Shown: positions 1-64,000 of the stretch, piece after piece
How the letters are laid out: each line of letters begins with the position of its first letter
Position numbering within the stretch: position 1 is the first letter of the stretch
Position numbers and translations under genes: made by a program
Assembly: GCF_000214825.1 (NCBI RefSeq)
Contig: NC_015581.1
Coordinates: 434,001 to 498,000, forward strand
DNA: 64,000 nt
Source: Thiomicrospira cyclica ALM1
GTDB lineage: Bacteria; Pseudomonadota; Gammaproteobacteria; Thiomicrospirales; Thiomicrospiraceae
Direction of reading: 5' to 3'
The notes under the pieces: model-generated
The model's input: only the letters and a program-made list of their open reading frames with translations
What the model was told of the DNA's origin: nothing
The model's database searches: none

Positions 1-3000
1 ATAATGCGGCCACGATCCAAGCAACCAACGAAGCCGTTATGACTTCTGACGCAAGTGCCGCAGGGTTAACTTTAGCTTTCAATACCTTGGGTTATGAGGC
101 TGATAATGTACTTTTTAAAGCTGTTGATGCATTAATCGGAACGGATATCGGTAATGAAGCGCCTGTTAGAGTGCTGGCAAAAATAGACAGCTCAAGCCTA
201 GATGTTACTGGCAATCTTATTATTTCTGCGGATATGGTGTCATTTATTGATGCGAGTGTTTACAGCGCCGCACGATCCGGTGCAAGTACTGCGGCGGCAT
301 TGGTATTGGCGTCAAATATGATTAGCTCAGATGCACAAGCGCGTCTTATTCAATCCGTTGGGCCTGTCACAGTAGGGAAAGTTTTAACTGTTGAGGCTAC
401 CGATGCGCCGTCTATATTTGCAGACGGTACAGTCATTGCAAGCTCTACTAATCCAAGCGGTAATGATGAATATATTAAAGTTGATTTTTACAGCGATGAA
501 GGCGAAGTACAGATTGCTTTTGGTGATCATGTTTATGTGCATGAAGATCACGAAGCAGGCGGCGAAATCGGTTATATCTATCGATATATGGGTTTTCTGG
601 GTACCGAGAAAGATGCTGATGGTGACGATGTTGAAATTTTGAGTAGTGTTGATCTTTCGTCAACAGACTTTACCGATACGCGTTATTGGATGGCAATTGA
701 ACCGCCAGAAGGCTTTATGGGGGATGTGCTATCTTTCTTGTATGGTGCGATGCCATTTAAAGAAACCAGTAAAGTACTGGGTAATATGCGTATTGGCGGT
801 CAAAATCATCAATTAGGTTTGAAGTTTGGTGTTGGCTGGCAGGATGACGGCAAAGACATTGATGTCATCGATTACCTTGGTGGATTAGGTGGTAATGAAC
901 AAGGCGTTGAGTTTACAGATAATGGCATTGTATTCAATCTTGGCTCAGTGGGTAATTACGCTTTGCCATCATTATTCCTTGACTTGATTATGCCAACGCC
1001 CGACTTGATTTCTTATGAATATAAGCATCAAGTGGGTAGCATTGAACACAATGGAGAGCATGTTGCCTGGGGAATACAGTTAGATTATGGTTGGCAAGAC
1101 ATTCCTCTTACCACCTTTATTGAAGCGTTAATCAATGAAGACTGGGAGGTGTTTCAGCCGAAGGTCAGTTATAAAGTTTATATTGATATTGAAGATAAAT
1201 CGGATTTGACGCCGCAACGTTTTTTACCGCGTGAATTTGTTATCGAGCAACCTGAGCTGAGCGTAACCTTTCTTGGCAAGCCAATTAAATTTGTATTTGG
1301 TGGTGAACGCGATGAAGATGGTCAAGCACCTGAATCCAATGAAATACTGCTTCGAGTACTCGATATAGACGATAAAGACGATGATGTGTCCGCCTTTGTT
1401 GATCGGGGACTCGATCCGATCCGTGTCATCATGCCAAGTGCAGATTTAGACGTACTATCACTTAACAAGCTTTCACCCGGTTTAGCTGATGAGATATTAA
1501 GAGATCGTCCAGTAGACTATTTTGATGATGCCGCTGAGATTGATTTAGATGGAACACCTAGAGAGATCGCCGAAGATTTCATTGCCGCTATTAAGTTTTT
1601 GCCGCGTTATTTAGAGCTCACTGACCCGGATTTAAATTTTGGCATACTCGGTTTTACGACGGACTTACAGCTGCCTGTTAGCGCTGTGGCTGGGTTATTG
1701 GACTGGATCGAACCTGGCGAAAAACAAAATAATTCGTATGCCAGAATTGATATGGCGGTGCTTTACGATTTCTTCCTACCTGACTTCTTTAGTTTCTTTA
1801 TCGATGATGAAATGACTACTGAAAGTGTTCTTGCCCCGATTAACTTGGGTGATATTACTCCCGAAGCGCTTAAAAAATATCAACCCGTTGTAGAGCTCGC
1901 CGTAGTGCTATTAGATGCCGCAGGTATGGAGATTCCTCTTAAGAGCGTGCCAGTTAACACCAATCCCGAAGAAGATGTAGCAGCCCTGCCAGTAGGTCAA
2001 GAAGCATCCTTGGTGAAACCGGCTACGCCTGGCGTATCGGCCGAGCATATTGTTGAAATTCGCTTTGATATTGATGCCCATGGCAGCGAAGACTTACCAA
2101 CTATTGCCTTTGAATGGGACGGTGAAACCAGTGATGATATTTTGTTGGTGCCTATTGGCGAGCCAGCAAATGAACTACAGCGTTTAACCTTTATTCATGA
2201 TGAAATCGATTACGGACGAACGTATTTACTATTGGATGGTAGCCGTTCTGCTGAAATGACATTTGCGGATTCGCCTGAAGACAATGAGGCGGCTCTTCAG
2301 AACCAGCTTGAGGATTGGTATGGCGAGGGTAATGTCACGGTTTCATTTGATGATTCTGGCAATTTAGGTTGGCGTTTTGAGATTGCCTTTGGCGGTGATT
2401 TAGCGGGCCAAGATATGGCTCAGATTCGTACCCAGCGCATAGGTGATCCTGGCATGATGGTGGTGCGAGCACAAACCCTCGTTGAAGGCGCCGAAGAGTA
2501 TACGCCAGAACTGCAAGCTGAGTTCTTGCAGCGCGGACTAGAAAGTCTGTTTGGGCGCGGCAATATGGCAGTCACGCCATTTGCTATCGATGGTAAAGTT
2601 CAAAAATACCGTATCGCTTTTACGGGTGGACTCGCTGAACAACCGATAGATTTAGCAACGCCTGCCGAATTTGATGTTGATGCCTTAGAGGTCTTGGTGA
2701 GTACCTTAAAAGGAGGGCGCTTCCCAATAGGCCCTGGTTATAGTTTTGATCGCCCAGATGATGGCAGTTTCAAGGCTACGATTACCCTAGATGGCATAGA
2801 CTTTACCACGGGTGATATTTCTAGTGATGCTGGTCTGGCTGAAATTCAATTCGCGATTGCCAATGCCAAGATGTTGAGCGGTGCCTTGCTAAAAAGTTAT
2901 GGTATTGACGTCGAGGTACTTGCGGATGGTGATAAAACAGTCGTCGTGAATTTTGGCGGTGACCTTGAGGGTCGCTTGATTACTGACTTTAGTATCCAGG

Positions 3001-6000
3001 AACTAAGTGATGACGATGATGGTGATGGATCGTCGGCCGGTGGAGCTACAGCGGTTGGTGGATTGATTGTTAGAAATGATGTGCGCAGTGGTGCATTTGC
3101 CTCTATTGAGGATTCAAATATTCTTGCCGGTGGCTTAGTTGTTGAGGTGCACGAGCGTGCTGAGATTTTTGCCTTACTCGATGCGACAGCGGAAGCCACT
3201 GATGGCAGCGCTCCAGGCCTGGCTGCTGGAGGTGTGATTGCAACAAACCTCATACTAAATCAAGCTGAAGCATTCATAAAAAACGCTACGATTGTGACGA
3301 CCTTTGCGGACGTCATTGTAAACGCCACCAATGAAGCAGAAGTCGTCGCGCGTAACTCGAGTAGTCTGGCGTCGGATGGTGTTGGTGTAAACCTGACCCT
3401 CGCGTTTAACACCATAGGCTGGGAGGCGCAAAACCTTCTATTCAACACGATAGATGCATTGGTTGGTTCAGATATTGGGAATGCACAGCCAGCTAAGGTT
3501 AGCGCCACTATTATTGATTCAGATATAACCGCATATGGCGACATATCTGTAAAAGCTATGTCCAATGCTTTTATCTTTGCTGAAGTGACTAATGAAACAG
3601 CATCAGAGTTAGGTGATGATTTTATTGACTCTGGAAAAGCTGTTGCCGCTGGTTTTATCCTAGCCAGTAACCTTGTAGAAAGTGGTGCTTATGCCATGAT
3701 CAAGGGTAGCCAAACTCAAAGATCAATAACCAGTCAACAGGGTAGTGTTTCAGTGGATGCGCAGAATGACTCGGGAATTTATGCCGAGGCAAGTCTGTCC
3801 GCAGAAACGGGTGGTGAAAGTGAAAAGGCTCAAGCGATTCGAGCACTGGCTAGTTTCTTTGGCCAGACCTACTCTGATTTTTCGGGTGAGCGTACCATTA
3901 ACTTTGGTGATCGAGTCAAAATTGGTGATAACGGTTATACCCAGTTTGATCGTCCAGATGTATTGGAGTTCGGCGATAGAGTCACGCTGAAGTGGGACAT
4001 GGCCGGTGGTGAAGCGGGGGTGATCTACGAATATATTGGTGAAGAGCAGGAGCGTGCTCGCCTAGACCGTCAAGATTATAGTGACCGCTCACAATGGCGA
4101 ATTGTTAATGGTGATCCTGATTTAATCTACATTTTCCGTGGCGGCGCTGAATTTGTTAATTTAAGAACCGAAGACTATTCCGACAGTTCACGTTGGTGGG
4201 CTGTCGATTTAGACACCATAGTGGAAGCGGCTGCATTCATGGCTGATCTTTTATCTGAAAGCTCCGCAAAAGGAACCGGTTTTGGTGGCTTGGTGGTGCG
4301 CAATGATGTGCGGTCAAATGTTGAAGCTCTAGCTGACCGAATCGATTTTGATGTGGCTGGCGATGTAACGCTCAATGCCATTGAGTCTGCGACAATAATT
4401 GCTGATGATGAAAGTGTGGTCAGTGCTGACACCACTGGCGTTAATGTGGTCATAGCTAATAACACCATATTGGGTGGTAGCGAAGCGCGCTTAAATGCGA
4501 GTAGTGTTGTAACGGGTGGTGATTTAAATGTTGTTGCTGAAAGTGCTGCCGCTATTATCGCGAATGTGAACAGTGAGGTTCAGGCCACTACGTCTGTGGG
4601 GGTTACCTTAGCCTTCAATACCATCGGCTATAAGCCAACCAATGTCTTATTTGCCACTATCGATGCCCTTGGGGGTTCAAACTTAGGTGGTGAGCAAACG
4701 CTGAAAAATCATGCCATTATCGATAATACTATTTTTGATGTGGGTGGTGACCTTAGAGTAGATGCGCTTTTTACCGGCTCAATAGCGGCCAATATTTTTA
4801 ACTCGGCCATGGCTTTGGATGTCAGTATTGCTCCGAGTGCCGATGGCGGCACTGGCTCGAATACTATTGCCGTAGCTCCACTTATAGCCATGAATAAGAT
4901 TAGTAGTGACTCGAAGGCATTGGTCAACGCCAATGGCCAAAATGCCGTGGCTGGCAGTGTAGCTGTCCTTGCCGAATCCAGTGTTGAAATTGCTTCTACC
5001 GTTCATGTGTCATCGGTGGCCGTCGCCGTCAGTAAGCAAGGTCCAACACGTGCTGTTTCGATTGGTGTCAGTTGGACAAGAAACGACATTGATACCAACG
5101 TCAAAGCAGCTATTGCTTCACCAAGTAGCACCAATACGTCACACATTAATGTCGGTGGTAACCTACTGGTAGAAGCCCGTCGTGAGGGCAGTATTATTGC
5201 ATCCGGCAGTGCGGTTGCTGTTGCGGTTGCAGCCAGTATGCAAGGCGCAACTTCGGTGGCAGGTGCAGGAACCCTTGTCTTTAATAAAATTAATGGTGGC
5301 ACGCGTGCTTATATTGATTCGGTTGATATCACGACCGGTGCTGATTTAACCGTCAATGCCTATGATGATGCCTTGATCGATGCTAATGTTCGTTCTATTG
5401 CGGCGGCTGTATCAATCAGTTTAGGTGCGAAGCCTGCGCCAGCGGTAGCACTGGGTTTATCTGTTGCGACTAACAACATTGGACGCCAGGATAACAGTAA
5501 TTTAAGTACCACCTATAATCATGAGCAGAGCATTTTGGGCTTAACCAAAGGGCAAACTGTTAAAGTCATAGATGGTCCACTCAATGGTCGCGCTTACGAG
5601 TACATTGGCGAAAATAGACTAGGAGCTGTTGAGCTAATTAATGAGAATTACTACGACAATAGTCAGTGGAAACGTATTGATGCAACAAGCCCTAAGACGG
5701 CCGTTTTCGCTTATATTGCCAATAGCGCAACGCAAGTTGCTGGTGATCTTGTCGTTGATGCTCGCAGTGACTCACGTATCAGTGCCGTCGTACAAGCCCT
5801 AACGGTTGCAGTTGCGGCATCCAAGGGAACCTCAGCCGCCCCGAGTATAGGTGGTGTTTATTCTGAAAACAACATTTATGTTGATGTGCGCGCTACTATC
5901 AGTGGTCCTCGTTCAATCCAGGCACAGACTATTGCTGTTACAGCAGAGGACGCGAGCAGTATTCGCGCTATAGCCGGTGCAGCCGCTGTTGGTGCTTCGG

Positions 6001-9000
6001 TATCAGCTCAAACCGGTGTCGCTGTATCAATAGCATTATCTTTAGCTTACAACGAAATCGGCAATAGTGTGCTGGCGCAAATGGATAATGCCGAGTCGAT
6101 CAGTGCAACGACCGGAGATATTACCGTTCGCGCTAATGCAACGGCTACATCACTGTTAACCATAGACGCCGCAACACTTAGCGCTAGTGGCATATCAGCG
6201 ACATTATTAGATGATGCCGCAACGCAAACTAGCGATGACCCAAGCACTGAAACGATTGATGAATATGAGCAAGATCGCCTAAAGGATATAGCGACTAAGC
6301 GGGCTTTAGTTCAGGCTTTAGAAGCGGCAGGGCTAGAAATACCACAAACCAACTCCTTATCAAACACTTGGGATTTTGTGAGCGGTAATGCGGCGTCTGA
6401 AGGTGCCAGCCTTCCAAGTGAACCCAATACCCAGACTCTCAAAAAAGGCCAAACAATTCTCGTCTCAGAGGGCTATCGCTGGGGGGGCACATCAGGACAG
6501 GTGTACGAATATATCGGCAACGCAGACCTGATCACTGATATTAGTCAACTAGATTACAGCAATACCCAGCAATTTCGTCGCGTTGAGCCACCCGTTCAAC
6601 TCGAGATAATACAAGAAGGTCAGGCCTGGTTACTCAGTTTTGCCAATGGTCAAACTTACACATTAAAAATTAACAATCAAGGTGGTTTGGAGGTTTTAGA
6701 GCAAAGCATTCATGCTGTCTCTATGGCCGCATCATTGGCGGCAGGTGTTGGATTGAGTGGGCAGGGGGTTGCTGTCAGTGGAGCAGGCGCAGTGGCCTAT
6801 AACAATATTCTAACCACTACTAAAGCACTGATCACAAATAGTAACCATATTAGTGCGGTCGGTGATGTGTTACTTAGTGCCAATAATTTAACCACAATTA
6901 ACGCTAATATTTGGGCGGCATCTTTAGCCGTGGGGGTCGGTAGTTCAAATGGTGTGGGTGCCTCGATTGGCTTCTCATTGGCACGCAATTGGATCGGTTA
7001 TGAATCCGGTGCAGGGTCAACACCGCTTGGACAAGTCCAAGCCTATATTAGCAATGCCCATATTGTAGCCGACGGTGATCTTACAATTCGTGCGCAAGCG
7101 AACCAAATGATTAATGCGTTTGTGTTTAGTGGTTCGGCCGCTATAGCCGGCGGATCAAGCGCTGGGGTTGCCGCCAGTGGGTCGGGTGTGAATGCCGATA
7201 ACCGTATTGCGCAGGATATTTTTGCGGGTGTTAAAAATTCAGCAGGTAGTAACGGGTCCATCACGGCTAATTCAATAGATGTGCTGGCGACAGATAATTC
7301 AAGTATTAAAGCGTTTGCTGGTGCCGCCTCATTGTCAGGTGCGCTCGGGGGTACCGCTGGTGTTGCTTTGTCGATCGGCGTGAGTCTAGCTCGAAATACC
7401 ATCGATACCCTGGTGCAAGCCGCGATAGTGAATGCAGAAGGCGGTATTACCGCGCGTGGTGGCGATATTCAAGTTCGTGCCTATTCGGAATCGACGATTC
7501 AAGTGACCTCTATCGCCGCGTCGGTGGCTTTAGGGTTTGGCGGAACTGCGGGTGTCGCACTGAGCGGCGCGGGTGCCGAAGCGACTAACCGTATTGGTTC
7601 AGGCGTGATCGCAACCATTGATAACAGTCCTATGACGTTGCTGAACGGTGATGTTTTGGTTGATGCGAATGACAGCTCAGTCATTGATGCGCGTATTTTA
7701 TCCTTGGCCGTTGCCGCAGCAGCGGGTGGCACCGCTGGGGTGGGCGCCTCAATTGGGGTCGGCGTGGCACAAAATATTATTGGCTGGACGGCCACGAATC
7801 TAACCGCTCACTTCACCACAGACGCGGTTAGTCAAAACCAAATAAATCGTAATCAAGTGGTTGAAATTCTACACGGCGCACGGGCTGGTGAACAATACCG
7901 TTACATCGGCAGCAACAAACTGTTACTCAACCAATCGAATGAAGGCTTTAACCAAAATACCAGTACCCTGGCGTTAAAGGGCAATCTCGCTACGATTGAT
8001 TACACCAACCGAGATCTTTGGGAGCGGGTAGATATTCAGGCTAACGGCACGCCGGTTCATGCATTAGTCAAGAATTCTGCGATTAAAGCGGAGCAAGGTG
8101 ACGTTACGATTACCGCGAGTTCAGACCAAACCATTAGCAGTCGCAATCTTGTGGTATCTGCGGCGATTGCTGGTGGAGGGGCTGCTGGTGTTGGTTTAGC
8201 CGGTGCCGGTGTGGGCGTCACTAACCGTATTGAAGTTGATGTGCGCGCGGGTATTGATGGTCATAGTTCGCTTGGGTTTAGCGCTAACAATATGACGGTT
8301 AAAGCGGAAGACCGGTCCGTCATTGATGCCACCCTAGCCTCCACCGCTATCTCAGCCGCTTTTGGCGGTGCAGGGGGTGTTGCAGTCAGTGTCTCGGCCA
8401 GTGTGGCCAGTAACTATATCTCTAACCAAGTTCGCGCGTTTGTTATGGATGCGGGCAGTTTGACCCTATCGGGCGCCTTGAGTATTGATGCTATTGAAAA
8501 CGCCACCATTACTGCCGAAGCCATTGCAGTCGGTGTCGCTGCTGCCGTTGGTGGTTCGGCAGGGATTAGTTTTGCGGGTGCTTTTGGCGATGCCTTTAAT
8601 AGTATTGCAACGCACGTGGGTGCTTATTTAAATGATACCGACGCCTTAGTCCAAGGTGATATTCGGGTGAAAGCGGATAATAGTGCCACCATTAGCGCAG
8701 AAATTAAAGCCTTTGCGGTGTCGGTTGCCGGTGGTGGCGCAGCAGGTGTGGGCGTCTCGGTTGGTGCCTCGATGGCAGAGAATATTATTGGTGCGCAAAT
8801 AGCAGACCGAAGTTCCGTTGTTGAAGCCTTAGTAAGTGGCATGAACTTGACCTCGCAAGGCAAGGTGGATGTTTTGGCGCTTAATCAAGCAACCATTAAA
8901 GCCGATGTTATTGCCGTTTCGGTCGCACTAACCGGTGGTGGATTACTGGGGGTCGCTGCTGCGGGTGCCGGTACCAGTGCCAAAAACACCATTACTACAC

Positions 9001-12000
9001 AGATTAGTGCCGAGGTAACGGATTCTGCCAATTATGGTATGCGAACCTTAGGTCAATTAACCGTAAAAGCGCAGGATAATGCCGTAATAGAGGCAAAGAC
9101 GGCGGCCTCAGCAATTGCTTTTTCAGTCGGAACCATTGGTGCGAGTGTCGCAATTGGCGTGTCCTTAACTAACAATATAATTAGCAATACCACAACGGCT
9201 CGAATCAGTGATGTTGAACTCGATACCGGTGGCGTTATTGTTGAAGCCTTAAATACAGCAACGATTACTGCGCGTTCAGGCGCAACAGCCGTCGCGGCGA
9301 GTTTTTCAATCGGTGGTGCGCTTGCTGGTGGTGGTGCCGAAGCGACCGCAACCATCAACTCAAATGTCGCAGCGATTATTGAGGATAGCTTAATTGGTGC
9401 GCGTGGCAATGTCACCGTGAATGCCGATAGTCGGGCAACTGCGGATGCGCGTACCATCGCCACCGCTGTTTCGGGTGGGCTCATTGCAGCGGCGGCGGCA
9501 GGTAGTGTTAGCTGGGTTAATTTTAATGGCACAATTTCAGCCGATATTACAAATTCTGAACTTTATGCGGCGGGTCGTATCGCCGTTAATGCCTATAGTA
9601 GTAATAGCGGTTTTGCTGAATCAACGGGTTTTGCGGCAGCAGCAGGCCTGCTATCTTTCGCCGTAGGTGCGACGGTTTCAAGCGTTAATATATCCGGTCT
9701 GGTAACAGCAGGCCTGGGAACCAATAATAGTTTGCGTGCTGAAAGTGTCGGCATTTTGGCGGAAGCCGATGATCGTATTCTAGCTAAGGGTCAAGCGAGT
9801 GGCGCGGCGTTGCTAGCCGGTGTTGCCGGTGCCGATGTTAAAGTGAGTAATCAACGTGATGTGATTGCTAGTATTGGCGATGGCAGTCGTGTCGAAGTGA
9901 GTGCGTTAGATTTACGAGCATTACATAGTCAATTTGGGGATGCGCAAGCCGATGCAAAAGCATTAGGACTGGGTGCCGGAACAGGTGCCGGAGCGCTGGT
10001 TGAATTGATTGGCCAAGCGCGCGTCAATGTCGGCAATAACGTGGTTATTGATGCACGTGATGCGGTGATTATTTCGGCGCTCAATAACGCCCTCAAAAAC
10101 GAATATGCTAATAGTAATAACCTACGTTCGGGATCAGCAGGCCTGGTTGGTGTTAATGCGCTAACCAGTAAAACTGTCTTTGGCACCAATAATGCTCGCT
10201 TCACAGCACAAGTTGATATTGGCAATAGCTCTAATTTGACCGTGCGCGGTAGTAATGCCAATCCGGGTGTATTCCTGGTGAATGCGGCCACCGATGTTTA
10301 CGCGGTTGATAGCGTGCGCATTGAAGGTGTGTCTGGGTTTGGTATATCCGTTGCCCGCTCAGAAATTCTGGCTTCAACTCGTTCAGAAATTAATATCGGT
10401 CAGTCGGCCTTAATCAACGAGTCAGGTGCGATTTATCTCAACACGCGTAGCTCGGCAGAGGCTAACCCCAGTGGTAACTTATTTACCGTTACAGCGCTAA
10501 CCGGCTTTGCTGGTGCAAGCGCTATCGGCAATATTGATGCCTTGAACCAGGTGGTCACCCATAATTCATTAATTCGTGGTAACGGCGTCTTTTTACAGGC
10601 CGGCCAAGATCAGCGCGGCATGATTAACTTTTTAGACGGCTTCGCGAACACCGAAATCACCACAATTAGTGCCTACCCCAGTATTAACTCCCCTAATCCA
10701 TCAATGCGTATTCAAGAGACGAATTTACTGGATTTACGTGGCAGCACACGCATTGAATCGCTAGGCAATGTCACCTTTAATGCGCGTGAAGGTATTGGTG
10801 GTAAGCAACGAGGTGCCGAAGTGGGCACTATGCTAAGCATTAGTTTGATTCCTTATGGCTCGGGTATTAACAATCGCGGTGTAGCGGTGAGTGATAACCG
10901 GTTATTAATGGGTAACGAGGTGGTTATTGAAGCCGCGTTAAACAACCAAATGCTAATGCACATTTTACCCATGCAAATTATGGGTGCTAATGGGCTGGTT
11001 CAACAACTGCCGCTCAATCGACTAGGAACCGAATTGACGAACACTGAGCTCAATGCGTTAGGTATTGAAGCCGGTATAAAGTATGAATATGCCGAACTTG
11101 ATCTGAGTCAATTGTTTGCTAATACCGATAACTTGGGTGAATCAACCAGTGTGCAAAGTATGGCGGCACTGGAAATCTCTATTAATGGTGCAACCCAAAC
11201 ACCACATCCGGATGACCTGGCTGATCGTCGAGTTCTTGACTTTACTGGCACGTCGGTTCAAGCCGGACAGCTTTATCAAGTCAGCGTCGCTGATCCTAAT
11301 GACCCGCAAGGGGATGGTGCGGTAACGAATTTTAGTTATACCGCGCGTCTGGGCGACACCTTAAACACAGTGCTTGAAAACCTGCGTATTCAAATACTCG
11401 ATGATGTGCGTTTTGAAGCAACGGTTCAAGGCAATAGCTTAACCCTAATTCAAGTGCCGGAAGTATCATCAGAGGCGCAACAAGCGCTTAAAGCGGCGCT
11501 TGAGGGTAAATTTTATGTCATTAAACCCGTTGAAATTGCCACACCGAAGCTGACGGTAGCCAGCGTGCAAAATCTGCTATTAGCTCGTCACACCCAGTTA
11601 CTTGACTTGATGGATAGTCATCAAGGTAATGACGAAGCCTTAGCGCGACACCAAGTTCAGCTGGAACAGGTCGAAAATGCCTTGCGCGAATTAAATCTAA
11701 TGGACGTGTTTATTGACGAAAATGGCAATACAGTTCAGGTTGTTAATCGCGAATTAGACACTATTTTCTTAGATTTACCCAATTTATTTGCGGCACCAGG
11801 GTCTATTTTTATTGATGCGGTGAATACCAATGCAACCATGATCCAGCAGGCGAGTGACGACAATCGCATGATTGTTCGCTCGGGTGCCATGATCGATATT
11901 TTTAATGCCACACCATTTGATGTAAGAGTGAATGACGCTGTTATATCCGATACCACCAAAATAGTGCCCGTTGATGGTGAACTAAAATCCTTTACGCCGG

Positions 12001-15000
12001 GCAATATTTATTTAAACAATACCCCAGTGGGATCTGAGCAGGCTGGTTTTGAACCCGGGGTCATCAGGATTGTTCAAGAGTCGCTGCCAGCCGCACTACT
12101 CGGCCTGAATGAAACCATTGCGCAGCGAACCTCCGGTGCGCAGGATATGTATTTATTGGGCAGTGTGGTTAATCAAAACGGCTCCATTGTTATTCGCAAT
12201 ACCGAAGGTTCGGTAGAGGTGTCTGGTGAATTACTTGCGGGCACCATCGATATTGTGACTTCAGGGAACTTTAGTTTGAATGTAGAGGGATGGCAGCATT
12301 TGGCCGACCCTCGTCAATACATTAACTACACGCCGCTGCGGGGCGAAGTCTTTAATAGTAGTGGTAATTACGATAGCCTTATATTTACCGACTTTGAATC
12401 TGCGGCCATGCTGCAGCTACAAAAAGGTATTTTTGAAAATGAGTCACGGATTGTAGCGCGCGGCACAATTACTATTACCGCCGAATTCCTTAACATCAAC
12501 GGTTTGCTACAAAGTGGCTTAACCGATTTAGAATTAAACATCAGCGAAACCTTTAACCCCACTCGCTCAATTACCTTCATGGATCAAAGCCCAGCCGGTG
12601 GACGGTCAATTGATGCTTTCCGTCCAGGTGAAGTTAGTATTTCAGGCGTGGATTTTGGGGTTCAAAACATACCGTTTAAAGCCTATTTTGATGCCAGTAC
12701 GCAAAGTATTGTTATTGAAGACATCAAGGCGCCTGCGGGTAATATCACCCTCGTTGGGCAGATTTTAAGTACCGGCAATGGTCAGATTCGCGTTGCGGAT
12801 GGTGCGCCATCACTCACTATCAATAACGCCAGTGCGTTCGATTTAGTATTGGATGGTGTTGATTTAACCAGCAACAATCCGGGTCGCATTCAAATTACTG
12901 ATACCGCGACACTGCGCCAGACCACCTACACCTTCAAAAATGGTCAAGTTGAGGTTTTAGAAGAACAGGGTGCGCGTGTTAATAACAGCATTGTGTATTC
13001 GCAACTGGCACCTGCTGACCTGCGTGACCTGCCAGAAAATGAGCAAGATACTGAAAACCAACTTTGGTTTAATCCAAGAGACAGTGTCTATTATGTCTGG
13101 ACAGAAGGTCAGGCCGCGGTTCGTCAAGAAATTAAAAAATACGAGAAAAACAGTTTTGGCCTAGGTTTCGCGCAGGTCGGTTTCTTGGTTAGAGACAACA
13201 GTTATAAATGGCAGGAAGTGGTATTTTTAGACGCCTCGCCATTGTTGGAGTCGGAAGCGCTTGAATTAATGGCGCTGAATGCGGTTTATGGCATTGAATA
13301 TGATAATGTGCGCCGCAAAGAAGTGATGCTGACTAAAAATGTCAGCCTAGTGCGCGACGTGAGCAACCCAGGCTTTGGTTTTAGCGCCCAGATGCCGGTG
13401 TACCGTTACATTGGTGAAAATGGCGAAGTTTATCTGCCGGATGCGGATTTTAGTGATACAACGCTATGGCAACGTGATGGCCAAGAAAGTGGTACAGACT
13501 TCTTAAACCCATCAGCGGATCGGTTTGACAATGACTTTGAAAACTACCAAGTCACCACACAAACATGGACCACCGGTGGTGGTTTCCTGCGCACCAAAAC
13601 TCAGCACACCAAGGTCACCATTAGCACAGGGGTGAAAGATTTCTACACCCATTTCCTTCGTGCCGACTACCCTATCCAAATTGGGGTTATTGAAAGTAAT
13701 AATCCGGCTGGTATTTTTGTGAATACGGCCAGCAATCTATTAATTAATGGCGACTTAAAAGTCACCGATGGTAGCACCAATGCCGCAGGTAATGCTATGC
13801 CGGTTGGGCGTATTGAGCTAACGGCGGGTGGTAATGTGTTAATGGCGGATGGTGCTGCGATTTATGGTGCCGCACCGTTAATTGATGCCGGGGGCACGGT
13901 GCGTGTTGTGCTTGAAGGTGACAAGGGTGAAACCGACATTGTGGCCGGCGGTGATATCCGCGTACAGGTATTTAGTTTAGATAACCAGTCCAGTTTATTG
14001 ACGGCACAACGCATCCAAGCGGGCGGGGATGTTTTCATTCAAGCGGTGCAGGGTATTCAAGGCACTTCTGTTCAGGGTGCCACGATTAACGGGGTCACTT
14101 ATGAAGGTTTTATTGCTCAAATTACCGGTAATAATGTTCAGTTAGATGCGCGTTTGGGCGGTATTCGAGCAGAAGTAACCAGTAATATTTTGGGTGATGG
14201 TGGTTTTGCCGCAAGAGCCGATACGGATGTGTTAGTGTTGGCCCAAGGTGGCGATCTTCGGCTGATGTTGCCAACAGCCTGGGCAAATCCGCAGGCTTCG
14301 GTTTATTCGGCATCTGGCGATGTGAGTATCGATATTGTTAAGGGCTCATTAATTGATTTAATAAAAACCGCTGAACGACCTACGAATAGTCTCAACACGG
14401 CTGATGAAGATTTATTAGCTTTAATTGGTGCCGATGGTGTCGATCGCCGACAATATTCGATCTCGGCGGCATTAAATGAATTCTTATTTCCGCATGAGCC
14501 TGAGCTAAGCTCCCCGAACCTGTCAGACAACTTTGTCAATATTGCGGCACACAACATCACCCTAAATGCTCGCACTGGCCAATTAGGCCAAGTGAGCGAG
14601 CGGATGCTGATCGAACAGCCGCATCAGTTTGACCAACTTACTGAGGCGCAAAAGCAAGCACTTGCGAGTGCCGGCGCCGGTGACATTATTGGGGTCAGTT
14701 ACGAGCTCTACCGCTATTTAGGTGAAGACCCCCTGACGCTTGATTTAACGGCGGTTGCCCTACAAACTAATCAGACATTGGTGCGTGATTTAGCTAACGG
14801 TCAGGTTTATCGATATATCGGTGCTAATAATGTCAATCAGGTTCTGCCAAATCTGTCCGCTAACGATTTCAGTAATGCCTCGCAATGGCGACGTGAGGCG
14901 ACACTCGAGGCAGACTTTATTGAAGATGTCACCCTAGGGCAATTTAATAACGACTACCTAAATGCCGATCGATTTAATGATACGGCTTTGTGGCAAAAAA

Positions 15001-18000
15001 TTGAGGTGACCAAGCAGACACGTTTAGACCGAGAGCGTCCGGATATGATGACGCTGGCGACTAGCGATCTCGTTCGGGTGCAATATACCCAATCAGAGTA
15101 TGGCGTTTACGAATATCTGGGTGATGCTATGGAGTTAGACCTAGCGCGTCAGACGTTGAGTGATCCGAGTTTGTGGCAAAAATTGACCGCGGATATTCGC
15201 AGTGATGACGGCGTTATCAATCTAACGCAAGACACTATGGTTGAAAGTCGCTTTTTAATCGACAGCATGGCTTTGCAGGTTTGGGAAGAAGTGAATATCG
15301 CTGCAACAGGCCTGGTGAGTGCCGTGGGTGATGGTGTTGCGCTGCAATCCAATGGCTCTATAACCATTGACAGCCTAGTATCTTGGTCGGATGCCCGCGT
15401 CATTACCGCCGGTGATTTAACGATTGCACAAGAGGGAGCTGTACTGGCACCTAATGAGGCGTCTAATGTTTATTTAGAAGCCGGTGGTCGGTTGCACATC
15501 GATGTATCAGCCGCGGTAACCGCAGGTATACAGTTTAATACCAGCAGTGGTGCACCGGTTGCTGAAGTCTCAGGCCAGTTTTCTAATGTTTTTCTCTTTG
15601 CCGAACAAGATATTTGGGTGGGTGGCAGTGTCAGCGCATCCAATAATATGAGTATTCGGATGGGTGAATCAAGCGCGGCTTCGCAAGCTGAGTTTGCCAA
15701 CTACTTTGACACGCTACCTGGCCGAGATATTGACGGGGTGATGGATCCGCACGAACTACACGGACATCGTGAATTTGGCTTCCTACTAACCGGTACCCTC
15801 ACAACCTTAGGTGCCGAAGGCGATATTCGCATTGAAGGTAAAGACGACCTGATCATACGCGGAAATATCAATATTGCCGATTTAGGCTCTAGCCTAGTCC
15901 TACAATCGAATGAGTGGGTTTATTGGGAAGGTAATGCCACTATCGGTGGTGATGTCGAAATCTATGGCGGCACTCGCCGTAACGGCATTGTTGTTGATGA
16001 TTTAGGTGGCAGTAATGAAGGGCGCAGTATCTACATTCACCGCACCTCGGTATTAAGCACCGAATCAGCCGGCTCCTCTATTAAACTCTACGGTTCAAAA
16101 GATATTAATGTGGTCGGGGCGTTAATCGCTGGGGGCATAAGTACCGCTTCTGGAATTGAGTTTACCGCTAAGGATGCGTCAGCCTACCTTAAATCCTTTG
16201 GGGGTCAGGTTCGGGTTGATAATGCGGTTTATGCTTCGGAAGATGTTACGTTAATCGGTGGTAAAGGTTCGGCAGTAACGGGCGATAATGTTGGGGTGTT
16301 GGTCGATGTGATTGCCGGTGTAGTTTCTGGTGCACACACTAGCCATGACATGGGTGGTGATATTTATATCGATGCTGAGGGTGATGTCTTAATACTTGGT
16401 GTTGTGTTGGCCGGCGGTACACCAGGCCTGGTGCGTAATGACGCAGGTGAATTGATTTCAGAGGCGGTTAATTGGAGTGGCAAAGAAGGCCATATTGGGA
16501 TTTTCTCGGATCAGGCTGTGCGTTTGAGCGGCACTGTGCTAGATGCGGATAATCAGTCAGGGGTGGTTGGGAGTATCATACGTGCTCAAACCAGTATTCA
16601 CATTGAAGCGGGTCAGGATGATACCGAATTAAGTATTGAAATGGCTGGAAATGCACGGATGAGCACATTTGCAGCCGATAGCACCATTGTTATTTTAGCT
16701 GACGGCGATATGCAGTTAGACGGCTTGTTACTTGCGGGTGGTGAGTATCAGCGACAAGGTCATGGCACCAGTCAAACGCTGAAGCGCATTACCAATATCG
16801 GCAGTTCCGAAATTTATCTTGAGTCTGAACAGGGGCAAATTCGGATTGGCCGCGATATTATCGCCGGTGGCATGATCGACATAGTGGGTGGTGATAATGC
16901 CTTACGTACCAGCCTTGCTAATCCGGAACCAGGCCTGCTGTTGTTGGGTAGCGCAAGTCTACAAACCCTTGCAGCCAATAGTGTTATTAGTTTGGATGCG
17001 GGTGCGGGTGGTATTTATATCATGCCGCAAGACGGACAAGGTTACGCCTTGCAAGCATTAGGACGCGATGCACAAATCTTTTTGGGCTCTCCGACAACGC
17101 AAGTTCGCAACACCGGTGATATTCAATTAGCCGGCAGTATTTTGGCTCAAGGCAATATTAATGCGGCTACACAAGCCCAGTTAAATATCGAGGTTTTAGG
17201 TCAGATAATTAGTTTGGGTGGCGATATTCGCTTGCACTCAGATTTGGGTGGCGAATTTATCGGGAATGTCATCGCTGAAGGACGTAACGCCACGGTTTTA
17301 ATCAATTCTGATGCCACACTCGCGCTTAATGGCTTACTGCAAACAGGGCGCGTGCTAGATATACGAACAGGCGGTTCTCTAACCACTTCGACCGTGGGTG
17401 CGGGTGCCGGCGAGTTTAGAATCACCGGTAATAATGGTGAATTGCGCATGATTGCCGTTGAGGATTTAACCATCAATTCGGTGATTGGCTTAAATGGCGA
17501 CAACAACTTAAACCAAAACTTGGCGTTGATGGAATTTGCCGCAGAACAGGGAACGCTAACACTACAGAAAGATGCCGGTCAGATTAATACCAGCGCTGAA
17601 ATTATTTTACGGGGTAATAGCGTTGTACTGGAAGGGGTTATTAATAGCACGCGGGTAAATGCACAGACGCGTGATTTTGTGCTGACCTTAGATGCCACCG
17701 AACAGGCCATTATTAGCGGAGATATTAGCTTGTTGGGTTCAATGCGGATTACCTCTGCGGCGCATCTTAGCTTGTCAAATGTTGGTATCTCCTTAACCGG
17801 TGAAGGACAGCGCCTAGTGATTGATGCCGCAGGCGATTTGACCTTAGGTACTCTGCCAGGCGGGGTGATTGATCCAGCCAATCCACAAGGGGTAATGCTA
17901 GAAGCTAGCCAAGAACTGCAGTTGGTTAGTGGCGGAGAATTAATCATTGGCCAAGATGCGCAGCTCTTTACGCGGGCGGCGAATAGTCAATTGGTGCTAG

Positions 18001-21000
18001 AGGCCAATCAGATTACTCTGGCGGGGCAAGTCTTCGCGGGTGCTGGCTATAATGCCGACAGTGATGCGGACAACCTGCAGAGCCCAGAATGGTTGGGTTC
18101 ACAGAGTCAGCTAGTCGTTTTTGCCAATCACAGTGTTAACCTACTGGCATCGGCAGAACTTCACGCCACAGGTTCCATATTTATGCTGGCAGGTAATGGT
18201 GGTATTTGGCATCAAACAGGTGCGATTATTGTTACGGATGCAACAGGTAACGGACAACTCACCGCTGTTAACCCCAGTCGCATTCAACTACTCAGTGACG
18301 GAGATATCCTGCTTGATGGTGTTATTTCAGCGCTAGATACCGGTTCACGCATAGACGTATTTGGTCAATCACGGATTATTGTCAATAACCTCATTACCGC
18401 CGATGGTGAGGTGGTTATTTCGGCGGGTACACATACCAGCGGTACCAGTTTAATTATTCAAGATATTCAGCTAGAAGGCAGCGAGCGTGTTGCGGGTGGG
18501 GTTATTGATGTGGCCGCGGGTGGTCGCATTCAACTGGCCGCGAATAGTGGTATTTTGGTTAAAGGGTTAATTGGACAAACGGATGGCGATAGCCAGAATA
18601 CGCCAAAAGCGGCTGAAATCGTCATAGAGTCGGCGGCAGGAACGATTACCTTTGTAGGAAATGACTCGAACTTTGCCACAGCACAAGCCACCGATACCAT
18701 TGAGCTTCGTGCGGCGGCAATCAATTTAATGGCCAATAGCCTGTTGCAAACCACTGCAGATACCTCGGTTATTTTTGTAAATGCCCGTGAATCAATTTTA
18801 GTATCAGAAGATCCGATAAGGGCAGAAATTAGTGCCGGGGCTTTAGTGCATTTGAGTGCGCCGATGGTCACCATTGGCGGCAATATAGCGGCAACCGCCT
18901 TGTTGTCGACCAATTTTGTGCCCCGTGTATTGGTTAACGCGGGTCAGCAATTACGCCATTACGGCAGTATTCACTCAACCGGTGATGTTCAATTAAATGC
19001 CGGCGTGAATATGCGTTGGACGCAAACACAACTTGAAGGCGCCATTGCGCAATCCGACTTAACCGGCGGCTTTTTGCAGGTTCTTAACCAGGGTTTGATT
19101 GACGCCCCGGGTGATATCAGCTTGCGTTCTGGCGGTGATATTTTAGTGCGCGCTGATGCGGCTGTTGCCGGTGAGCGCACAATACAGGTTCCTGTGGTAA
19201 CGTTGAGCACTCAAACTGTTGAGGTGATTACCGGTTTCCGTGATATTGCGGTGGGCACCATTGAGGTTCCGGTGGTTACCTATGAAACTACTACCATTAT
19301 CGACTCTATTGGTTTCCAGCGTTTTGAAACAGGCGCTGAATACACCCAGTTTAATATGACTTTGGAGCAGATTGGTTATTTTAACCCCAATGCCACTGGC
19401 ACCAACGCCGATAGTCTGCAACCCTTTATGGAGTTCTTTATTGAAGGGATTCATTATCACAATGACCAAATAGATTGGGCGCGTTATTTAACGGGAGCCA
19501 ATGCCAATGAAGATGTAACCACAACCATCAATAATTTAAAACTCAGTTTTAGTAAAGGTGAGTACAAGAACGCTAATTATAAATCCTTTGATTTGCTAAC
19601 CGCGCAAGAAAAAGAAGCGGTATTGGCTCACTTAGGTTATATGCGTTTATTCGACTTTAGTTATAGCAACCACCAAACCATCCGCACGGAGGATGGCGTT
19701 GTTACCACGACTAATAGCGATCCAAGCTGGAAAAATAGTGCGTTACGCATTTTCCATATTGAGCGCGCGGGTCTAGATGACAAATACATCCGGATGCCGG
19801 ATGGCGCTCACCTCGATATTCTGCGTGTAGTATCGGATGGCGCTGCGCAATATCTGATTAATGACAACACGCTTAATGGCAATAACTCAGGCAATTGGGC
19901 TGCGCAAGATGATGAAGATTATGATGATGCCAAAGATGACGGTAAAGTAGGCGAACTGGTATTGCAGTTTACTGATTTTGCCCATGTGTATTACGACCAA
20001 ATTGCCTCTAATTTTACAAAAGCAGACTTGAATAATTCATCTAGTGCTAATTTTGTGGGTAACTATGTGGCACAGTCTTGGAGTAGAGTTGAGAATGCTT
20101 TAAATGGCAGCCGAGTTACAACATTTAATATCAATGACCAAGGTCCGGCAACCTGGCAGGTTGACTATGCCGGCAGTGGTTTGCGTACATTTGATCTGGT
20201 ACCCGGCGTATTAACGGGCTATGACCTGACCAGTGTTAGCCAAACCACCTTAGATTTATCGCGCGATCCCAATTGGACCTGGGCAACTACCCGAAGCGTA
20301 TCAACGGTGAGTGATTTCCATAACAATACTAATGACGTTAATTTAACCACCAATCGGGTTGATGCCTTAACAACATGGATTAATGAGTTACAAAGTAACA
20401 CGGCGTCGTTAAGTGCAACTGAACTCAGTTTTGCTAATCAAATTGCCGGTAGCTATGACTTTAGAACAGCCTTTGCTGTTTTAGAACGCGATAATTTTGC
20501 CACCTCTCGTGGTAAAGGTTTTAATTACCGCAAGTTTGATCGTAGCAAATACCCTAACCTGAATTTTACAGTCAATGCCAGCAATTGGAATACTGACCAA
20601 AGACTTAATCAGCTAAATACCATTTTCACCTATAAGCATACGCGAGATAATCCAACCAATTGGGTGAATACGATTCGCCAATTAGCGTCCACTGGGGAAT
20701 ATGAGTTCACTATCAAGGGTGAAAAATACAGTCCTAGTAAATGGAAAATGAACCGTTATCGCATTGAAATTGATGTGCGCAAAGTGGGTAGTGAAACGAT
20801 ACGAGAAACCTTTAAGGATTATGATGCGCACTGGACCTCGTTAACCCACGAAGTCCGTGACGAACGCGTGAAGCTAAGTTTCCAAGTTACCACCGTTGAT
20901 CAACCCATTTATGGTTTGCGCGAGCAGTTTGGAGCGGTGACCAAACAGATTCGTGTAGAAGGAACAGAGTTGCAAACTGAGTGGCAACAGCGTCCGGTGA

Positions 21001-24000
21001 TTGGTAGTGAAACGATTACCGTCGCAACGCCCTCTAGCCGAGATGTTACGGTCCGCTCTGCCGATTTTGCGGTGCAATCTATTACTGCGACTAACATTAC
21101 TATTGTGGCCTCAGGTAGTGCTACTATTGAAGCGAAAATGGAAGCCGCTGAAAACCTGACCATCAGCACCGGCGCCAATTTACAAGTGCGTGGGGTGAGC
21201 GTCACCGATGGTAATGGTGGGCAAGCGACCGGGCAGGCACATCTTATTGCGCTGAATAGGTTGAGTTTAACCGCCGGAAATAACCTTAATATTGCCAGCG
21301 ATGTCGCTTTGGACGGCTCGCACCTTGTGTTGAAAGCCAGTAATGATTTGGCTTTGCGCGGAGAAATTGGTTTGGCGTTAAACCCGCCGACCTTGCCGAA
21401 AGCGGAAAGCATACTGGTGGAAGCTGGACGCAACATTATCGTTGATGGCTGGATTCAGTCGCAAGACCTTTTAACGCTTGCGGCGGGGGCAGGTATTGCA
21501 CAAAGCGGCAGCATTACGCTATCCGATAGCAGTGTGTTAGAGGTGCAAAATAGTTCAGCGGGCGACAATAATCTGATGGCGCTATCAGCGGGTGAATTTG
21601 GTGGCCATATCTCACTGAATCGCGCCTACCTGTTCAGTGCAGATCAAGTTAGCTTAACCGCCAAGGATGGTCGTATCACCCAATCGGTTGACCAGCTTTA
21701 CACCAACGGTAATGGTATGGATGTACTACCAGGCCTGGTTAAAGCACAGAAGCTAACGGCCATCGCAGATACGCGAATGTTACTGAATACCCAAGTTGGC
21801 GCGGTCAATTTGGAGTTACTAAGTGCCGGTGACATAACCTTGAGTAACTGGGGTAGCTTAAACCTTGAGCGCATTTTGGCGGCGGATGGTCAAATCTCGG
21901 TGACCAACTACGGCGACCTGAGCATATCGAACGTTGAAGCGAAAGGTGTTGGCTCGCGCAACAGTATCAATATTATGTCGTTGCGTCAGGATGATAATGG
22001 CAGTACCGCGCATCAAACCGTTAACCTGCTTATTACCGCGGATCGTGGCAATATTACCTTGTTAGCCGAAGGCACGATTAAACGTGCGGCGGTGGATACT
22101 GATGCGATTCAGGCCAATACTTTGGTGGTTAAAAATCAAACTAACGGTATTGGCTATAATGTTAATTCGATCGAGCTTAATACGAATGTACGCACCCTTG
22201 AGGCTGATATTGCACACGCTGGTAGCTTGGTTATTAATCAATCGAGCGGAGTTGCCGATGCAGCAACGCGTGATCTTGTCATAGACAATACCCGCATTAG
22301 CGATGGTTTGGTGACCATTACGGCAGAGGGGCAGGTCGATTTAGCGGATGTGCGGATTCAAACAAATGAAACGCGCAGTATTATGTCGGTTACCGCCACC
22401 GGTGACATTCTAGTGCGTCATGCCAGTGCGGGTATTTATTTGACTAATGGCGATGCGCTGCCTACACTGGAAAACTTCGATGGTAGCAGTGCCGACATTG
22501 TGGATAAAGTGACTTCTCGCGGCACCATTAATCTAACCGCGGGCGGTCAAATTCGCGAAAACTTTGCCGATGCGACCCCTGACCTGATTGCCGATACCTT
22601 AGTGTTACGTGCGCAAACCGGCATCATCGACTTCCAAATTGCGGCCAATAAACTCGATGCGATCACCGCATCGGGCGATATTCGTATCACCGATTTAGAT
22701 GGCAAGCATGAACGTAGTTTGGGCTTAACCATTATCAATGCCCAAATCACCGACTACGCTGATCCTGCAAACCGTTCAACGGTGCAGGTGACCGCTGAAA
22801 ATAACCTGATCCTTGCGGCTAATGGCAAGGTGATGGGTGCCTTTATTAAACTGGCCAGTGAGCAAGCCGATGTTACGGTGCAAACGCCCACGGGCTTTGA
22901 TGCCTCGCAATCCTCAACCGACTCCTTGCAATACACGCGTGGTGTTTCGTTTATTGCTGGTGATGGCAATATCGACCTGTATCGATTCTTTGAAGCCACC
23001 GAGTTGATGGAGTATCGCGCCGCAAATGGTGGGTTTGCCTTTGGCACCACCACGGCCAACAAATCTACGGTTCTACCAGGCAATATCACCACCGATACGC
23101 TGATTGTGGAGAGTGCAGGTTTATTAGCCTTCGGCGGTACTCTAACCATCAAGGATCGTCTAGAACTTATTGCGGGTCAGGATTTGCGCTTAGGCGGAAA
23201 TGTCGTTGCACGTGACGGTGGCGTTATTGGTGAAGTGGTTCTGGTCGCTCTCGGCGATAGCCAAATCAGTCAGAGTGATGGCTATGGCAGCACAGCAAAC
23301 ACTAACTTTAAAGCTAAAGACTCTGGAAATCTGGTCATTATCACTGACAGTCTGCAAGCGGAAAACTTCGAACTTCGGGCTAAAAATGACATTTTTGTCG
23401 ATCTCAAAACCAGCTGGAAACTCAGCGGTTTTGTGGGCGGGGTGAGCGGTTTTGAACGTGCTGAAAACATTACATTAAATACCACCGGTGATCTACAGGT
23501 TATTGGCGGGATTGTTGCGGCCAAACAACGTCTAGAAGTCGATGCACAATCGGTTACCTTGGATGGCGCTTCGGTCTTTATCGCAGATGATTTGTGGGTA
23601 AAAGCGGAAAATTCACTGTTATTGAACACCCTAACCAGTAGCATCGAAGCCTATTCGACGGTTGCCGGCTCTATTGAAATTAATGAAGCTACCTCGACGG
23701 TTATCCAACGAGCAATTGCGCAGGATGGTGAGTTGAAAATCTCGGCGGGTAATACGCTATCGGTGCGTCATGCAAGTACGGTTGCGGATGTGGCGGGCAA
23801 TGATGTAATTTTGCAAGCCAGTAACTCCGTGTTGGTTGATTACGCCGAAGCGGCCAGCTCGGCAGGTGCGCAAAAACTCCATGGCTCGGTCATTATCGAT
23901 GCCAACAATATCGAGCAGTGGACCACCTTTGACCTTGATGCACAGGGTAATCCGACCACAACACTGATTTATAACAATGATCGCGTTAATGTCTGGGGTA

Positions 24001-27000
24001 AAACCGTGACCTTGCGAGGTAGTTTAGCGGCGGCACCGGTGTTGTTAACCAGTAGCTTCGATCAAGGGGTTGATAAAGGCTTGCAACTCCGAACTACCAC
24101 CGATGGTGGCAATACCCCTGGCCTACCTGGCGTATTTATTGACCCCTTCTCAACCATGAGTCAGACGGGTCTCGCCTCAGGAAGTAGTGCCGTTAAAATT
24201 GGGACTACAGCAACAGCAACGCCTCAACAAGGCAGTGTTCAGACTGATCGCATTGACTTTTTCTCAAATATCATCCCGCAAGCAGGTGATCAGCTTCGTA
24301 TTAGTTTTGTCCATAATGATCAAACCTTTGTGACAACGGTTGCTATTACAAGTGCTGACGTTGCCGCTGATTATATCTTGGCAAATGCGCTAAGTAGGTT
24401 GGCTGGCGATATTGCATCGCTTGATTTTATGGCATCTGTGACCTTGTCTAATGCCAGTTCGGTACAGCCAAGTCTTAACCTCACCGCTAGCGCAGATAAG
24501 GCATTTATAATCAGTGGTGTTGAGCTGGTTCGACAGCAATTTATTGCCATGCCTTCAAGTGTGATTACGGATTTTGGCAACCTAGCCACGGTTAACGTTA
24601 TTCAACTTGCGGCGCAACAAGATACAGCGCATACCGTAGATTTTACCTTCGAGCCAGAGAGTTTTAGTAACCAAGTTAATTATTATTTTACGCTGGATAA
24701 TGCCGGTGAAACGCCGGTCGAATTTGCGTTTTTAACCCAGGGCAATAACGCATTCGGCTTTACGATTAAGCAAGGCGCAACTGGGCTGTATTCTGCGTCT
24801 TTAACAGGTGTGACCGAGTGGAAAGATCTGTGGGATGCGATGGCGGCACAGATTAATGCGCCGTCAGCAGGGGATTTAACCACGGCATTGAGTTTTGTAA
24901 CAGCGGTGGTTACTCCGACCAACTTTGATGCGGAAACGCTGGATACTCTGACATTAACGGCTACTCAAGATAATCTGACATTTGATTATGCCGTTGAAGT
25001 TACGGCGACCAATGGTATTAGTGTTGTGACGCAGGATACCCTTGGCAATCCGATGAGTGTTCAGTCTGTGTTACTGTCCTTTACCGATGAGCAAATGATT
25101 GCGGGTAATACACTGACCTTTAAAGTTGGCGATCGTACTATTTCAGCGACGGTTCCTGCCGCTGACCCTGCCGATGCCGATAGTGCTGCCGAACTTTGGG
25201 CTGCATTTGCCGAGATCCTAGCGGCACAATTTAATGAAGGTTTTGATGAAAATGCGAATGATAGTGAAGGTGCCATTATCCCAGACCCACTTCCAGGTGT
25301 TGATGCCGAAGTATTAGTTAACCGCGCCGAGTTGTCCTTCCCAGCATCTCCGAGAGGCGACATTGTTATTAACTATGCTGCGATAGGGGCTGATGGTGAT
25401 GCGGTGACGGATTCCGTAACCGTTTCATCAGGGGAGTATTCAGATAAAAATCAGGCCAGTTTATTAACTGCCCTAGCAGATAAGATTAATGCGGCCCAAA
25501 GCCCAGCATTTAAAGTATTGCAGGCCGAGGTTCAAGGTACGAATTTGGTGGTCTTTTCAGAGGCATTAGGTGATGATGCCGATCCGGGTCTTACTATCGG
25601 CTTTAGTCCTGCGGCTTTATCGGGTGCCGACATTAGTGTTCGTGAGGCGATGCAAATTCGTTTCACGGCCAATAACGACACCATCAAGCTCTATGGTAAC
25701 GAGGCATCCAGTGCCACCGGTGGCTTTGAAATTAGTAATTTTAGCGGTAATTTAGCGACAGCTGCCCGATTCGAACAGAACCTAGTTCAATTAGAAACGC
25801 TGATAAATCAACAAATCAGTTTGCCAGATCAATTAACGGCCGATCAGTACGTTATAACGGTGGATGGTTATCCGCTAGACTTTGCTTATGCCGATACCTT
25901 GTTTACAAGTGATGTTGCTAACACAGCGATTGTGGCACGCCAAGCTTTGATTACTCCAGTCGCTAACACCAGTGCGGGTACGCTTTCACTTACGGTAGCG
26001 GGTGCGACTTGTAGTATTAATTTGGCGGCTAATGAAACCCTTGAAGATTTAGTTACGAAGATTAATGCAATCCTAATAGGTTCAAATTCTGCCGAACCCT
26101 TAACTGATTATGAAGCCGAAGAAGCCGACAATGGTGTGCTAATCAAAGCAACCAATAACTTTGCCTTGCCTTTAGATATGGTCACCAGTTTCCAGCCTGC
26201 AAGTCTAGCCTGGACGGTCGGTACAGAGGAATCAACGGCTGATTCTCGTGATGTTTTGATTACACCAGTCGCTAACACCAGTGCGGGTGAGCTGACAATC
26301 CGTATCGCTGACGAAGATTATGTTATTGCATTGTCTGGAGATGAAGATCTAGCAGGCCTGGTGACGAAGATTAATGCAATCCTAATGGGTTCAAATTCTG
26401 CCGAACCCTTAACTGATTATGAAGCCGAAGAAGCCGACAATGGTGTGCTAATCAAAGCAACCGCTAATTTCGATACCGAAATGGCTATTGAAGTTAACTT
26501 CCAGCCAGAGGATGAAAGCTGGACAGTCGGGACAGAGCAGGTTCAGCGTCAACTAAGCCTGGCGGCGCCTACTATTTTAGTACCGCATCTAGCCTTTAGT
26601 TTAAATAGCACCGCCTTCAGCTTTAACTACAGCGACGCCATAACACCATGGTCTAATTTGACCAAGTCGCAACAACTTAACGCTATTGCAACGGATTTAA
26701 ATAGCGTTACTGGGTTTGATGTTGCGGTTAGTGGCAACAATTTGCAGATTACTGAAACGGACTTGCAAACGAACGACGCCAACTTCAGTGCCTTCACGAC
26801 CGGAAACTGGGCTGGTTTTAGTAATGCCGAAAAAGAAGCCATGATTTTTACAGTTTGGAAAGCACAGGCAGAAGCGATTTTAGGTGATGGTAATGCCGTT
26901 ACTGGTGGCGGTGTCAATAATCTTGTTACCGAAGACGGGCGCGTGTTAGAAAACTTCCAGCGCTATACTTTCGCACTTGCTGAGTCGGGTGCTGATTTTG

Positions 27001-30000
27001 ATTTCCTACTCTCGGCCAGATCCAGTGCCGTCGCAAACTTTATTGCGGGTGGGAGTCCTGATCCGGAGCAGGTGGCACTGTTTTTAAATCAGCAAGCCAG
27101 CGATACCGTGCGAGAAGCACGAGTTGTTGCCTTTGATGCCACGGCCTTTGCCTATGATAAATTGGCTAATTTGGTAGGAAGCCAGTTTGAAATAAGCGTG
27201 CGTGTTGGGGAAAACAAAGCGATCACTTTCAGCGAAACAGTGGTAGCGAATGATACCTTGGCGGCACTTTTAAACCGCTTGGCCGATAAGATTAATGTGG
27301 ATGCTCGTCTTGCGGTAACCGCGTTAGTAGACAGTAATAAAACCTATTTTAACGCCAACAGTTTTGTTAACAATCAGGGTGTTACGACGACGGTTGATCT
27401 TGCGAGCTTAATGGCGGCCAATAACCTGGTGCTAGTGGCAAATGCAACTAACCAAAGCTTCTTTGTCGATAGCTTGGTCGTCAATGAATTAGTTGAAACG
27501 GTCTTTAGTGGCGGGCGGTTACAAACAACCACCAACCTTACGGAAAACATCATCGGCCAACAAGCGAAGGTCACGCTGACCTTCCCGGATGCATCGATTA
27601 AGACGGCCGATCGGGTAAATGTACGCCTCACCGGGGCTACAGTGGATGTGGCAACAACGGGTCACACTAGTATTGATGCGGCATTGGATGCGTTGGTTGT
27701 TGCTATTAATGCGGCAGACTCAACCATTCAAGCCGCCAAGGTGGGCAACACGTTGGAAGTGACGTTAACAGATGCTACTGACTTCAGCACTCGATTGTCT
27801 GGTACCTTGCGTGTTGAGGATACCTCGGTGGAGATCCCTACGTTTACTGGCGATCGGGTTGTCGTTACCGAGCCTGATCGTAGCGGTGATTTTGCAATGC
27901 AAACCACGGGTAGCTTAACCGTGGTTGCTTTGCCGACCAATTCAGGTGAAAACATCACCCTAAAAGCAGGCCTCTCTAACTCGACCCATAACCTGGTGGT
28001 GGTGGATGCCATTGATGTTGGCACAGAGGGTAATAATGAAGTCATACTGGATGCCAGTTTTGGTGGGATTGCCTTAGGGGGCACGGTTACCGCGCCTAAC
28101 CTTACAGTGTTGTCTCGGGATAACTTAACGCTGGATACGAATGTTAATAACCTCAGCATCACAATGACTGGTTCCGGTGATGCTACGGTAATCCAAAACG
28201 GTAATCTCAACCTTTCTAACATTGCAATGCAAGGCGGTAACCTAACGCTGGTGGTTGATGGTGACGTAACGATTGGTGATTTCACCGGTTCAGCGGGTAA
28301 TATCACGCTTCGTGCGACGGGTGATGTCATTTTCACTGGTACTAGTGCCATAGCAGCTCAATCATCCATGTCAGCCACTCGGATGGTTATTGAAGCCGGT
28401 GGTTCTGTAACCGGTGCGATTAATACCGATCAGTTGCGTGTAGACGCCCAAGGTGCTATCAATTTAGTAAATCATGGCAATGTGGTGGTTAATCAACTCA
28501 ATAGCGCAGGCCATGCTGTAAGTTTGACGACCGCCGGTAATTTAACCATGAACACCGGTGTTAATGTCACTGGCGTTAACGCGCTAATCCTGGCGGCAAC
28601 GGCTGGAAGCATTAACTTAAATCAAGCCATTACGAGTGGCCAGGGAGCCCTAAGTGTTCAGGCGTCTAACGGTTTAAGCCTATCAGCACAAGCCGATATC
28701 ACCTCCCAATCAGGGCTCATTACGTTGAATGCCGGTTCGGGTGCGTTTAGCATGACCTCCCAAACCTGGATTGAAGCGGGTGATGCTGAAGTTGTCATTG
28801 TCGCGGGTACGGATGCTACGATCGGTAAGATTCGTTCCACCACGAGTGACGAAATTCGCATCACCTCGGGTGCCGCAATATTGGATGCTGGTGATAGTCC
28901 AGTGGATATCGGCGCAGCCAACGCGACCTTAGTGATTCGCGCTGAAGGTGGTGTCGGACACGCAACACAGTTGGGCGGGCGCTTGGAAATCAATGTCGCT
29001 AAGCTAGATTTAATCAACACCGGCTCGGGCGATATTTATCTTGAAAACACCGGCGCATTAGAGATTCTACGTTTAGACCAGCAAGCAAGTGGTGTGGTGG
29101 ATATTCGGACGGTTAATGGGTCGATTACGGTCGGCGCGCTAGATGATGACAATAAGGGTTTAACGGCGACCAACGGCGCTGTGATCTTAAATGCGGGTGG
29201 TGTCAATGCCGATGAAACGGGCTCGAGTGTTATCTTGAATGAAGATATTAGTACCACAGGCGGTGCCGTAACCTTGATTGCTGAATCGGGCAATATCGAA
29301 CTCGCTGCTGGGATTCGTGTCGCGGGTAATGGCGATATCACCTTAACCGCCACCCAAGGTGCCGTATTTAATAACCTAGCTGCCGCTAAAGTCGCCTGGT
29401 TGTTGAATGCGCAAGATAACTTTAAGTCAACTATTAACTGGGCGTTATTAAACGGTAAGTTTGCGCTAAGTAAAGACGTTGACGGTCGCTTAACCGGCGA
29501 AATTACAGCAAACAATCTACAGAGTTTTGAACAGCAACTTTACGGGATCAGTAATGGTCAGGAGTTGCGTTCAGCGGATGGCGCCTTTATTCAAACCGGT
29601 GGTAGATTAACAATTCAAGCCGAAGGAAATATCGGCAGTTCGGTTGCTGGCTTTAACGCCAGTCCAATGGCCATCTTGATTGATGTAGTGGAATTGTCAG
29701 CATCCAGTTCAGAGCGTGACCAGGTCTTGTTCTTGGCACTGAGCAGCACCGATGTAGTCAAAGCCGATCGTCCCGTTGGGTCTCGCGGTGGCGCAACCGA
29801 TGTTTATAGCCTGGATGGTTCACAGAAGGTATCAGCGTCGGTCGATGCGGGTGGCGATAATATTTTGATTGTGGCTGATGTCTTAACCATTGAAAACACC
29901 TTGCGCAGTGCTGGTGCGCTTATCAATATCAAACCTATTGATAACACACGCACAATTCTGTTAGGTGATTCATCAAGTACCCATGACGATAAGTTGCATT

Positions 30001-33000
30001 TAACCAACACAGAATTAGCCAAGTTACAACCAGGCTTTTTTGCAATTGAAGTGGGTTCAAATATCGGACAGCACCATATCATGATTGGTGATGATTTTGA
30101 TGCGCCGGTTGTGGTGCATGATAATTTATGGATTCGAACTCCAGGGTTGGGCAGCCAAATAAGTATTAATCAAGATTTGCATTTAAATAATGGCTCATCG
30201 TTAATGATTTTTGGTTCAGGTAACACTACGACAATGTCTGCTGACACGATAGCAGAAGGTAATGTGATTGTTAATGACTCCATCAAGGTTAATGGTGATA
30301 TCACGATTATCAGTGGCGACAATGGCAATAGTGGTTTTATTGAGCTGGGGTCGCGAGGTTCAGGGCATTACATCAATAGTATCGGCAAAGATCAAACCGA
30401 CACACTAACACTCACTGCCAATGATGGCGATGTCATTATTAACAGTGAAATTGGCACCACGCTGGATCTTGCGCTAAATGGTCTTGAGATTATCGATGCC
30501 ATTGATGTGGTCTTTAGAGAGCGCGTCACCATTGATGGTGATTTGGTGATAAATGCGACCGGTGATGTACGCTTCAATAAAAATGTCGTGGTTCGGGGTG
30601 ACTTAATTATTAATGGCACCTCACAAGTGTTTTTTGGTGATGATATTACGGTCAACGTGGGTGCCGGTATTATAGGTGTTAATGGCACGGACCAATCGCC
30701 AGATGTTTCAAATGCGGGCGATCATCACATATATATTCAAACTGACACCTTGGATTTACCGATTCAGCGCTCATCGGCATTTACGGCAAATGGCGGTAGT
30801 TTAACCATTGAAACCACTACCTTGGCGCGGGCGATTAACCTTGCATCACCGCCAACCGATGGTAATTCGAGTGCCTTATTTATATCGCAAGCAGATTTGC
30901 GTGCATTAACAACGGGCTTTAGCGAAATTCAGGTTGGTAATCAAGCGCGTGACTCAAATGGTGCATTAACTGGCTTGGCTGCGCAAGGGACTGGCAATGT
31001 CAGAATTGGTGCGCATACGCAGGGACAAAATACGTTTAATGATGCCTTAACGGTATTTGGCGGCAACATTACGGTGGTTGATAGTTCGGTAGTGGATCGG
31101 ACTTTAAAGGCTGGGGCAGATTTATCGCTAGTAGCCCACAATAATATTCGCATTGAAAATCAGTTGGAGCTGGTTTCGCAGCAAGGATCCGAGCCGCTTA
31201 CCCTATCTCTTTATGCACACGAGGGCAACATTTTCCAGCAGAATTCGGGTCTGCTACCGGTAGAAGAATTGATTGTGGCAAATAACCTGATTGCTAATGC
31301 TAATACAGGTATTCGTATGCTGTGGACCGCTGTAGATAGCGTTGATTTGACTAATCGAGGGAATTTCGGAGATATTCGTTTCCATACCCAAGCTGAGGCG
31401 ATGCTGGGTGTAGATGGTAATTTAACAGTGTTGGGCGCCCACCAAACAGCAAGCGCAGGAAATGGCCGAATTATTGTGAGTACGGATGATGGCAACTTGC
31501 GAATAGGTACAGCGCCATCAAATTCAGCTGACCGTGCCGTGGAAGTTATTTCTTCGCTAGGTCAAGGTTCGATTTCTTTGGTAGCAAGTTCTTCAGCTAA
31601 ATTGCAAGGGCAAGACCCTGCGGCATCTCAATACAAGCGGATTGGCACCGACAGTGCGATTGTTATGGAACAATCAATTTCCTCAACATCTGGCGCTATC
31701 CAACTAATCGCTGACGGTGATGTAACAACTCATGCTCAGATCAATACCGCAAATGGAGACATTAGGTTGAGGTCTTTGGAAGGTGAGATGCTGTTGTTAG
31801 GTGATAGCGTTTTGGCTTCCAGTAACGGTGGTGGTATCACTGTTAATGCCAAAAATGATATTGCGATGTCAAGTAATGCACAGGTGCGTACATCAGGTGG
31901 CAATATAGGCGAGGTAGTATTTAGAGCAGGTCAAAATATTGTTCTAAATGAAATTGAAGCAGATGGTCTGATTGATCTTGAAGCTGCAAACGGAAGTATT
32001 CGTTTAGCAACGGCGGCAAGTTCTAGTTCGGTGCATCTGCGTGATAATAAAAGTGGTGCGAGTGAAACACTTGAAATTCGCTTAAATGCGGCACAGGGAA
32101 TTGGCGCGGCGGATGGTGCGACCATAAATACGCGTGCAAAACTACTCGATTTAGTTTCTGTAACTGTTGCTGGTGATGTTTATCTACAAGAAAAAACTGA
32201 GTTGTTAATCGGTGATTTAAGTGTAGGTGGGAGCGTGTTTATTACTGCTCAAGATAATGTCGGATTAAATGGTGATGTTGATTTAACGGGAGATTTAATC
32301 TTACGATCACTTCAGGGTGAGTTGACAATTAGTGGGGTTATTACAAGTGATTTAGGTGATATCTTACTTAAAGCACATGACAATGTTAATTTAGATACCG
32401 CTGATATTGCCACGCTTGGCGCACAACAAGTGATTGATCTTGAAGCAACCGTTGGAGCCATTGCGATGAGTGCGAATTCACGCCTTGCGACCAATAATGG
32501 CGATATGCTGTTGAAAGCAGCAAACGATATTGAGGTGGCGACTTTAGAGGCGGGCAGTGGTTCGGTCGGTTTGGTGTCAAACGCTGGCAAGCTGAATGTG
32601 CAGGCGGTTGACGGTGTTAATGTGTCGGCGGATGGCTTGCTAATTGATGTGGTTGGTGCGGCAGGCACGGCTAGCGCTATCCTGCAAACTGATGTGCGCG
32701 TTGTTGCTGTTAACGCCAGTGCTTTGGTTATTAACAACCAAGGTGAATTGGTCGTTGGGGACGTGTCGGTCAAAAATCAACAAGTTACAGCTTCGGGTAT
32801 TACCGTGTCGGATACAGCTATCATCAGTACGAGTGGGCTGTTGACCCTAGCGCAGGTTGTTGATGCAGATGCTGAAGTTAGAATTACCGCAGCAGGCCTG
32901 GTTAATGGATTTGTTGATGGAATGGATGCAAATATTGTGACCGACGATTTGCATTTAACCATTAGCGGTGATCTAGGTAGCGCGGCTAAAGCGATTGTAA

Positions 33001-36000
33001 CCTCGGTAAATGGCTTGCAGGCGAGTTTGGGTAACGCAGTGTCAGCTAGTTCGGTGTTTATTAATAACACCACGGCACTTGATGTTGTAGACGTTGATCT
33101 TAATCAATCGACCAGCTTTAATCTTTCTGCTACGGCATTAACGGTGAATCGTTTGGCGGGTGAACAAGATGCCAATGTGTTCTTGATTGCACTCGATGGC
33201 GCTATGGTTATTGCCGATGATATCAGCACAAAAGGCCAGGGCGTGATAAGTCTGGTTGCTAAAGGTCAATTAACCGTTCACCAAGAAGTGGCATTAACCG
33301 CAGAGCAGGGTTCAATCTACCTCAGTGCAGATGACGTGTCCTTAGCTGCCAACGCTGTTTTTAAGACCCAAGATGATTTGGTTATCAAGTCGAATGAATC
33401 CCTCATTTTAAAGGGTGAATATGCGTTTAATAATCTAGCGTTGATAAGTGGTGGCGCAATTACTATAAGTTCTGATGCGGATATAACCGCAACGGGTGTG
33501 CTATTGCAGGCAGATTCAACGGATGCTAATAACGCTGTTGTGATTAACTCAAACAATTTAGATGTGGGTGCTTGGGCGATTAAAACCGCAGGTGGTTTAA
33601 CCATCGATGCTGCAATCCTAGATTTTGCTTTTGATGAAGTCACCGTTGCAGCGGCTTATAAAGATTCGCTAGTGACCGAAGCAGAAAACTTCAATCAAAC
33701 CCAGACTAGGGTTGAGGCTGACAAAAACGTAACTATCACGGTTAAGGATGTTGAGTTTAATCAAATACTTAGTGTCGGCGCGGTACTTGATGTTACAGCG
33801 ACAACAGCCACCCTAAAAGAATCGGTGAGCGTAGCAGGAGCCACAGACCTTACTGTTGACACCCTAACCGCTGAAGCTAACTTCACTGGCACTGGTGTGA
33901 TTACCATCACCGCGGTTAACGATGTTGAGTTCACAGCAGGCCTGGTAGCAGGATACGACCTAAACATCACCAGCACAGCAGGCGATATTACCCTTAACAC
34001 GGTTGAGGTAATGGGCGATGCGACGTTAGAAGCCAAGCAATCGATTGTCTTAGGTTCGGTTGATGTAGTTGGCGAAACCCACATTGATGCGGGTGGTAAC
34101 TTCACACTGAATGGCGAGGCTGATTTTGCAGGATTGCTAGATGTCACAGCGACAGCCGCCACCCTAAAAGAATCGGTGAGCGTAGCAGGAACCACAGACT
34201 TTGATGTGACCAGCCTAAGCGTTGAAGGTGACTTCACAGGCACTGGTGTGATCACCATTAACGCGGTTAACGATGTTGAGTTCAAAGCAGGCCTGGTAGC
34301 AGGTAGCACGCTAAACATCACCAGCACAGCAGGCGATATTACCCTTAACACGGTTGAGGTAACGGGTGCGGCAGAGATTGAAGCCAAAGACGGTAACTTC
34401 ACACTGAATGGCGAGGCTGATTTTGCAGGATTGCTAGATGTCACAGCGACAGCCGCCACCCTAAAAGAATCGGTGAGCGTAGCAGGAACCACAGAGTTTG
34501 ATGTGACCAGCCTAAGCGTTGAAGGTGACTTCACTGGCACTGGTATGATCACTATCAACGCTACCAACGATGTTGAGTTCAAAGCAGGCCTGGTAGCAGA
34601 AGACGACCTAAACATCACCAGCACAAACGGTCACATCACGCTCAAGGGTGTTGAGGTAAGCGGCGCGGCAGAGATTGAGGCCAAAGACGGTAACTTCACA
34701 CTGAACGGCGAAGCTGATTTTGCTGGCTTGTTAGATGTCACAGCGACAGCCGCCACCCTAAAAGAATCGGTGAGCGTAGCAGGAAGCACAGAGTTCGATG
34801 TGACCAGCCTAACCGTTGAAGATGACTTCAGAGGAACCGGTGCGATCACCATCACCGCTGAAAGCGATGTTGAGTTCACAGCAGGCCTGGTGGTAGGAAA
34901 TGCAACCAATCTAAGTGACCTAAACATCACCAGCACAGCAGGCGATATCACCCTTAACACGGTTGAGGTAATGGGTGCGGCTGTGATTGAAGCGAAAGAT
35001 GGCGACTTCACGCTAACTGGTATAGCTGATTTTGCTGGATTGCTAGATGTCACAGCGACAGCAGCCACCCTAGAGAAAGCAGTGACGGTAGCAGGAACCA
35101 CAGAGTTTACTGTTGACACCTTAACCGCTGAAGCTGACTTCACGGGCACTGGTATGATCACTATCAACGCTGAAAGCGATGTTGAGTTCACAGCAGGCCT
35201 GGTGGTAGGAAATGCAACCAATCTAAGTGACCTAAACATCACCAGCACAAACGGTAACATCACCCTTAACACGGTTGGGGTAATGGGCGATGCGACGTTA
35301 GAAGCCAAGCAATCGATTGTCTTAGGTTCGGTTGATGTGGCTGGCGAAACCCGCATTGATGCGGGTGATGACTTCACGTTAATGGGTGTGGCTGAGTTTA
35401 AAGATTTGTTAGATGTCAAAGCGACAGCAGCCACCCTAGAGAAAGCAGTGACGGTAGCAGGAAGCACAGACTTTGATGTGACCAGCCTAAGCGTTGAAGG
35501 TGACTTCACAGGCACTGGTGTGATTACCATCACCGCGGTTAACGATGTTGAGTTTACAGCAGGCCTGGTTGTAGGAAATGCAACTAATCTAAGTGACCTA
35601 AACATCACCAGCACAAACGGTCACATCACGCTCAAGGGTGTTGAGGTAACCGGCGATGCAACCCTAGGAGCCAAGCAATCGATTGTCTTAGGTTCAGTTG
35701 ATGTAGCTGGTGAAACCCACCTTGATGCGGGTGGTAACTTCACACTAACCGGCGAAGCTGAGTTTAAAGATTTGCTAGATGTCAAAGCGACAGCAGCCAC
35801 CCTAAAAGAATCGGTGAGCGTATCTGGAACTACAGAGTTCGATGTGACCAGCCTAACCGCTGAAGATGATTTCAGAGGAACCGGTGCGATCACCATCACC
35901 GCGGTTAACGATGTTAACTTCCTAGCAGGCCTGGTAGCAGAAGACGACCTAAACATCACCAGCACAAACGGTCACATTACGCTCAAGGGTGTTGAGGTAA

Positions 36001-37352
36001 CCGGCGCAGCAGAGATTGAAGCCAAAGACGGCGACTTTACGCTGAATGGCGAAGCTGAGTTTAAAAATCTGCTAGATGTCAAAGCGACAGCCGCCACCCT
36101 AAAAGAATCGGTGAGCGTAGCAGGAAGCACAGACTTTGATGTGACCAGCCTAAGCGTTGAAGGTGACTTCACAGGCACTGGTGTGATTACCATCACCGCG
36201 GTTAACGATGTTGAGTTTACAGCAGGCCTGGTAGCAGATAAGCTGGTATTGGACGTTGCTGGTTCGCTAGCGGTTAATCAGTTAAATACGCAATCTGTGA
36301 GTGGTTCGGCACAGAATTTGACCATCACTAGTTTGGGTAACCTCACTCTAAATGACTTAACAGTAGCTGGTTTAACCCAGATTAGTGCCGGCGGTGCCCT
36401 CAACTTTGAGGACACCACACTGCATCATTTAAGTATTCAATCTTCGGGTGACTTCAACCTTAACCAGTCATTGAGTTTGTCTGGGCTTTTCAGCCTAGAA
36501 GCGCAACGCATCCTCATGAATTCGGCTGTTCGAGTCGACAGCGACAGCCTCAATTGGCAAGCGGTGCAAGGTATTTCGGTGGCAGAAATTGCAGCTGAAA
36601 GCGTTAGTTTAACAGTGAGTAATGGTTCATTAGTATCGGTATTAGCGCATTCAGATATGAATATCGCTGCGAAATCCCTGCAGGTTAACAGCCAGCCACT
36701 AACTCTGTCCGTTTTGCAGCCGCTAACCTCTCAATTAGCTACGATGCCCGTAGTGAAAGCAGACGTTGAAATGCTGGATTTAGGTAATAGTTGGCAGCAA
36801 GCACGGAGTGTATTCCAACTAAGCTTATCCGATCAAGATTACTGGGTTAGCAACTCAGGTTCGACATTGCAATTACATCTTGCAACTCCTGTTGTTGTGC
36901 AGCCAGAGCTTTTGCAACCGATAAAGGGCGTTCTACTCAATACGCCCGCTGAACGCTTTGATTTATTCTCACGACCCATCATTGTGAACGTGCGTGAACT
37001 CAGTGTGTCAGCGCCTAGCTTGAGCGAAAGAAACACGGCAGACGATTTTGCGACTCAGTTGCTTAACCAGGCATTAATACAAGATCAGTCGCTGGGATTA
37101 TCTGAACGCAATCCGTGGGATAACCCATTCAATGATCGCGAGTTGTTGGATTTTGGTCGTTCGGATGGTGGTTTTGCGCCAAGTTCACTCTTTGAGCGGC
37201 TATCGGCCCCCAGTTTTAATCTGCAACCTATTCCAGACTACTCTAGTGTGGTTAATTATGTGGGTAGTGCGCAGTTTAGTAGTAGTGGCCTGTTAAGTGG
37301 GCCGGTGTTCCAGTTTGATTTATTTTTAGATGAAGATGAATTAATGCTATAA
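1..37352 (+). CDS. Giant repetitive surface/exoprotein, 5' partial
   Basis: The frame is open from the left edge (codons from base 3) to TAA at 37350-37352, 12,449 residues without a stop; the real start lies upstream, so the first ATG at 39 is not a start. In order by base: Ala/Gly-rich repeats (to about 9.9 kb) broken by an acidic non-repetitive island (about 0.75-3.0 kb) and Tyr/Trp modules; beta-helix-like strands rich in G-N-I-T-L patterns; a Tyr-rich island (about 19.2-21.06 kb); FliD-like small domains (about 24.2-27.9 kb); a GSGNTTT module (about 29.9-31.5 kb) shared with the second giant; a 99-residue repeat array (33.8-36.2 kb); and a short acidic tail ending in LDEDELML. I saw one Cys and no RTX nonapeptides. 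Such features are known from filamentous adhesins and giant exoproteins. Surface or secreted location and adhesion, biofilm or predation roles are inference. An LEPR-XLL N-terminus is expected but not visible. Confidence 0.85.
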   Translation, partial: NAATIQATNEAVMTSDASAAGLTLAFNTLGYEADNVLFKAVDALIGTDIGNEAPVRVLAKIDSSSLDVTGNLIISADMVSFIDASVYSAARSGASTAAALVLASNMISSDAQARLIQSVGPVTVGKVLTVEATDAPSIFADGTVIASSTNPSGNDEYIKVDFYSDEGEVQIAFGDHVYVHEDHEAGGEIGYIYRYMGFLGTEKDADGDDVEILSSVDLSSTDFTDTRYWMAIEPPEGFMGDVLSFLYGAMPFKETSKVLGNMRIGGQNHQLGLKFGVGWQDDGKDIDVIDYLGGLGGNEQGVEFTDNGIVFNLGSVGNYALPSLFLDLIMPTPDLISYEYKHQVGSIEHNGEHVAWGIQLDYGWQDIPLTTFIEALINEDWEVFQPKVSYKVYIDIEDKSDLTPQRFLPREFVIEQPELSVTFLGKPIKFVFGGERDEDGQAPESNEILLRVLDIDDKDDDVSAFVDRGLDPIRVIMPSADLDVLSLNKLSPGLADEILRDRPVDYFDDAAEIDLDGTPREIAEDFIAAIKFLPRYLELTDPDLNFGILGFTTDLQLPVSAVAGLLDWIEPGEKQNNSYARIDMAVLYDFFLPDFFSFFIDDEMTTESVLAPINLGDITPEALKKYQPVVELAVVLLDAAGMEIPLKSVPVNTNPEEDVAALPVGQEASLVKPATPGVSAEHIVEIRFDIDAHGSEDLPTIAFEWDGETSDDILLVPIGEPANELQRLTFIHDEIDYGRTYLLLDGSRSAEMTFADSPEDNEAALQNQLEDWYGEGNVTVSFDDSGNLGWRFEIAFGGDLAGQDMAQIRTQRIGDPGMMVVRAQTLVEGAEEYTPELQAEFLQRGLESLFGRGNMAVTPFAIDGKVQKYRIAFTGGLAEQPIDLATPAEFDVDALEVLVSTLKGGRFPIGPGYSFDRPDDGSFKATITLDGIDFTTGDISSDAGLAEIQFAIANAKMLSGALLKSYGIDVEVLADGDKTVVVNFGGDLEGRLITDFSIQELSDDDDGDGSSAGGATAVGGLIVRNDVRSGAFASIEDSNILAGGLVVEVHERAEIFALLDATAEATDGSAPGLAAGGVIATNLILNQAEAFIKNATIVTTFADVIVNATNEAEVVARNSSSLASDGVGVNLTLAFNTIGWEAQNLLFNTIDALVGSDIGNAQPAKVSATIIDSDITAYGDISVKAMSNAFIFAEVTNETASELGDDFIDSGKAVAAGFILASNLVESGAYAMIKGSQTQRSITSQQGSVSVDAQNDSGIYAEASLSAETGGESEKAQAIRALASFFGQTYSDFSGERTINFGDRVKIGDNGYTQFDRPDVLEFGDRVTLKWDMAGGEAGVIYEYIGEEQERARLDRQDYSDRSQWRIVNGDPDLIYIFRGGAEFVNLRTEDYSDSSRWWAVDLDTIVEAAAFMADLLSESSAKGTGFGGLVVRNDVRSNVEALADRIDFDVAGDVTLNAIESATIIADDESVVSADTTGVNVVIANNTILGGSEARLNASSVVTGGDLNVVAESAAAIIANVNSEVQATTSVGVTLAFNTIGYKPTNVLFATIDALGGSNLGGEQTLKNHAIIDNTIFDVGGDLRVDALFTGSIAANIFNSAMALDVSIAPSADGGTGSNTIAVAPLIAMNKISSDSKALVNANGQNAVAGSVAVLAESSVEIASTVHVSSVAVAVSKQGPTRAVSIGVSWTRNDIDTNVKAAIASPSSTNTSHINVGGNLLVEARREGSIIASGSAVAVAVAASMQGATSVAGAGTLVFNKINGGTRAYIDSVDITTGADLTVNAYDDALIDANVRSIAAAVSISLGAKPAPAVALGLSVATNNIGRQDNSNLSTTYNHEQSILGLTKGQTVKVIDGPLNGRAYEYIGENRLGAVELINENYYDNSQWKRIDATSPKTAVFAYIANSATQVAGDLVVDARSDSRISAVVQALTVAVAASKGTSAAPSIGGVYSENNIYVDVRATISGPRSIQAQTIAVTAEDASSIRAIAGAAAVGASVSAQTGVAVSIALSLAYNEIGNSVLAQMDNAESISATTGDITVRANATATSLLTIDAATLSASGISATLLDDAATQTSDDPSTETIDEYEQDRLKDIATKRALVQALEAAGLEIPQTNSLSNTWDFVSGNAASEGASLPSEPNTQTLKKGQTILVSEGYRWGGTSGQVYEYIGNADLITDISQLDYSNTQQFRRVEPPVQLEIIQEGQAWLLSFANGQTYTLKINNQGGLEVLEQSIHAVSMAASLAAGVGLSGQGVAVSGAGAVAYNNILTTTKALITNSNHISAVGDVLLSANNLTTINANIWAASLAVGVGSSNGVGASIGFSLARNWIGYESGAGSTPLGQVQAYISNAHIVADGDLTIRAQANQMINAFVFSGSAAIAGGSSAGVAASGSGVNADNRIAQDIFAGVKNSAGSNGSITANSIDVLATDNSSIKAFAGAASLSGALGGTAGVALSIGVSLARNTIDTLVQAAIVNAEGGITARGGDIQVRAYSESTIQVTSIAASVALGFGGTAGVALSGAGAEATNRIGSGVIATIDNSPMTLLNGDVLVDANDSSVIDARILSLAVAAAAGGTAGVGASIGVGVAQNIIGWTATNLTAHFTTDAVSQNQINRNQVVEILHGARAGEQYRYIGSNKLLLNQSNEGFNQNTSTLALKGNLATIDYTNRDLWERVDIQANGTPVHALVKNSAIKAEQGDVTITASSDQTISSRNLVVSAAIAGGGAAGVGLAGAGVGVTNRIEVDVRAGIDGHSSLGFSANNMTVKAEDRSVIDATLASTAISAAFGGAGGVAVSVSASVASNYISNQVRAFVMDAGSLTLSGALSIDAIENATITAEAIAVGVAAAVGGSAGISFAGAFGDAFNSIATHVGAYLNDTDALVQGDIRVKADNSATISAEIKAFAVSVAGGGAAGVGVSVGASMAENIIGAQIADRSSVVEALVSGMNLTSQGKVDVLALNQATIKADVIAVSVALTGGGLLGVAAAGAGTSAKNTITTQISAEVTDSANYGMRTLGQLTVKAQDNAVIEAKTAASAIAFSVGTIGASVAIGVSLTNNIISNTTTARISDVELDTGGVIVEALNTATITARSGATAVAASFSIGGALAGGGAEATATINSNVAAIIEDSLIGARGNVTVNADSRATADARTIATAVSGGLIAAAAAGSVSWVNFNGTISADITNSELYAAGRIAVNAYSSNSGFAESTGFAAAAGLLSFAVGATVSSVNISGLVTAGLGTNNSLRAESVGILAEADDRILAKGQASGAALLAGVAGADVKVSNQRDVIASIGDGSRVEVSALDLRALHSQFGDAQADAKALGLGAGTGAGALVELIGQARVNVGNNVVIDARDAVIISALNNALKNEYANSNNLRSGSAGLVGVNALTSKTVFGTNNARFTAQVDIGNSSNLTVRGSNANPGVFLVNAATDVYAVDSVRIEGVSGFGISVARSEILASTRSEINIGQSALINESGAIYLNTRSSAEANPSGNLFTVTALTGFAGASAIGNIDALNQVVTHNSLIRGNGVFLQAGQDQRGMINFLDGFANTEITTISAYPSINSPNPSMRIQETNLLDLRGSTRIESLGNVTFNAREGIGGKQRGAEVGTMLSISLIPYGSGINNRGVAVSDNRLLMGNEVVIEAALNNQMLMHILPMQIMGANGLVQQLPLNRLGTELTNTELNALGIEAGIKYEYAELDLSQLFANTDNLGESTSVQSMAALEISINGATQTPHPDDLADRRVLDFTGTSVQAGQLYQVSVADPNDPQGDGAVTNFSYTARLGDTLNTVLENLRIQILDDVRFEATVQGNSLTLIQVPEVSSEAQQALKAALEGKFYVIKPVEIATPKLTVASVQNLLLARHTQLLDLMDSHQGNDEALARHQVQLEQVENALRELNLMDVFIDENGNTVQVVNRELDTIFLDLPNLFAAPGSIFIDAVNTNATMIQQASDDNRMIVRSGAMIDIFNATPFDVRVNDAVISDTTKIVPVDGELKSFTPGNIYLNNTPVGSEQAGFEPGVIRIVQESLPAALLGLNETIAQRTSGAQDMYLLGSVVNQNGSIVIRNTEGSVEVSGELLAGTIDIVTSGNFSLNVEGWQHLADPRQYINYTPLRGEVFNSSGNYDSLIFTDFESAAMLQLQKGIFENESRIVARGTITITAEFLNINGLLQSGLTDLELNISETFNPTRSITFMDQSPAGGRSIDAFRPGEVSISGVDFGVQNIPFKAYFDASTQSIVIEDIKAPAGNITLVGQILSTGNGQIRVADGAPSLTINNASAFDLVLDGVDLTSNNPGRIQITDTATLRQTTYTFKNGQVEVLEEQGARVNNSIVYSQLAPADLRDLPENEQDTENQLWFNPRDSVYYVWTEGQAAVRQEIKKYEKNSFGLGFAQVGFLVRDNSYKWQEVVFLDASPLLESEALELMALNAVYGIEYDNVRRKEVMLTKNVSLVRDVSNPGFGFSAQMPVYRYIGENGEVYLPDADFSDTTLWQRDGQESGTDFLNPSADRFDNDFENYQVTTQTWTTGGGFLRTKTQHTKVTISTGVKDFYTHFLRADYPIQIGVIESNNPAGIFVNTASNLLINGDLKVTDGSTNAAGNAMPVGRIELTAGGNVLMADGAAIYGAAPLIDAGGTVRVVLEGDKGETDIVAGGDIRVQVFSLDNQSSLLTAQRIQAGGDVFIQAVQGIQGTSVQGATINGVTYEGFIAQITGNNVQLDARLGGIRAEVTSNILGDGGFAARADTDVLVLAQGGDLRLMLPTAWANPQASVYSASGDVSIDIVKGSLIDLIKTAERPTNSLNTADEDLLALIGADGVDRRQYSISAALNEFLFPHEPELSSPNLSDNFVNIAAHNITLNARTGQLGQVSERMLIEQPHQFDQLTEAQKQALASAGAGDIIGVSYELYRYLGEDPLTLDLTAVALQTNQTLVRDLANGQVYRYIGANNVNQVLPNLSANDFSNASQWRREATLEADFIEDVTLGQFNNDYLNADRFNDTALWQKIEVTKQTRLDRERPDMMTLATSDLVRVQYTQSEYGVYEYLGDAMELDLARQTLSDPSLWQKLTADIRSDDGVINLTQDTMVESRFLIDSMALQVWEEVNIAATGLVSAVGDGVALQSNGSITIDSLVSWSDARVITAGDLTIAQEGAVLAPNEASNVYLEAGGRLHIDVSAAVTAGIQFNTSSGAPVAEVSGQFSNVFLFAEQDIWVGGSVSASNNMSIRMGESSAASQAEFANYFDTLPGRDIDGVMDPHELHGHREFGFLLTGTLTTLGAEGDIRIEGKDDLIIRGNINIADLGSSLVLQSNEWVYWEGNATIGGDVEIYGGTRRNGIVVDDLGGSNEGRSIYIHRTSVLSTESAGSSIKLYGSKDINVVGALIAGGISTASGIEFTAKDASAYLKSFGGQVRVDNAVYASEDVTLIGGKGSAVTGDNVGVLVDVIAGVVSGAHTSHDMGGDIYIDAEGDVLILGVVLAGGTPGLVRNDAGELISEAVNWSGKEGHIGIFSDQAVRLSGTVLDADNQSGVVGSIIRAQTSIHIEAGQDDTELSIEMAGNARMSTFAADSTIVILADGDMQLDGLLLAGGEYQRQGHGTSQTLKRITNIGSSEIYLESEQGQIRIGRDIIAGGMIDIVGGDNALRTSLANPEPGLLLLGSASLQTLAANSVISLDAGAGGIYIMPQDGQGYALQALGRDAQIFLGSPTTQVRNTGDIQLAGSILAQGNINAATQAQLNIEVLGQIISLGGDIRLHSDLGGEFIGNVIAEGRNATVLINSDATLALNGLLQTGRVLDIRTGGSLTTSTVGAGAGEFRITGNNGELRMIAVEDLTINSVIGLNGDNNLNQNLALMEFAAEQGTLTLQKDAGQINTSAEIILRGNSVVLEGVINSTRVNAQTRDFVLTLDATEQAIISGDISLLGSMRITSAAHLSLSNVGISLTGEGQRLVIDAAGDLTLGTLPGGVIDPANPQGVMLEASQELQLVSGGELIIGQDAQLFTRAANSQLVLEANQITLAGQVFAGAGYNADSDADNLQSPEWLGSQSQLVVFANHSVNLLASAELHATGSIFMLAGNGGIWHQTGAIIVTDATGNGQLTAVNPSRIQLLSDGDILLDGVISALDTGSRIDVFGQSRIIVNNLITADGEVVISAGTHTSGTSLIIQDIQLEGSERVAGGVIDVAAGGRIQLAANSGILVKGLIGQTDGDSQNTPKAAEIVIESAAGTITFVGNDSNFATAQATDTIELRAAAINLMANSLLQTTADTSVIFVNARESILVSEDPIRAEISAGALVHLSAPMVTIGGNIAATALLSTNFVPRVLVNAGQQLRHYGSIHSTGDVQLNAGVNMRWTQTQLEGAIAQSDLTGGFLQVLNQGLIDAPGDISLRSGGDILVRADAAVAGERTIQVPVVTLSTQTVEVITGFRDIAVGTIEVPVVTYETTTIIDSIGFQRFETGAEYTQFNMTLEQIGYFNPNATGTNADSLQPFMEFFIEGIHYHNDQIDWARYLTGANANEDVTTTINNLKLSFSKGEYKNANYKSFDLLTAQEKEAVLAHLGYMRLFDFSYSNHQTIRTEDGVVTTTNSDPSWKNSALRIFHIERAGLDDKYIRMPDGAHLDILRVVSDGAAQYLINDNTLNGNNSGNWAAQDDEDYDDAKDDGKVGELVLQFTDFAHVYYDQIASNFTKADLNNSSSANFVGNYVAQSWSRVENALNGSRVTTFNINDQGPATWQVDYAGSGLRTFDLVPGVLTGYDLTSVSQTTLDLSRDPNWTWATTRSVSTVSDFHNNTNDVNLTTNRVDALTTWINELQSNTASLSATELSFANQIAGSYDFRTAFAVLERDNFATSRGKGFNYRKFDRSKYPNLNFTVNASNWNTDQRLNQLNTIFTYKHTRDNPTNWVNTIRQLASTGEYEFTIKGEKYSPSKWKMNRYRIEIDVRKVGSETIRETFKDYDAHWTSLTHEVRDERVKLSFQVTTVDQPIYGLREQFGAVTKQIRVEGTELQTEWQQRPVIGSETITVATPSSRDVTVRSADFAVQSITATNITIVASGSATIEAKMEAAENLTISTGANLQVRGVSVTDGNGGQATGQAHLIALNRLSLTAGNNLNIASDVALDGSHLVLKASNDLALRGEIGLALNPPTLPKAESILVEAGRNIIVDGWIQSQDLLTLAAGAGIAQSGSITLSDSSVLEVQNSSAGDNNLMALSAGEFGGHISLNRAYLFSADQVSLTAKDGRITQSVDQLYTNGNGMDVLPGLVKAQKLTAIADTRMLLNTQVGAVNLELLSAGDITLSNWGSLNLERILAADGQISVTNYGDLSISNVEAKGVGSRNSINIMSLRQDDNGSTAHQTVNLLITADRGNITLLAEGTIKRAAVDTDAIQANTLVVKNQTNGIGYNVNSIELNTNVRTLEADIAHAGSLVINQSSGVADAATRDLVIDNTRISDGLVTITAEGQVDLADVRIQTNETRSIMSVTATGDILVRHASAGIYLTNGDALPTLENFDGSSADIVDKVTSRGTINLTAGGQIRENFADATPDLIADTLVLRAQTGIIDFQIAANKLDAITASGDIRITDLDGKHERSLGLTIINAQITDYADPANRSTVQVTAENNLILAANGKVMGAFIKLASEQADVTVQTPTGFDASQSSTDSLQYTRGVSFIAGDGNIDLYRFFEATELMEYRAANGGFAFGTTTANKSTVLPGNITTDTLIVESAGLLAFGGTLTIKDRLELIAGQDLRLGGNVVARDGGVIGEVVLVALGDSQISQSDGYGSTANTNFKAKDSGNLVIITDSLQAENFELRAKNDIFVDLKTSWKLSGFVGGVSGFERAENITLNTTGDLQVIGGIVAAKQRLEVDAQSVTLDGASVFIADDLWVKAENSLLLNTLTSSIEAYSTVAGSIEINEATSTVIQRAIAQDGELKISAGNTLSVRHASTVADVAGNDVILQASNSVLVDYAEAASSAGAQKLHGSVIIDANNIEQWTTFDLDAQGNPTTTLIYNNDRVNVWGKTVTLRGSLAAAPVLLTSSFDQGVDKGLQLRTTTDGGNTPGLPGVFIDPFSTMSQTGLASGSSAVKIGTTATATPQQGSVQTDRIDFFSNIIPQAGDQLRISFVHNDQTFVTTVAITSADVAADYILANALSRLAGDIASLDFMASVTLSNASSVQPSLNLTASADKAFIISGVELVRQQFIAMPSSVITDFGNLATVNVIQLAAQQDTAHTVDFTFEPESFSNQVNYYFTLDNAGETPVEFAFLTQGNNAFGFTIKQGATGLYSASLTGVTEWKDLWDAMAAQINAPSAGDLTTALSFVTAVVTPTNFDAETLDTLTLTATQDNLTFDYAVEVTATNGISVVTQDTLGNPMSVQSVLLSFTDEQMIAGNTLTFKVGDRTISATVPAADPADADSAAELWAAFAEILAAQFNEGFDENANDSEGAIIPDPLPGVDAEVLVNRAELSFPASPRGDIVINYAAIGADGDAVTDSVTVSSGEYSDKNQASLLTALADKINAAQSPAFKVLQAEVQGTNLVVFSEALGDDADPGLTIGFSPAALSGADISVREAMQIRFTANNDTIKLYGNEASSATGGFEISNFSGNLATAARFEQNLVQLETLINQQISLPDQLTADQYVITVDGYPLDFAYADTLFTSDVANTAIVARQALITPVANTSAGTLSLTVAGATCSINLAANETLEDLVTKINAILIGSNSAEPLTDYEAEEADNGVLIKATNNFALPLDMVTSFQPASLAWTVGTEESTADSRDVLITPVANTSAGELTIRIADEDYVIALSGDEDLAGLVTKINAILMGSNSAEPLTDYEAEEADNGVLIKATANFDTEMAIEVNFQPEDESWTVGTEQVQRQLSLAAPTILVPHLAFSLNSTAFSFNYSDAITPWSNLTKSQQLNAIATDLNSVTGFDVAVSGNNLQITETDLQTNDANFSAFTTGNWAGFSNAEKEAMIFTVWKAQAEAILGDGNAVTGGGVNNLVTEDGRVLENFQRYTFALAESGADFDFLLSARSSAVANFIAGGSPDPEQVALFLNQQASDTVREARVVAFDATAFAYDKLANLVGSQFEISVRVGENKAITFSETVVANDTLAALLNRLADKINVDARLAVTALVDSNKTYFNANSFVNNQGVTTTVDLASLMAANNLVLVANATNQSFFVDSLVVNELVETVFSGGRLQTTTNLTENIIGQQAKVTLTFPDASIKTADRVNVRLTGATVDVATTGHTSIDAALDALVVAINAADSTIQAAKVGNTLEVTLTDATDFSTRLSGTLRVEDTSVEIPTFTGDRVVVTEPDRSGDFAMQTTGSLTVVALPTNSGENITLKAGLSNSTHNLVVVDAIDVGTEGNNEVILDASFGGIALGGTVTAPNLTVLSRDNLTLDTNVNNLSITMTGSGDATVIQNGNLNLSNIAMQGGNLTLVVDGDVTIGDFTGSAGNITLRATGDVIFTGTSAIAAQSSMSATRMVIEAGGSVTGAINTDQLRVDAQGAINLVNHGNVVVNQLNSAGHAVSLTTAGNLTMNTGVNVTGVNALILAATAGSINLNQAITSGQGALSVQASNGLSLSAQADITSQSGLITLNAGSGAFSMTSQTWIEAGDAEVVIVAGTDATIGKIRSTTSDEIRITSGAAILDAGDSPVDIGAANATLVIRAEGGVGHATQLGGRLEINVAKLDLINTGSGDIYLENTGALEILRLDQQASGVVDIRTVNGSITVGALDDDNKGLTATNGAVILNAGGVNADETGSSVILNEDISTTGGAVTLIAESGNIELAAGIRVAGNGDITLTATQGAVFNNLAAAKVAWLLNAQDNFKSTINWALLNGKFALSKDVDGRLTGEITANNLQSFEQQLYGISNGQELRSADGAFIQTGGRLTIQAEGNIGSSVAGFNASPMAILIDVVELSASSSERDQVLFLALSSTDVVKADRPVGSRGGATDVYSLDGSQKVSASVDAGGDNILIVADVLTIENTLRSAGALINIKPIDNTRTILLGDSSSTHDDKLHLTNTELAKLQPGFFAIEVGSNIGQHHIMIGDDFDAPVVVHDNLWIRTPGLGSQISINQDLHLNNGSSLMIFGSGNTTTMSADTIAEGNVIVNDSIKVNGDITIISGDNGNSGFIELGSRGSGHYINSIGKDQTDTLTLTANDGDVIINSEIGTTLDLALNGLEIIDAIDVVFRERVTIDGDLVINATGDVRFNKNVVVRGDLIINGTSQVFFGDDITVNVGAGIIGVNGTDQSPDVSNAGDHHIYIQTDTLDLPIQRSSAFTANGGSLTIETTTLARAINLASPPTDGNSSALFISQADLRALTTGFSEIQVGNQARDSNGALTGLAAQGTGNVRIGAHTQGQNTFNDALTVFGGNITVVDSSVVDRTLKAGADLSLVAHNNIRIENQLELVSQQGSEPLTLSLYAHEGNIFQQNSGLLPVEELIVANNLIANANTGIRMLWTAVDSVDLTNRGNFGDIRFHTQAEAMLGVDGNLTVLGAHQTASAGNGRIIVSTDDGNLRIGTAPSNSADRAVEVISSLGQGSISLVASSSAKLQGQDPAASQYKRIGTDSAIVMEQSISSTSGAIQLIADGDVTTHAQINTANGDIRLRSLEGEMLLLGDSVLASSNGGGITVNAKNDIAMSSNAQVRTSGGNIGEVVFRAGQNIVLNEIEADGLIDLEAANGSIRLATAASSSSVHLRDNKSGASETLEIRLNAAQGIGAADGATINTRAKLLDLVSVTVAGDVYLQEKTELLIGDLSVGGSVFITAQDNVGLNGDVDLTGDLILRSLQGELTISGVITSDLGDILLKAHDNVNLDTADIATLGAQQVIDLEATVGAIAMSANSRLATNNGDMLLKAANDIEVATLEAGSGSVGLVSNAGKLNVQAVDGVNVSADGLLIDVVGAAGTASAILQTDVRVVAVNASALVINNQGELVVGDVSVKNQQVTASGITVSDTAIISTSGLLTLAQVVDADAEVRITAAGLVNGFVDGMDANIVTDDLHLTISGDLGSAAKAIVTSVNGLQASLGNAVSASSVFINNTTALDVVDVDLNQSTSFNLSATALTVNRLAGEQDANVFLIALDGAMVIADDISTKGQGVISLVAKGQLTVHQEVALTAEQGSIYLSADDVSLAANAVFKTQDDLVIKSNESLILKGEYAFNNLALISGGAITISSDADITATGVLLQADSTDANNAVVINSNNLDVGAWAIKTAGGLTIDAAILDFAFDEVTVAAAYKDSLVTEAENFNQTQTRVEADKNVTITVKDVEFNQILSVGAVLDVTATTATLKESVSVAGATDLTVDTLTAEANFTGTGVITITAVNDVEFTAGLVAGYDLNITSTAGDITLNTVEVMGDATLEAKQSIVLGSVDVVGETHIDAGGNFTLNGEADFAGLLDVTATAATLKESVSVAGTTDFDVTSLSVEGDFTGTGVITINAVNDVEFKAGLVAGSTLNITSTAGDITLNTVEVTGAAEIEAKDGNFTLNGEADFAGLLDVTATAATLKESVSVAGTTEFDVTSLSVEGDFTGTGMITINATNDVEFKAGLVAEDDLNITSTNGHITLKGVEVSGAAEIEAKDGNFTLNGEADFAGLLDVTATAATLKESVSVAGSTEFDVTSLTVEDDFRGTGAITITAESDVEFTAGLVVGNATNLSDLNITSTAGDITLNTVEVMGAAVIEAKDGDFTLTGIADFAGLLDVTATAATLEKAVTVAGTTEFTVDTLTAEADFTGTGMITINAESDVEFTAGLVVGNATNLSDLNITSTNGNITLNTVGVMGDATLEAKQSIVLGSVDVAGETRIDAGDDFTLMGVAEFKDLLDVKATAATLEKAVTVAGSTDFDVTSLSVEGDFTGTGVITITAVNDVEFTAGLVVGNATNLSDLNITSTNGHITLKGVEVTGDATLGAKQSIVLGSVDVAGETHLDAGGNFTLTGEAEFKDLLDVKATAATLKESVSVSGTTEFDVTSLTAEDDFRGTGAITITAVNDVNFLAGLVAEDDLNITSTNGHITLKGVEVTGAAEIEAKDGDFTLNGEAEFKNLLDVKATAATLKESVSVAGSTDFDVTSLSVEGDFTGTGVITITAVNDVEFTAGLVADKLVLDVAGSLAVNQLNTQSVSGSAQNLTITSLGNLTLNDLTVAGLTQISAGGALNFEDTTLHHLSIQSSGDFNLNQSLSLSGLFSLEAQRILMNSAVRVDSDSLNWQAVQGISVAEIAAESVSLTVSNGSLVSVLAHSDMNIAAKSLQVNSQPLTLSVLQPLTSQLATMPVVKADVEMLDLGNSWQQARSVFQLSLSDQDYWVSNSGSTLQLHLATPVVVQPELLQPIKGVLLNTPAERFDLFSRPIIVNVRELSVSAPSLSERNTADDFATQLLNQALIQDQSLGLSERNPWDNPFNDRELLDFGRSDGGFAPSSLFERLSAPSFNLQPIPDYSSVVNYVGSAQFSSSGLLSGPVFQFDLFLDEDELML
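530..15185 (+). repeat. Dispersed Tyr/Trp module in the first giant (about nine copies)
   Basis: A module of about 40-50 residues has the form (Y/V)-x-Y-(I/L)-G, 8-20 residues, then L-x3-(D/N)-(Y/F)-(S/T)-(D/N)-x3-W-x-(R/K/A). Copies lie near 530-705, 3965-4110, 4125-4212 (degenerate), 5546-5682, 6443-6590, 7850-8035, 13395-13480, 14770-14900 and 15070-15185, with fragments near 14700 and 14935. Copies at 5.5 and 7.8 kb sit just after an N-x-I-G turn of an Ala/Gly repeat. Confidence 0.7.
4930..9900 (+). repeat. Alternating Ala/Gly-rich protein repeats in the first giant
   Basis: Units of roughly 60-65 residues repeat. Each has an Ala/Val/Gly core, an N-x-I turn, then A-x-I/V followed by a short strand with GD-V-x-V-x-A and S-x-I-x-A. 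From about 6.7 to 9.3 kb two core types alternate without exception: type A such as GVALSGAGAEATNRI, and type B such as GVALSIGVSLARNTI. The pattern recalls repeats in filamentous leukotoxin-like adhesins (family recollection, not searched). Confidence 0.7.
19180..21060 (+). other. Non-repetitive Tyr-rich island in the first giant
   Basis: About 625 residues without beta-helix periodicity interrupt the repeats. The island opens with paired strand-like sequences (EVITGFRDIAVGTIEVPVVT) and closes with EWQQRPVIGSETITVATPS, as if on a two-strand stalk. Inside it is rich in Tyr, Trp, Asn and Lys and looks like a folded globular domain. I do not recognise the family. A ligand-binding or enzymatic role is possible but unsupported. 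Confidence 0.6.
24200..27900 (+). repeat. FliD-like small domains in the first giant
   Basis: Several domains of about 100 residues follow the pattern of a strand pair, a helix ending L-x-x-K-I-N-A, then A-x-V-x-G-x2-L-x-(I/L)-x-(A/S) strands, like the insertion domains of flagellar hook-associated protein 2. Two adjacent copies start near 25930 and 26240, offset by 309 bp, and share a nearly identical stretch of about 70 bases (from 26081 and 26390). A further similar domain lies near 11215-11500. Confidence 0.5.
29880..31500 (+). repeat. GSGNTTT module, copy in the first giant
   Basis: This stretch aligns by eye with 41280-42620 in the second giant. Both contain GSGNTTT, then VNDSI-x-(V/I)-(N/K)G, DGLIINQAGNV/NGLEIIDAIDV-type strands, GDLIIN, S-x-L-(F/Q)-(I/L)-SQ, an IG turn, (F)-x-(G/A)-x-NIT-V-D and LSLVAHNNI/LGLFARNNI. 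The module is C-terminal here but N-terminal in the second giant. Confidence 0.75.
33780..36235 (+). repeat. Tandem 99-residue repeat array near the C-terminus of the first giant
   Basis: Eight units share blocks such as ATLKESVSVAG, EFDVTSL, FTGTG, NDVEF-x-AGLV and LNITST. Measured between identical CAGGCCTG words (33937, 34288, 34585, 34882, 35194, 35560, 35926, 36223) the periods are 351, 297, 297, 312, 366, 366 and 297 bp. These equal 297 plus an optional 54-bp block (LEAKQSIVLGSVDV region) and an optional 15-bp block (GNATNLSD region). Confidence 0.95.
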
Positions 37353-37411
37353 ATAGTAAAAAAAATAGATAAAATGTTACACGGAGAATTTAGAACCAAA
37401 TAAGTCGAATT

Positions 37412-37440
37412 TGTGATAATTCGTGATATTTAGTGATAAT
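37412..37440 (+). promoter_or_regulatory. Candidate promoter for the SapC/export operon
   Basis: TTGTGA (37412-37417) and GATAAT (37435-37440) are spaced by 17 bp and would start transcription near 37447, 21 bases before the SapC ATG. The -35 matches consensus at 4 of 6 positions and the -10 at 5 of 6. Both hexamers lie inside the 10-bp repeats, so other registers are possible. Confidence 0.4.
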
Positions 37441-37452
37441 TCGTGACAATTA
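37413..37452 (+). repeat. Four tandem 10-bp repeats upstream of the SapC gene
   Basis: Units start at 37413, 37423, 37433 and 37443: GTGATAATTC, GTGATATTTA, GTGATAATTC, GTGACAATTA. The period is exactly one helical turn, so a protein could bind all copies on one face of the DNA. They fill the space just before the ribosome site of the SapC gene and overlap a candidate promoter. A regulator-binding site is inference. Confidence 0.7.
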
Positions 37453-37467
37453 ACCTTGGAGACACCT

Positions 37468-38214
37468 ATGTTTAAAAAATTAGTACCGGTAAATAAAGAC
37501 GTTCATGCCAGTTTAAAAGTTAAACCCTTAGATGGTTTTGGTTTTTCATCCGGTTTTCATATTGCAACCATTATGGTGCATGAATTTGCCCGCGCGGCCT
37601 CGGTTTATCCGATTGTGTTTCTTGAAGATAAAGAACAGGATGAGTTTCGTCCGGTGGTGCTACTCGGTTTAGATGCTGGCACCAATTTATTTGTCGGCGA
37701 AGATGGTAAGTGGCAAGCATCGTATGTACCGGCAATTATTCGTCGTTATCCGTTTGCCTTAGCGAAAACTGATAAGGACGATCAGTTTACCGTTTGTGTT
37801 GATGAAGAGAGCCCGTATGTCGGTAACAAAGAAGGCCAGGCTTTATTTGATGACAAGGGTGAGCCTACAGAAGTGGTTGAAAATGTTAAGCGTTACCTTA
37901 GCGAATTGCAGCAAATGGAAGTGTTTACCAAACAGTTCTGTCATTTTTTAGCCGAACATAACTTGTTTACGCCATTAAATATGCGTGTTCGTGAAAACGA
38001 CCAGATGAAAAATATTACGGGCTGTTATGTGGTTAATGAAGAGCGCTTAAATAACTTATCGGACAATCTATTCCTTGAAATTAAGTCACGTCGTTATATG
38101 GCGCCTGTGTACTCACACTTAACGTCTTTAGCGCAAATTGAGCGTTTAGCCATGTTGAAAGACGGTGTCAAAGGCTTGACACAGCAGCAAGCTGACACCA
38201 AATCTGTGCATTAA
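37468..38214 (+). CDS. SapC family protein
   Basis: 248 residues. The start is ATG 37468 because GGAG at 37458-37461 sits 6 bases before it; an upstream in-frame TTG at 37456 overlaps that ribosome site and is unlikely. The sequence has the SapC look: N-terminal LVPVNKDVHASLKV, a central FARAASVYPIVF segment, then YVPAIIRRYPFAL. No signal peptide or membrane segment is evident, so it is probably cytosolic. In Campylobacter fetus sapC heads the sapCDEF locus that secretes S-layer proteins, but the biochemical role of the family is not established. Here it lies between a giant surface protein gene and a TolC/adaptor pair, which fits an accessory role in making or exporting surface protein. It is preceded by a 115-bp gap with tandem 10-bp repeats, the only obvious regulatory region in the block. 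Confidence 0.85.
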   Translation: MFKKLVPVNKDVHASLKVKPLDGFGFSSGFHIATIMVHEFARAASVYPIVFLEDKEQDEFRPVVLLGLDAGTNLFVGEDGKWQASYVPAIIRRYPFALAKTDKDDQFTVCVDEESPYVGNKEGQALFDDKGEPTEVVENVKRYLSELQQMEVFTKQFCHFLAEHNLFTPLNMRVRENDQMKNITGCYVVNEERLNNLSDNLFLEIKSRRYMAPVYSHLTSLAQIERLAMLKDGVKGLTQQQADTKSVH

Positions 38215-38285
38215 AAGCACGTTTATTACATCGGTTCTAGTCAATAGCTAGGCCGGTGGTTTGTCATTCCGGAGAGATAGCAACG

Positions 38286-39908
38286 ATGAAACAATTTACC
38301 AAAAAACAATTACCGATCTGGTTAAGTATCTGTCTTGCCGGAGGCGCGGTGGCACCCGGTTTTGCCACAGCGTCCACACCCGATTCCGCCAATGCTTTGA
38401 TATTGGAGCAAGGTGTGATGGCGTTAAACCAACAAACACTGGTTGAACAGCTGATTGCGCGTAATGCACAAGTGCTGTTTAGCCAATTACAAACTGAGCT
38501 GGCACAGCATCAGATTTTGCAAGAAACCGGTGCATTTGAGCCGGTTTTTTTCTCTAATGTGCGCTATGACGATGTTCGCCGTCAAGCCGAGGCCAGTGAT
38601 CGCAGTAGTCCAAGGTTATCACCTGATTTTTCTGTATTTGAAGAACAGCGCAGTCAATATGAAATAGGGGTTAATTCGCGCCTCAGAAGTGGCGCGGACT
38701 TGCGGGTTAGTTATCAAACACTGCATCGAGAAAATAATACCATTGGACAAATAACGAGCAACCCGTCAAATAATGCGGAATGGACCGGTTCTATTAACCT
38801 GGTGATTACCCAACCGTTAATGCGCGGTTTAGGTGCGACACAACAGCAATCGCGTATTGCGCAAGCTGAGTTAGAGCATCAGGTTTTAATTAGCCAATAT
38901 CAGCAACAATTAATGCGTAGTATGTTTGATGGCTTGTCGGCTTATTGGCAACTCTATCGTGTCGAGCAGGTGCAACAGATGCGGGTAGAATCGCTAGAAA
39001 ATGCCCAAAAAACCTATGCGGATTTGGAGCGCCGTGTGCGTGCCGGGCAACTTCCCGAAACCACCTTACTGGAAGCACGCTCCAATATTTTGTCACGACA
39101 AGCAGAGCTTGATGCGAGTTTACACGCTTACCAAGATGCCAAAACTCGCCTAACCACATTGCTCAATATTTCAGCGGCCGAGCAGGATGTTACGATCAAG
39201 TTGCTGGATGAACCGGTTGCTACCGCCCTAGCCTTACAAGGATCGTTTGAAGCCTACTTCGATACCGTGTTAGCCAGTTGGCCCAGTTACGCGGTGGCGT
39301 TAAAACGTGCCGATGTGCAAATGGAACAATTAAAATCGGCGCGCGATGAATTAAAGCCTCAGCTAGACCTGTTAATGGGTTATAGCACCAACGGTTTAGG
39401 TTTCGATTATGGTAAGAGTGCCGAAAAACAGTTTTCAACCGATTTTCCGTCGTGGTTTGCGGGCTTGAGTCTGACCATGCCTTTGCAAGGCAATAAGCGG
39501 GCACGCGGTCAAGAGTTGGCGGCGTTAACGCGTTTGAGTCAGTCAGAAATTGATGCCCAGGCGATTCGCACTGGCTTAGCGAATGATTTACAAAATCGGC
39601 TGATTCAAGTGGAACGTAGCCATGATGAGTTGATGGGTTATCAAGATAACGTTGCGTTGCTTAAGGAATTGTTGCGTATTGAACGAGAGCTTTTCGATGC
39701 CGGTTCGCGCCGTTTAAGTGATGTCTATGATCGTGAAGATCGCCTCAATCGGGGTATGCAGCAGTATATTGATGCCAAGGTAAAATTTGAAATTGCCAAG
39801 CTATCCTTGCAGCTGGCGGAAGGTTCCTTGCTCGGTAACTTTGGGATCAGCGTTGGCGATGGCTCGTCACTGAGTGCCAGCCCTGTGCAACCGGTTGTTC
39901 AGCGGTGA
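38286..39908 (+). CDS. TolC-family outer-membrane efflux protein
   Basis: 540 residues. ATG 38286 is preceded by GGAGAG at 38271-38276; the longer frame from 38256 has no better signal. Residues 1-30 form a signal peptide (Lys-rich start, hydrophobic SICLAGGAVAPGFATAS). After it come a beta-strand region (residues about 60-170) and long alpha-helical, coiled-coil stretches rich in Gln, Arg and Leu, including NAQKTYADLERRVRAGQLPE, the repeated helical-hairpin pattern of TolC family channels. Length is close to family members used in type I secretion and multidrug export. It should form the trimeric outer-membrane duct. The adaptor gene begins 9 bp after its stop, so the two are surely co-transcribed. 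The neighbouring giant proteins, rather than small molecules, are the likely cargo (inference). Confidence 0.9.
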   Translation: MKQFTKKQLPIWLSICLAGGAVAPGFATASTPDSANALILEQGVMALNQQTLVEQLIARNAQVLFSQLQTELAQHQILQETGAFEPVFFSNVRYDDVRRQAEASDRSSPRLSPDFSVFEEQRSQYEIGVNSRLRSGADLRVSYQTLHRENNTIGQITSNPSNNAEWTGSINLVITQPLMRGLGATQQQSRIAQAELEHQVLISQYQQQLMRSMFDGLSAYWQLYRVEQVQQMRVESLENAQKTYADLERRVRAGQLPETTLLEARSNILSRQAELDASLHAYQDAKTRLTTLLNISAAEQDVTIKLLDEPVATALALQGSFEAYFDTVLASWPSYAVALKRADVQMEQLKSARDELKPQLDLLMGYSTNGLGFDYGKSAEKQFSTDFPSWFAGLSLTMPLQGNKRARGQELAALTRLSQSEIDAQAIRTGLANDLQNRLIQVERSHDELMGYQDNVALLKELLRIERELFDAGSRRLSDVYDREDRLNRGMQQYIDAKVKFEIAKLSLQLAEGSLLGNFGISVGDGSSLSASPVQPVVQR

Positions 39909-39917
39909 GTTTCTTTA

Positions 39918-40754
39918 ATGACTAAGGCGTCTTGTATGCGCTCTTGGCTTGGCGCAGGCCTGCTGGCATTGGTGTTGGTAGCAGCACCACTGAAGCAGGT
40001 GTTTGCGTCGGCCTTGACTCAGGTTGGCGTGCTCTATCCGCAAGACGAGTTTTTATTATCCTTTGGGGTGAGTGGCCTGGTGGCTGATGTATTGGTAAAG
40101 CCGGGTCATAAGGTTCGAGCTGGACAGCCGTTAGTGCGGTTGGATACCCAGTTACAGGAGGTTGAGCAGCAGCGCCGTCGCTTGATTGTTGATGATCAAG
40201 TTGAGCAGGATGTGCTGACCCAACGCCTTGCCGTGTTAACCGGTCAGTTACAACGAGCCGAGCAACTGTTTGCGCAATCACGCTCCATTAGTTTAGATGA
40301 CTTGGAGCGTTTGCGTTTAGAGCATATCACCCTAGAAGGTCGCCTGCTTCAGTTGCAAAATGAAAAGCGTTTAGCCCAATTGGAATACCAGGCCGTACAA
40401 CTAGACATTGCATTGCATTCGTTGCGTGCGCCCGCCGACGGCCAAGTTATCGAAGTCCAACCCAGTCGCGGTGAATGGGCGCGTCAAGGTGAGCCGGTAT
40501 TACGCTTAGTTAATATTTCGCAATTGCGTTTAAAACTCAATGTGCCAGATGGATTAGCCAGACGTTTAGTAGCAGAGCAAGCGATTTCAGTGAATATCGA
40601 AGGCCAGCAAACCGTGATGGGGGCGTTGGTGTTTATTTCGCCGGTAGCGGATCCCGCCAGTGGTTTGGTTGAGCTACACATTAACCTTGCTAATCCGGAT
40701 GGCGTGTTGCGTCCCGGCAGCAAGGCCAGTATTAATTTAGAACATCTTCAGTAA
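39918..40754 (+). CDS. HlyD/RND-type periplasmic adaptor
   Basis: 278 residues. It begins with ATG 39918, with GGTGAG (39904-39909) as ribosome site overlapping the tolC-like stop; ATG 39936 is an alternative that leaves a cleaner signal peptide. Residues about 7-30 are a hydrophobic export signal ending near VFASA. Next comes a split biotinyl-lipoyl domain (about 48-75 with VKPGHKVRAGQPLVRLDT, closing near 170 with LRAPADGQVIEVQPSRGEW) around a helical hairpin (about 78-155), then a beta-barrel (about 190-278, RPGSKASINLEHL). This is the standard membrane-fusion protein order that links an inner-membrane pump to TolC. No RND or ABC pump gene lies next to it; the next gene is a giant LEPR-XLL protein. 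It probably bridges the downstream membrane adaptors to the TolC channel (inference). Confidence 0.85.
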   Translation: MTKASCMRSWLGAGLLALVLVAAPLKQVFASALTQVGVLYPQDEFLLSFGVSGLVADVLVKPGHKVRAGQPLVRLDTQLQEVEQQRRRLIVDDQVEQDVLTQRLAVLTGQLQRAEQLFAQSRSISLDDLERLRLEHITLEGRLLQLQNEKRLAQLEYQAVQLDIALHSLRAPADGQVIEVQPSRGEWARQGEPVLRLVNISQLRLKLNVPDGLARRLVAEQAISVNIEGQQTVMGALVFISPVADPASGLVELHINLANPDGVLRPGSKASINLEHLQ

Positions 40755-40803
40755 ACGGGTGCCCAACCCATCTTAACAGTGCTGCGAAGCAGGGAGTTTA
40801 AGG

Positions 40804-43800
40804 GTGAAACGACATAACCAAAAAACCTTAACTAAACAAGCGTTTCAGCTAGAACCGCTTGAACCTCGCTTTTTACTCTCCGCGGATCCCGTAATGGGCG
40901 CTGCGCAGGTGGCATTGTTAACCGAGTTGGATGGCAGTCAGGGTGCGCAAACCGAGCATCATGTTGAATTTGATGTCAACCAAACGCAACAAGAAACACC
41001 GCCGGTTGATGAGGGTGATGGGACGTTCAACCTAACATTAGCGGTTGATGCACCCGCCAGCGAAACAGTAACCTTAACAGATGGGCTGTTAATTTTAGAT
41101 TTTACCCGCACCGAGCAGGGCTTAATTTTTGCGCCGACAGACCTGAATAGTGACATTACGCTTGACCAGGCCTGGTTAGATTTAGCTGCGTCGGAACTGG
41201 ATCAATTAGGCGCCGCGCAAACCTTGCAAATGGGTTATGCCGACGCAGCCTATACCATTCATGTCGGCCAATATGGCTTAAATGAGCCATTAACCTTTGC
41301 CCATAACCTGTTGCTAATGACTCCGGCTGAGGGCGGTCATATCAATTTAAACCAGAATATTTTGTTTGAACCCGGTACCGGGTTGAGCATTATTGGTAGT
41401 GGCAATACGACCACGATCAATACGGATCAAATAGAGAGTGGTGATATCAATAACCAAGTTAATGATTCGATTGAAATCAACGGTAAGCGTGTCTTGCAAT
41501 CGGGAACTGGTAATATTACTCTTGGCACTACAAATACATCTTTCTTTTTGGGTGGAAAAGGAGATGCTGACAAAGAAGATATCCTTACCTTAAATCTGAG
41601 TAATCAGTCCGGTGCTAAAGATGTCGTGATTCATTACCAAATTGGCGCTAATTCTGTTTCCGGCTCCGAGACTGCTCCATTAGATGGCTTGATTATTAAT
41701 CAAGCCGGTAATGTGACCTTTGAGCGTAACGTGAATATTGCCGGTGATTTAATTATTAACGCAAGCGGGGTTGTTAATTTTAAAGGCAGCTTAGTCTTGT
41801 CTGGAAACTTAATCATTCAAGGTGCCGAGCAAGTTATATTTGGAGGTAAGGTAACGCTTGAAGGTTCGCATAACGAACGCTTTGCATTAATTGAAACTAA
41901 TAGGCTTGATTTAGCTGCTGGAACCAATGCTTTTGAAGCTTCGGGTTATGATCTTTTTATTCAAACTACAGATAAAGCAAAAAGTATTGTGGTAGGTAGT
42001 ATCTCTAGCCCCCCGAGTAATAGTTTGCAATTAAGTCAGACAGCTTTAGATAAAATAAACAGCAATTTGGGACGCTTAATCATTGGGCACCAAGACGTAT
42101 TAACTAATCAAGCTATTACCGGTGATCTATTTTTAGGTGGCGTGGATCGTGGGGCGGTTAATTTTAATTTTGCAACCGAGTTTTACGCACAGAATATAAC
42201 CCTGGTAGATGACACGAACGCTAATATTGTTACACGTAGCAGTAAAGACCTGGGCTTGTTTGCGCGTAACAACATCACCATCAATAATGAGCTGGACAAT
42301 TACTTTTCAGATGCAGTTAGTAACGTTTTAACACTTTATTCAGCCGCTGGCGCGATTACGCAGTCAACAACAAATACCGACCCCATTATGGCCAATCGAT
42401 TGAATATTCAGGCTGCAACCGGTATTAATATAACCCATGCGCAAATTAAATCACTCAATCTAGTAAATACAGGGTCTGGAGATGTTTCGATTAACACTCA
42501 GGCGGGTACAAACCCGTTTTACTCAAATATATCCGGTAATCTTGACCTTGCGCGTGCCGCTCAAACTGATCCAAGTAGCTCAGATTCGATTAATATTACT
42601 GCAGAAGCCGGTAATATTATGCTGACGGCTGATCCCGCATTGAATGTTTTTCGTAGTCTAACAACGCTTACCAATAACACCTTTACCTCTGATGTTGCCT
42701 CTGGCCAAAGTGCTGTGGTTAATTATGCAAGTCGTTCTTTGAGTACGACAGTACTGATTGCTGAAGGTAATGATGTAATCCATGCCGGCACAGGTAGTAT
42801 TACCTTAACAGCCAGTGAGGCTATTGTGCAAAATGCCAATATTACTTCAGCGGGGGGATTAGTTACCTTAAATGCTCAGAATGGAAGTATTGCCATGCTG
42901 GCTAGCGTGCTTACTGACGCAAGTGTTGGTAGTGCAACTACAGGTACCGTCGTATTAAACGCTGCTGATCATATTGTGCTGGGCCAAATTAATGCCAAAA
43001 CGGCGATTACGCTGAACGCCAATACGAATAATAATGGTACGGGGTCTATTACTTCGGCAAGCGGGGTAGGCACGGGTTCAAATCGCCCTTTAAACCTCAG
43101 TGGTGAAACCGAAACGGTTACACTGCGTGCCAGCCAAGGGATAGGTACAGATACTGTTCACTTGAAAACTGAAATAGCAGGCCTGCTGGCGCGCAACACC
43201 CTGTCTGGTGGGATATTCATTCAAGAAACCACCGACTTAGAGGTTCAAAAAGGTATTGATGAAACCAATGCAGATTTAGGGGCTTGGTCGTCTGGTACTG
43301 ATGGCAATGCCGTATTCACTCTGCTCAACGGCAGCTTCACTGCAACCGGGCAAATGTTATTGGAGGGTGCTAGCGGGAATTTGTTGGTGGATGCAAAAAC
43401 TACAGATAAACCGGCTAATATCGCTATCAATCAAACAGTGACTACAAACAATGGTTCGGTGAGTTTACTAGCCGCTAATGGCATTTCTATGGCAGCAGCA
43501 GGCCTGGTCGAAACCCTAGCGCTAGAAAAAACCATTGAATTACTCGCCAGCAGCGGCGCGATTGCCATGACCCAAGGCGCGCAACTCAAAACCAATCGCG
43601 GCAATATTCGCTTAGATGCCTCAACGAATGTTGAAATTGGTTTAATTGATGCGCGTTTTGCAGATGATCGTGGACAAACACCAACTCTAGCTAATCAAGA
43701 TGATTCAACGAATTTCTGGGGTTCGGTATTCATTAAAGCGGGTACAAGCATCGAAGATGCTTATGTACCAAATGGCAGTGATGATGGCATCGTTGACATT

Positions 43801-46800
43801 TTTGCCAAAGACCTACGTATGCAAGCCGGAACCCACATCGGCACTGGTGCTAACCATCTTGAAACCGAAATATTAAATCTTGCCGCGCATACCACGAATG
43901 GCGGTATTTACATTACTGAAGCCTCAGTGATTACGGTAAACCAGATTGCCGATGTGGCAATAAATCGGGTTGCGACAGCGGGAACTGCGACCTTAGCAAC
44001 AGCCGGTACGGCGTTAAACGGTATCAGTGTTGGCAGTGTTGGTGGTGCGGCTAACCATCTGGTTTTGATTAATAAAGCCGAGTCGATGAATATTGAACAG
44101 ACGGTAACGGCAGCCGGTGCTGGCAATATTCGTATCGAGTCGGAATCTAACGCGGGCGTAACCATTTCAGCCGATGTCGAGTCCGGTTCGGGTCATATTT
44201 CTGTTTTAAGCGGTGGCGTATTAGCTTTTGGTGCCGCTAGTATCAAAACATCGGGTGGTGATATTGACCTGCAAGCGCAAGGCCATATCGAGTTTGGTGT
44301 GGCGGATGCGCGGAAATATGATGGTGAGACATTGCAAGCGCAGGCAGAGTGGGGGAGTGTTATAGCCGTCTCAAACAACAGCGCCATTTTAGAGGCCAGA
44401 CCACCTCAAACTTATCACAATGTCTACGCCAATCAACTTCGCCTTGCTGCTAATGACTCGATTGGTCAACATAACAGTCACCTAGAACTCAAAGTCGCCA
44501 AACTCTCGGCTAAGTCACTAGGCACAGTTGCAAACGCTGGAATTTATTTAACTGAAGCCACCGCCATGACCGTCGGTCAAATTGATGCGATTAAGCGCGT
44601 GTCTCTGGATGGCACTACCACGGATCAAACCACTACCGAGTGGAAAAACCTTAATAGCGCAGGCAATTTAGTATTGCAAACCATCGATGGTGATCTCGAT
44701 ACCTTATCAGACACGGGTGCAATCACAGTCGACGGCAATCTATTCCTTAAAGCAGGCGGTAACACCTCTGACCTCACGCTTGGCGCAATCCTAACCAACA
44801 CCGCTGGCCACACCAGCCTTGAGGCTGGGTGTGATATTCTGCTTAACGCTAATATCAGCGTCACAGCCGATACAAAAACCATCGACCTTAAAGCCGGTGA
44901 TGACATCATCATGGCAGAGAATACAACCATTACCAGCACCAACGGTAACATCCGTTTAGAAGCAGGAAATAGTCAACCCGATGATATATTGGATAACGGT
45001 AATAACGACATTCAATTGAGAACTATCACAGCGGGCACGGCTAATGTCGCCTTAATCGCGAACAACAACGGTTCGATTGTGGATGCGGCAGATGATTCTA
45101 TAACTAATATTTTTGCCAATGGCTTAATCCTGAAGGCGGGAACAGCGATTGGCTCAGGTACGAATCATATTGACACTAGCGTTACGACGCTGTCAGCCAG
45201 TGCGGGAAGTGGCGGCGTATTTTTAACCGAGTCTGATGGTTTGATTGTTGATGAAGTCGATTTTGATGTCAGTCGCGTGAATAGCCAAGCAGTGGTTGCT
45301 AATCAAAATAGCACTCAAGAAGACCTGCGCACCACGGATAATGGCGCGATTGTATTGAATCTTAATACGGGTGATCTCACCCTCAACGGTACAGCCAATA
45401 CACCAGGTCTGGTTGCCATGGGCAGTGGCAATGTGTTGTTGAATCTTGCGGCAGGAAATCTCCAGGCCAATGCGGCAATCGATGCGGGTATAGGTTCCAT
45501 CTCCATCCACAGTTCTGGTTCACAAACCTACACAGCGGCAGGCGATATCACCACCGCAGGCAATGGCACGATTGATCTTTGGGCGAAAGGTGCAAACAGC
45601 GCAATTCAAATGACTGCCGCCACGACATTTAAAACTAATGGTGGCAATATTCGTTTGGTTGCGGGTGATACCAATGTCGTTGGCGGTGAGATTACGCTGG
45701 GTACTTTGGATGCTCGAAAAGGAACAGAGATTCAGGCTAATTGGGGTTCAATCAGTCTAATTACCGCTAATGACATTGTGGCCGCGGCTAATTCATCAGA
45801 AAATATTTGGGCGAATCAACTTAGGATCGACGCCAAGGGCTTTGGTGCTTTAAACCAAGCGATCCAAACTGAAGTGGCTTTATTGGCGGCTAAGATCGGA
45901 GAAACGGGTTTATACATTAACGAAGCCAGCACGCTAACAATCGGCGAAACCGCTGCTATCACTGTTGATCGGGTCAATACTCAAGCAGTTAATGCTGATC
46001 AAACTGATGCGACCTTATCAAAAATCGTCAGTGCCGGCCATATTAGCCTTCACACCGGCGGAACCTTAACGCTGGCGCAAAATGTTGAAGCCACCGGTGC
46101 AACCACTATCGATTTACGTGCGGGCACGGACAGTTCCGGTCACCTTATCATGCAGTCTAATGTAACTGTCACTAGTCAAAACTCTGATATCCGCATTGAA
46201 GCAGGTGGGGATATTCAACTGCGCACAGTCACAGCGGGAACCGCTAATGTCGCGCTGATCGCCACAGCGGGTTCGATCACAGATGCAAATAATGATGCCA
46301 ATGCAAACGTCACCGCTAACGGCTTACTGCTTAAAGCAGGTCATGGTATTGGCGCCGTGGTTAATGACGCGACTAACTTCATTGACACAGCGGTATCTTT
46401 CTTAACGGCAAACGCTGGAACGGGCGGTTTGTTTGTAAGCGAAGCCAGTGGGCTTGAAATAAATACTGTCAGTGTGAGTGTAAACCGAATTCATCAATCT
46501 AGCGTATTGACGATAAACCAAGAAGACCTGCGCACCACGGATAATGGCGCGATTGTGCTGAATGTTTTTGATGGTAATTTAACGCTGAACGGCGGTACAG
46601 CCAATACACCAGGCCTTGTCGCCACGGGCAGTGGCAATGTGTTGTTGAATCTGGGCGCAGGTAATCTCCAGGCCAATGCGGCAATCGATGCGGGTATAGG
46701 CTCCATCTCCATCCACAGTTCCGGTTCACAAACCTACGCAGCGACAGGCGATATCACAACAAGAGAAACGCGCACGATTGATCTTCAGGCCAGTGCCATT

Positions 46801-49800
46801 ACTATGGAAAATGGCGCGGTTACATCAGCTGAAAGTGGCAATATCCGCTATGTCGCTACTGGCGCTATGGCGCTTGGACAGTTAACCACGCAAGGTAATA
46901 TCAGCCTCAGCGCGAGCACGATTACTGACAACAACGGTGCTGCCAATAACCTGACCGCTAACCAGCTACGCATCGTTACCACCGGCACAGCGGATGGTGA
47001 AGGCGCAGGTACAGGCCAAGATCATCTAGAAGTCAATGTTGCCAAACTCGCTACTGATATTAAAGGCACGGGAACAGGTGGTCTATACCTAAGTGAAGCC
47101 AACGCCCTAGAAATTGGCACCCTTGATGCCATCAATGTTAACCAAGTCGGCACGGACGGCGTAACCTTATCAGCGATAACCGATGACGCCCAAAGCAATC
47201 TGAGTTCTGCTGGTAACTTGGTATTGCAAACTCTTGCGGGCTCGTTGAGCATGCAAGCGACAGGCGGTGCTATTACTGCCGCTGGCAATCTGCTGATCAA
47301 AGCAGGCGGCAATAGCTCTGATTTAACCCTTGGCGCAATCCTAACCAACACCGCTGGCCACACCAGCCTTGAGGCTGGGCGTGATATTTTACTTAATGCA
47401 GATATCAGCGCCACAGCCGATACAAAAACCATCGATCTGAAAGCCGTTGATGACATCATCATGGCTACGGATACCAGCATTAGCAGTAACAATGGCAACA
47501 TTCGTTTAGAGGCTGGAAATGCCAACACCGGTGATTCAGGGGTTAACGGCATTGCATTACGCACCATCACAGCGGGCACGGCTAATGTCGCCTTAATTGC
47601 GAACAACAGCGGTTCGATTATGGATGCGGCAGATGATTCTATAACTAATATTTTTGCCAATGGCTTAATCCTGAAGGCGGGAACAGCGATTGGCTCAGGT
47701 ACGAATCATATTGACATTAGCGTTACGACGCTGTCAGCCAGTGCGGGAAGTGGCGGCGTATTTTTAACCGAGTCTGATGGTTTGATTGTTGATGAAGTCG
47801 ATTTTAATGTCAGTCGCGTGAATAGCCAAGCGGGGGTTACTAATCAAAATAGCACTCAAGAAGACCTGCGCACCACGGATAATGGCGCGATTGTGCTGAA
47901 TGTTGCCGCGGGTAATTTAACGCTTAACGGCGGTACAGCCAATACACCAGGCCTGGTTGCTGATGGCAGTGGCAATGTGTTGTTGAATCTGGGCGCAGGT
48001 AATTTGCAGGCCAATGCCAGCTTAGATGCCGGCACCGGCTCAATCTCTATTCACAGTTCCGGTTCACAAACCTACACAGCGGCAGGCGATATCACCACTG
48101 CTGGAAGCGGTACGATTGACCTTCAAGCCAGTGAAATTACGATGACTGATGGCGCGGTTACATCAGCTGAAAGTGGCAATATCCGCTATTTCGCTACTGG
48201 CGCTATGGCGCTTGGACAGTTAACCACGCAAGGTAATATCAGCCTCAGCGCCAGCAACATCACTGATAATAACGGCGCTGCCAATAACCTCACCGCTAAC
48301 CAATTAGCCATCTCCACCACCGGCACAGCCGCTGGGCAAGGCGCAGGTACCGCGACCGATCATTTAGACATTAGCGTAAACAGACTGGCGGGGAGCGTTG
48401 TTGGCACCGGCAACGGCGGTCTTTACCTAACGCAAGCGAATGCACTTGAGATTGGTGCGCTAGGCACCATCAACGTGAATCAGGTTGGGTTAAATGACAC
48501 AACGCTGACGCTAACAACCGATGCAGCGCAAGTTGACCTAACCAGTGACTCTAATCTGATCATTCATACCCAAGGTAATGTTCATTTCGCCAGCGATATT
48601 TCGGCTTTAGCAAATGCGTCAATAAGCTCTGGCGGCGCAATCACTCAAGCGGCAAACACTCAGGTGAGCGCAGTAGGCCTGTTGCTGAATGCGACGGGCA
48701 ATATTGGCAGTAGTACAGCGTTGTTAAAAACAGATGTTGAACAGTTGGGCATTAGCAATGCTAACAACGCGTATATTGACAATGCCCAGTCGGTAAATTT
48801 AGGTCAAGTCACGGTTGCAGACACAATGCATTTAAACGTGGCCGGCGCAATCACTCAAGCGGCAAACACGCAATTGAATGCCGCAGGTCTGGTGCTGAAT
48901 ACAACGGGCGATATTGCTAGCAGTTCGGCGTTGTTAAAAACCAGCGTTAATCAGTTAAGCATTACCCATGCCGCGAGTGCGTATATTGACAATGCCCAGT
49001 CGGTAAATTTAGGTCAAGTCACGGTTGCAGACACAATGCAGTTAACTGTGGCCGGCGCAATCACTCAAACGGCAAACACGCAATTGAGCGCCGCAGGCCT
49101 GGTGCTGAATGCAACCGGCGATATTGCTAGCAGTTCGGCGTTATTGAAAACTAGCGTTAATCAGTTGGGCATTACCCATGCCGCGAATGCGTATATTGAT
49201 AACGCCAAGGCCGTCAACCTATCAAATGTAACTGCAACAGGGGCAGTGCATTTAACGGCCGACGGCGCAATTACTCAAACGGCTAACACTCAAATTAGCG
49301 CAGCAGGCCTGCTACTCAATGCAACCGGCAATATTGGCAGTAGTACAGCGTTTTTAGAAACCAACGTTAATCAGTTGGGCATTACAAATGCTAACAATGT
49401 GTTTATTGATAACAACAAGACCGTTAATCTGTCCAACGTGTCAGCAATAGGCGATATACGCCTAAAAGTAGCCGGTAATTTGACGAATGTTAGTAATAGC
49501 CTAACCAAAACACTAGGTGTTTTAAATCTGGATGTAGCGGGTAATATTGGCTCGGACACAAATCCGCTAAACATAGCGGTCGGGCAATTAACTGCGATCA
49601 CCAGTGGCTCATCAACTAGCGCCTTTTTTAATCAACAGGGCAACTTACGTGTTGCCACCTTGAATGTAGCGAATCTTGTTGATTTGCGGGTTCAGGGTAC
49701 CGTACAAACCAGCGATACAGCTATTACAACAAACATTAATGCCCAATCATTGCGGCTGGTCGCTACGCCTTTGCCATTAAATGCGCAGAACTTTAGCACT

Positions 49801-50337
49801 AGTGTGATAACGACCAGTGAGCAGGCACTAAAAGTGGCTGTAAACCGTTTTAGTTTTCCAGCTGTGGGTCAAAATAACCTGAATGCGGTGATAGATTCGC
49901 AAGGTCGGGTACACATCCTAAATCTTAGTGGGCGATTGGGTTACGCGATGTTAAACCAGTCTAATAGTGCCTTAGCCTTAGACGTTGCGGCTATTCGAGA
50001 CCTTGCCGATTTTGAGTTTTTCTTAAAACCCGTATTAGAAATTGTGCGTCAAGAAAGTCAAACGACACCTTCAATGTTGCAGCCGCCTATCGCTACGGCG
50101 GTGCCAAGTATGTTTGTTAGCCCAGCACAAATCACGAACCTTGGTAGCCGAATGTTGTTTGAACAGTCGTCCTCTCTTGAACCCCAAAATGACGCTATTT
50201 TTGAGCAGTCGTTGTTAATGAATATTTTGAGCACACCCGCTACCCAAAACATAGTAGCTCCTTCGACGAGCCTAAGCGGATTAGCGCTTCAAGACGAAGA
50301 CGATGAGCTGTTTGAAGCCCAGTTAGCGGTGTTATAA
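40804..50337 (+). CDS. Giant LEPR-XLL repeat protein
   Basis: 3177 residues. The start is GTG 40804, 7 bases after GGGAG at 40792-40796. Residues 19-28 read LEPRFLLSAD, the LEPR-XLL motif known near the N-terminus of very large bacterial proteins; there is no ordinary hydrophobic Sec signal. Residues about 160-620 hold a module homologous to part of the first giant (GSGNTTT, then L-x-x-x-x-L-x-x-G-x-x-I-G strands). Most of the rest is beta-helix-like with a recurring motif of form IG-x4-HL-x-T-x-V-x2-L-x-A-x5-GG-x-Y-x-T-E-A. An 850-bp duplication (44.7 and 47.3 kb) and four 70-residue repeats (48.6-49.5 kb) are recent. The C-terminus is acidic (LQDEDDELFEAQLAVL). I saw a single Cys (about residue 1343), replaced by Arg in the duplicate. 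Likely a surface or secreted filament exported by the flanking genes (inference). Confidence 0.9.
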   Translation: MKRHNQKTLTKQAFQLEPLEPRFLLSADPVMGAAQVALLTELDGSQGAQTEHHVEFDVNQTQQETPPVDEGDGTFNLTLAVDAPASETVTLTDGLLILDFTRTEQGLIFAPTDLNSDITLDQAWLDLAASELDQLGAAQTLQMGYADAAYTIHVGQYGLNEPLTFAHNLLLMTPAEGGHINLNQNILFEPGTGLSIIGSGNTTTINTDQIESGDINNQVNDSIEINGKRVLQSGTGNITLGTTNTSFFLGGKGDADKEDILTLNLSNQSGAKDVVIHYQIGANSVSGSETAPLDGLIINQAGNVTFERNVNIAGDLIINASGVVNFKGSLVLSGNLIIQGAEQVIFGGKVTLEGSHNERFALIETNRLDLAAGTNAFEASGYDLFIQTTDKAKSIVVGSISSPPSNSLQLSQTALDKINSNLGRLIIGHQDVLTNQAITGDLFLGGVDRGAVNFNFATEFYAQNITLVDDTNANIVTRSSKDLGLFARNNITINNELDNYFSDAVSNVLTLYSAAGAITQSTTNTDPIMANRLNIQAATGINITHAQIKSLNLVNTGSGDVSINTQAGTNPFYSNISGNLDLARAAQTDPSSSDSINITAEAGNIMLTADPALNVFRSLTTLTNNTFTSDVASGQSAVVNYASRSLSTTVLIAEGNDVIHAGTGSITLTASEAIVQNANITSAGGLVTLNAQNGSIAMLASVLTDASVGSATTGTVVLNAADHIVLGQINAKTAITLNANTNNNGTGSITSASGVGTGSNRPLNLSGETETVTLRASQGIGTDTVHLKTEIAGLLARNTLSGGIFIQETTDLEVQKGIDETNADLGAWSSGTDGNAVFTLLNGSFTATGQMLLEGASGNLLVDAKTTDKPANIAINQTVTTNNGSVSLLAANGISMAAAGLVETLALEKTIELLASSGAIAMTQGAQLKTNRGNIRLDASTNVEIGLIDARFADDRGQTPTLANQDDSTNFWGSVFIKAGTSIEDAYVPNGSDDGIVDIFAKDLRMQAGTHIGTGANHLETEILNLAAHTTNGGIYITEASVITVNQIADVAINRVATAGTATLATAGTALNGISVGSVGGAANHLVLINKAESMNIEQTVTAAGAGNIRIESESNAGVTISADVESGSGHISVLSGGVLAFGAASIKTSGGDIDLQAQGHIEFGVADARKYDGETLQAQAEWGSVIAVSNNSAILEARPPQTYHNVYANQLRLAANDSIGQHNSHLELKVAKLSAKSLGTVANAGIYLTEATAMTVGQIDAIKRVSLDGTTTDQTTTEWKNLNSAGNLVLQTIDGDLDTLSDTGAITVDGNLFLKAGGNTSDLTLGAILTNTAGHTSLEAGCDILLNANISVTADTKTIDLKAGDDIIMAENTTITSTNGNIRLEAGNSQPDDILDNGNNDIQLRTITAGTANVALIANNNGSIVDAADDSITNIFANGLILKAGTAIGSGTNHIDTSVTTLSASAGSGGVFLTESDGLIVDEVDFDVSRVNSQAVVANQNSTQEDLRTTDNGAIVLNLNTGDLTLNGTANTPGLVAMGSGNVLLNLAAGNLQANAAIDAGIGSISIHSSGSQTYTAAGDITTAGNGTIDLWAKGANSAIQMTAATTFKTNGGNIRLVAGDTNVVGGEITLGTLDARKGTEIQANWGSISLITANDIVAAANSSENIWANQLRIDAKGFGALNQAIQTEVALLAAKIGETGLYINEASTLTIGETAAITVDRVNTQAVNADQTDATLSKIVSAGHISLHTGGTLTLAQNVEATGATTIDLRAGTDSSGHLIMQSNVTVTSQNSDIRIEAGGDIQLRTVTAGTANVALIATAGSITDANNDANANVTANGLLLKAGHGIGAVVNDATNFIDTAVSFLTANAGTGGLFVSEASGLEINTVSVSVNRIHQSSVLTINQEDLRTTDNGAIVLNVFDGNLTLNGGTANTPGLVATGSGNVLLNLGAGNLQANAAIDAGIGSISIHSSGSQTYAATGDITTRETRTIDLQASAITMENGAVTSAESGNIRYVATGAMALGQLTTQGNISLSASTITDNNGAANNLTANQLRIVTTGTADGEGAGTGQDHLEVNVAKLATDIKGTGTGGLYLSEANALEIGTLDAINVNQVGTDGVTLSAITDDAQSNLSSAGNLVLQTLAGSLSMQATGGAITAAGNLLIKAGGNSSDLTLGAILTNTAGHTSLEAGRDILLNADISATADTKTIDLKAVDDIIMATDTSISSNNGNIRLEAGNANTGDSGVNGIALRTITAGTANVALIANNSGSIMDAADDSITNIFANGLILKAGTAIGSGTNHIDISVTTLSASAGSGGVFLTESDGLIVDEVDFNVSRVNSQAGVTNQNSTQEDLRTTDNGAIVLNVAAGNLTLNGGTANTPGLVADGSGNVLLNLGAGNLQANASLDAGTGSISIHSSGSQTYTAAGDITTAGSGTIDLQASEITMTDGAVTSAESGNIRYFATGAMALGQLTTQGNISLSASNITDNNGAANNLTANQLAISTTGTAAGQGAGTATDHLDISVNRLAGSVVGTGNGGLYLTQANALEIGALGTINVNQVGLNDTTLTLTTDAAQVDLTSDSNLIIHTQGNVHFASDISALANASISSGGAITQAANTQVSAVGLLLNATGNIGSSTALLKTDVEQLGISNANNAYIDNAQSVNLGQVTVADTMHLNVAGAITQAANTQLNAAGLVLNTTGDIASSSALLKTSVNQLSITHAASAYIDNAQSVNLGQVTVADTMQLTVAGAITQTANTQLSAAGLVLNATGDIASSSALLKTSVNQLGITHAANAYIDNAKAVNLSNVTATGAVHLTADGAITQTANTQISAAGLLLNATGNIGSSTAFLETNVNQLGITNANNVFIDNNKTVNLSNVSAIGDIRLKVAGNLTNVSNSLTKTLGVLNLDVAGNIGSDTNPLNIAVGQLTAITSGSSTSAFFNQQGNLRVATLNVANLVDLRVQGTVQTSDTAITTNINAQSLRLVATPLPLNAQNFSTSVITTSEQALKVAVNRFSFPAVGQNNLNAVIDSQGRVHILNLSGRLGYAMLNQSNSALALDVAAIRDLADFEFFLKPVLEIVRQESQTTPSMLQPPIATAVPSMFVSPAQITNLGSRMLFEQSSSLEPQNDAIFEQSLLMNILSTPATQNIVAPSTSLSGLALQDEDDELFEAQLAVL
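40858..40887 (+). other. LEPR-XLL motif of the second giant
   Basis: Residues 19-28, LEPRFLLSAD, preceded by a basic stretch (KRHNQK, K11) and LEP at 16-18. It occupies the place where a signal peptide would normally lie. The motif is known at the start of very large bacterial proteins; an export role is inferred from position and neighbours. Confidence 0.85.
41280..42620 (+). repeat. GSGNTTT module, copy in the second giant
   Basis: Homologous counterpart of 29880-31500, located soon after the LEPR-XLL region. The order of conserved blocks is the same, but identity is moderate, so the duplication is old compared with the near-identical arrays elsewhere. Confidence 0.75.
44740..45590 (+). 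repeat. Large duplication in the second giant, copy 1
   Basis: About 850 bp nearly identical to 47290-48130, offset 2550 bp at the left and 2541 bp further right because of a 9-bp in-frame difference. It encodes TNTAGHTSLEAG, TAGTANVALIAN and EDLRTTDNGAIVLN blocks. A third, partial copy of the latter half starts near 46170. Confidence 0.9.
47290..48130 (+). repeat. Large duplication in the second giant, copy 2
   Basis: Near-identical partner of 44740-45590. The stretch 48120-48470 that follows is itself similar to 46790-47130, showing stepwise segmental duplication. The single Cys of copy 1 (LEAGCDILLN) is Arg here. Confidence 0.9.
48631..49470 (+). repeat. Four 210-bp tandem repeats in the second giant
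   Basis: Units of 70 residues start at 48631, 48841, 49051 and 49261, exactly 210 bp apart. Each reads GAITQ-x-ANTQ, then GL-x-LN-x-TG-x-I, then LL-x-T-x-V-x-QLGI, then AYIDNA and VNL-x-x-V. The exact spacing and high identity indicate recent expansion. Confidence 0.95.
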
Positions 50338-50345
50338 GGACATTA

Positions 50346-52178
50346 ATGAGCCATAATCATGTTGATGTTAAAGCCTTAATTGCCGATTTTCGTGATTTAA
50401 GACAGATGACAGCGGATCAGCTTGATCCGTCATTTTGGCAAATTTTTTTATCCCGCGCGCAAGCCTTATGCTTGGCCGATCAGGTGCTGTTGTTAGCGCA
50501 GTCTCATCAGGAGTGGCAGGTTTGGTTAAACGAACACGAGCAGGCTAGCTTGCCGCCAGCGATTACTCCCGAGTTAATTGCGCGTTGTGAAAAAAATGGT
50601 TATGCCGTCAGTGCATCAAATGCCCAGCAAGCACAAGCTCAGCCGCTTTGGGTGTTGGTGAGCTTGGTCACCACGCCACAAAAGCTGTTAGCTTTTTATA
50701 TTCAACCCTCTAATCAGCATCGCTTAAGTGAAATTCTGCTCCGCGCGCAACTGATTGCCGATGTGCCTAGTCTCAAACCCATCACTCGTGGCACAGAACA
50801 GACGGCGCAGGCCGATGCCAATGTCATGTCCATGCTAAAACTGCTTATAGAGGTGTATCAGGCAAAACATTTTGATGCGGCAGTTTACGCGTTGGTCAAC
50901 GGCATCGTTAGTTATGCTAATGAAGTTGAGCAGGTCGTATTGAGTTGGCAAGAAGGCGAGTATAGCCGCGTTAAGGGCCTAAGCCACTTTGATCGGTTTG
51001 AGAAAAAAACCGAAACGATTAAGTTTTTTGAAGCGGCACTAGAAGAAAGCGCCGATCAGCAAATGGCGATTTTATGGCCAGATGCGTCTTCGCCGGCGGC
51101 TATGACCTTGGCACATCGCCAGCTAAAATCCCACTTAGATGCTCAGCAGATTTATAGTTTTCCGCTCTATGATGCGAAGGGCGAGGTTGTTGCTTGTTTA
51201 GGTTTGATTAGTTATCACCAGCCTTTTTCGCCTTTGTTGCTGGAAGCCATTACCTTTGTCACTTCGCTGTTGATTGAGCGCTTGGTGGTGCTAAAGCAAA
51301 AGAAAGATTTTTGGTGGTTGCGGGCAACACGGGTCAGTCGGAAGTTTTTAGCCGTCGCCCTGGGTCGCGATTTTGTATGGACCAAAGTCATTACACTGGT
51401 ATTGCTCAGTTTTATTATTTGGGGCACCTTTTTTCAACTGCCGCATCGGGTATCAGCGGTGTCGCAACTGGTGACAGACAGTTCACAGCTGATTAGTGCG
51501 CCGTTTGATGGTTACTTGGATGAGGTCTATGCTACTTTGGGTGATAACGTCACCGAAGGTCAGGTGTTAACTCGACTGAATACCCAGGAGTTAATGCTGC
51601 AAGCTGCTGAATTACAGGCCGAGTTACAACGGGCGCAGGCTGAAGTCGATCGTGCGCGTGCCAGTTTTAACCTGATTGAACAGGAAATTGCCCAAGCGCG
51701 GATGCGCCAAGTCAGTGCCCGTTTAGAAAGGTTGCAATTTTACTTGGATCAGGCGGCGATTCCGGCACCCTTTGAAAGCATCGTGGTTGAGGGCGAACGC
51801 AAAGACTTAATGGGCTTGCCGGTTAGAAAGGGGCAGGTACTCTATCGGTTAGCACGTATTGAAGGCTTGTATTTGGTGATGCAGGTGGCTCAAGAGGATA
51901 TTGATTATGTCCATTTAGGCTCACGAGGGCAGTTTGCATTTATTAGTCAGCCGAGTGTTCGTTATGATTTTACCGTGACCCAAATTGTGCCCATGGCTAA
52001 AGTCCCAGGGCCACAAGGTGCGGTGTTTGAGGTGAAAGCGGTTTTTGATAGGGAACCCGAATTTTGGTGGCGTCCCGGTATGACTGGTGTGGGCAAAGTC
52101 GATGTAGGCCACGCACGAGCCTTTTGGGTGATGGGGCATAAGTTTTTTAATCGTATTCGTATGTGGTTGTGGTGGTAA
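50346..52178 (+). CDS. GAF-like/HlyD fusion membrane adaptor
   Basis: 610 residues. AAGGA at 50336-50340 overlaps the giant gene's stop and sits 5 bases before ATG 50346. The N-terminal half (about 1-335) is soluble; residues about 170-320 resemble a GAF sensor domain (IYSFPLYDAKGEVVACLGLI). One membrane segment lies at about 345-365 (TLVLLSFIIWGTFF). After it comes a HlyD-type periplasmic part: lipoyl strand FDGYLDEVYATLGDNVTEGQ, an Ala/Gln/Arg coiled coil (about 420-470), lipoyl return and a beta-barrel ending RPGMTGVGKVDVG. The cytosolic sensor joined to a periplasmic adaptor could tell the export apparatus about cargo or a small ligand (inference). The next gene starts 3 bp after the stop. 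No ATPase motif is present, so it is not the motor. Confidence 0.8.
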   Translation: MSHNHVDVKALIADFRDLRQMTADQLDPSFWQIFLSRAQALCLADQVLLLAQSHQEWQVWLNEHEQASLPPAITPELIARCEKNGYAVSASNAQQAQAQPLWVLVSLVTTPQKLLAFYIQPSNQHRLSEILLRAQLIADVPSLKPITRGTEQTAQADANVMSMLKLLIEVYQAKHFDAAVYALVNGIVSYANEVEQVVLSWQEGEYSRVKGLSHFDRFEKKTETIKFFEAALEESADQQMAILWPDASSPAAMTLAHRQLKSHLDAQQIYSFPLYDAKGEVVACLGLISYHQPFSPLLLEAITFVTSLLIERLVVLKQKKDFWWLRATRVSRKFLAVALGRDFVWTKVITLVLLSFIIWGTFFQLPHRVSAVSQLVTDSSQLISAPFDGYLDEVYATLGDNVTEGQVLTRLNTQELMLQAAELQAELQRAQAEVDRARASFNLIEQEIAQARMRQVSARLERLQFYLDQAAIPAPFESIVVEGERKDLMGLPVRKGQVLYRLARIEGLYLVMQVAQEDIDYVHLGSRGQFAFISQPSVRYDFTVTQIVPMAKVPGPQGAVFEVKAVFDREPEFWWRPGMTGVGKVDVGHARAFWVMGHKFFNRIRMWLWW

Positions 52179-52181
52179 GCG

Positions 52182-54326
52182 ATGGCCGCAACCTTTAGTG
52201 AGTCTTGGTATCAAGTAGCGCGATTAAAACTGGCGTTGTTGCCAACCGTCAAGGTTCATAAACAAGTCTATCGGGGCGAGATTTGGTATGTGTTGCAAGA
52301 TAGCTGTTCGGATAAGTTTTTTCGGCTACGTCCGAAAGCTTATGAATTTGCCTGTCAATTATCTACCAAAACCACGGTTGAGCAGGCCTGGTTAAACTTT
52401 GTTGAGCGTTATCCCGAGGATGCCCCCGGTCAGGACGAGGTGATTCAGCTATTGGGTCAATTGCACCACTCAAACTTGTTGTTTTACCGTTCTGAATCCG
52501 ATTACGATCAAATTTTCAAGCGCTTTGAAAAGCAACGCACCAAAGAGCATTTAACCAAGCTGATGGCGCCTTTGTATCTGCGCATTCCTATGTGGAACCC
52601 CAATCCCTTTTTAAATGCCAGCCGTAAATTACTCCTGCCCTTTTTTAGTACCTTTGCTTTTGTAGTCTGGTTAGTGGTTATTCTGTTAGGTGGTAAAGCC
52701 GCAGTAGAAAACTTTGATCAGCTTTGGGTGCAAGGCCAGGGTTTATTGGCGCTGGATAATTTATTGTGGCTTTATGCTTCGATGTTTATTTTGAAAATGT
52801 TTCATGAAATGGGTCATGCCATAGTCTGTAAAAAATACGGTGGCGATGTGCATACGATGGGCATTATGTTTATCGTATTCACCCCTTTGCCCTATATGGA
52901 TGCGAGTGCCAGTTGGGCTATGCGAAACCGTTGGCACCGCGCAATGGTGGGTTCTGCGGGGATGTATGTTGAATTATTTTTTGCGGCGGTTGGAGCGGTT
53001 ATTTGGGCGAACACGGCTGAAGGCACCCTCAATAGTTTGGCGTTCAACATCATGGTGATTGGTTCTATTTCGAGTATTTTGTTTAATGGCAATCCCTTGT
53101 TACGTTTTGATGCCTATTATATTTTGTCAGACATTATTGATATTCCTAACCTGTATCAAAAAGCGAACCAGCAGTGGCAGTTTTATTTTGATAAGTTTAT
53201 GTTGGGAACTTACAAGGCCGAATCACCGGCATTGAGTGGTTCAGAGGGGGTGTGGCTAACCAGCTATGGTTTGTTAAGCTATATCTATCGCTTCTTTATT
53301 ATGTTGGTGATTATGGTTTATGTGACTGGGATTTGGGTTGGCCTGGGCATTATCATGGGGATCATCATGCTGTTTATTTGGCTACTTATTCCACTAAAGA
53401 AACTCTTTACTTATTTGATGACTAGCCCCAAGTTGCAGGCTAATCGACCGAGAGCCTGGTTAACCTCTATGTCAGCCCTAGCTTTATTATTTGGTGCTAT
53501 GGCTACCGTTCCTTTACCCTATTCCATGAAGGCACCCGGAGTGGTGTTGTCGGCTAACGCAGCGATTGTATATTCGGCCAATTCGGGGCAATTAATCGAA
53601 GTCGCAGTTAAATCCGGTGATTGGGTAACGGAAGGGCAGTTGCTCATTAGGATGCGTGATGATGAATTAATCCAAGATATTCGAATTGTCGAGGCACAAC
53701 AGGCTGAAACTGAATGGATGATTCGACAGGCCTTGCAGCGCTCTAGTGGCGATTTGGCGGCCTTACAAACTCGAATGGCCTTTTTAAATCAGCGACTCGA
53801 AGAATTACGCGATCGGGAAGATAAATTGTTGCTTCGCGCACCGCATGATGGGGTTTGGGTAAGTGATAATTTGCATGAGCGCGTGAACTCGATTGTCAGC
53901 CGTGGTGATGCGCTGGGTCAGGTATCACAGCCACATGAGCAACGTTTTATAGTGGTGGTAACCCAGGAGCAGGTGGCGAATTTATTTCGTGAAGAGTTTG
54001 AGTCTGGCACCATTCGCTTTCGATCGCAGGCCTTGGCTGACTTGGCTGTTGATCAATTGCAATTTATTCCCTTTCAACGTCAACTATTACCAAGCCCGGC
54101 ATTGGGCTGGGATGGCGGTGGTCCAATTATGAGTCGTGCCAATGCCGATGGTACGATTCAATCGATTGAACCTTTCTTCGAGGTGCACGTTAGTTTGCCG
54201 CCTGATTTTGTTCAGTTTGAGGGGCAAACAGGGGTCTTAAAAATTGCTTTAAACTGGCAACCGCTCTATTGGCAGGCTAAGCAATTTACTTTGCAGTTGT
54301 TACAACAACGCTTTAAGCAAGGCTAG
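52182..54326 (+). CDS. PqqD-like/M50 metallopeptidase/HlyD membrane protein
   Basis: 714 residues. Residues about 15-105 resemble a PqqD/RiPP-recognition-like domain (VHKQVYRGEIWYVLQDSCSD, then a winged-helix-like stretch). A multi-pass membrane region (about 148-430) carries the M50 site-2-protease motifs: H208-E-M-G-H212 and, as third zinc ligand, D310 in NPLLRFDAYY. Residues about 450-640 form a biotinyl-lipoyl/HlyD-like periplasmic part with a helical hairpin (SANSGQLIEVAVKSGDWVTE, later LRAPHDGVWVSDNLHE). The same layout is often labelled putative peptide zinc metalloprotease and is seen beside secretion genes. The active-site residues are intact. It may recognise cargo through the PqqD-like domain, hold it at the membrane and possibly cleave it (inference). 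It is 3 bp after the GAF/HlyD gene and 2 bp before the SecA-like gene, so the three are translationally linked. Confidence 0.85.
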   Translation: MAATFSESWYQVARLKLALLPTVKVHKQVYRGEIWYVLQDSCSDKFFRLRPKAYEFACQLSTKTTVEQAWLNFVERYPEDAPGQDEVIQLLGQLHHSNLLFYRSESDYDQIFKRFEKQRTKEHLTKLMAPLYLRIPMWNPNPFLNASRKLLLPFFSTFAFVVWLVVILLGGKAAVENFDQLWVQGQGLLALDNLLWLYASMFILKMFHEMGHAIVCKKYGGDVHTMGIMFIVFTPLPYMDASASWAMRNRWHRAMVGSAGMYVELFFAAVGAVIWANTAEGTLNSLAFNIMVIGSISSILFNGNPLLRFDAYYILSDIIDIPNLYQKANQQWQFYFDKFMLGTYKAESPALSGSEGVWLTSYGLLSYIYRFFIMLVIMVYVTGIWVGLGIIMGIIMLFIWLLIPLKKLFTYLMTSPKLQANRPRAWLTSMSALALLFGAMATVPLPYSMKAPGVVLSANAAIVYSANSGQLIEVAVKSGDWVTEGQLLIRMRDDELIQDIRIVEAQQAETEWMIRQALQRSSGDLAALQTRMAFLNQRLEELRDREDKLLLRAPHDGVWVSDNLHERVNSIVSRGDALGQVSQPHEQRFIVVVTQEQVANLFREEFESGTIRFRSQALADLAVDQLQFIPFQRQLLPSPALGWDGGGPIMSRANADGTIQSIEPFFEVHVSLPPDFVQFEGQTGVLKIALNWQPLYWQAKQFTLQLLQQRFKQG

Positions 54327-54328
54327 TT

Positions 54329-56284
54329 ATGCTGCGAGCGGCCAATTATTTTGAACCTCGCCCCATTCCAGACCCGCCTTATTGGGTCGTGTCGAAGACG
54401 GTGGTGCGCTGGCAGCAAATGTTGGGCAAAACCAAGTTGAAAGGTTATTGGCAGGAGATGGCGGTACTGAATCAGTTGGCCAGCGAATTACCGAGTGGCG
54501 AAACCTTGGCGTGGCTTGATGAGGTGAAGCGAACGGTGCAGCGTGGCAAGTTGCAACAAGATCGACAACTCTTGTACAAAGCCTTAATTATGTTGCGCAA
54601 TTTGGCCGATACCGAGTTGGGTATGTGTCCGTACGATGTTCAGCTGTTGTGTGTAATGGCCATGATGGATGGTTATTTGGTGCAACTGGCACCGGGCGAA
54701 GGTAAAACGCTGACTCTGGGCGTGTTGGCTGTCTTGCAGGCCTGGTCGGGCAAACCCTGTCACGTGATAACCGCAAATGATTATTTGGCCAAGCGCGATG
54801 TTGAAACGCTGATGCCTTTATTTCAAGCGGCGGGCATTCAAGCAACCGCTGTCACCCAAGAGATGTCGTCAGATCAGAAACGTGAGAGTTATGGTTGCTC
54901 GATTATTTATTCCACTTCAAAACAGTTATTAGCTGACTTTTTGCATGACAAGCTGCGCTTTGGGGGTATGCCGTCACGGTCGAAGTTGAGCTTAAATCGC
55001 TTAACCGCTACAGAAACCGATTTTTTAATGCCAGGGATATTTGCGGTTATTGTTGATGAAGCCGACAGTATTTTGATTGATGATGCCACCACTCCGTTAA
55101 TTATTTCTGCGCCAGAGCCAAACCTGCTGCTGCGAGAAGCCGTGATGAAGGCCAAGGCATTGCTGGATTTAATGCAACCAGGCCTGCACTACAAGTTAGA
55201 AAAGGAACAATCTGGCGTGCGATTCTATGCGCCGGGTGACGCCTTGTTAGCCGATCATTTGCCAGACTTTCCACGCTTATGGCATTCTAAGAAGCGTCTT
55301 GAGGATTTAATGTTTCAGGCGATTATGGCGCGCGATCATTTTAAATTGGATCAGCATTATGTCATTCAAGACGGCAAGGTCGAAATTGTTGATGAAAGCA
55401 CAGGCCGGGTTATGCCTGGCCGATCATGGAGTTATGGCTTGCATCAATCCGTTGAAGAACGAGCGGGTGTTGAATTAACCGATCCCAGTAAAACCATGGA
55501 AAAGATGAGCTTTCAGAACTTTTTTAAGCTCTATCATCAGATGACCGGCGCCAGTGGTACGTTGCAAAATATTCATGATGAAGTTTATTACAACTACCGA
55601 CGGTTAATTTTAAATGTACCGCCACGAGTGCCTTCAAAGTTAGTGGTGGCGCCTTTTCAATTATTTCATAATCGCGAGCACAAAATTGCTGCGCTGATTG
55701 CACAAGTCAAAGCCCTCCATGCCGAACAAAAACCAATTTTAATTGGCACGCGGCGCATTTCTGATAGTGAGGATTTGGCGGCGCATCTTATCGCGGCAGG
55801 CTTGTATATTAAAATTTTGAATGCCAAGTTTCACGCGCAAGAGGCTGAAATTATTGCCCAAGCGGGTGAACTGGGGCGCATTACTTTAGCTACTAATATG
55901 GCAGGTCGTGGAACCGATATCAAATTGGTGCCCGCCGCGCTGACTTTAGGAGGTTTACAGGTGATTATGTTTGAACCGCATGAATCAGCTAGGATTGATT
56001 GGCAGTTGTTTGGTCGAGCAGGTCGGCAAGGTCAGCCTGGTTATGCCTATCCATTAGTGGCGTTGGATGATGAGATTCTCGTCAAAAATTTGTTTCGTTT
56101 TGAGCGTTTGGTGATGCAAACGATTCGCTGGATGCCAGCCAAACCGGGGCAGTGGTTATTGAATTATTATGTGGAGTTAGCTCAACAGCGTGCGCAAAAT
56201 AAGGCCTTTGCGAAGAGACGACGGATTAATAAATCCACGCGTGAAGCCAAAGAACGCTTAAGTTTTATAAAGGGAACGAGTTAA
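54329..56284 (+). CDS. SecA-like ATPase, shortened
   Basis: 651 residues against about 900 for housekeeping SecA. ATG 54329 lies 2 bases after the previous stop. All SecA motor motifs are visible: Walker A APGEGKT (121-127), TANDYLAKRD, Walker B VDEADSILIDD (D243, E244), a preprotein-binding-like stretch (about 260-345), IVDESTGRVMPGRSWSYGLH, MTGASGT, NMAGRGTDIKL (from 523) and the arginine-finger segment GRAGRQGQPG (from 562). The protein ends soon after the second helicase domain in a basic tail (KAFAKRRRINKSTREAKERL), so the helical scaffold/wing and zinc-binding C-terminal parts are missing. It is therefore a paralogue, not the essential secA. In this operon it is the only energy-coupling enzyme and probably drives export of the giants (inference). 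A terminator follows directly. Confidence 0.88.
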   Translation: MLRAANYFEPRPIPDPPYWVVSKTVVRWQQMLGKTKLKGYWQEMAVLNQLASELPSGETLAWLDEVKRTVQRGKLQQDRQLLYKALIMLRNLADTELGMCPYDVQLLCVMAMMDGYLVQLAPGEGKTLTLGVLAVLQAWSGKPCHVITANDYLAKRDVETLMPLFQAAGIQATAVTQEMSSDQKRESYGCSIIYSTSKQLLADFLHDKLRFGGMPSRSKLSLNRLTATETDFLMPGIFAVIVDEADSILIDDATTPLIISAPEPNLLLREAVMKAKALLDLMQPGLHYKLEKEQSGVRFYAPGDALLADHLPDFPRLWHSKKRLEDLMFQAIMARDHFKLDQHYVIQDGKVEIVDESTGRVMPGRSWSYGLHQSVEERAGVELTDPSKTMEKMSFQNFFKLYHQMTGASGTLQNIHDEVYYNYRRLILNVPPRVPSKLVVAPFQLFHNREHKIAALIAQVKALHAEQKPILIGTRRISDSEDLAAHLIAAGLYIKILNAKFHAQEAEIIAQAGELGRITLATNMAGRGTDIKLVPAALTLGGLQVIMFEPHESARIDWQLFGRAGRQGQPGYAYPLVALDDEILVKNLFRFERLVMQTIRWMPAKPGQWLLNYYVELAQQRAQNKAFAKRRRINKSTREAKERLSFIKGTS

Positions 56285-56286
56285 AA

Positions 56287-56315
56287 AAAAGGCCAGCATT
56301 AAATGCTGACCTTTT
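56287..56315. terminator. Bidirectional rho-independent terminator
   Basis: The left arm AAAAGGCCAGCAT (56287-56299) pairs with ATGCTGACCTTTT (56303-56315) around a 3-base loop, with one C/A mismatch. The A-run on the left and T-run on the right let it end both the export operon (plus) and katG (minus), which converge here. Confidence 0.85.
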
Positions 56316-56346
56316 AGCTGGTTACTTATTTCTAATAAGCAACAAA

Positions 56347-58601
<2,255 letters not shown>

Positions 58602-58705
58602 AAATTAATTATTAACATTTATAATTGTTTTTATGTTTTTGATAGATTTTATTTATTGGTAAGGCGGCGAAGTTGATTGAATCGTTTTTCTACGATAGCG
58701 GTTAG

Positions 58706-58734
58706 TTGAATAAACTTTACTCTGAGTTTATGGT
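58706..58734 (+). promoter_or_regulatory. Candidate pepN promoter
   Basis: TTGAAT (58706-58711), a 17-bp spacer and TATGGT (58729-58734) would start transcription near 58741. That leaves a 33-base leader to ATG 58774 and argues against translation from 58741. It lies in the 258-bp divergent gap between katG and pepN; the rest of the gap is AT-rich. Confidence 0.35.
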
Positions 58735-58773
58735 TAAATAATGCCATATTTAATAAAGAAGGTTTTAGGAATA

Positions 58774-61461
58774 ATGCACGCAGAAGCCAAATGGTTAAAA
58801 GACTATCAGCCGCCCGTCTTTGAGGTTATGGACCTGAAGCTCCGCTTTGAATTAGCACCGACATCAACTGTTGTTACCAACAGTCTGTGTTGTCAGCTTG
58901 CCAATGGGCAGGTATTAAGCGATATGCTGTTGGACGGAGAGTGCCTGACACTGGTTTCAATTCGTTTGAATGATCAGTTATTGGCGTCTTCCGATTACAG
59001 GGTAACCGACACGCAACTGATTATCCATCAAGCTACATTAGCTCAAGCGGTGGCTCCTTATCAACTGGACATTGTTACTGAGATTAATCCTCAGGCGAAT
59101 ACGGCGTTGGAAGGTTTGTATTTATCTTCGGGTCGTTTTTGTACTCAGTGTGAAGCGGAGGGTTTTCGCAAAATCACCTATTTCTTCGATCGCCCCGATG
59201 TGCTCACAACCTATCAAACGACCGTGATTGCTGACAAAGCCAAGTATCCTACTTTATTGGCTAACGGTAATTTGGTATCACAAACGGATCTGCCTGATGG
59301 CCGCCATCAAGCCGTTTGGGTCGATCCCCATAAAAAACCCTGTTATTTATTTGCGTTGGTCGCGGGTGAGTTTGGTTGCTTAACCGACCATTACACCACC
59401 GCAGAAGGCCGTGAGGTATTGCTGGAAATCTATACCGAGCCGCGTCATTTAGCGAAGTGTCGCCATGCGATGGATTCGTTGATTGCCTCGATGAAATGGG
59501 ATGAGCAGCGCTTTGGACTAAGTTACGACTTGGATCGTTATATGATTGTGGCGGTTGACGACTTTAATATGGGCGCGATGGAAAATAAGGGCTTGAATGT
59601 GTTTAATTCCAAGTTCGTGTTAGCCGATGCCGACTCAGCAACGGATATTGATTCTGAAGGGGTTGAAGCGGTTATTGCGCATGAGTATTTCCATAACTGG
59701 ACCGGTAACCGCGTAACCTGTCGTGATTGGTTTCAATTAACGCTGAAAGAAGGTCTTACGGTGTTTCGGGATCAAGAGTTTACGGCGGATATGTTATCAG
59801 CACCGGTCAAACGTATTGAGGATGTGCGTCGATTACGTAGTCATCAATTTGCTGAAGATGCCGGGCCGATGGCGCACCCGATTCAGCCACAGTCTTATAT
59901 TGAAATGAATAATTTCTATACCTTAACCGTCTACGAAAAGGGCGCCGAAGTGGTGCGTTTGTACCAAACCCTATTAGGGCGAGATGGGTTTAGAAAAGGT
60001 ATGGATCTGTATTTCCAGCGCCATGATGGTCAGGCCGTGACCGTTGATGATTTTAGGCTAGCGATGACCGATGCCAACGGTCGAAACCTAACCCAAATGC
60101 AGGCCTGGTACCAGCAAGCAGGCACTCCGAAGGTTGCGGTAAAAATAACTTATCAACCCGAGCAGCAGGCCTGGTTATTAGACTTTGAACAGCACAATCC
60201 CAAAGCCCCAAAAGCAGATCCGTTACTGATTCCCATCAAGTTAGCGGCGTTTGATGGGCAAGGCCGGGCCTGGTCTTTGGCGACGTGTGCTAATGACGAT
60301 GCGGCGCTTACCCAGGTGGCGGGTGAATGGGTGTATCTGTTAACCGAAGCGACACAAACATTACGTGTTACTGGGGCACCCGCCGATTTGGTCTGGTCAC
60401 TACTGCGCGATTTTAGTGCTCCGGTGATATTGGACTATGCTATGACGCCCGCTGATCGCTTGCATCTAGCCAAGTTTGATACGGATCCGTTTAATCGTTG
60501 GGAGATGGTTCAGCAGTTGTTATTGGCCGACTTAATTAGCCAGGTTCAGCAGCACGAAGCTCACCAGCTGGATTCTCAGCAGGTCAGACCGGCGGAAGCG
60601 GTAGTCACGGTTTTAAAAACCTTATTAACGGAAGCCATAACCGATTCGACCCGCACGGATGTGGATTGGGCTTGGTATGGTTATGCCTTGAGCTTGCCTG
60701 ATATCGGTTATGTGATTGAACAATTTGAGCCCGTACCGATTGCGACGTTACTTCAGGTATATCCTGCTTATCAGCGTGCCTTGGGTGTCGCCTTAGCCGA
60801 TTTGTGGCAACAAACTTATCACACTCAGACGGCACAGCTATCTACTGATTATGCCTACAACGCGCAGGCGATAGGTCGGCGGTTGCTTAAAAATCGGGCA
60901 TTGCAGGCCTGGTTAGCCAGTGGTGATGCCGCCGCGGTAACAGCTGCTCAAGCGCAATATCAACGCCAAGCGCACATGACTGATGTTTCTGCCAGTCTGC
61001 AAGGCCTCATGCAGTGGCATGAAGCCGAGTCTGAGCCCTTAATGCAGGACTTTTATCAGCGCTGGGCTGATCAACCCTTAGTGTTGGATAAGTGGTTTGC
61101 TTGGCAGGCGGGCTATGGAAAAGTCCAGGGATTATCCGGGGTGCAACGTTTGCTCGAGCATCCGGCGTTTTCCTGGACGAATCCAAATCGGGTCCGCAGT
61201 GTGTTGGGAAGTTTTGCGCGCCTTAACTTGGCGCTGTTTCATCAAACGGATGGAGCGGGTTATCAATGGTTGGCCGATCAGGTGCTGCGCTTGGATGCCA
61301 TCAACCCACAAGTGGCGGCGCGAATGGTCGTTCCTTTAATTCAGTGGCGACGCTACCAACCGCAACAGCAAGCACAGATGCGGCAGGTCTTGCAGGACTT
61401 GCATACCAAGATTGCCTCGAAAGATGTGTTTGAAATTGTTAGTAAAGCGCTGGAGAAATAG
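58774..61461 (+). CDS. pepN: Aminopeptidase N
   Basis: 895 residues. ATG 58774 gives MHAEAKWLKDYQPPVFEVMD, which lines up with the usual PepN start; the upstream in-frame ATG 58741 would coincide with the likely transcription start. It is an M1 zinc aminopeptidase that removes N-terminal residues from peptides in the cytosol. The substrate-anchoring GAMEN is at 267-271, the zinc site is H303-E-Y-F-H307 with E326 19 residues later, and the helical C-terminal domain is complete. The length matches gammaproteobacterial PepN. The LpoA-like gene follows after 4 bp, so the two are likely co-transcribed. It contains three copies of the CAGGCCTG word, all reading Gln-Ala-Trp. Confidence 0.97.
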   Translation: MHAEAKWLKDYQPPVFEVMDLKLRFELAPTSTVVTNSLCCQLANGQVLSDMLLDGECLTLVSIRLNDQLLASSDYRVTDTQLIIHQATLAQAVAPYQLDIVTEINPQANTALEGLYLSSGRFCTQCEAEGFRKITYFFDRPDVLTTYQTTVIADKAKYPTLLANGNLVSQTDLPDGRHQAVWVDPHKKPCYLFALVAGEFGCLTDHYTTAEGREVLLEIYTEPRHLAKCRHAMDSLIASMKWDEQRFGLSYDLDRYMIVAVDDFNMGAMENKGLNVFNSKFVLADADSATDIDSEGVEAVIAHEYFHNWTGNRVTCRDWFQLTLKEGLTVFRDQEFTADMLSAPVKRIEDVRRLRSHQFAEDAGPMAHPIQPQSYIEMNNFYTLTVYEKGAEVVRLYQTLLGRDGFRKGMDLYFQRHDGQAVTVDDFRLAMTDANGRNLTQMQAWYQQAGTPKVAVKITYQPEQQAWLLDFEQHNPKAPKADPLLIPIKLAAFDGQGRAWSLATCANDDAALTQVAGEWVYLLTEATQTLRVTGAPADLVWSLLRDFSAPVILDYAMTPADRLHLAKFDTDPFNRWEMVQQLLLADLISQVQQHEAHQLDSQQVRPAEAVVTVLKTLLTEAITDSTRTDVDWAWYGYALSLPDIGYVIEQFEPVPIATLLQVYPAYQRALGVALADLWQQTYHTQTAQLSTDYAYNAQAIGRRLLKNRALQAWLASGDAAAVTAAQAQYQRQAHMTDVSASLQGLMQWHEAESEPLMQDFYQRWADQPLVLDKWFAWQAGYGKVQGLSGVQRLLEHPAFSWTNPNRVRSVLGSFARLNLALFHQTDGAGYQWLADQVLRLDAINPQVAARMVVPLIQWRRYQPQQQAQMRQVLQDLHTKIASKDVFEIVSKALEK

Positions 61462-61465
61462 CATC

Positions 61466-62818
61466 ATGCAAAGAGGCTGGTGGCGTTTTATGCTATTAGC
61501 TGTGAGCTCAGTATGGGTGCTGTCAGTAGCCCAAGCCGCATCAAATGATGACTTAACCCATATATCAACCAGGCCTGCAGTTACCTTAGATGAATCACGT
61601 TTGCAAAGCGTGGACTATGAAATTGCCCTACTTCGTGCTGAAATTAGCTTGCGACAAGGCAATCGTGATGCTTTTTTGCAGGCTTATCTTCGGTTGCAAG
61701 CCCTACCATCTTTGGCTGAGTTTGAACTGCGCTGGCAATGGTTGACGGAGCAAGCACAGCGATTAAACTGGCTTAACCAGAAATCGTCAACACGCCTTAG
61801 TCAGGCAGGACGAGCGGGTCAAGCGGGATTTGCAAAAGCGGCGACGGCGGATCATATTACACTTGCCGCGCCGTTAAGTGGTGATCTGTCACCTGCTGGA
61901 TTGGCATTGCAACAAGTGTTTTTAAAGCATTACACTCACAAATATTTGACGTTTATTGATACAAGCCTGTTGTCCACGGCCCACTTAATCTCGACGATTG
62001 AAGCAAACCGACCCGACCTATTAGTTTTGTTGGAACGTCTCGAGCGCACGATACAGCTTGCTGAGCACTTTTATGAGTTACCGACTATTCTGTTTCATCC
62101 GGGTAACCTTCTTGACCCTGCGTTTCAGCGAGTTTTACATCCTACCTATCAGCAACAGGCGCTGGCGCTTAAACCCTGGCTAGATAGACATGATGCACGA
62201 CAAATTACTTGGTTACAGTGGCACAATGCATCATCGTTATTGTTGCGGCGTCTTAACCATCAGTTAGATAGGGATTTAGCACCGTCACTGGTAGAGTCGA
62301 ATTCGCAGCTTAATGATCTGGTGGCGCAACGCTTTGGCCAACAAGAAAGTTTGGCGCGCCAGAATTGGCTGGCACGGATTATTGAGCAACCACTAACTGG
62401 CATAGGTCGCAGTCGCCAGGATCAAGCCGTCGTTGTATTTTATGGTCCGATAGAACAAGCCATGTTATTGCGGCCTTTACTAGAATACCATCAACAGGAT
62501 ATTCCTATCTTATGGTTGCCCTCAGAGCTTCCTGATCCGAATTTTTTTAACCTAAGTTTGGCGCGATGGCAGGACACGCTCGCATTATTTCCTAGTCATT
62601 TTTTGGCCGATTTGTCGCAAAATACAGGGTTGACTTCAGAAGATGGCTTGTTTTTTGCATTAGGAGAGGTGATGGTAGAGCTGATTCGGCGTTCTGCTAA
62701 TCCTCTGCCTGATCAGTTTGATACGGTCTATGGGCAAGTAATGGTCAGCGAACGGGGCGAGTTTCATTTAGAGCAGCAGTGGTATCGCCTGCAGAGGGGT
62801 TTGGAACCGTCTTACTGA
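61466..62818 (+). CDS. LpoA/LppC-like penicillin-binding-protein activator
   Basis: 450 residues. ATG 61466 has GGAG at 61452-61455 inside the end of pepN; the longer overlapping frame from 61412 is unlikely because this start yields a good signal peptide (FMLLAVSSVWVLSVAQA then ASNDD). A short helical segment (about 45-110) precedes a periplasmic-binding-protein-like region whose opening ITLAAPLSGDLSPAGLALQQ resembles the LppC domain of LpoA. LpoA activates PBP1A in peptidoglycan synthesis from the outer membrane. Two oddities: E. coli LpoA is near 680 residues, and this protein has no Cys after the signal peptide, so it should not be lipidated. It could be a divergent soluble relative; the family call is moderate and the function is inference. 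Confidence 0.6.
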   Translation: MQRGWWRFMLLAVSSVWVLSVAQAASNDDLTHISTRPAVTLDESRLQSVDYEIALLRAEISLRQGNRDAFLQAYLRLQALPSLAEFELRWQWLTEQAQRLNWLNQKSSTRLSQAGRAGQAGFAKAATADHITLAAPLSGDLSPAGLALQQVFLKHYTHKYLTFIDTSLLSTAHLISTIEANRPDLLVLLERLERTIQLAEHFYELPTILFHPGNLLDPAFQRVLHPTYQQQALALKPWLDRHDARQITWLQWHNASSLLLRRLNHQLDRDLAPSLVESNSQLNDLVAQRFGQQESLARQNWLARIIEQPLTGIGRSRQDQAVVVFYGPIEQAMLLRPLLEYHQQDIPILWLPSELPDPNFFNLSLARWQDTLALFPSHFLADLSQNTGLTSEDGLFFALGEVMVELIRRSANPLPDQFDTVYGQVMVSERGEFHLEQQWYRLQRGLEPSY

Positions 62819-62833
62819 CGTCCGCCAACTACG

Positions 62834-64000
62834 CTAATTTTTATCCGTTGCAAAGCTGGGCAGGGACTTGGCGATGCGTTTCCAGTTGAGTGGTTGAAGG
62901 GCCGGCAATCCTTGGCGCCATATCATGGGCCGTTCGCCCATAACAAGCGGTCTTAAATAAGCCAAGCCAGCATCGGTTATATCCATGCCATCGTCGCTAA
63001 TATAGTCATCAGGTACGCGTAATTCTAATTCAGCGACATCGGCCAGTGGATAGCTTTTAAAGCGCCAAGTAAACGGCTGATCTTGTACTTTTTCGATAAT
63101 CGGTAATACGCCGTGCTCGCCTTGTTGTGCGGCGTGAACAGCTGCCGCACCAGCCTCGTAAGCCATTTGCCAATCTGTCGCAGATACACATAATGCCGAA
63201 GAACGCTGTAAGTAGTCTGGGTTCGCACTGTGTGTTTTTACCTGAAGAGCTTGTTCCACTAGCTGGGCGAGCTTTTGGGCAACACCACCAAATTGGCGAT
63301 AAACTTTCCCGTGCGCATGTTCTTCGCGAGCAACAGACAAACACTGCCCCTCGGTATCACAAAGTCCCTCTGATGCCATGCATACACAATAGCCGTGCTT
63401 ATCAATTAGCTGAGAAACTTTATGTAAGAAGCGTTGTTCATTGAAGGCACGCTCTGCGGGCAAAATAATCAGCGGTAAGTCGGCTATAACATCCTTAACC
63501 AGGCCTGCTGAAAGAGCGAGCCAGCCCACATTGCGCCCCATTGCTTCCATAACAAAAAACTTAGTTGAGCTGGCTGACATCGATTGGATGTCTAGCGTTG
63601 CTTGTAGAAAGTGACTGGCAAGGAATTTGGCGGCACTGCCAAAGCCGGGGCTGCAGTAGCTCATGGCTAGATCGTTATCTATAGTTTTTGCTACGCCAAT
63701 ACAGCGAAGTGGATAACCTTTCGACTGGCAATAGTCAGCGACTTTTTGTGCGGTCAGCATGGATCCATTGCCGCCGTTGTAAAAAAATGTGCCAATATCG
63801 TAATAGCTAAAAATTTGCAGTAGGCGTTCGTATTGATCGGGACGTTTTTCTAGCGTATCCAAATCAAAGCGACAGGCTTGAAATGCACCGCCAGGTAGAC
63901 ACTTAAGACGTTCTAGTTCGGCATCGTTTATTTGAGTTAAATCGACCAACTCTTCATCTAATAAACCTTGAATGCCATTGATCGCCGCATAGATGCGTGG
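62834..64000 (-). CDS. 6-phosphofructokinase, PPi-type group, 5' partial
   Basis: The frame runs from the TAG at 62834-62836 off the right edge, 388 residues visible; reading above the TTG at 63949 continues in family sequence (RIYAAINGIQGLLDEELVDL), so the true start lies beyond the window. The enzyme phosphorylates fructose 6-phosphate at C1, or in PPi-users runs reversibly. Key stretches are FFYNGGNGSMLTAQ, GVAKTIDNDL (catalytic Asp; the preceding Lys is typical of PPi enzymes), FVMEAMGRNVGWLA and VCMASEGL. The position that is Asp in PPi-dependent enzymes (GGDDS/GGNDS) is Gly here, so the phosphoryl donor is not settled from sequence. It converges on the LpoA-like gene with 15 bp between stops and no visible terminator. 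Confidence 0.9.
   Translation of the reverse strand, partial: PRIYAAINGIQGLLDEELVDLTQINDAELERLKCLPGGAFQACRFDLDTLEKRPDQYERLLQIFSYYDIGTFFYNGGNGSMLTAQKVADYCQSKGYPLRCIGVAKTIDNDLAMSYCSPGFGSAAKFLASHFLQATLDIQSMSASSTKFFVMEAMGRNVGWLALSAGLVKDVIADLPLIILPAERAFNEQRFLHKVSQLIDKHGYCVCMASEGLCDTEGQCLSVAREEHAHGKVYRQFGGVAQKLAQLVEQALQVKTHSANPDYLQRSSALCVSATDWQMAYEAGAAAVHAAQQGEHGVLPIIEKVQDQPFTWRFKSYPLADVAELELRVPDDYISDDGMDITDAGLAYLRPLVMGERPMIWRQGLPALQPLNWKRIAKSLPSFATDKN

Follow-up and report, generated by a model that had tools for sequence, protein, structure and literature searches.

The locus described here raises the question of whether a set of genes resembling the parts of a secretion apparatus, with a gene for a giant protein in its midst, serves the export of such giants. 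The window, by which the whole analyzed stretch of 64,000 nucleotides is meant (G000:C1:434001-498000), belongs to a 1.93-Mb single-contig genome. Seven genes of the + strand occupy positions 37456-56284 (Table 1), and the ORF coordinates agreed with the first-pass annotation on their order, their common strand and the spacing of 2-8 bp among the last three, with gaps of 8 bp between giant B and GAF-HlyD, 3 bp between GAF-HlyD and M50-HlyD, and 2 bp between M50-HlyD and the short SecA. The second giant gene reported just upstream could also be confirmed: giant A ends at 37352 and carries a LEPR-XLL motif of its own. Its open frame, which at 13,848 codons takes up about 2% of the genome, starts 4.1 kb outside the window at G000:C1:429854, and its 3' end region contains DUF5649 and DNA repeats. 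The genes downstream of the short SecA, named from their translations, are presumably a catalase-peroxidase-like gene on the opposite strand and an aminopeptidase-like gene. The domain names given earlier held in part; SapC, OEP, RND_mfp, SecA_DEAD and LEPR-8K were strong matches, while M50, PqqD and GAF were weak by sequence in the window copies.

Table 1. Coordinates of the giant genes and the putative export genes in the window.
Feature	Coordinates	Strand	Supporting match or remark
Giant A, C-terminal 12.4 kaa	1..37352	+	ORF 39-37352 open from window edge
SapC family protein, accessory	37456..38214	+	PF07277 4.8e-73
TolC-like outer-membrane duct	38256..39908	+	PF02321 OEP 2.3e-29
Periplasmic adaptor, RND_mfp/HlyD type	39918..40754	+	TIGR01730 8.2e-32, 110.4 bits, cut-off 94.9
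Giant B, 3177 aa, proposed cargo	40804..50337	+	NF012209 LEPR-8K 35.7 bits, cut-off 17
GAF-HlyD adaptor	50346..52178	+	HlyD_D23 4.1e-13
M50-HlyD protein	52182..54326	+	NF041824 1.2e-47, below cut-off
Short SecA-like ATPase, 651 aa	54329..56284	+	SecA_DEAD 6.4e-68

The genes for GAF-HlyD, M50-HlyD and the short SecA, in that order, are a real unit. Relatives of M50-HlyD were sought in 274 genomes of the class and in a second sample of 299 genomes of the phylum; the two samples share genomes, and the protein searches scored the best three to four candidates per genome. Core M50-HlyD proteins were delimited by lines of our own setting, namely E < 1e-70 for the 21 core genomes of the class and a score of 470 bits or more for the 37 of the phylum. 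At 20 of the 21 strongest class places outside the window, as much as 20 kb of sequence was read, the 21st place being a fragment in genome G094; the gene neighbours were placed by tblastn. GAF-HlyD was found directly upstream of M50-HlyD in 18 of these 20 loci; the exceptional or irregular cases were a gene split in two frames (L078), a contig ending at that point (L069) and a locus without GAF-HlyD (L081). The short SecA followed M50-HlyD within 221 bp in 15 of the 20. Seen from the short SecAs, 16 of the 17 in the class sample (274 genomes, window included) were situated directly behind M50-HlyD, the 17th, in G081, being on another contig than M50-HlyD, and 33 of 36 in the phylum sample (299 genomes) followed a core M50-HlyD at a distance of no more than 400 bp; of the three exceptions, one has a gap of 1 kb, one is on a different contig and one is at a contig edge. 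Neighbouring cassette genes frequently overlapped by 4 bp, and the order was kept among relatives with about 30% identity.

Co-inheritance of the three genes was equally evident. A short SecA was present in 16/21 core M50-HlyD genomes of the class vs 0/253 of the rest, and in 28/37 vs 1/262 in the phylum, where the SecA list is a lower bound of at least 29 genomes (with the threshold set at 1e-210, it reaches down to 3.8e-215). Across 16 cassettes, the pairwise distances of the three proteins were correlated with r of 0.90-0.93, a figure to which the common ancestry of the genomes adds, and 0/5000 Mantel permutations reached it. A scan of the genome contigs by short peptide patterns returned only two loci and says little on distribution. 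A DUF3467 gene was present in six loci. Among plasmids, a protein search listed 63 records, and in all seven alphaproteobacterial stretches that were read the three genes occurred in the same order on one strand; in two of them a SapC gene separates M50-HlyD from SecA. Four of the seven had an annotated gene of 24-39 kb upstream, either adjoining or with a single small gene between. Its annotated product is a LEPR-XLL protein in Pseudosulfitobacter sp. DSM 107133 and in Pontibrevibacter, in Methylosinus a LamG-like protein and in Alisedimentitalea a calcium-binding protein. A long upstream gene was not seen in the other three stretches, one of which is unannotated there while two begin at the record start.

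The two giants of the window share an N-terminal mark. The LEPR-XLL motif reads VEPLEQRILLSADP in giant A and LEPLEPRFLLSADP near the N terminus of giant B, and the NF012209 LEPR-8K model exceeded its cut-off of 17 bits in both, with 34.9 bits for giant A. Unbroken frames of LEPR-XLL giants ranged from about 3,000 to 19,000 codons. When 26 N termini of giants were read by eye, they were basic and continued with LExR-hhh-SAD or a variant of it; neither a long hydrophobic signal nor a typical Sec signal was seen in these 26, and the C-terminal tails revealed no common motif by eye. LExR is a wider form of the LEPR-XLL motif and a candidate N-terminal export signal of the giants. One protein with LEPR-XLL, about 8,000 residues long, figures in a Vibrio genome paper. 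No route or use for the motif was found in the literature searched, a search that covered work other than preprints and that later work may have overtaken.

The distribution of the cassette followed that of the giants. Core M50-HlyD was present in 15/18 LEPR-XLL genomes of the class vs 6/256 others (Fisher 2e-17), or in 12/14 vs 6/157 when collapsed to families, and in 30/39 vs 7/260 in the phylum; when any M50-HlyD with E up to 1e-60 was counted in the phylum, the figures became 38/39 vs 46/260. One border case, G177 (L081), has no adjoining GAF-HlyD or SecA and may belong to a second branch, and its removal changes the class figures to 14/18 LEPR-XLL genomes with core M50-HlyD and to 20 core genomes. 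LEPR-XLL without a clear M50-HlyD was seen in G076 and G213 (class) and in G472 (phylum). Within the family of the window's own organism, the relatives G053 and G192 had neither LEPR-XLL nor M50-HlyD. The first-pass annotation had proposed a search of genomes for co-occurrence of the M50/HlyD, GAF/HlyD and short SecA genes with LEPR-XLL giants and had regarded homologues mostly lacking giants nearby as telling against a dedicated exporter. Such a lack was not the outcome, LEPR-XLL being present in 15/21 core genomes of the class and 30/37 of the phylum.

The giants were often close by as well. In core genomes, 22 of 40 LEPR frames shared a contig with the core M50-HlyD; judged by frame length, 19 of these 22 were within 12 kb of it, giant A was at 14.8 kb and two were far off. 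In 12 of 21 class loci (the 20 and the window), the strand of the cassette carries a giant or a LExR start at a distance of about 10 kb or less. Among the nine remaining loci, L069, L074, L076 and L079 are on contigs that are short or broken, the long frame in L062 lacks a LExR start, and no LExR giant was seen near the cassette in L063, L071, L073 and L081. A loose LEPR search of the LEPR-negative core genomes gave matches over the 17-bit cut-off in G179 (E 0.004) and G094 (E 0.015), and sub-cut-off matches in G258 and G264 directly behind the cassette, where LExR starts could be read. These matches were kept out of the counts because 7 of 14 control genomes also matched, one of them over the cut-off. 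Adjacency of giants and cassette does not by itself prove that the giants are cargo. Nevertheless, a conserved set that adjoins and co-occurs with tagged giants is probably their export machine, and we therefore read the cassette, with a probability of roughly 0.58, as a dedicated, type-I-like exporter of giants that begin with LEPR-XLL (LExR). From the co-occurrence, a likely cargo can be named for the locus and a likely machine for the LEPR-XLL motif.

M50-HlyD looks like the constant partner of the LExR giants. The protein consists of a PqqD-like N domain, for which support is weak, a membrane zinc-protease core and an HlyD part, and it has six hydrophobic segments. The zinc motifs of the window copy are HEMGH and NGNPLLRFD. 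Residues H208, E209, H212, N304, P305 and D310 were invariant in 23 alignment rows, and among 13 further copies outside the alignment HExxH was kept in all 13 and the exact NxNP..D in eight. The protease thus looks active, as judged by its conserved catalytic motifs. PF02163 (M50) scored 25.7 bits on the window copy, under the gathering value of 27.2, and matched 22 of 23 members with E no higher than 0.01; PF05402 (PqqD) scored 14.3 bits against a gathering value of 23.4 and matched nine of 23 at the same limit. The PqqD fold consists of strands followed by three helices, the arrangement also seen in the N domain of the structural model, and a weak match to 3g2b (E 0.002) was obtained for this domain. 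In three core copies the alignment to the profile begins only at position 117-118, which suggests that they are without this domain. The fold matches of the model all came from the HlyD part (against MacA, Z 14.4, rmsd 7.8, 219 aligned).

Among NCBIfam models, the M50 part matched best a daptide HExxH metalloprotease (NF041824), which would fit a cassette that exports or matures some other product, such as a small modified peptide, with the giants nearby through a common surface-related function. However, the 162.9 bits of this match are far below the 300-bit cut-off, and both the protease identity and a daptide-type peptide system were rejected on that ground. The gaps of a few bp among the cassette genes and giant B in the window also allow no space for a precursor gene, and the association with LEPR is strong and broad, so that this explanation appears very improbable.

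GAF-HlyD is made up of a GAF domain, one likely transmembrane helix near 344-366 (hydrophobic peak 348-366) and a HlyD/MacA-like part; we infer which part lies on which side of the membrane. The AF2 model had a pLDDT of 84. Its segment 153-321 matched GAF domains (Z 16.9, rmsd 2.6, 145 aligned) and 365-595 matched MacA (Z 17.4, rmsd 3.8, 222 aligned). Pfam gave no GAF match in the window protein, but with E limited to 0.01, PF01590 matched 16 of the 19 members of the family.

The short SecA is distinct from the canonical protein, a SecA of 922 codons encoded elsewhere in the same genome. In the class, short SecAs scored 823-958 bits with the family profile, and the next best protein, a canonical one, scored 623. 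A quick tree placed 14 canonical rows in one clade apart from the short SecAs, with a support of 100 that concerns the canonical clade; canon_G172 and canon_G213, which seem wrongly cut out (7.6-long branch), were ignored, and the very long row short_G060 was left unplaced. Public names of the short SecA vary, and one copy named prepilin peptidase matched SecA_DEAD at 8.5e-99 and had 38% identity to the window SecA over 571 positions. The window protein keeps the SecA ATPase and preprotein-binding domains. Walker A GxGK, DEAD, GRGTDI and R563/R566, the arginine-finger positions, were invariant in 17 rows, and the protein looks active by these intact ATPase motifs. Of the 783 residues of SecA chain 3jv2_A, which we take to be that of B. 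subtilis, the family profile covered 16-609. The wing and the two-helix finger presumably lie beyond residue 609, and since the profile stops there the short SecA is without the C-terminal part that holds them.

These features can be combined into a possible order of events. The cytoplasmic domains of M50-HlyD (PqqD-like) and GAF-HlyD would grip the N-terminal LExR segment of the unfolded giant. Docked on M50-HlyD/GAF-HlyD in place of a full SecY-binding interface, the short SecA would feed the chain by ATP hydrolysis. The M50 core may then cut or release the N-terminal segment within the membrane, and the three HlyD-type adaptors with TolC would take the chain across the periplasm and the outer membrane. 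In its most far-reaching form, this would be a SecA-family motor without its SecY-binding parts that would push giants, which are among the largest proteins of bacteria and perhaps include A and B, to the outside in one step through M50-HlyD/GAF-HlyD/TolC, with neither an ABC protein nor SecYEG, the LExR tag being read by the PqqD-like domain and cut by the zinc protease. We put this detailed version forward only tentatively. If true, it would be an ABC-free secretion route for proteins with frames of the lengths given above.

A two-step route should be weighed against it, in which the short SecA would work with the ordinary SecYEG to bring the giant into the periplasm, where M50-HlyD would trim or hold it and the adaptors with TolC would finish the outer-membrane step. 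The loss of the C-terminal part described above and the lack of a typical Sec signal by eye in the giants speak against this route. Moreover, TolC conduits are not known to take up large unfolded proteins from the periplasm. The retained ATPase and preprotein-binding domains agree with it, as does the SecY content of the genome, where one SecY and no second was found. Gram-positive SecA2-only systems are likewise described as working through the canonical Sec translocase (PMC4452313). On balance, the two-step route seems rather unlikely.

Other routes were sought in the same genome. A search with the LssB model returned 36 hits, none over the LssB cut-off, and two of them span membrane and ATPase parts. 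Against all NCBIfam models, these two were MsbA (657 bits, cut-off 602) and MsbA-like, both below the HlyB and LssB cut-offs, and the PrtD model was listed for the MsbA hit only, below its cut-off. No type I ABC exporter was detected among the locus proteins scanned, and none in the genome over a type I cut-off by the LssB search and the scan of the two hits; a conventional type I exporter encoded outside the locus was rejected as a candidate accordingly.

The short SecA was not universal. Among the core genomes, 5 of the 21 in the class and 9 of the 37 in the phylum showed no short SecA over the thresholds, the phylum SecA list being a lower bound; in two of these class genomes, G052 and G094, the contigs end inside M50-HlyD. 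Among the 39 LEPR-XLL genomes of the phylum, of which all but one have an M50-HlyD, a short SecA over the threshold was present in at least 26. In a second M50-HlyD branch, of which 14 loci were read, some on short contigs, a SecA-like gene (571 aa) was seen in one, L085, and in none of the other 13. OEP proteins adjoin M50-HlyD in four of these loci (L082, L084, L086 and L091). Long frames in three of these loci open with variants of the motif, namely LEERVVLDA (L088), LEPRMMFDG (L091) and LENRIVLDA (L095), and the giant of G224 adjoining the M50-HlyD of L082 starts with LEPRLLFDG. The SecA-less core genomes and the single case among the second-branch loci make it unlikely that SecA is the motor everywhere.

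Such loci would suit an arrangement in which M50-HlyD and GAF-HlyD form the translocator, driven by proton motive force or by the canonical SecA, and the short SecA is an assembly or release factor added in some lineages; the near-constant M50-HlyD of LEPR genomes, the less frequent short SecA and the OEP neighbours all point in this direction. However, where the short SecA is present it is tightly co-inherited and has intact ATPase motifs, and in the second branch a different ATPase, encoded away from the locus, may do the work. We consider this arrangement improbable and read the short SecA as a lineage-specific motor. SapC, which was tried as a core part, was present in 5/21 core genomes vs 4/40 hand-picked others and is optional in the cassette. 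The earlier proposal that all these parts form one machine is supported in part, by the conserved cassette that tracks the giants, but not by SapC, and not everywhere by the short SecA.

Compared with known systems, the cassette resembles type I secretion (HlyB-HlyD-TolC, LapBCE and relatives) in its HlyD-type adaptors, its TolC-type duct and the large repetitive surface cargo, and it differs in that no ABC exporter was seen in the locus and in having the candidate cargo signal at the N terminus. As in the Gram-positive accessory SecA2 systems, a divergent SecA occurs in addition to the canonical one; unlike those systems, the cassette is without SecY2, its SecA is truncated at the C terminus and the partners are HlyD/M50 proteins. 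The peptidase of PCATs belongs to C39 and is combined with ABC, whereas the cassette has a zinc M50 membrane protease and a SecA in their place. The likeness to PCATs is one of analogy, a leader-handling protease being joined to an exporter (PMC8277102).

The first-pass annotation knew of no characterized system with this composition, and none was found in our searches, although later work may exist; the locus type itself, however, had already been described by Kamneva, Poudel and Ward in 2015 (PMC4452313). Their secondary SecA_DEAD, type-I-related locus has in common with the window a SecA_DEAD without the wing-scaffold domain, which these SecAs are said to have lost completely or partly, an M50 plus HlyD protein and a GAF plus HlyD/biotin_lipoyl protein, and likewise an HlyD adaptor, sometimes an OEP and no ABC transporter. 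The window has the second SecA_DEAD without wing-scaffold domain beside a canonical SecA, an adjoining M50-HlyD (M50 by motifs, with Pfam just under gathering) and a GAF-HlyD (GAF by fold in the window and by Pfam in most relatives), and on these traits it belongs to this locus type. The authors proposed SecA as the ATPase, in the place of an ABC protein, and M50 as a possible pore, and called the broader biological role of the locus completely unknown. They report the operon for Methylobacterium extorquens AM1 as well. No cargo is named in the sections consulted, and giant, LEPR and PqqD do not occur in the main text; according to the legend of Fig. 3, interrupted lines stand for proteins over 1,000 aa, so that long neighbours may be shown there. 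New beyond the consulted text of PMC4452313 are the LEPR-XLL giants as likely cargo, the wider LExR signal, the finding of neither a second SecY nor a type I ABC exporter in the genome, the DUF3467 gene and the catalytic conservation.

A small DUF3467 gene encoding a protein of approximately 100 aa was located directly ahead of the GAF-HlyD gene of the cassette in six loci of relatives, and it followed the giant gene wherever the latter was visible. The DUF3467 gene could not be found in the window by tblastn. The DUF3467 protein is a possible chaperone for the cargo.

The giants A and B of T. cyclica carried similar acidic C-terminal tails (DEDELML and DEDDELFEAQLAVL, respectively), which were not seen in other giants when the C-termini were compared by eye. 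Near its 3' end, giant A contained related direct repeats of 300 nt (61–88% identity), spaced mostly 297–366 nt apart, and this region was assigned to the Pfam family DUF5649. The T. cyclica genome also contained another SapC-family gene, distant from the cassette.

The M50-HlyD copies of three sampled genomes (G426, G325, and G300) seem to lack the PqqD-like domain, since their profile match begins only at position 117–118. Lower-ranking matches to M50-HlyD among those listed included plasmids of Escherichia (17 records) and Citrobacter (8 records). No SecA was recognised at seven loci with second-branch M50-HlyD (L082, L084, L086, L088, L090, L091, and L095), and at several of these the adjoining giants carried LExR variants. 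At L085, a very divergent SecA-like protein of about 570 aa adjoined the second-branch M50-HlyD. Public records did not agree on a name for the short SecA of five alphaproteobacterial plasmid stretches: besides SecA, it was labelled as a prepilin peptidase, as a DEAD/DEAH helicase, or as a hypothetical protein.

Coordinates of the features described (L, M50-HlyD loci of relatives; G, genomes, with G000 being T. cyclica)
Feature	Location
DUF3467 gene	L065:12874-13176
DUF3467 gene	L067:6578-6892
DUF3467 gene	L077:6561-6872
DUF3467 gene	L120:12741-13061
DUF3467 gene	L123:7641-7985
DUF3467 gene	L126:15848-16129
Acidic tail, giant A	window:37329-37352
Acidic tail, giant B	window:50293-50337
Direct repeats, giant A	window:33747-36191
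Second SapC-family gene	G000:C1:288324-289001
M50-HlyD, match from 117-118	G426:C30:4495-6297
M50-HlyD, match from 117-118	G325:C30:59574-61376
M50-HlyD, match from 117-118	G300:C32:11062-12861
Divergent SecA-like protein	L085:7105-8814
Short SecA	L121:18059-20083
Short SecA	L120:17219-19135
Short SecA	L126:20124-22109
Short SecA	L125:20123-22081
Short SecA	L123:12031-14037
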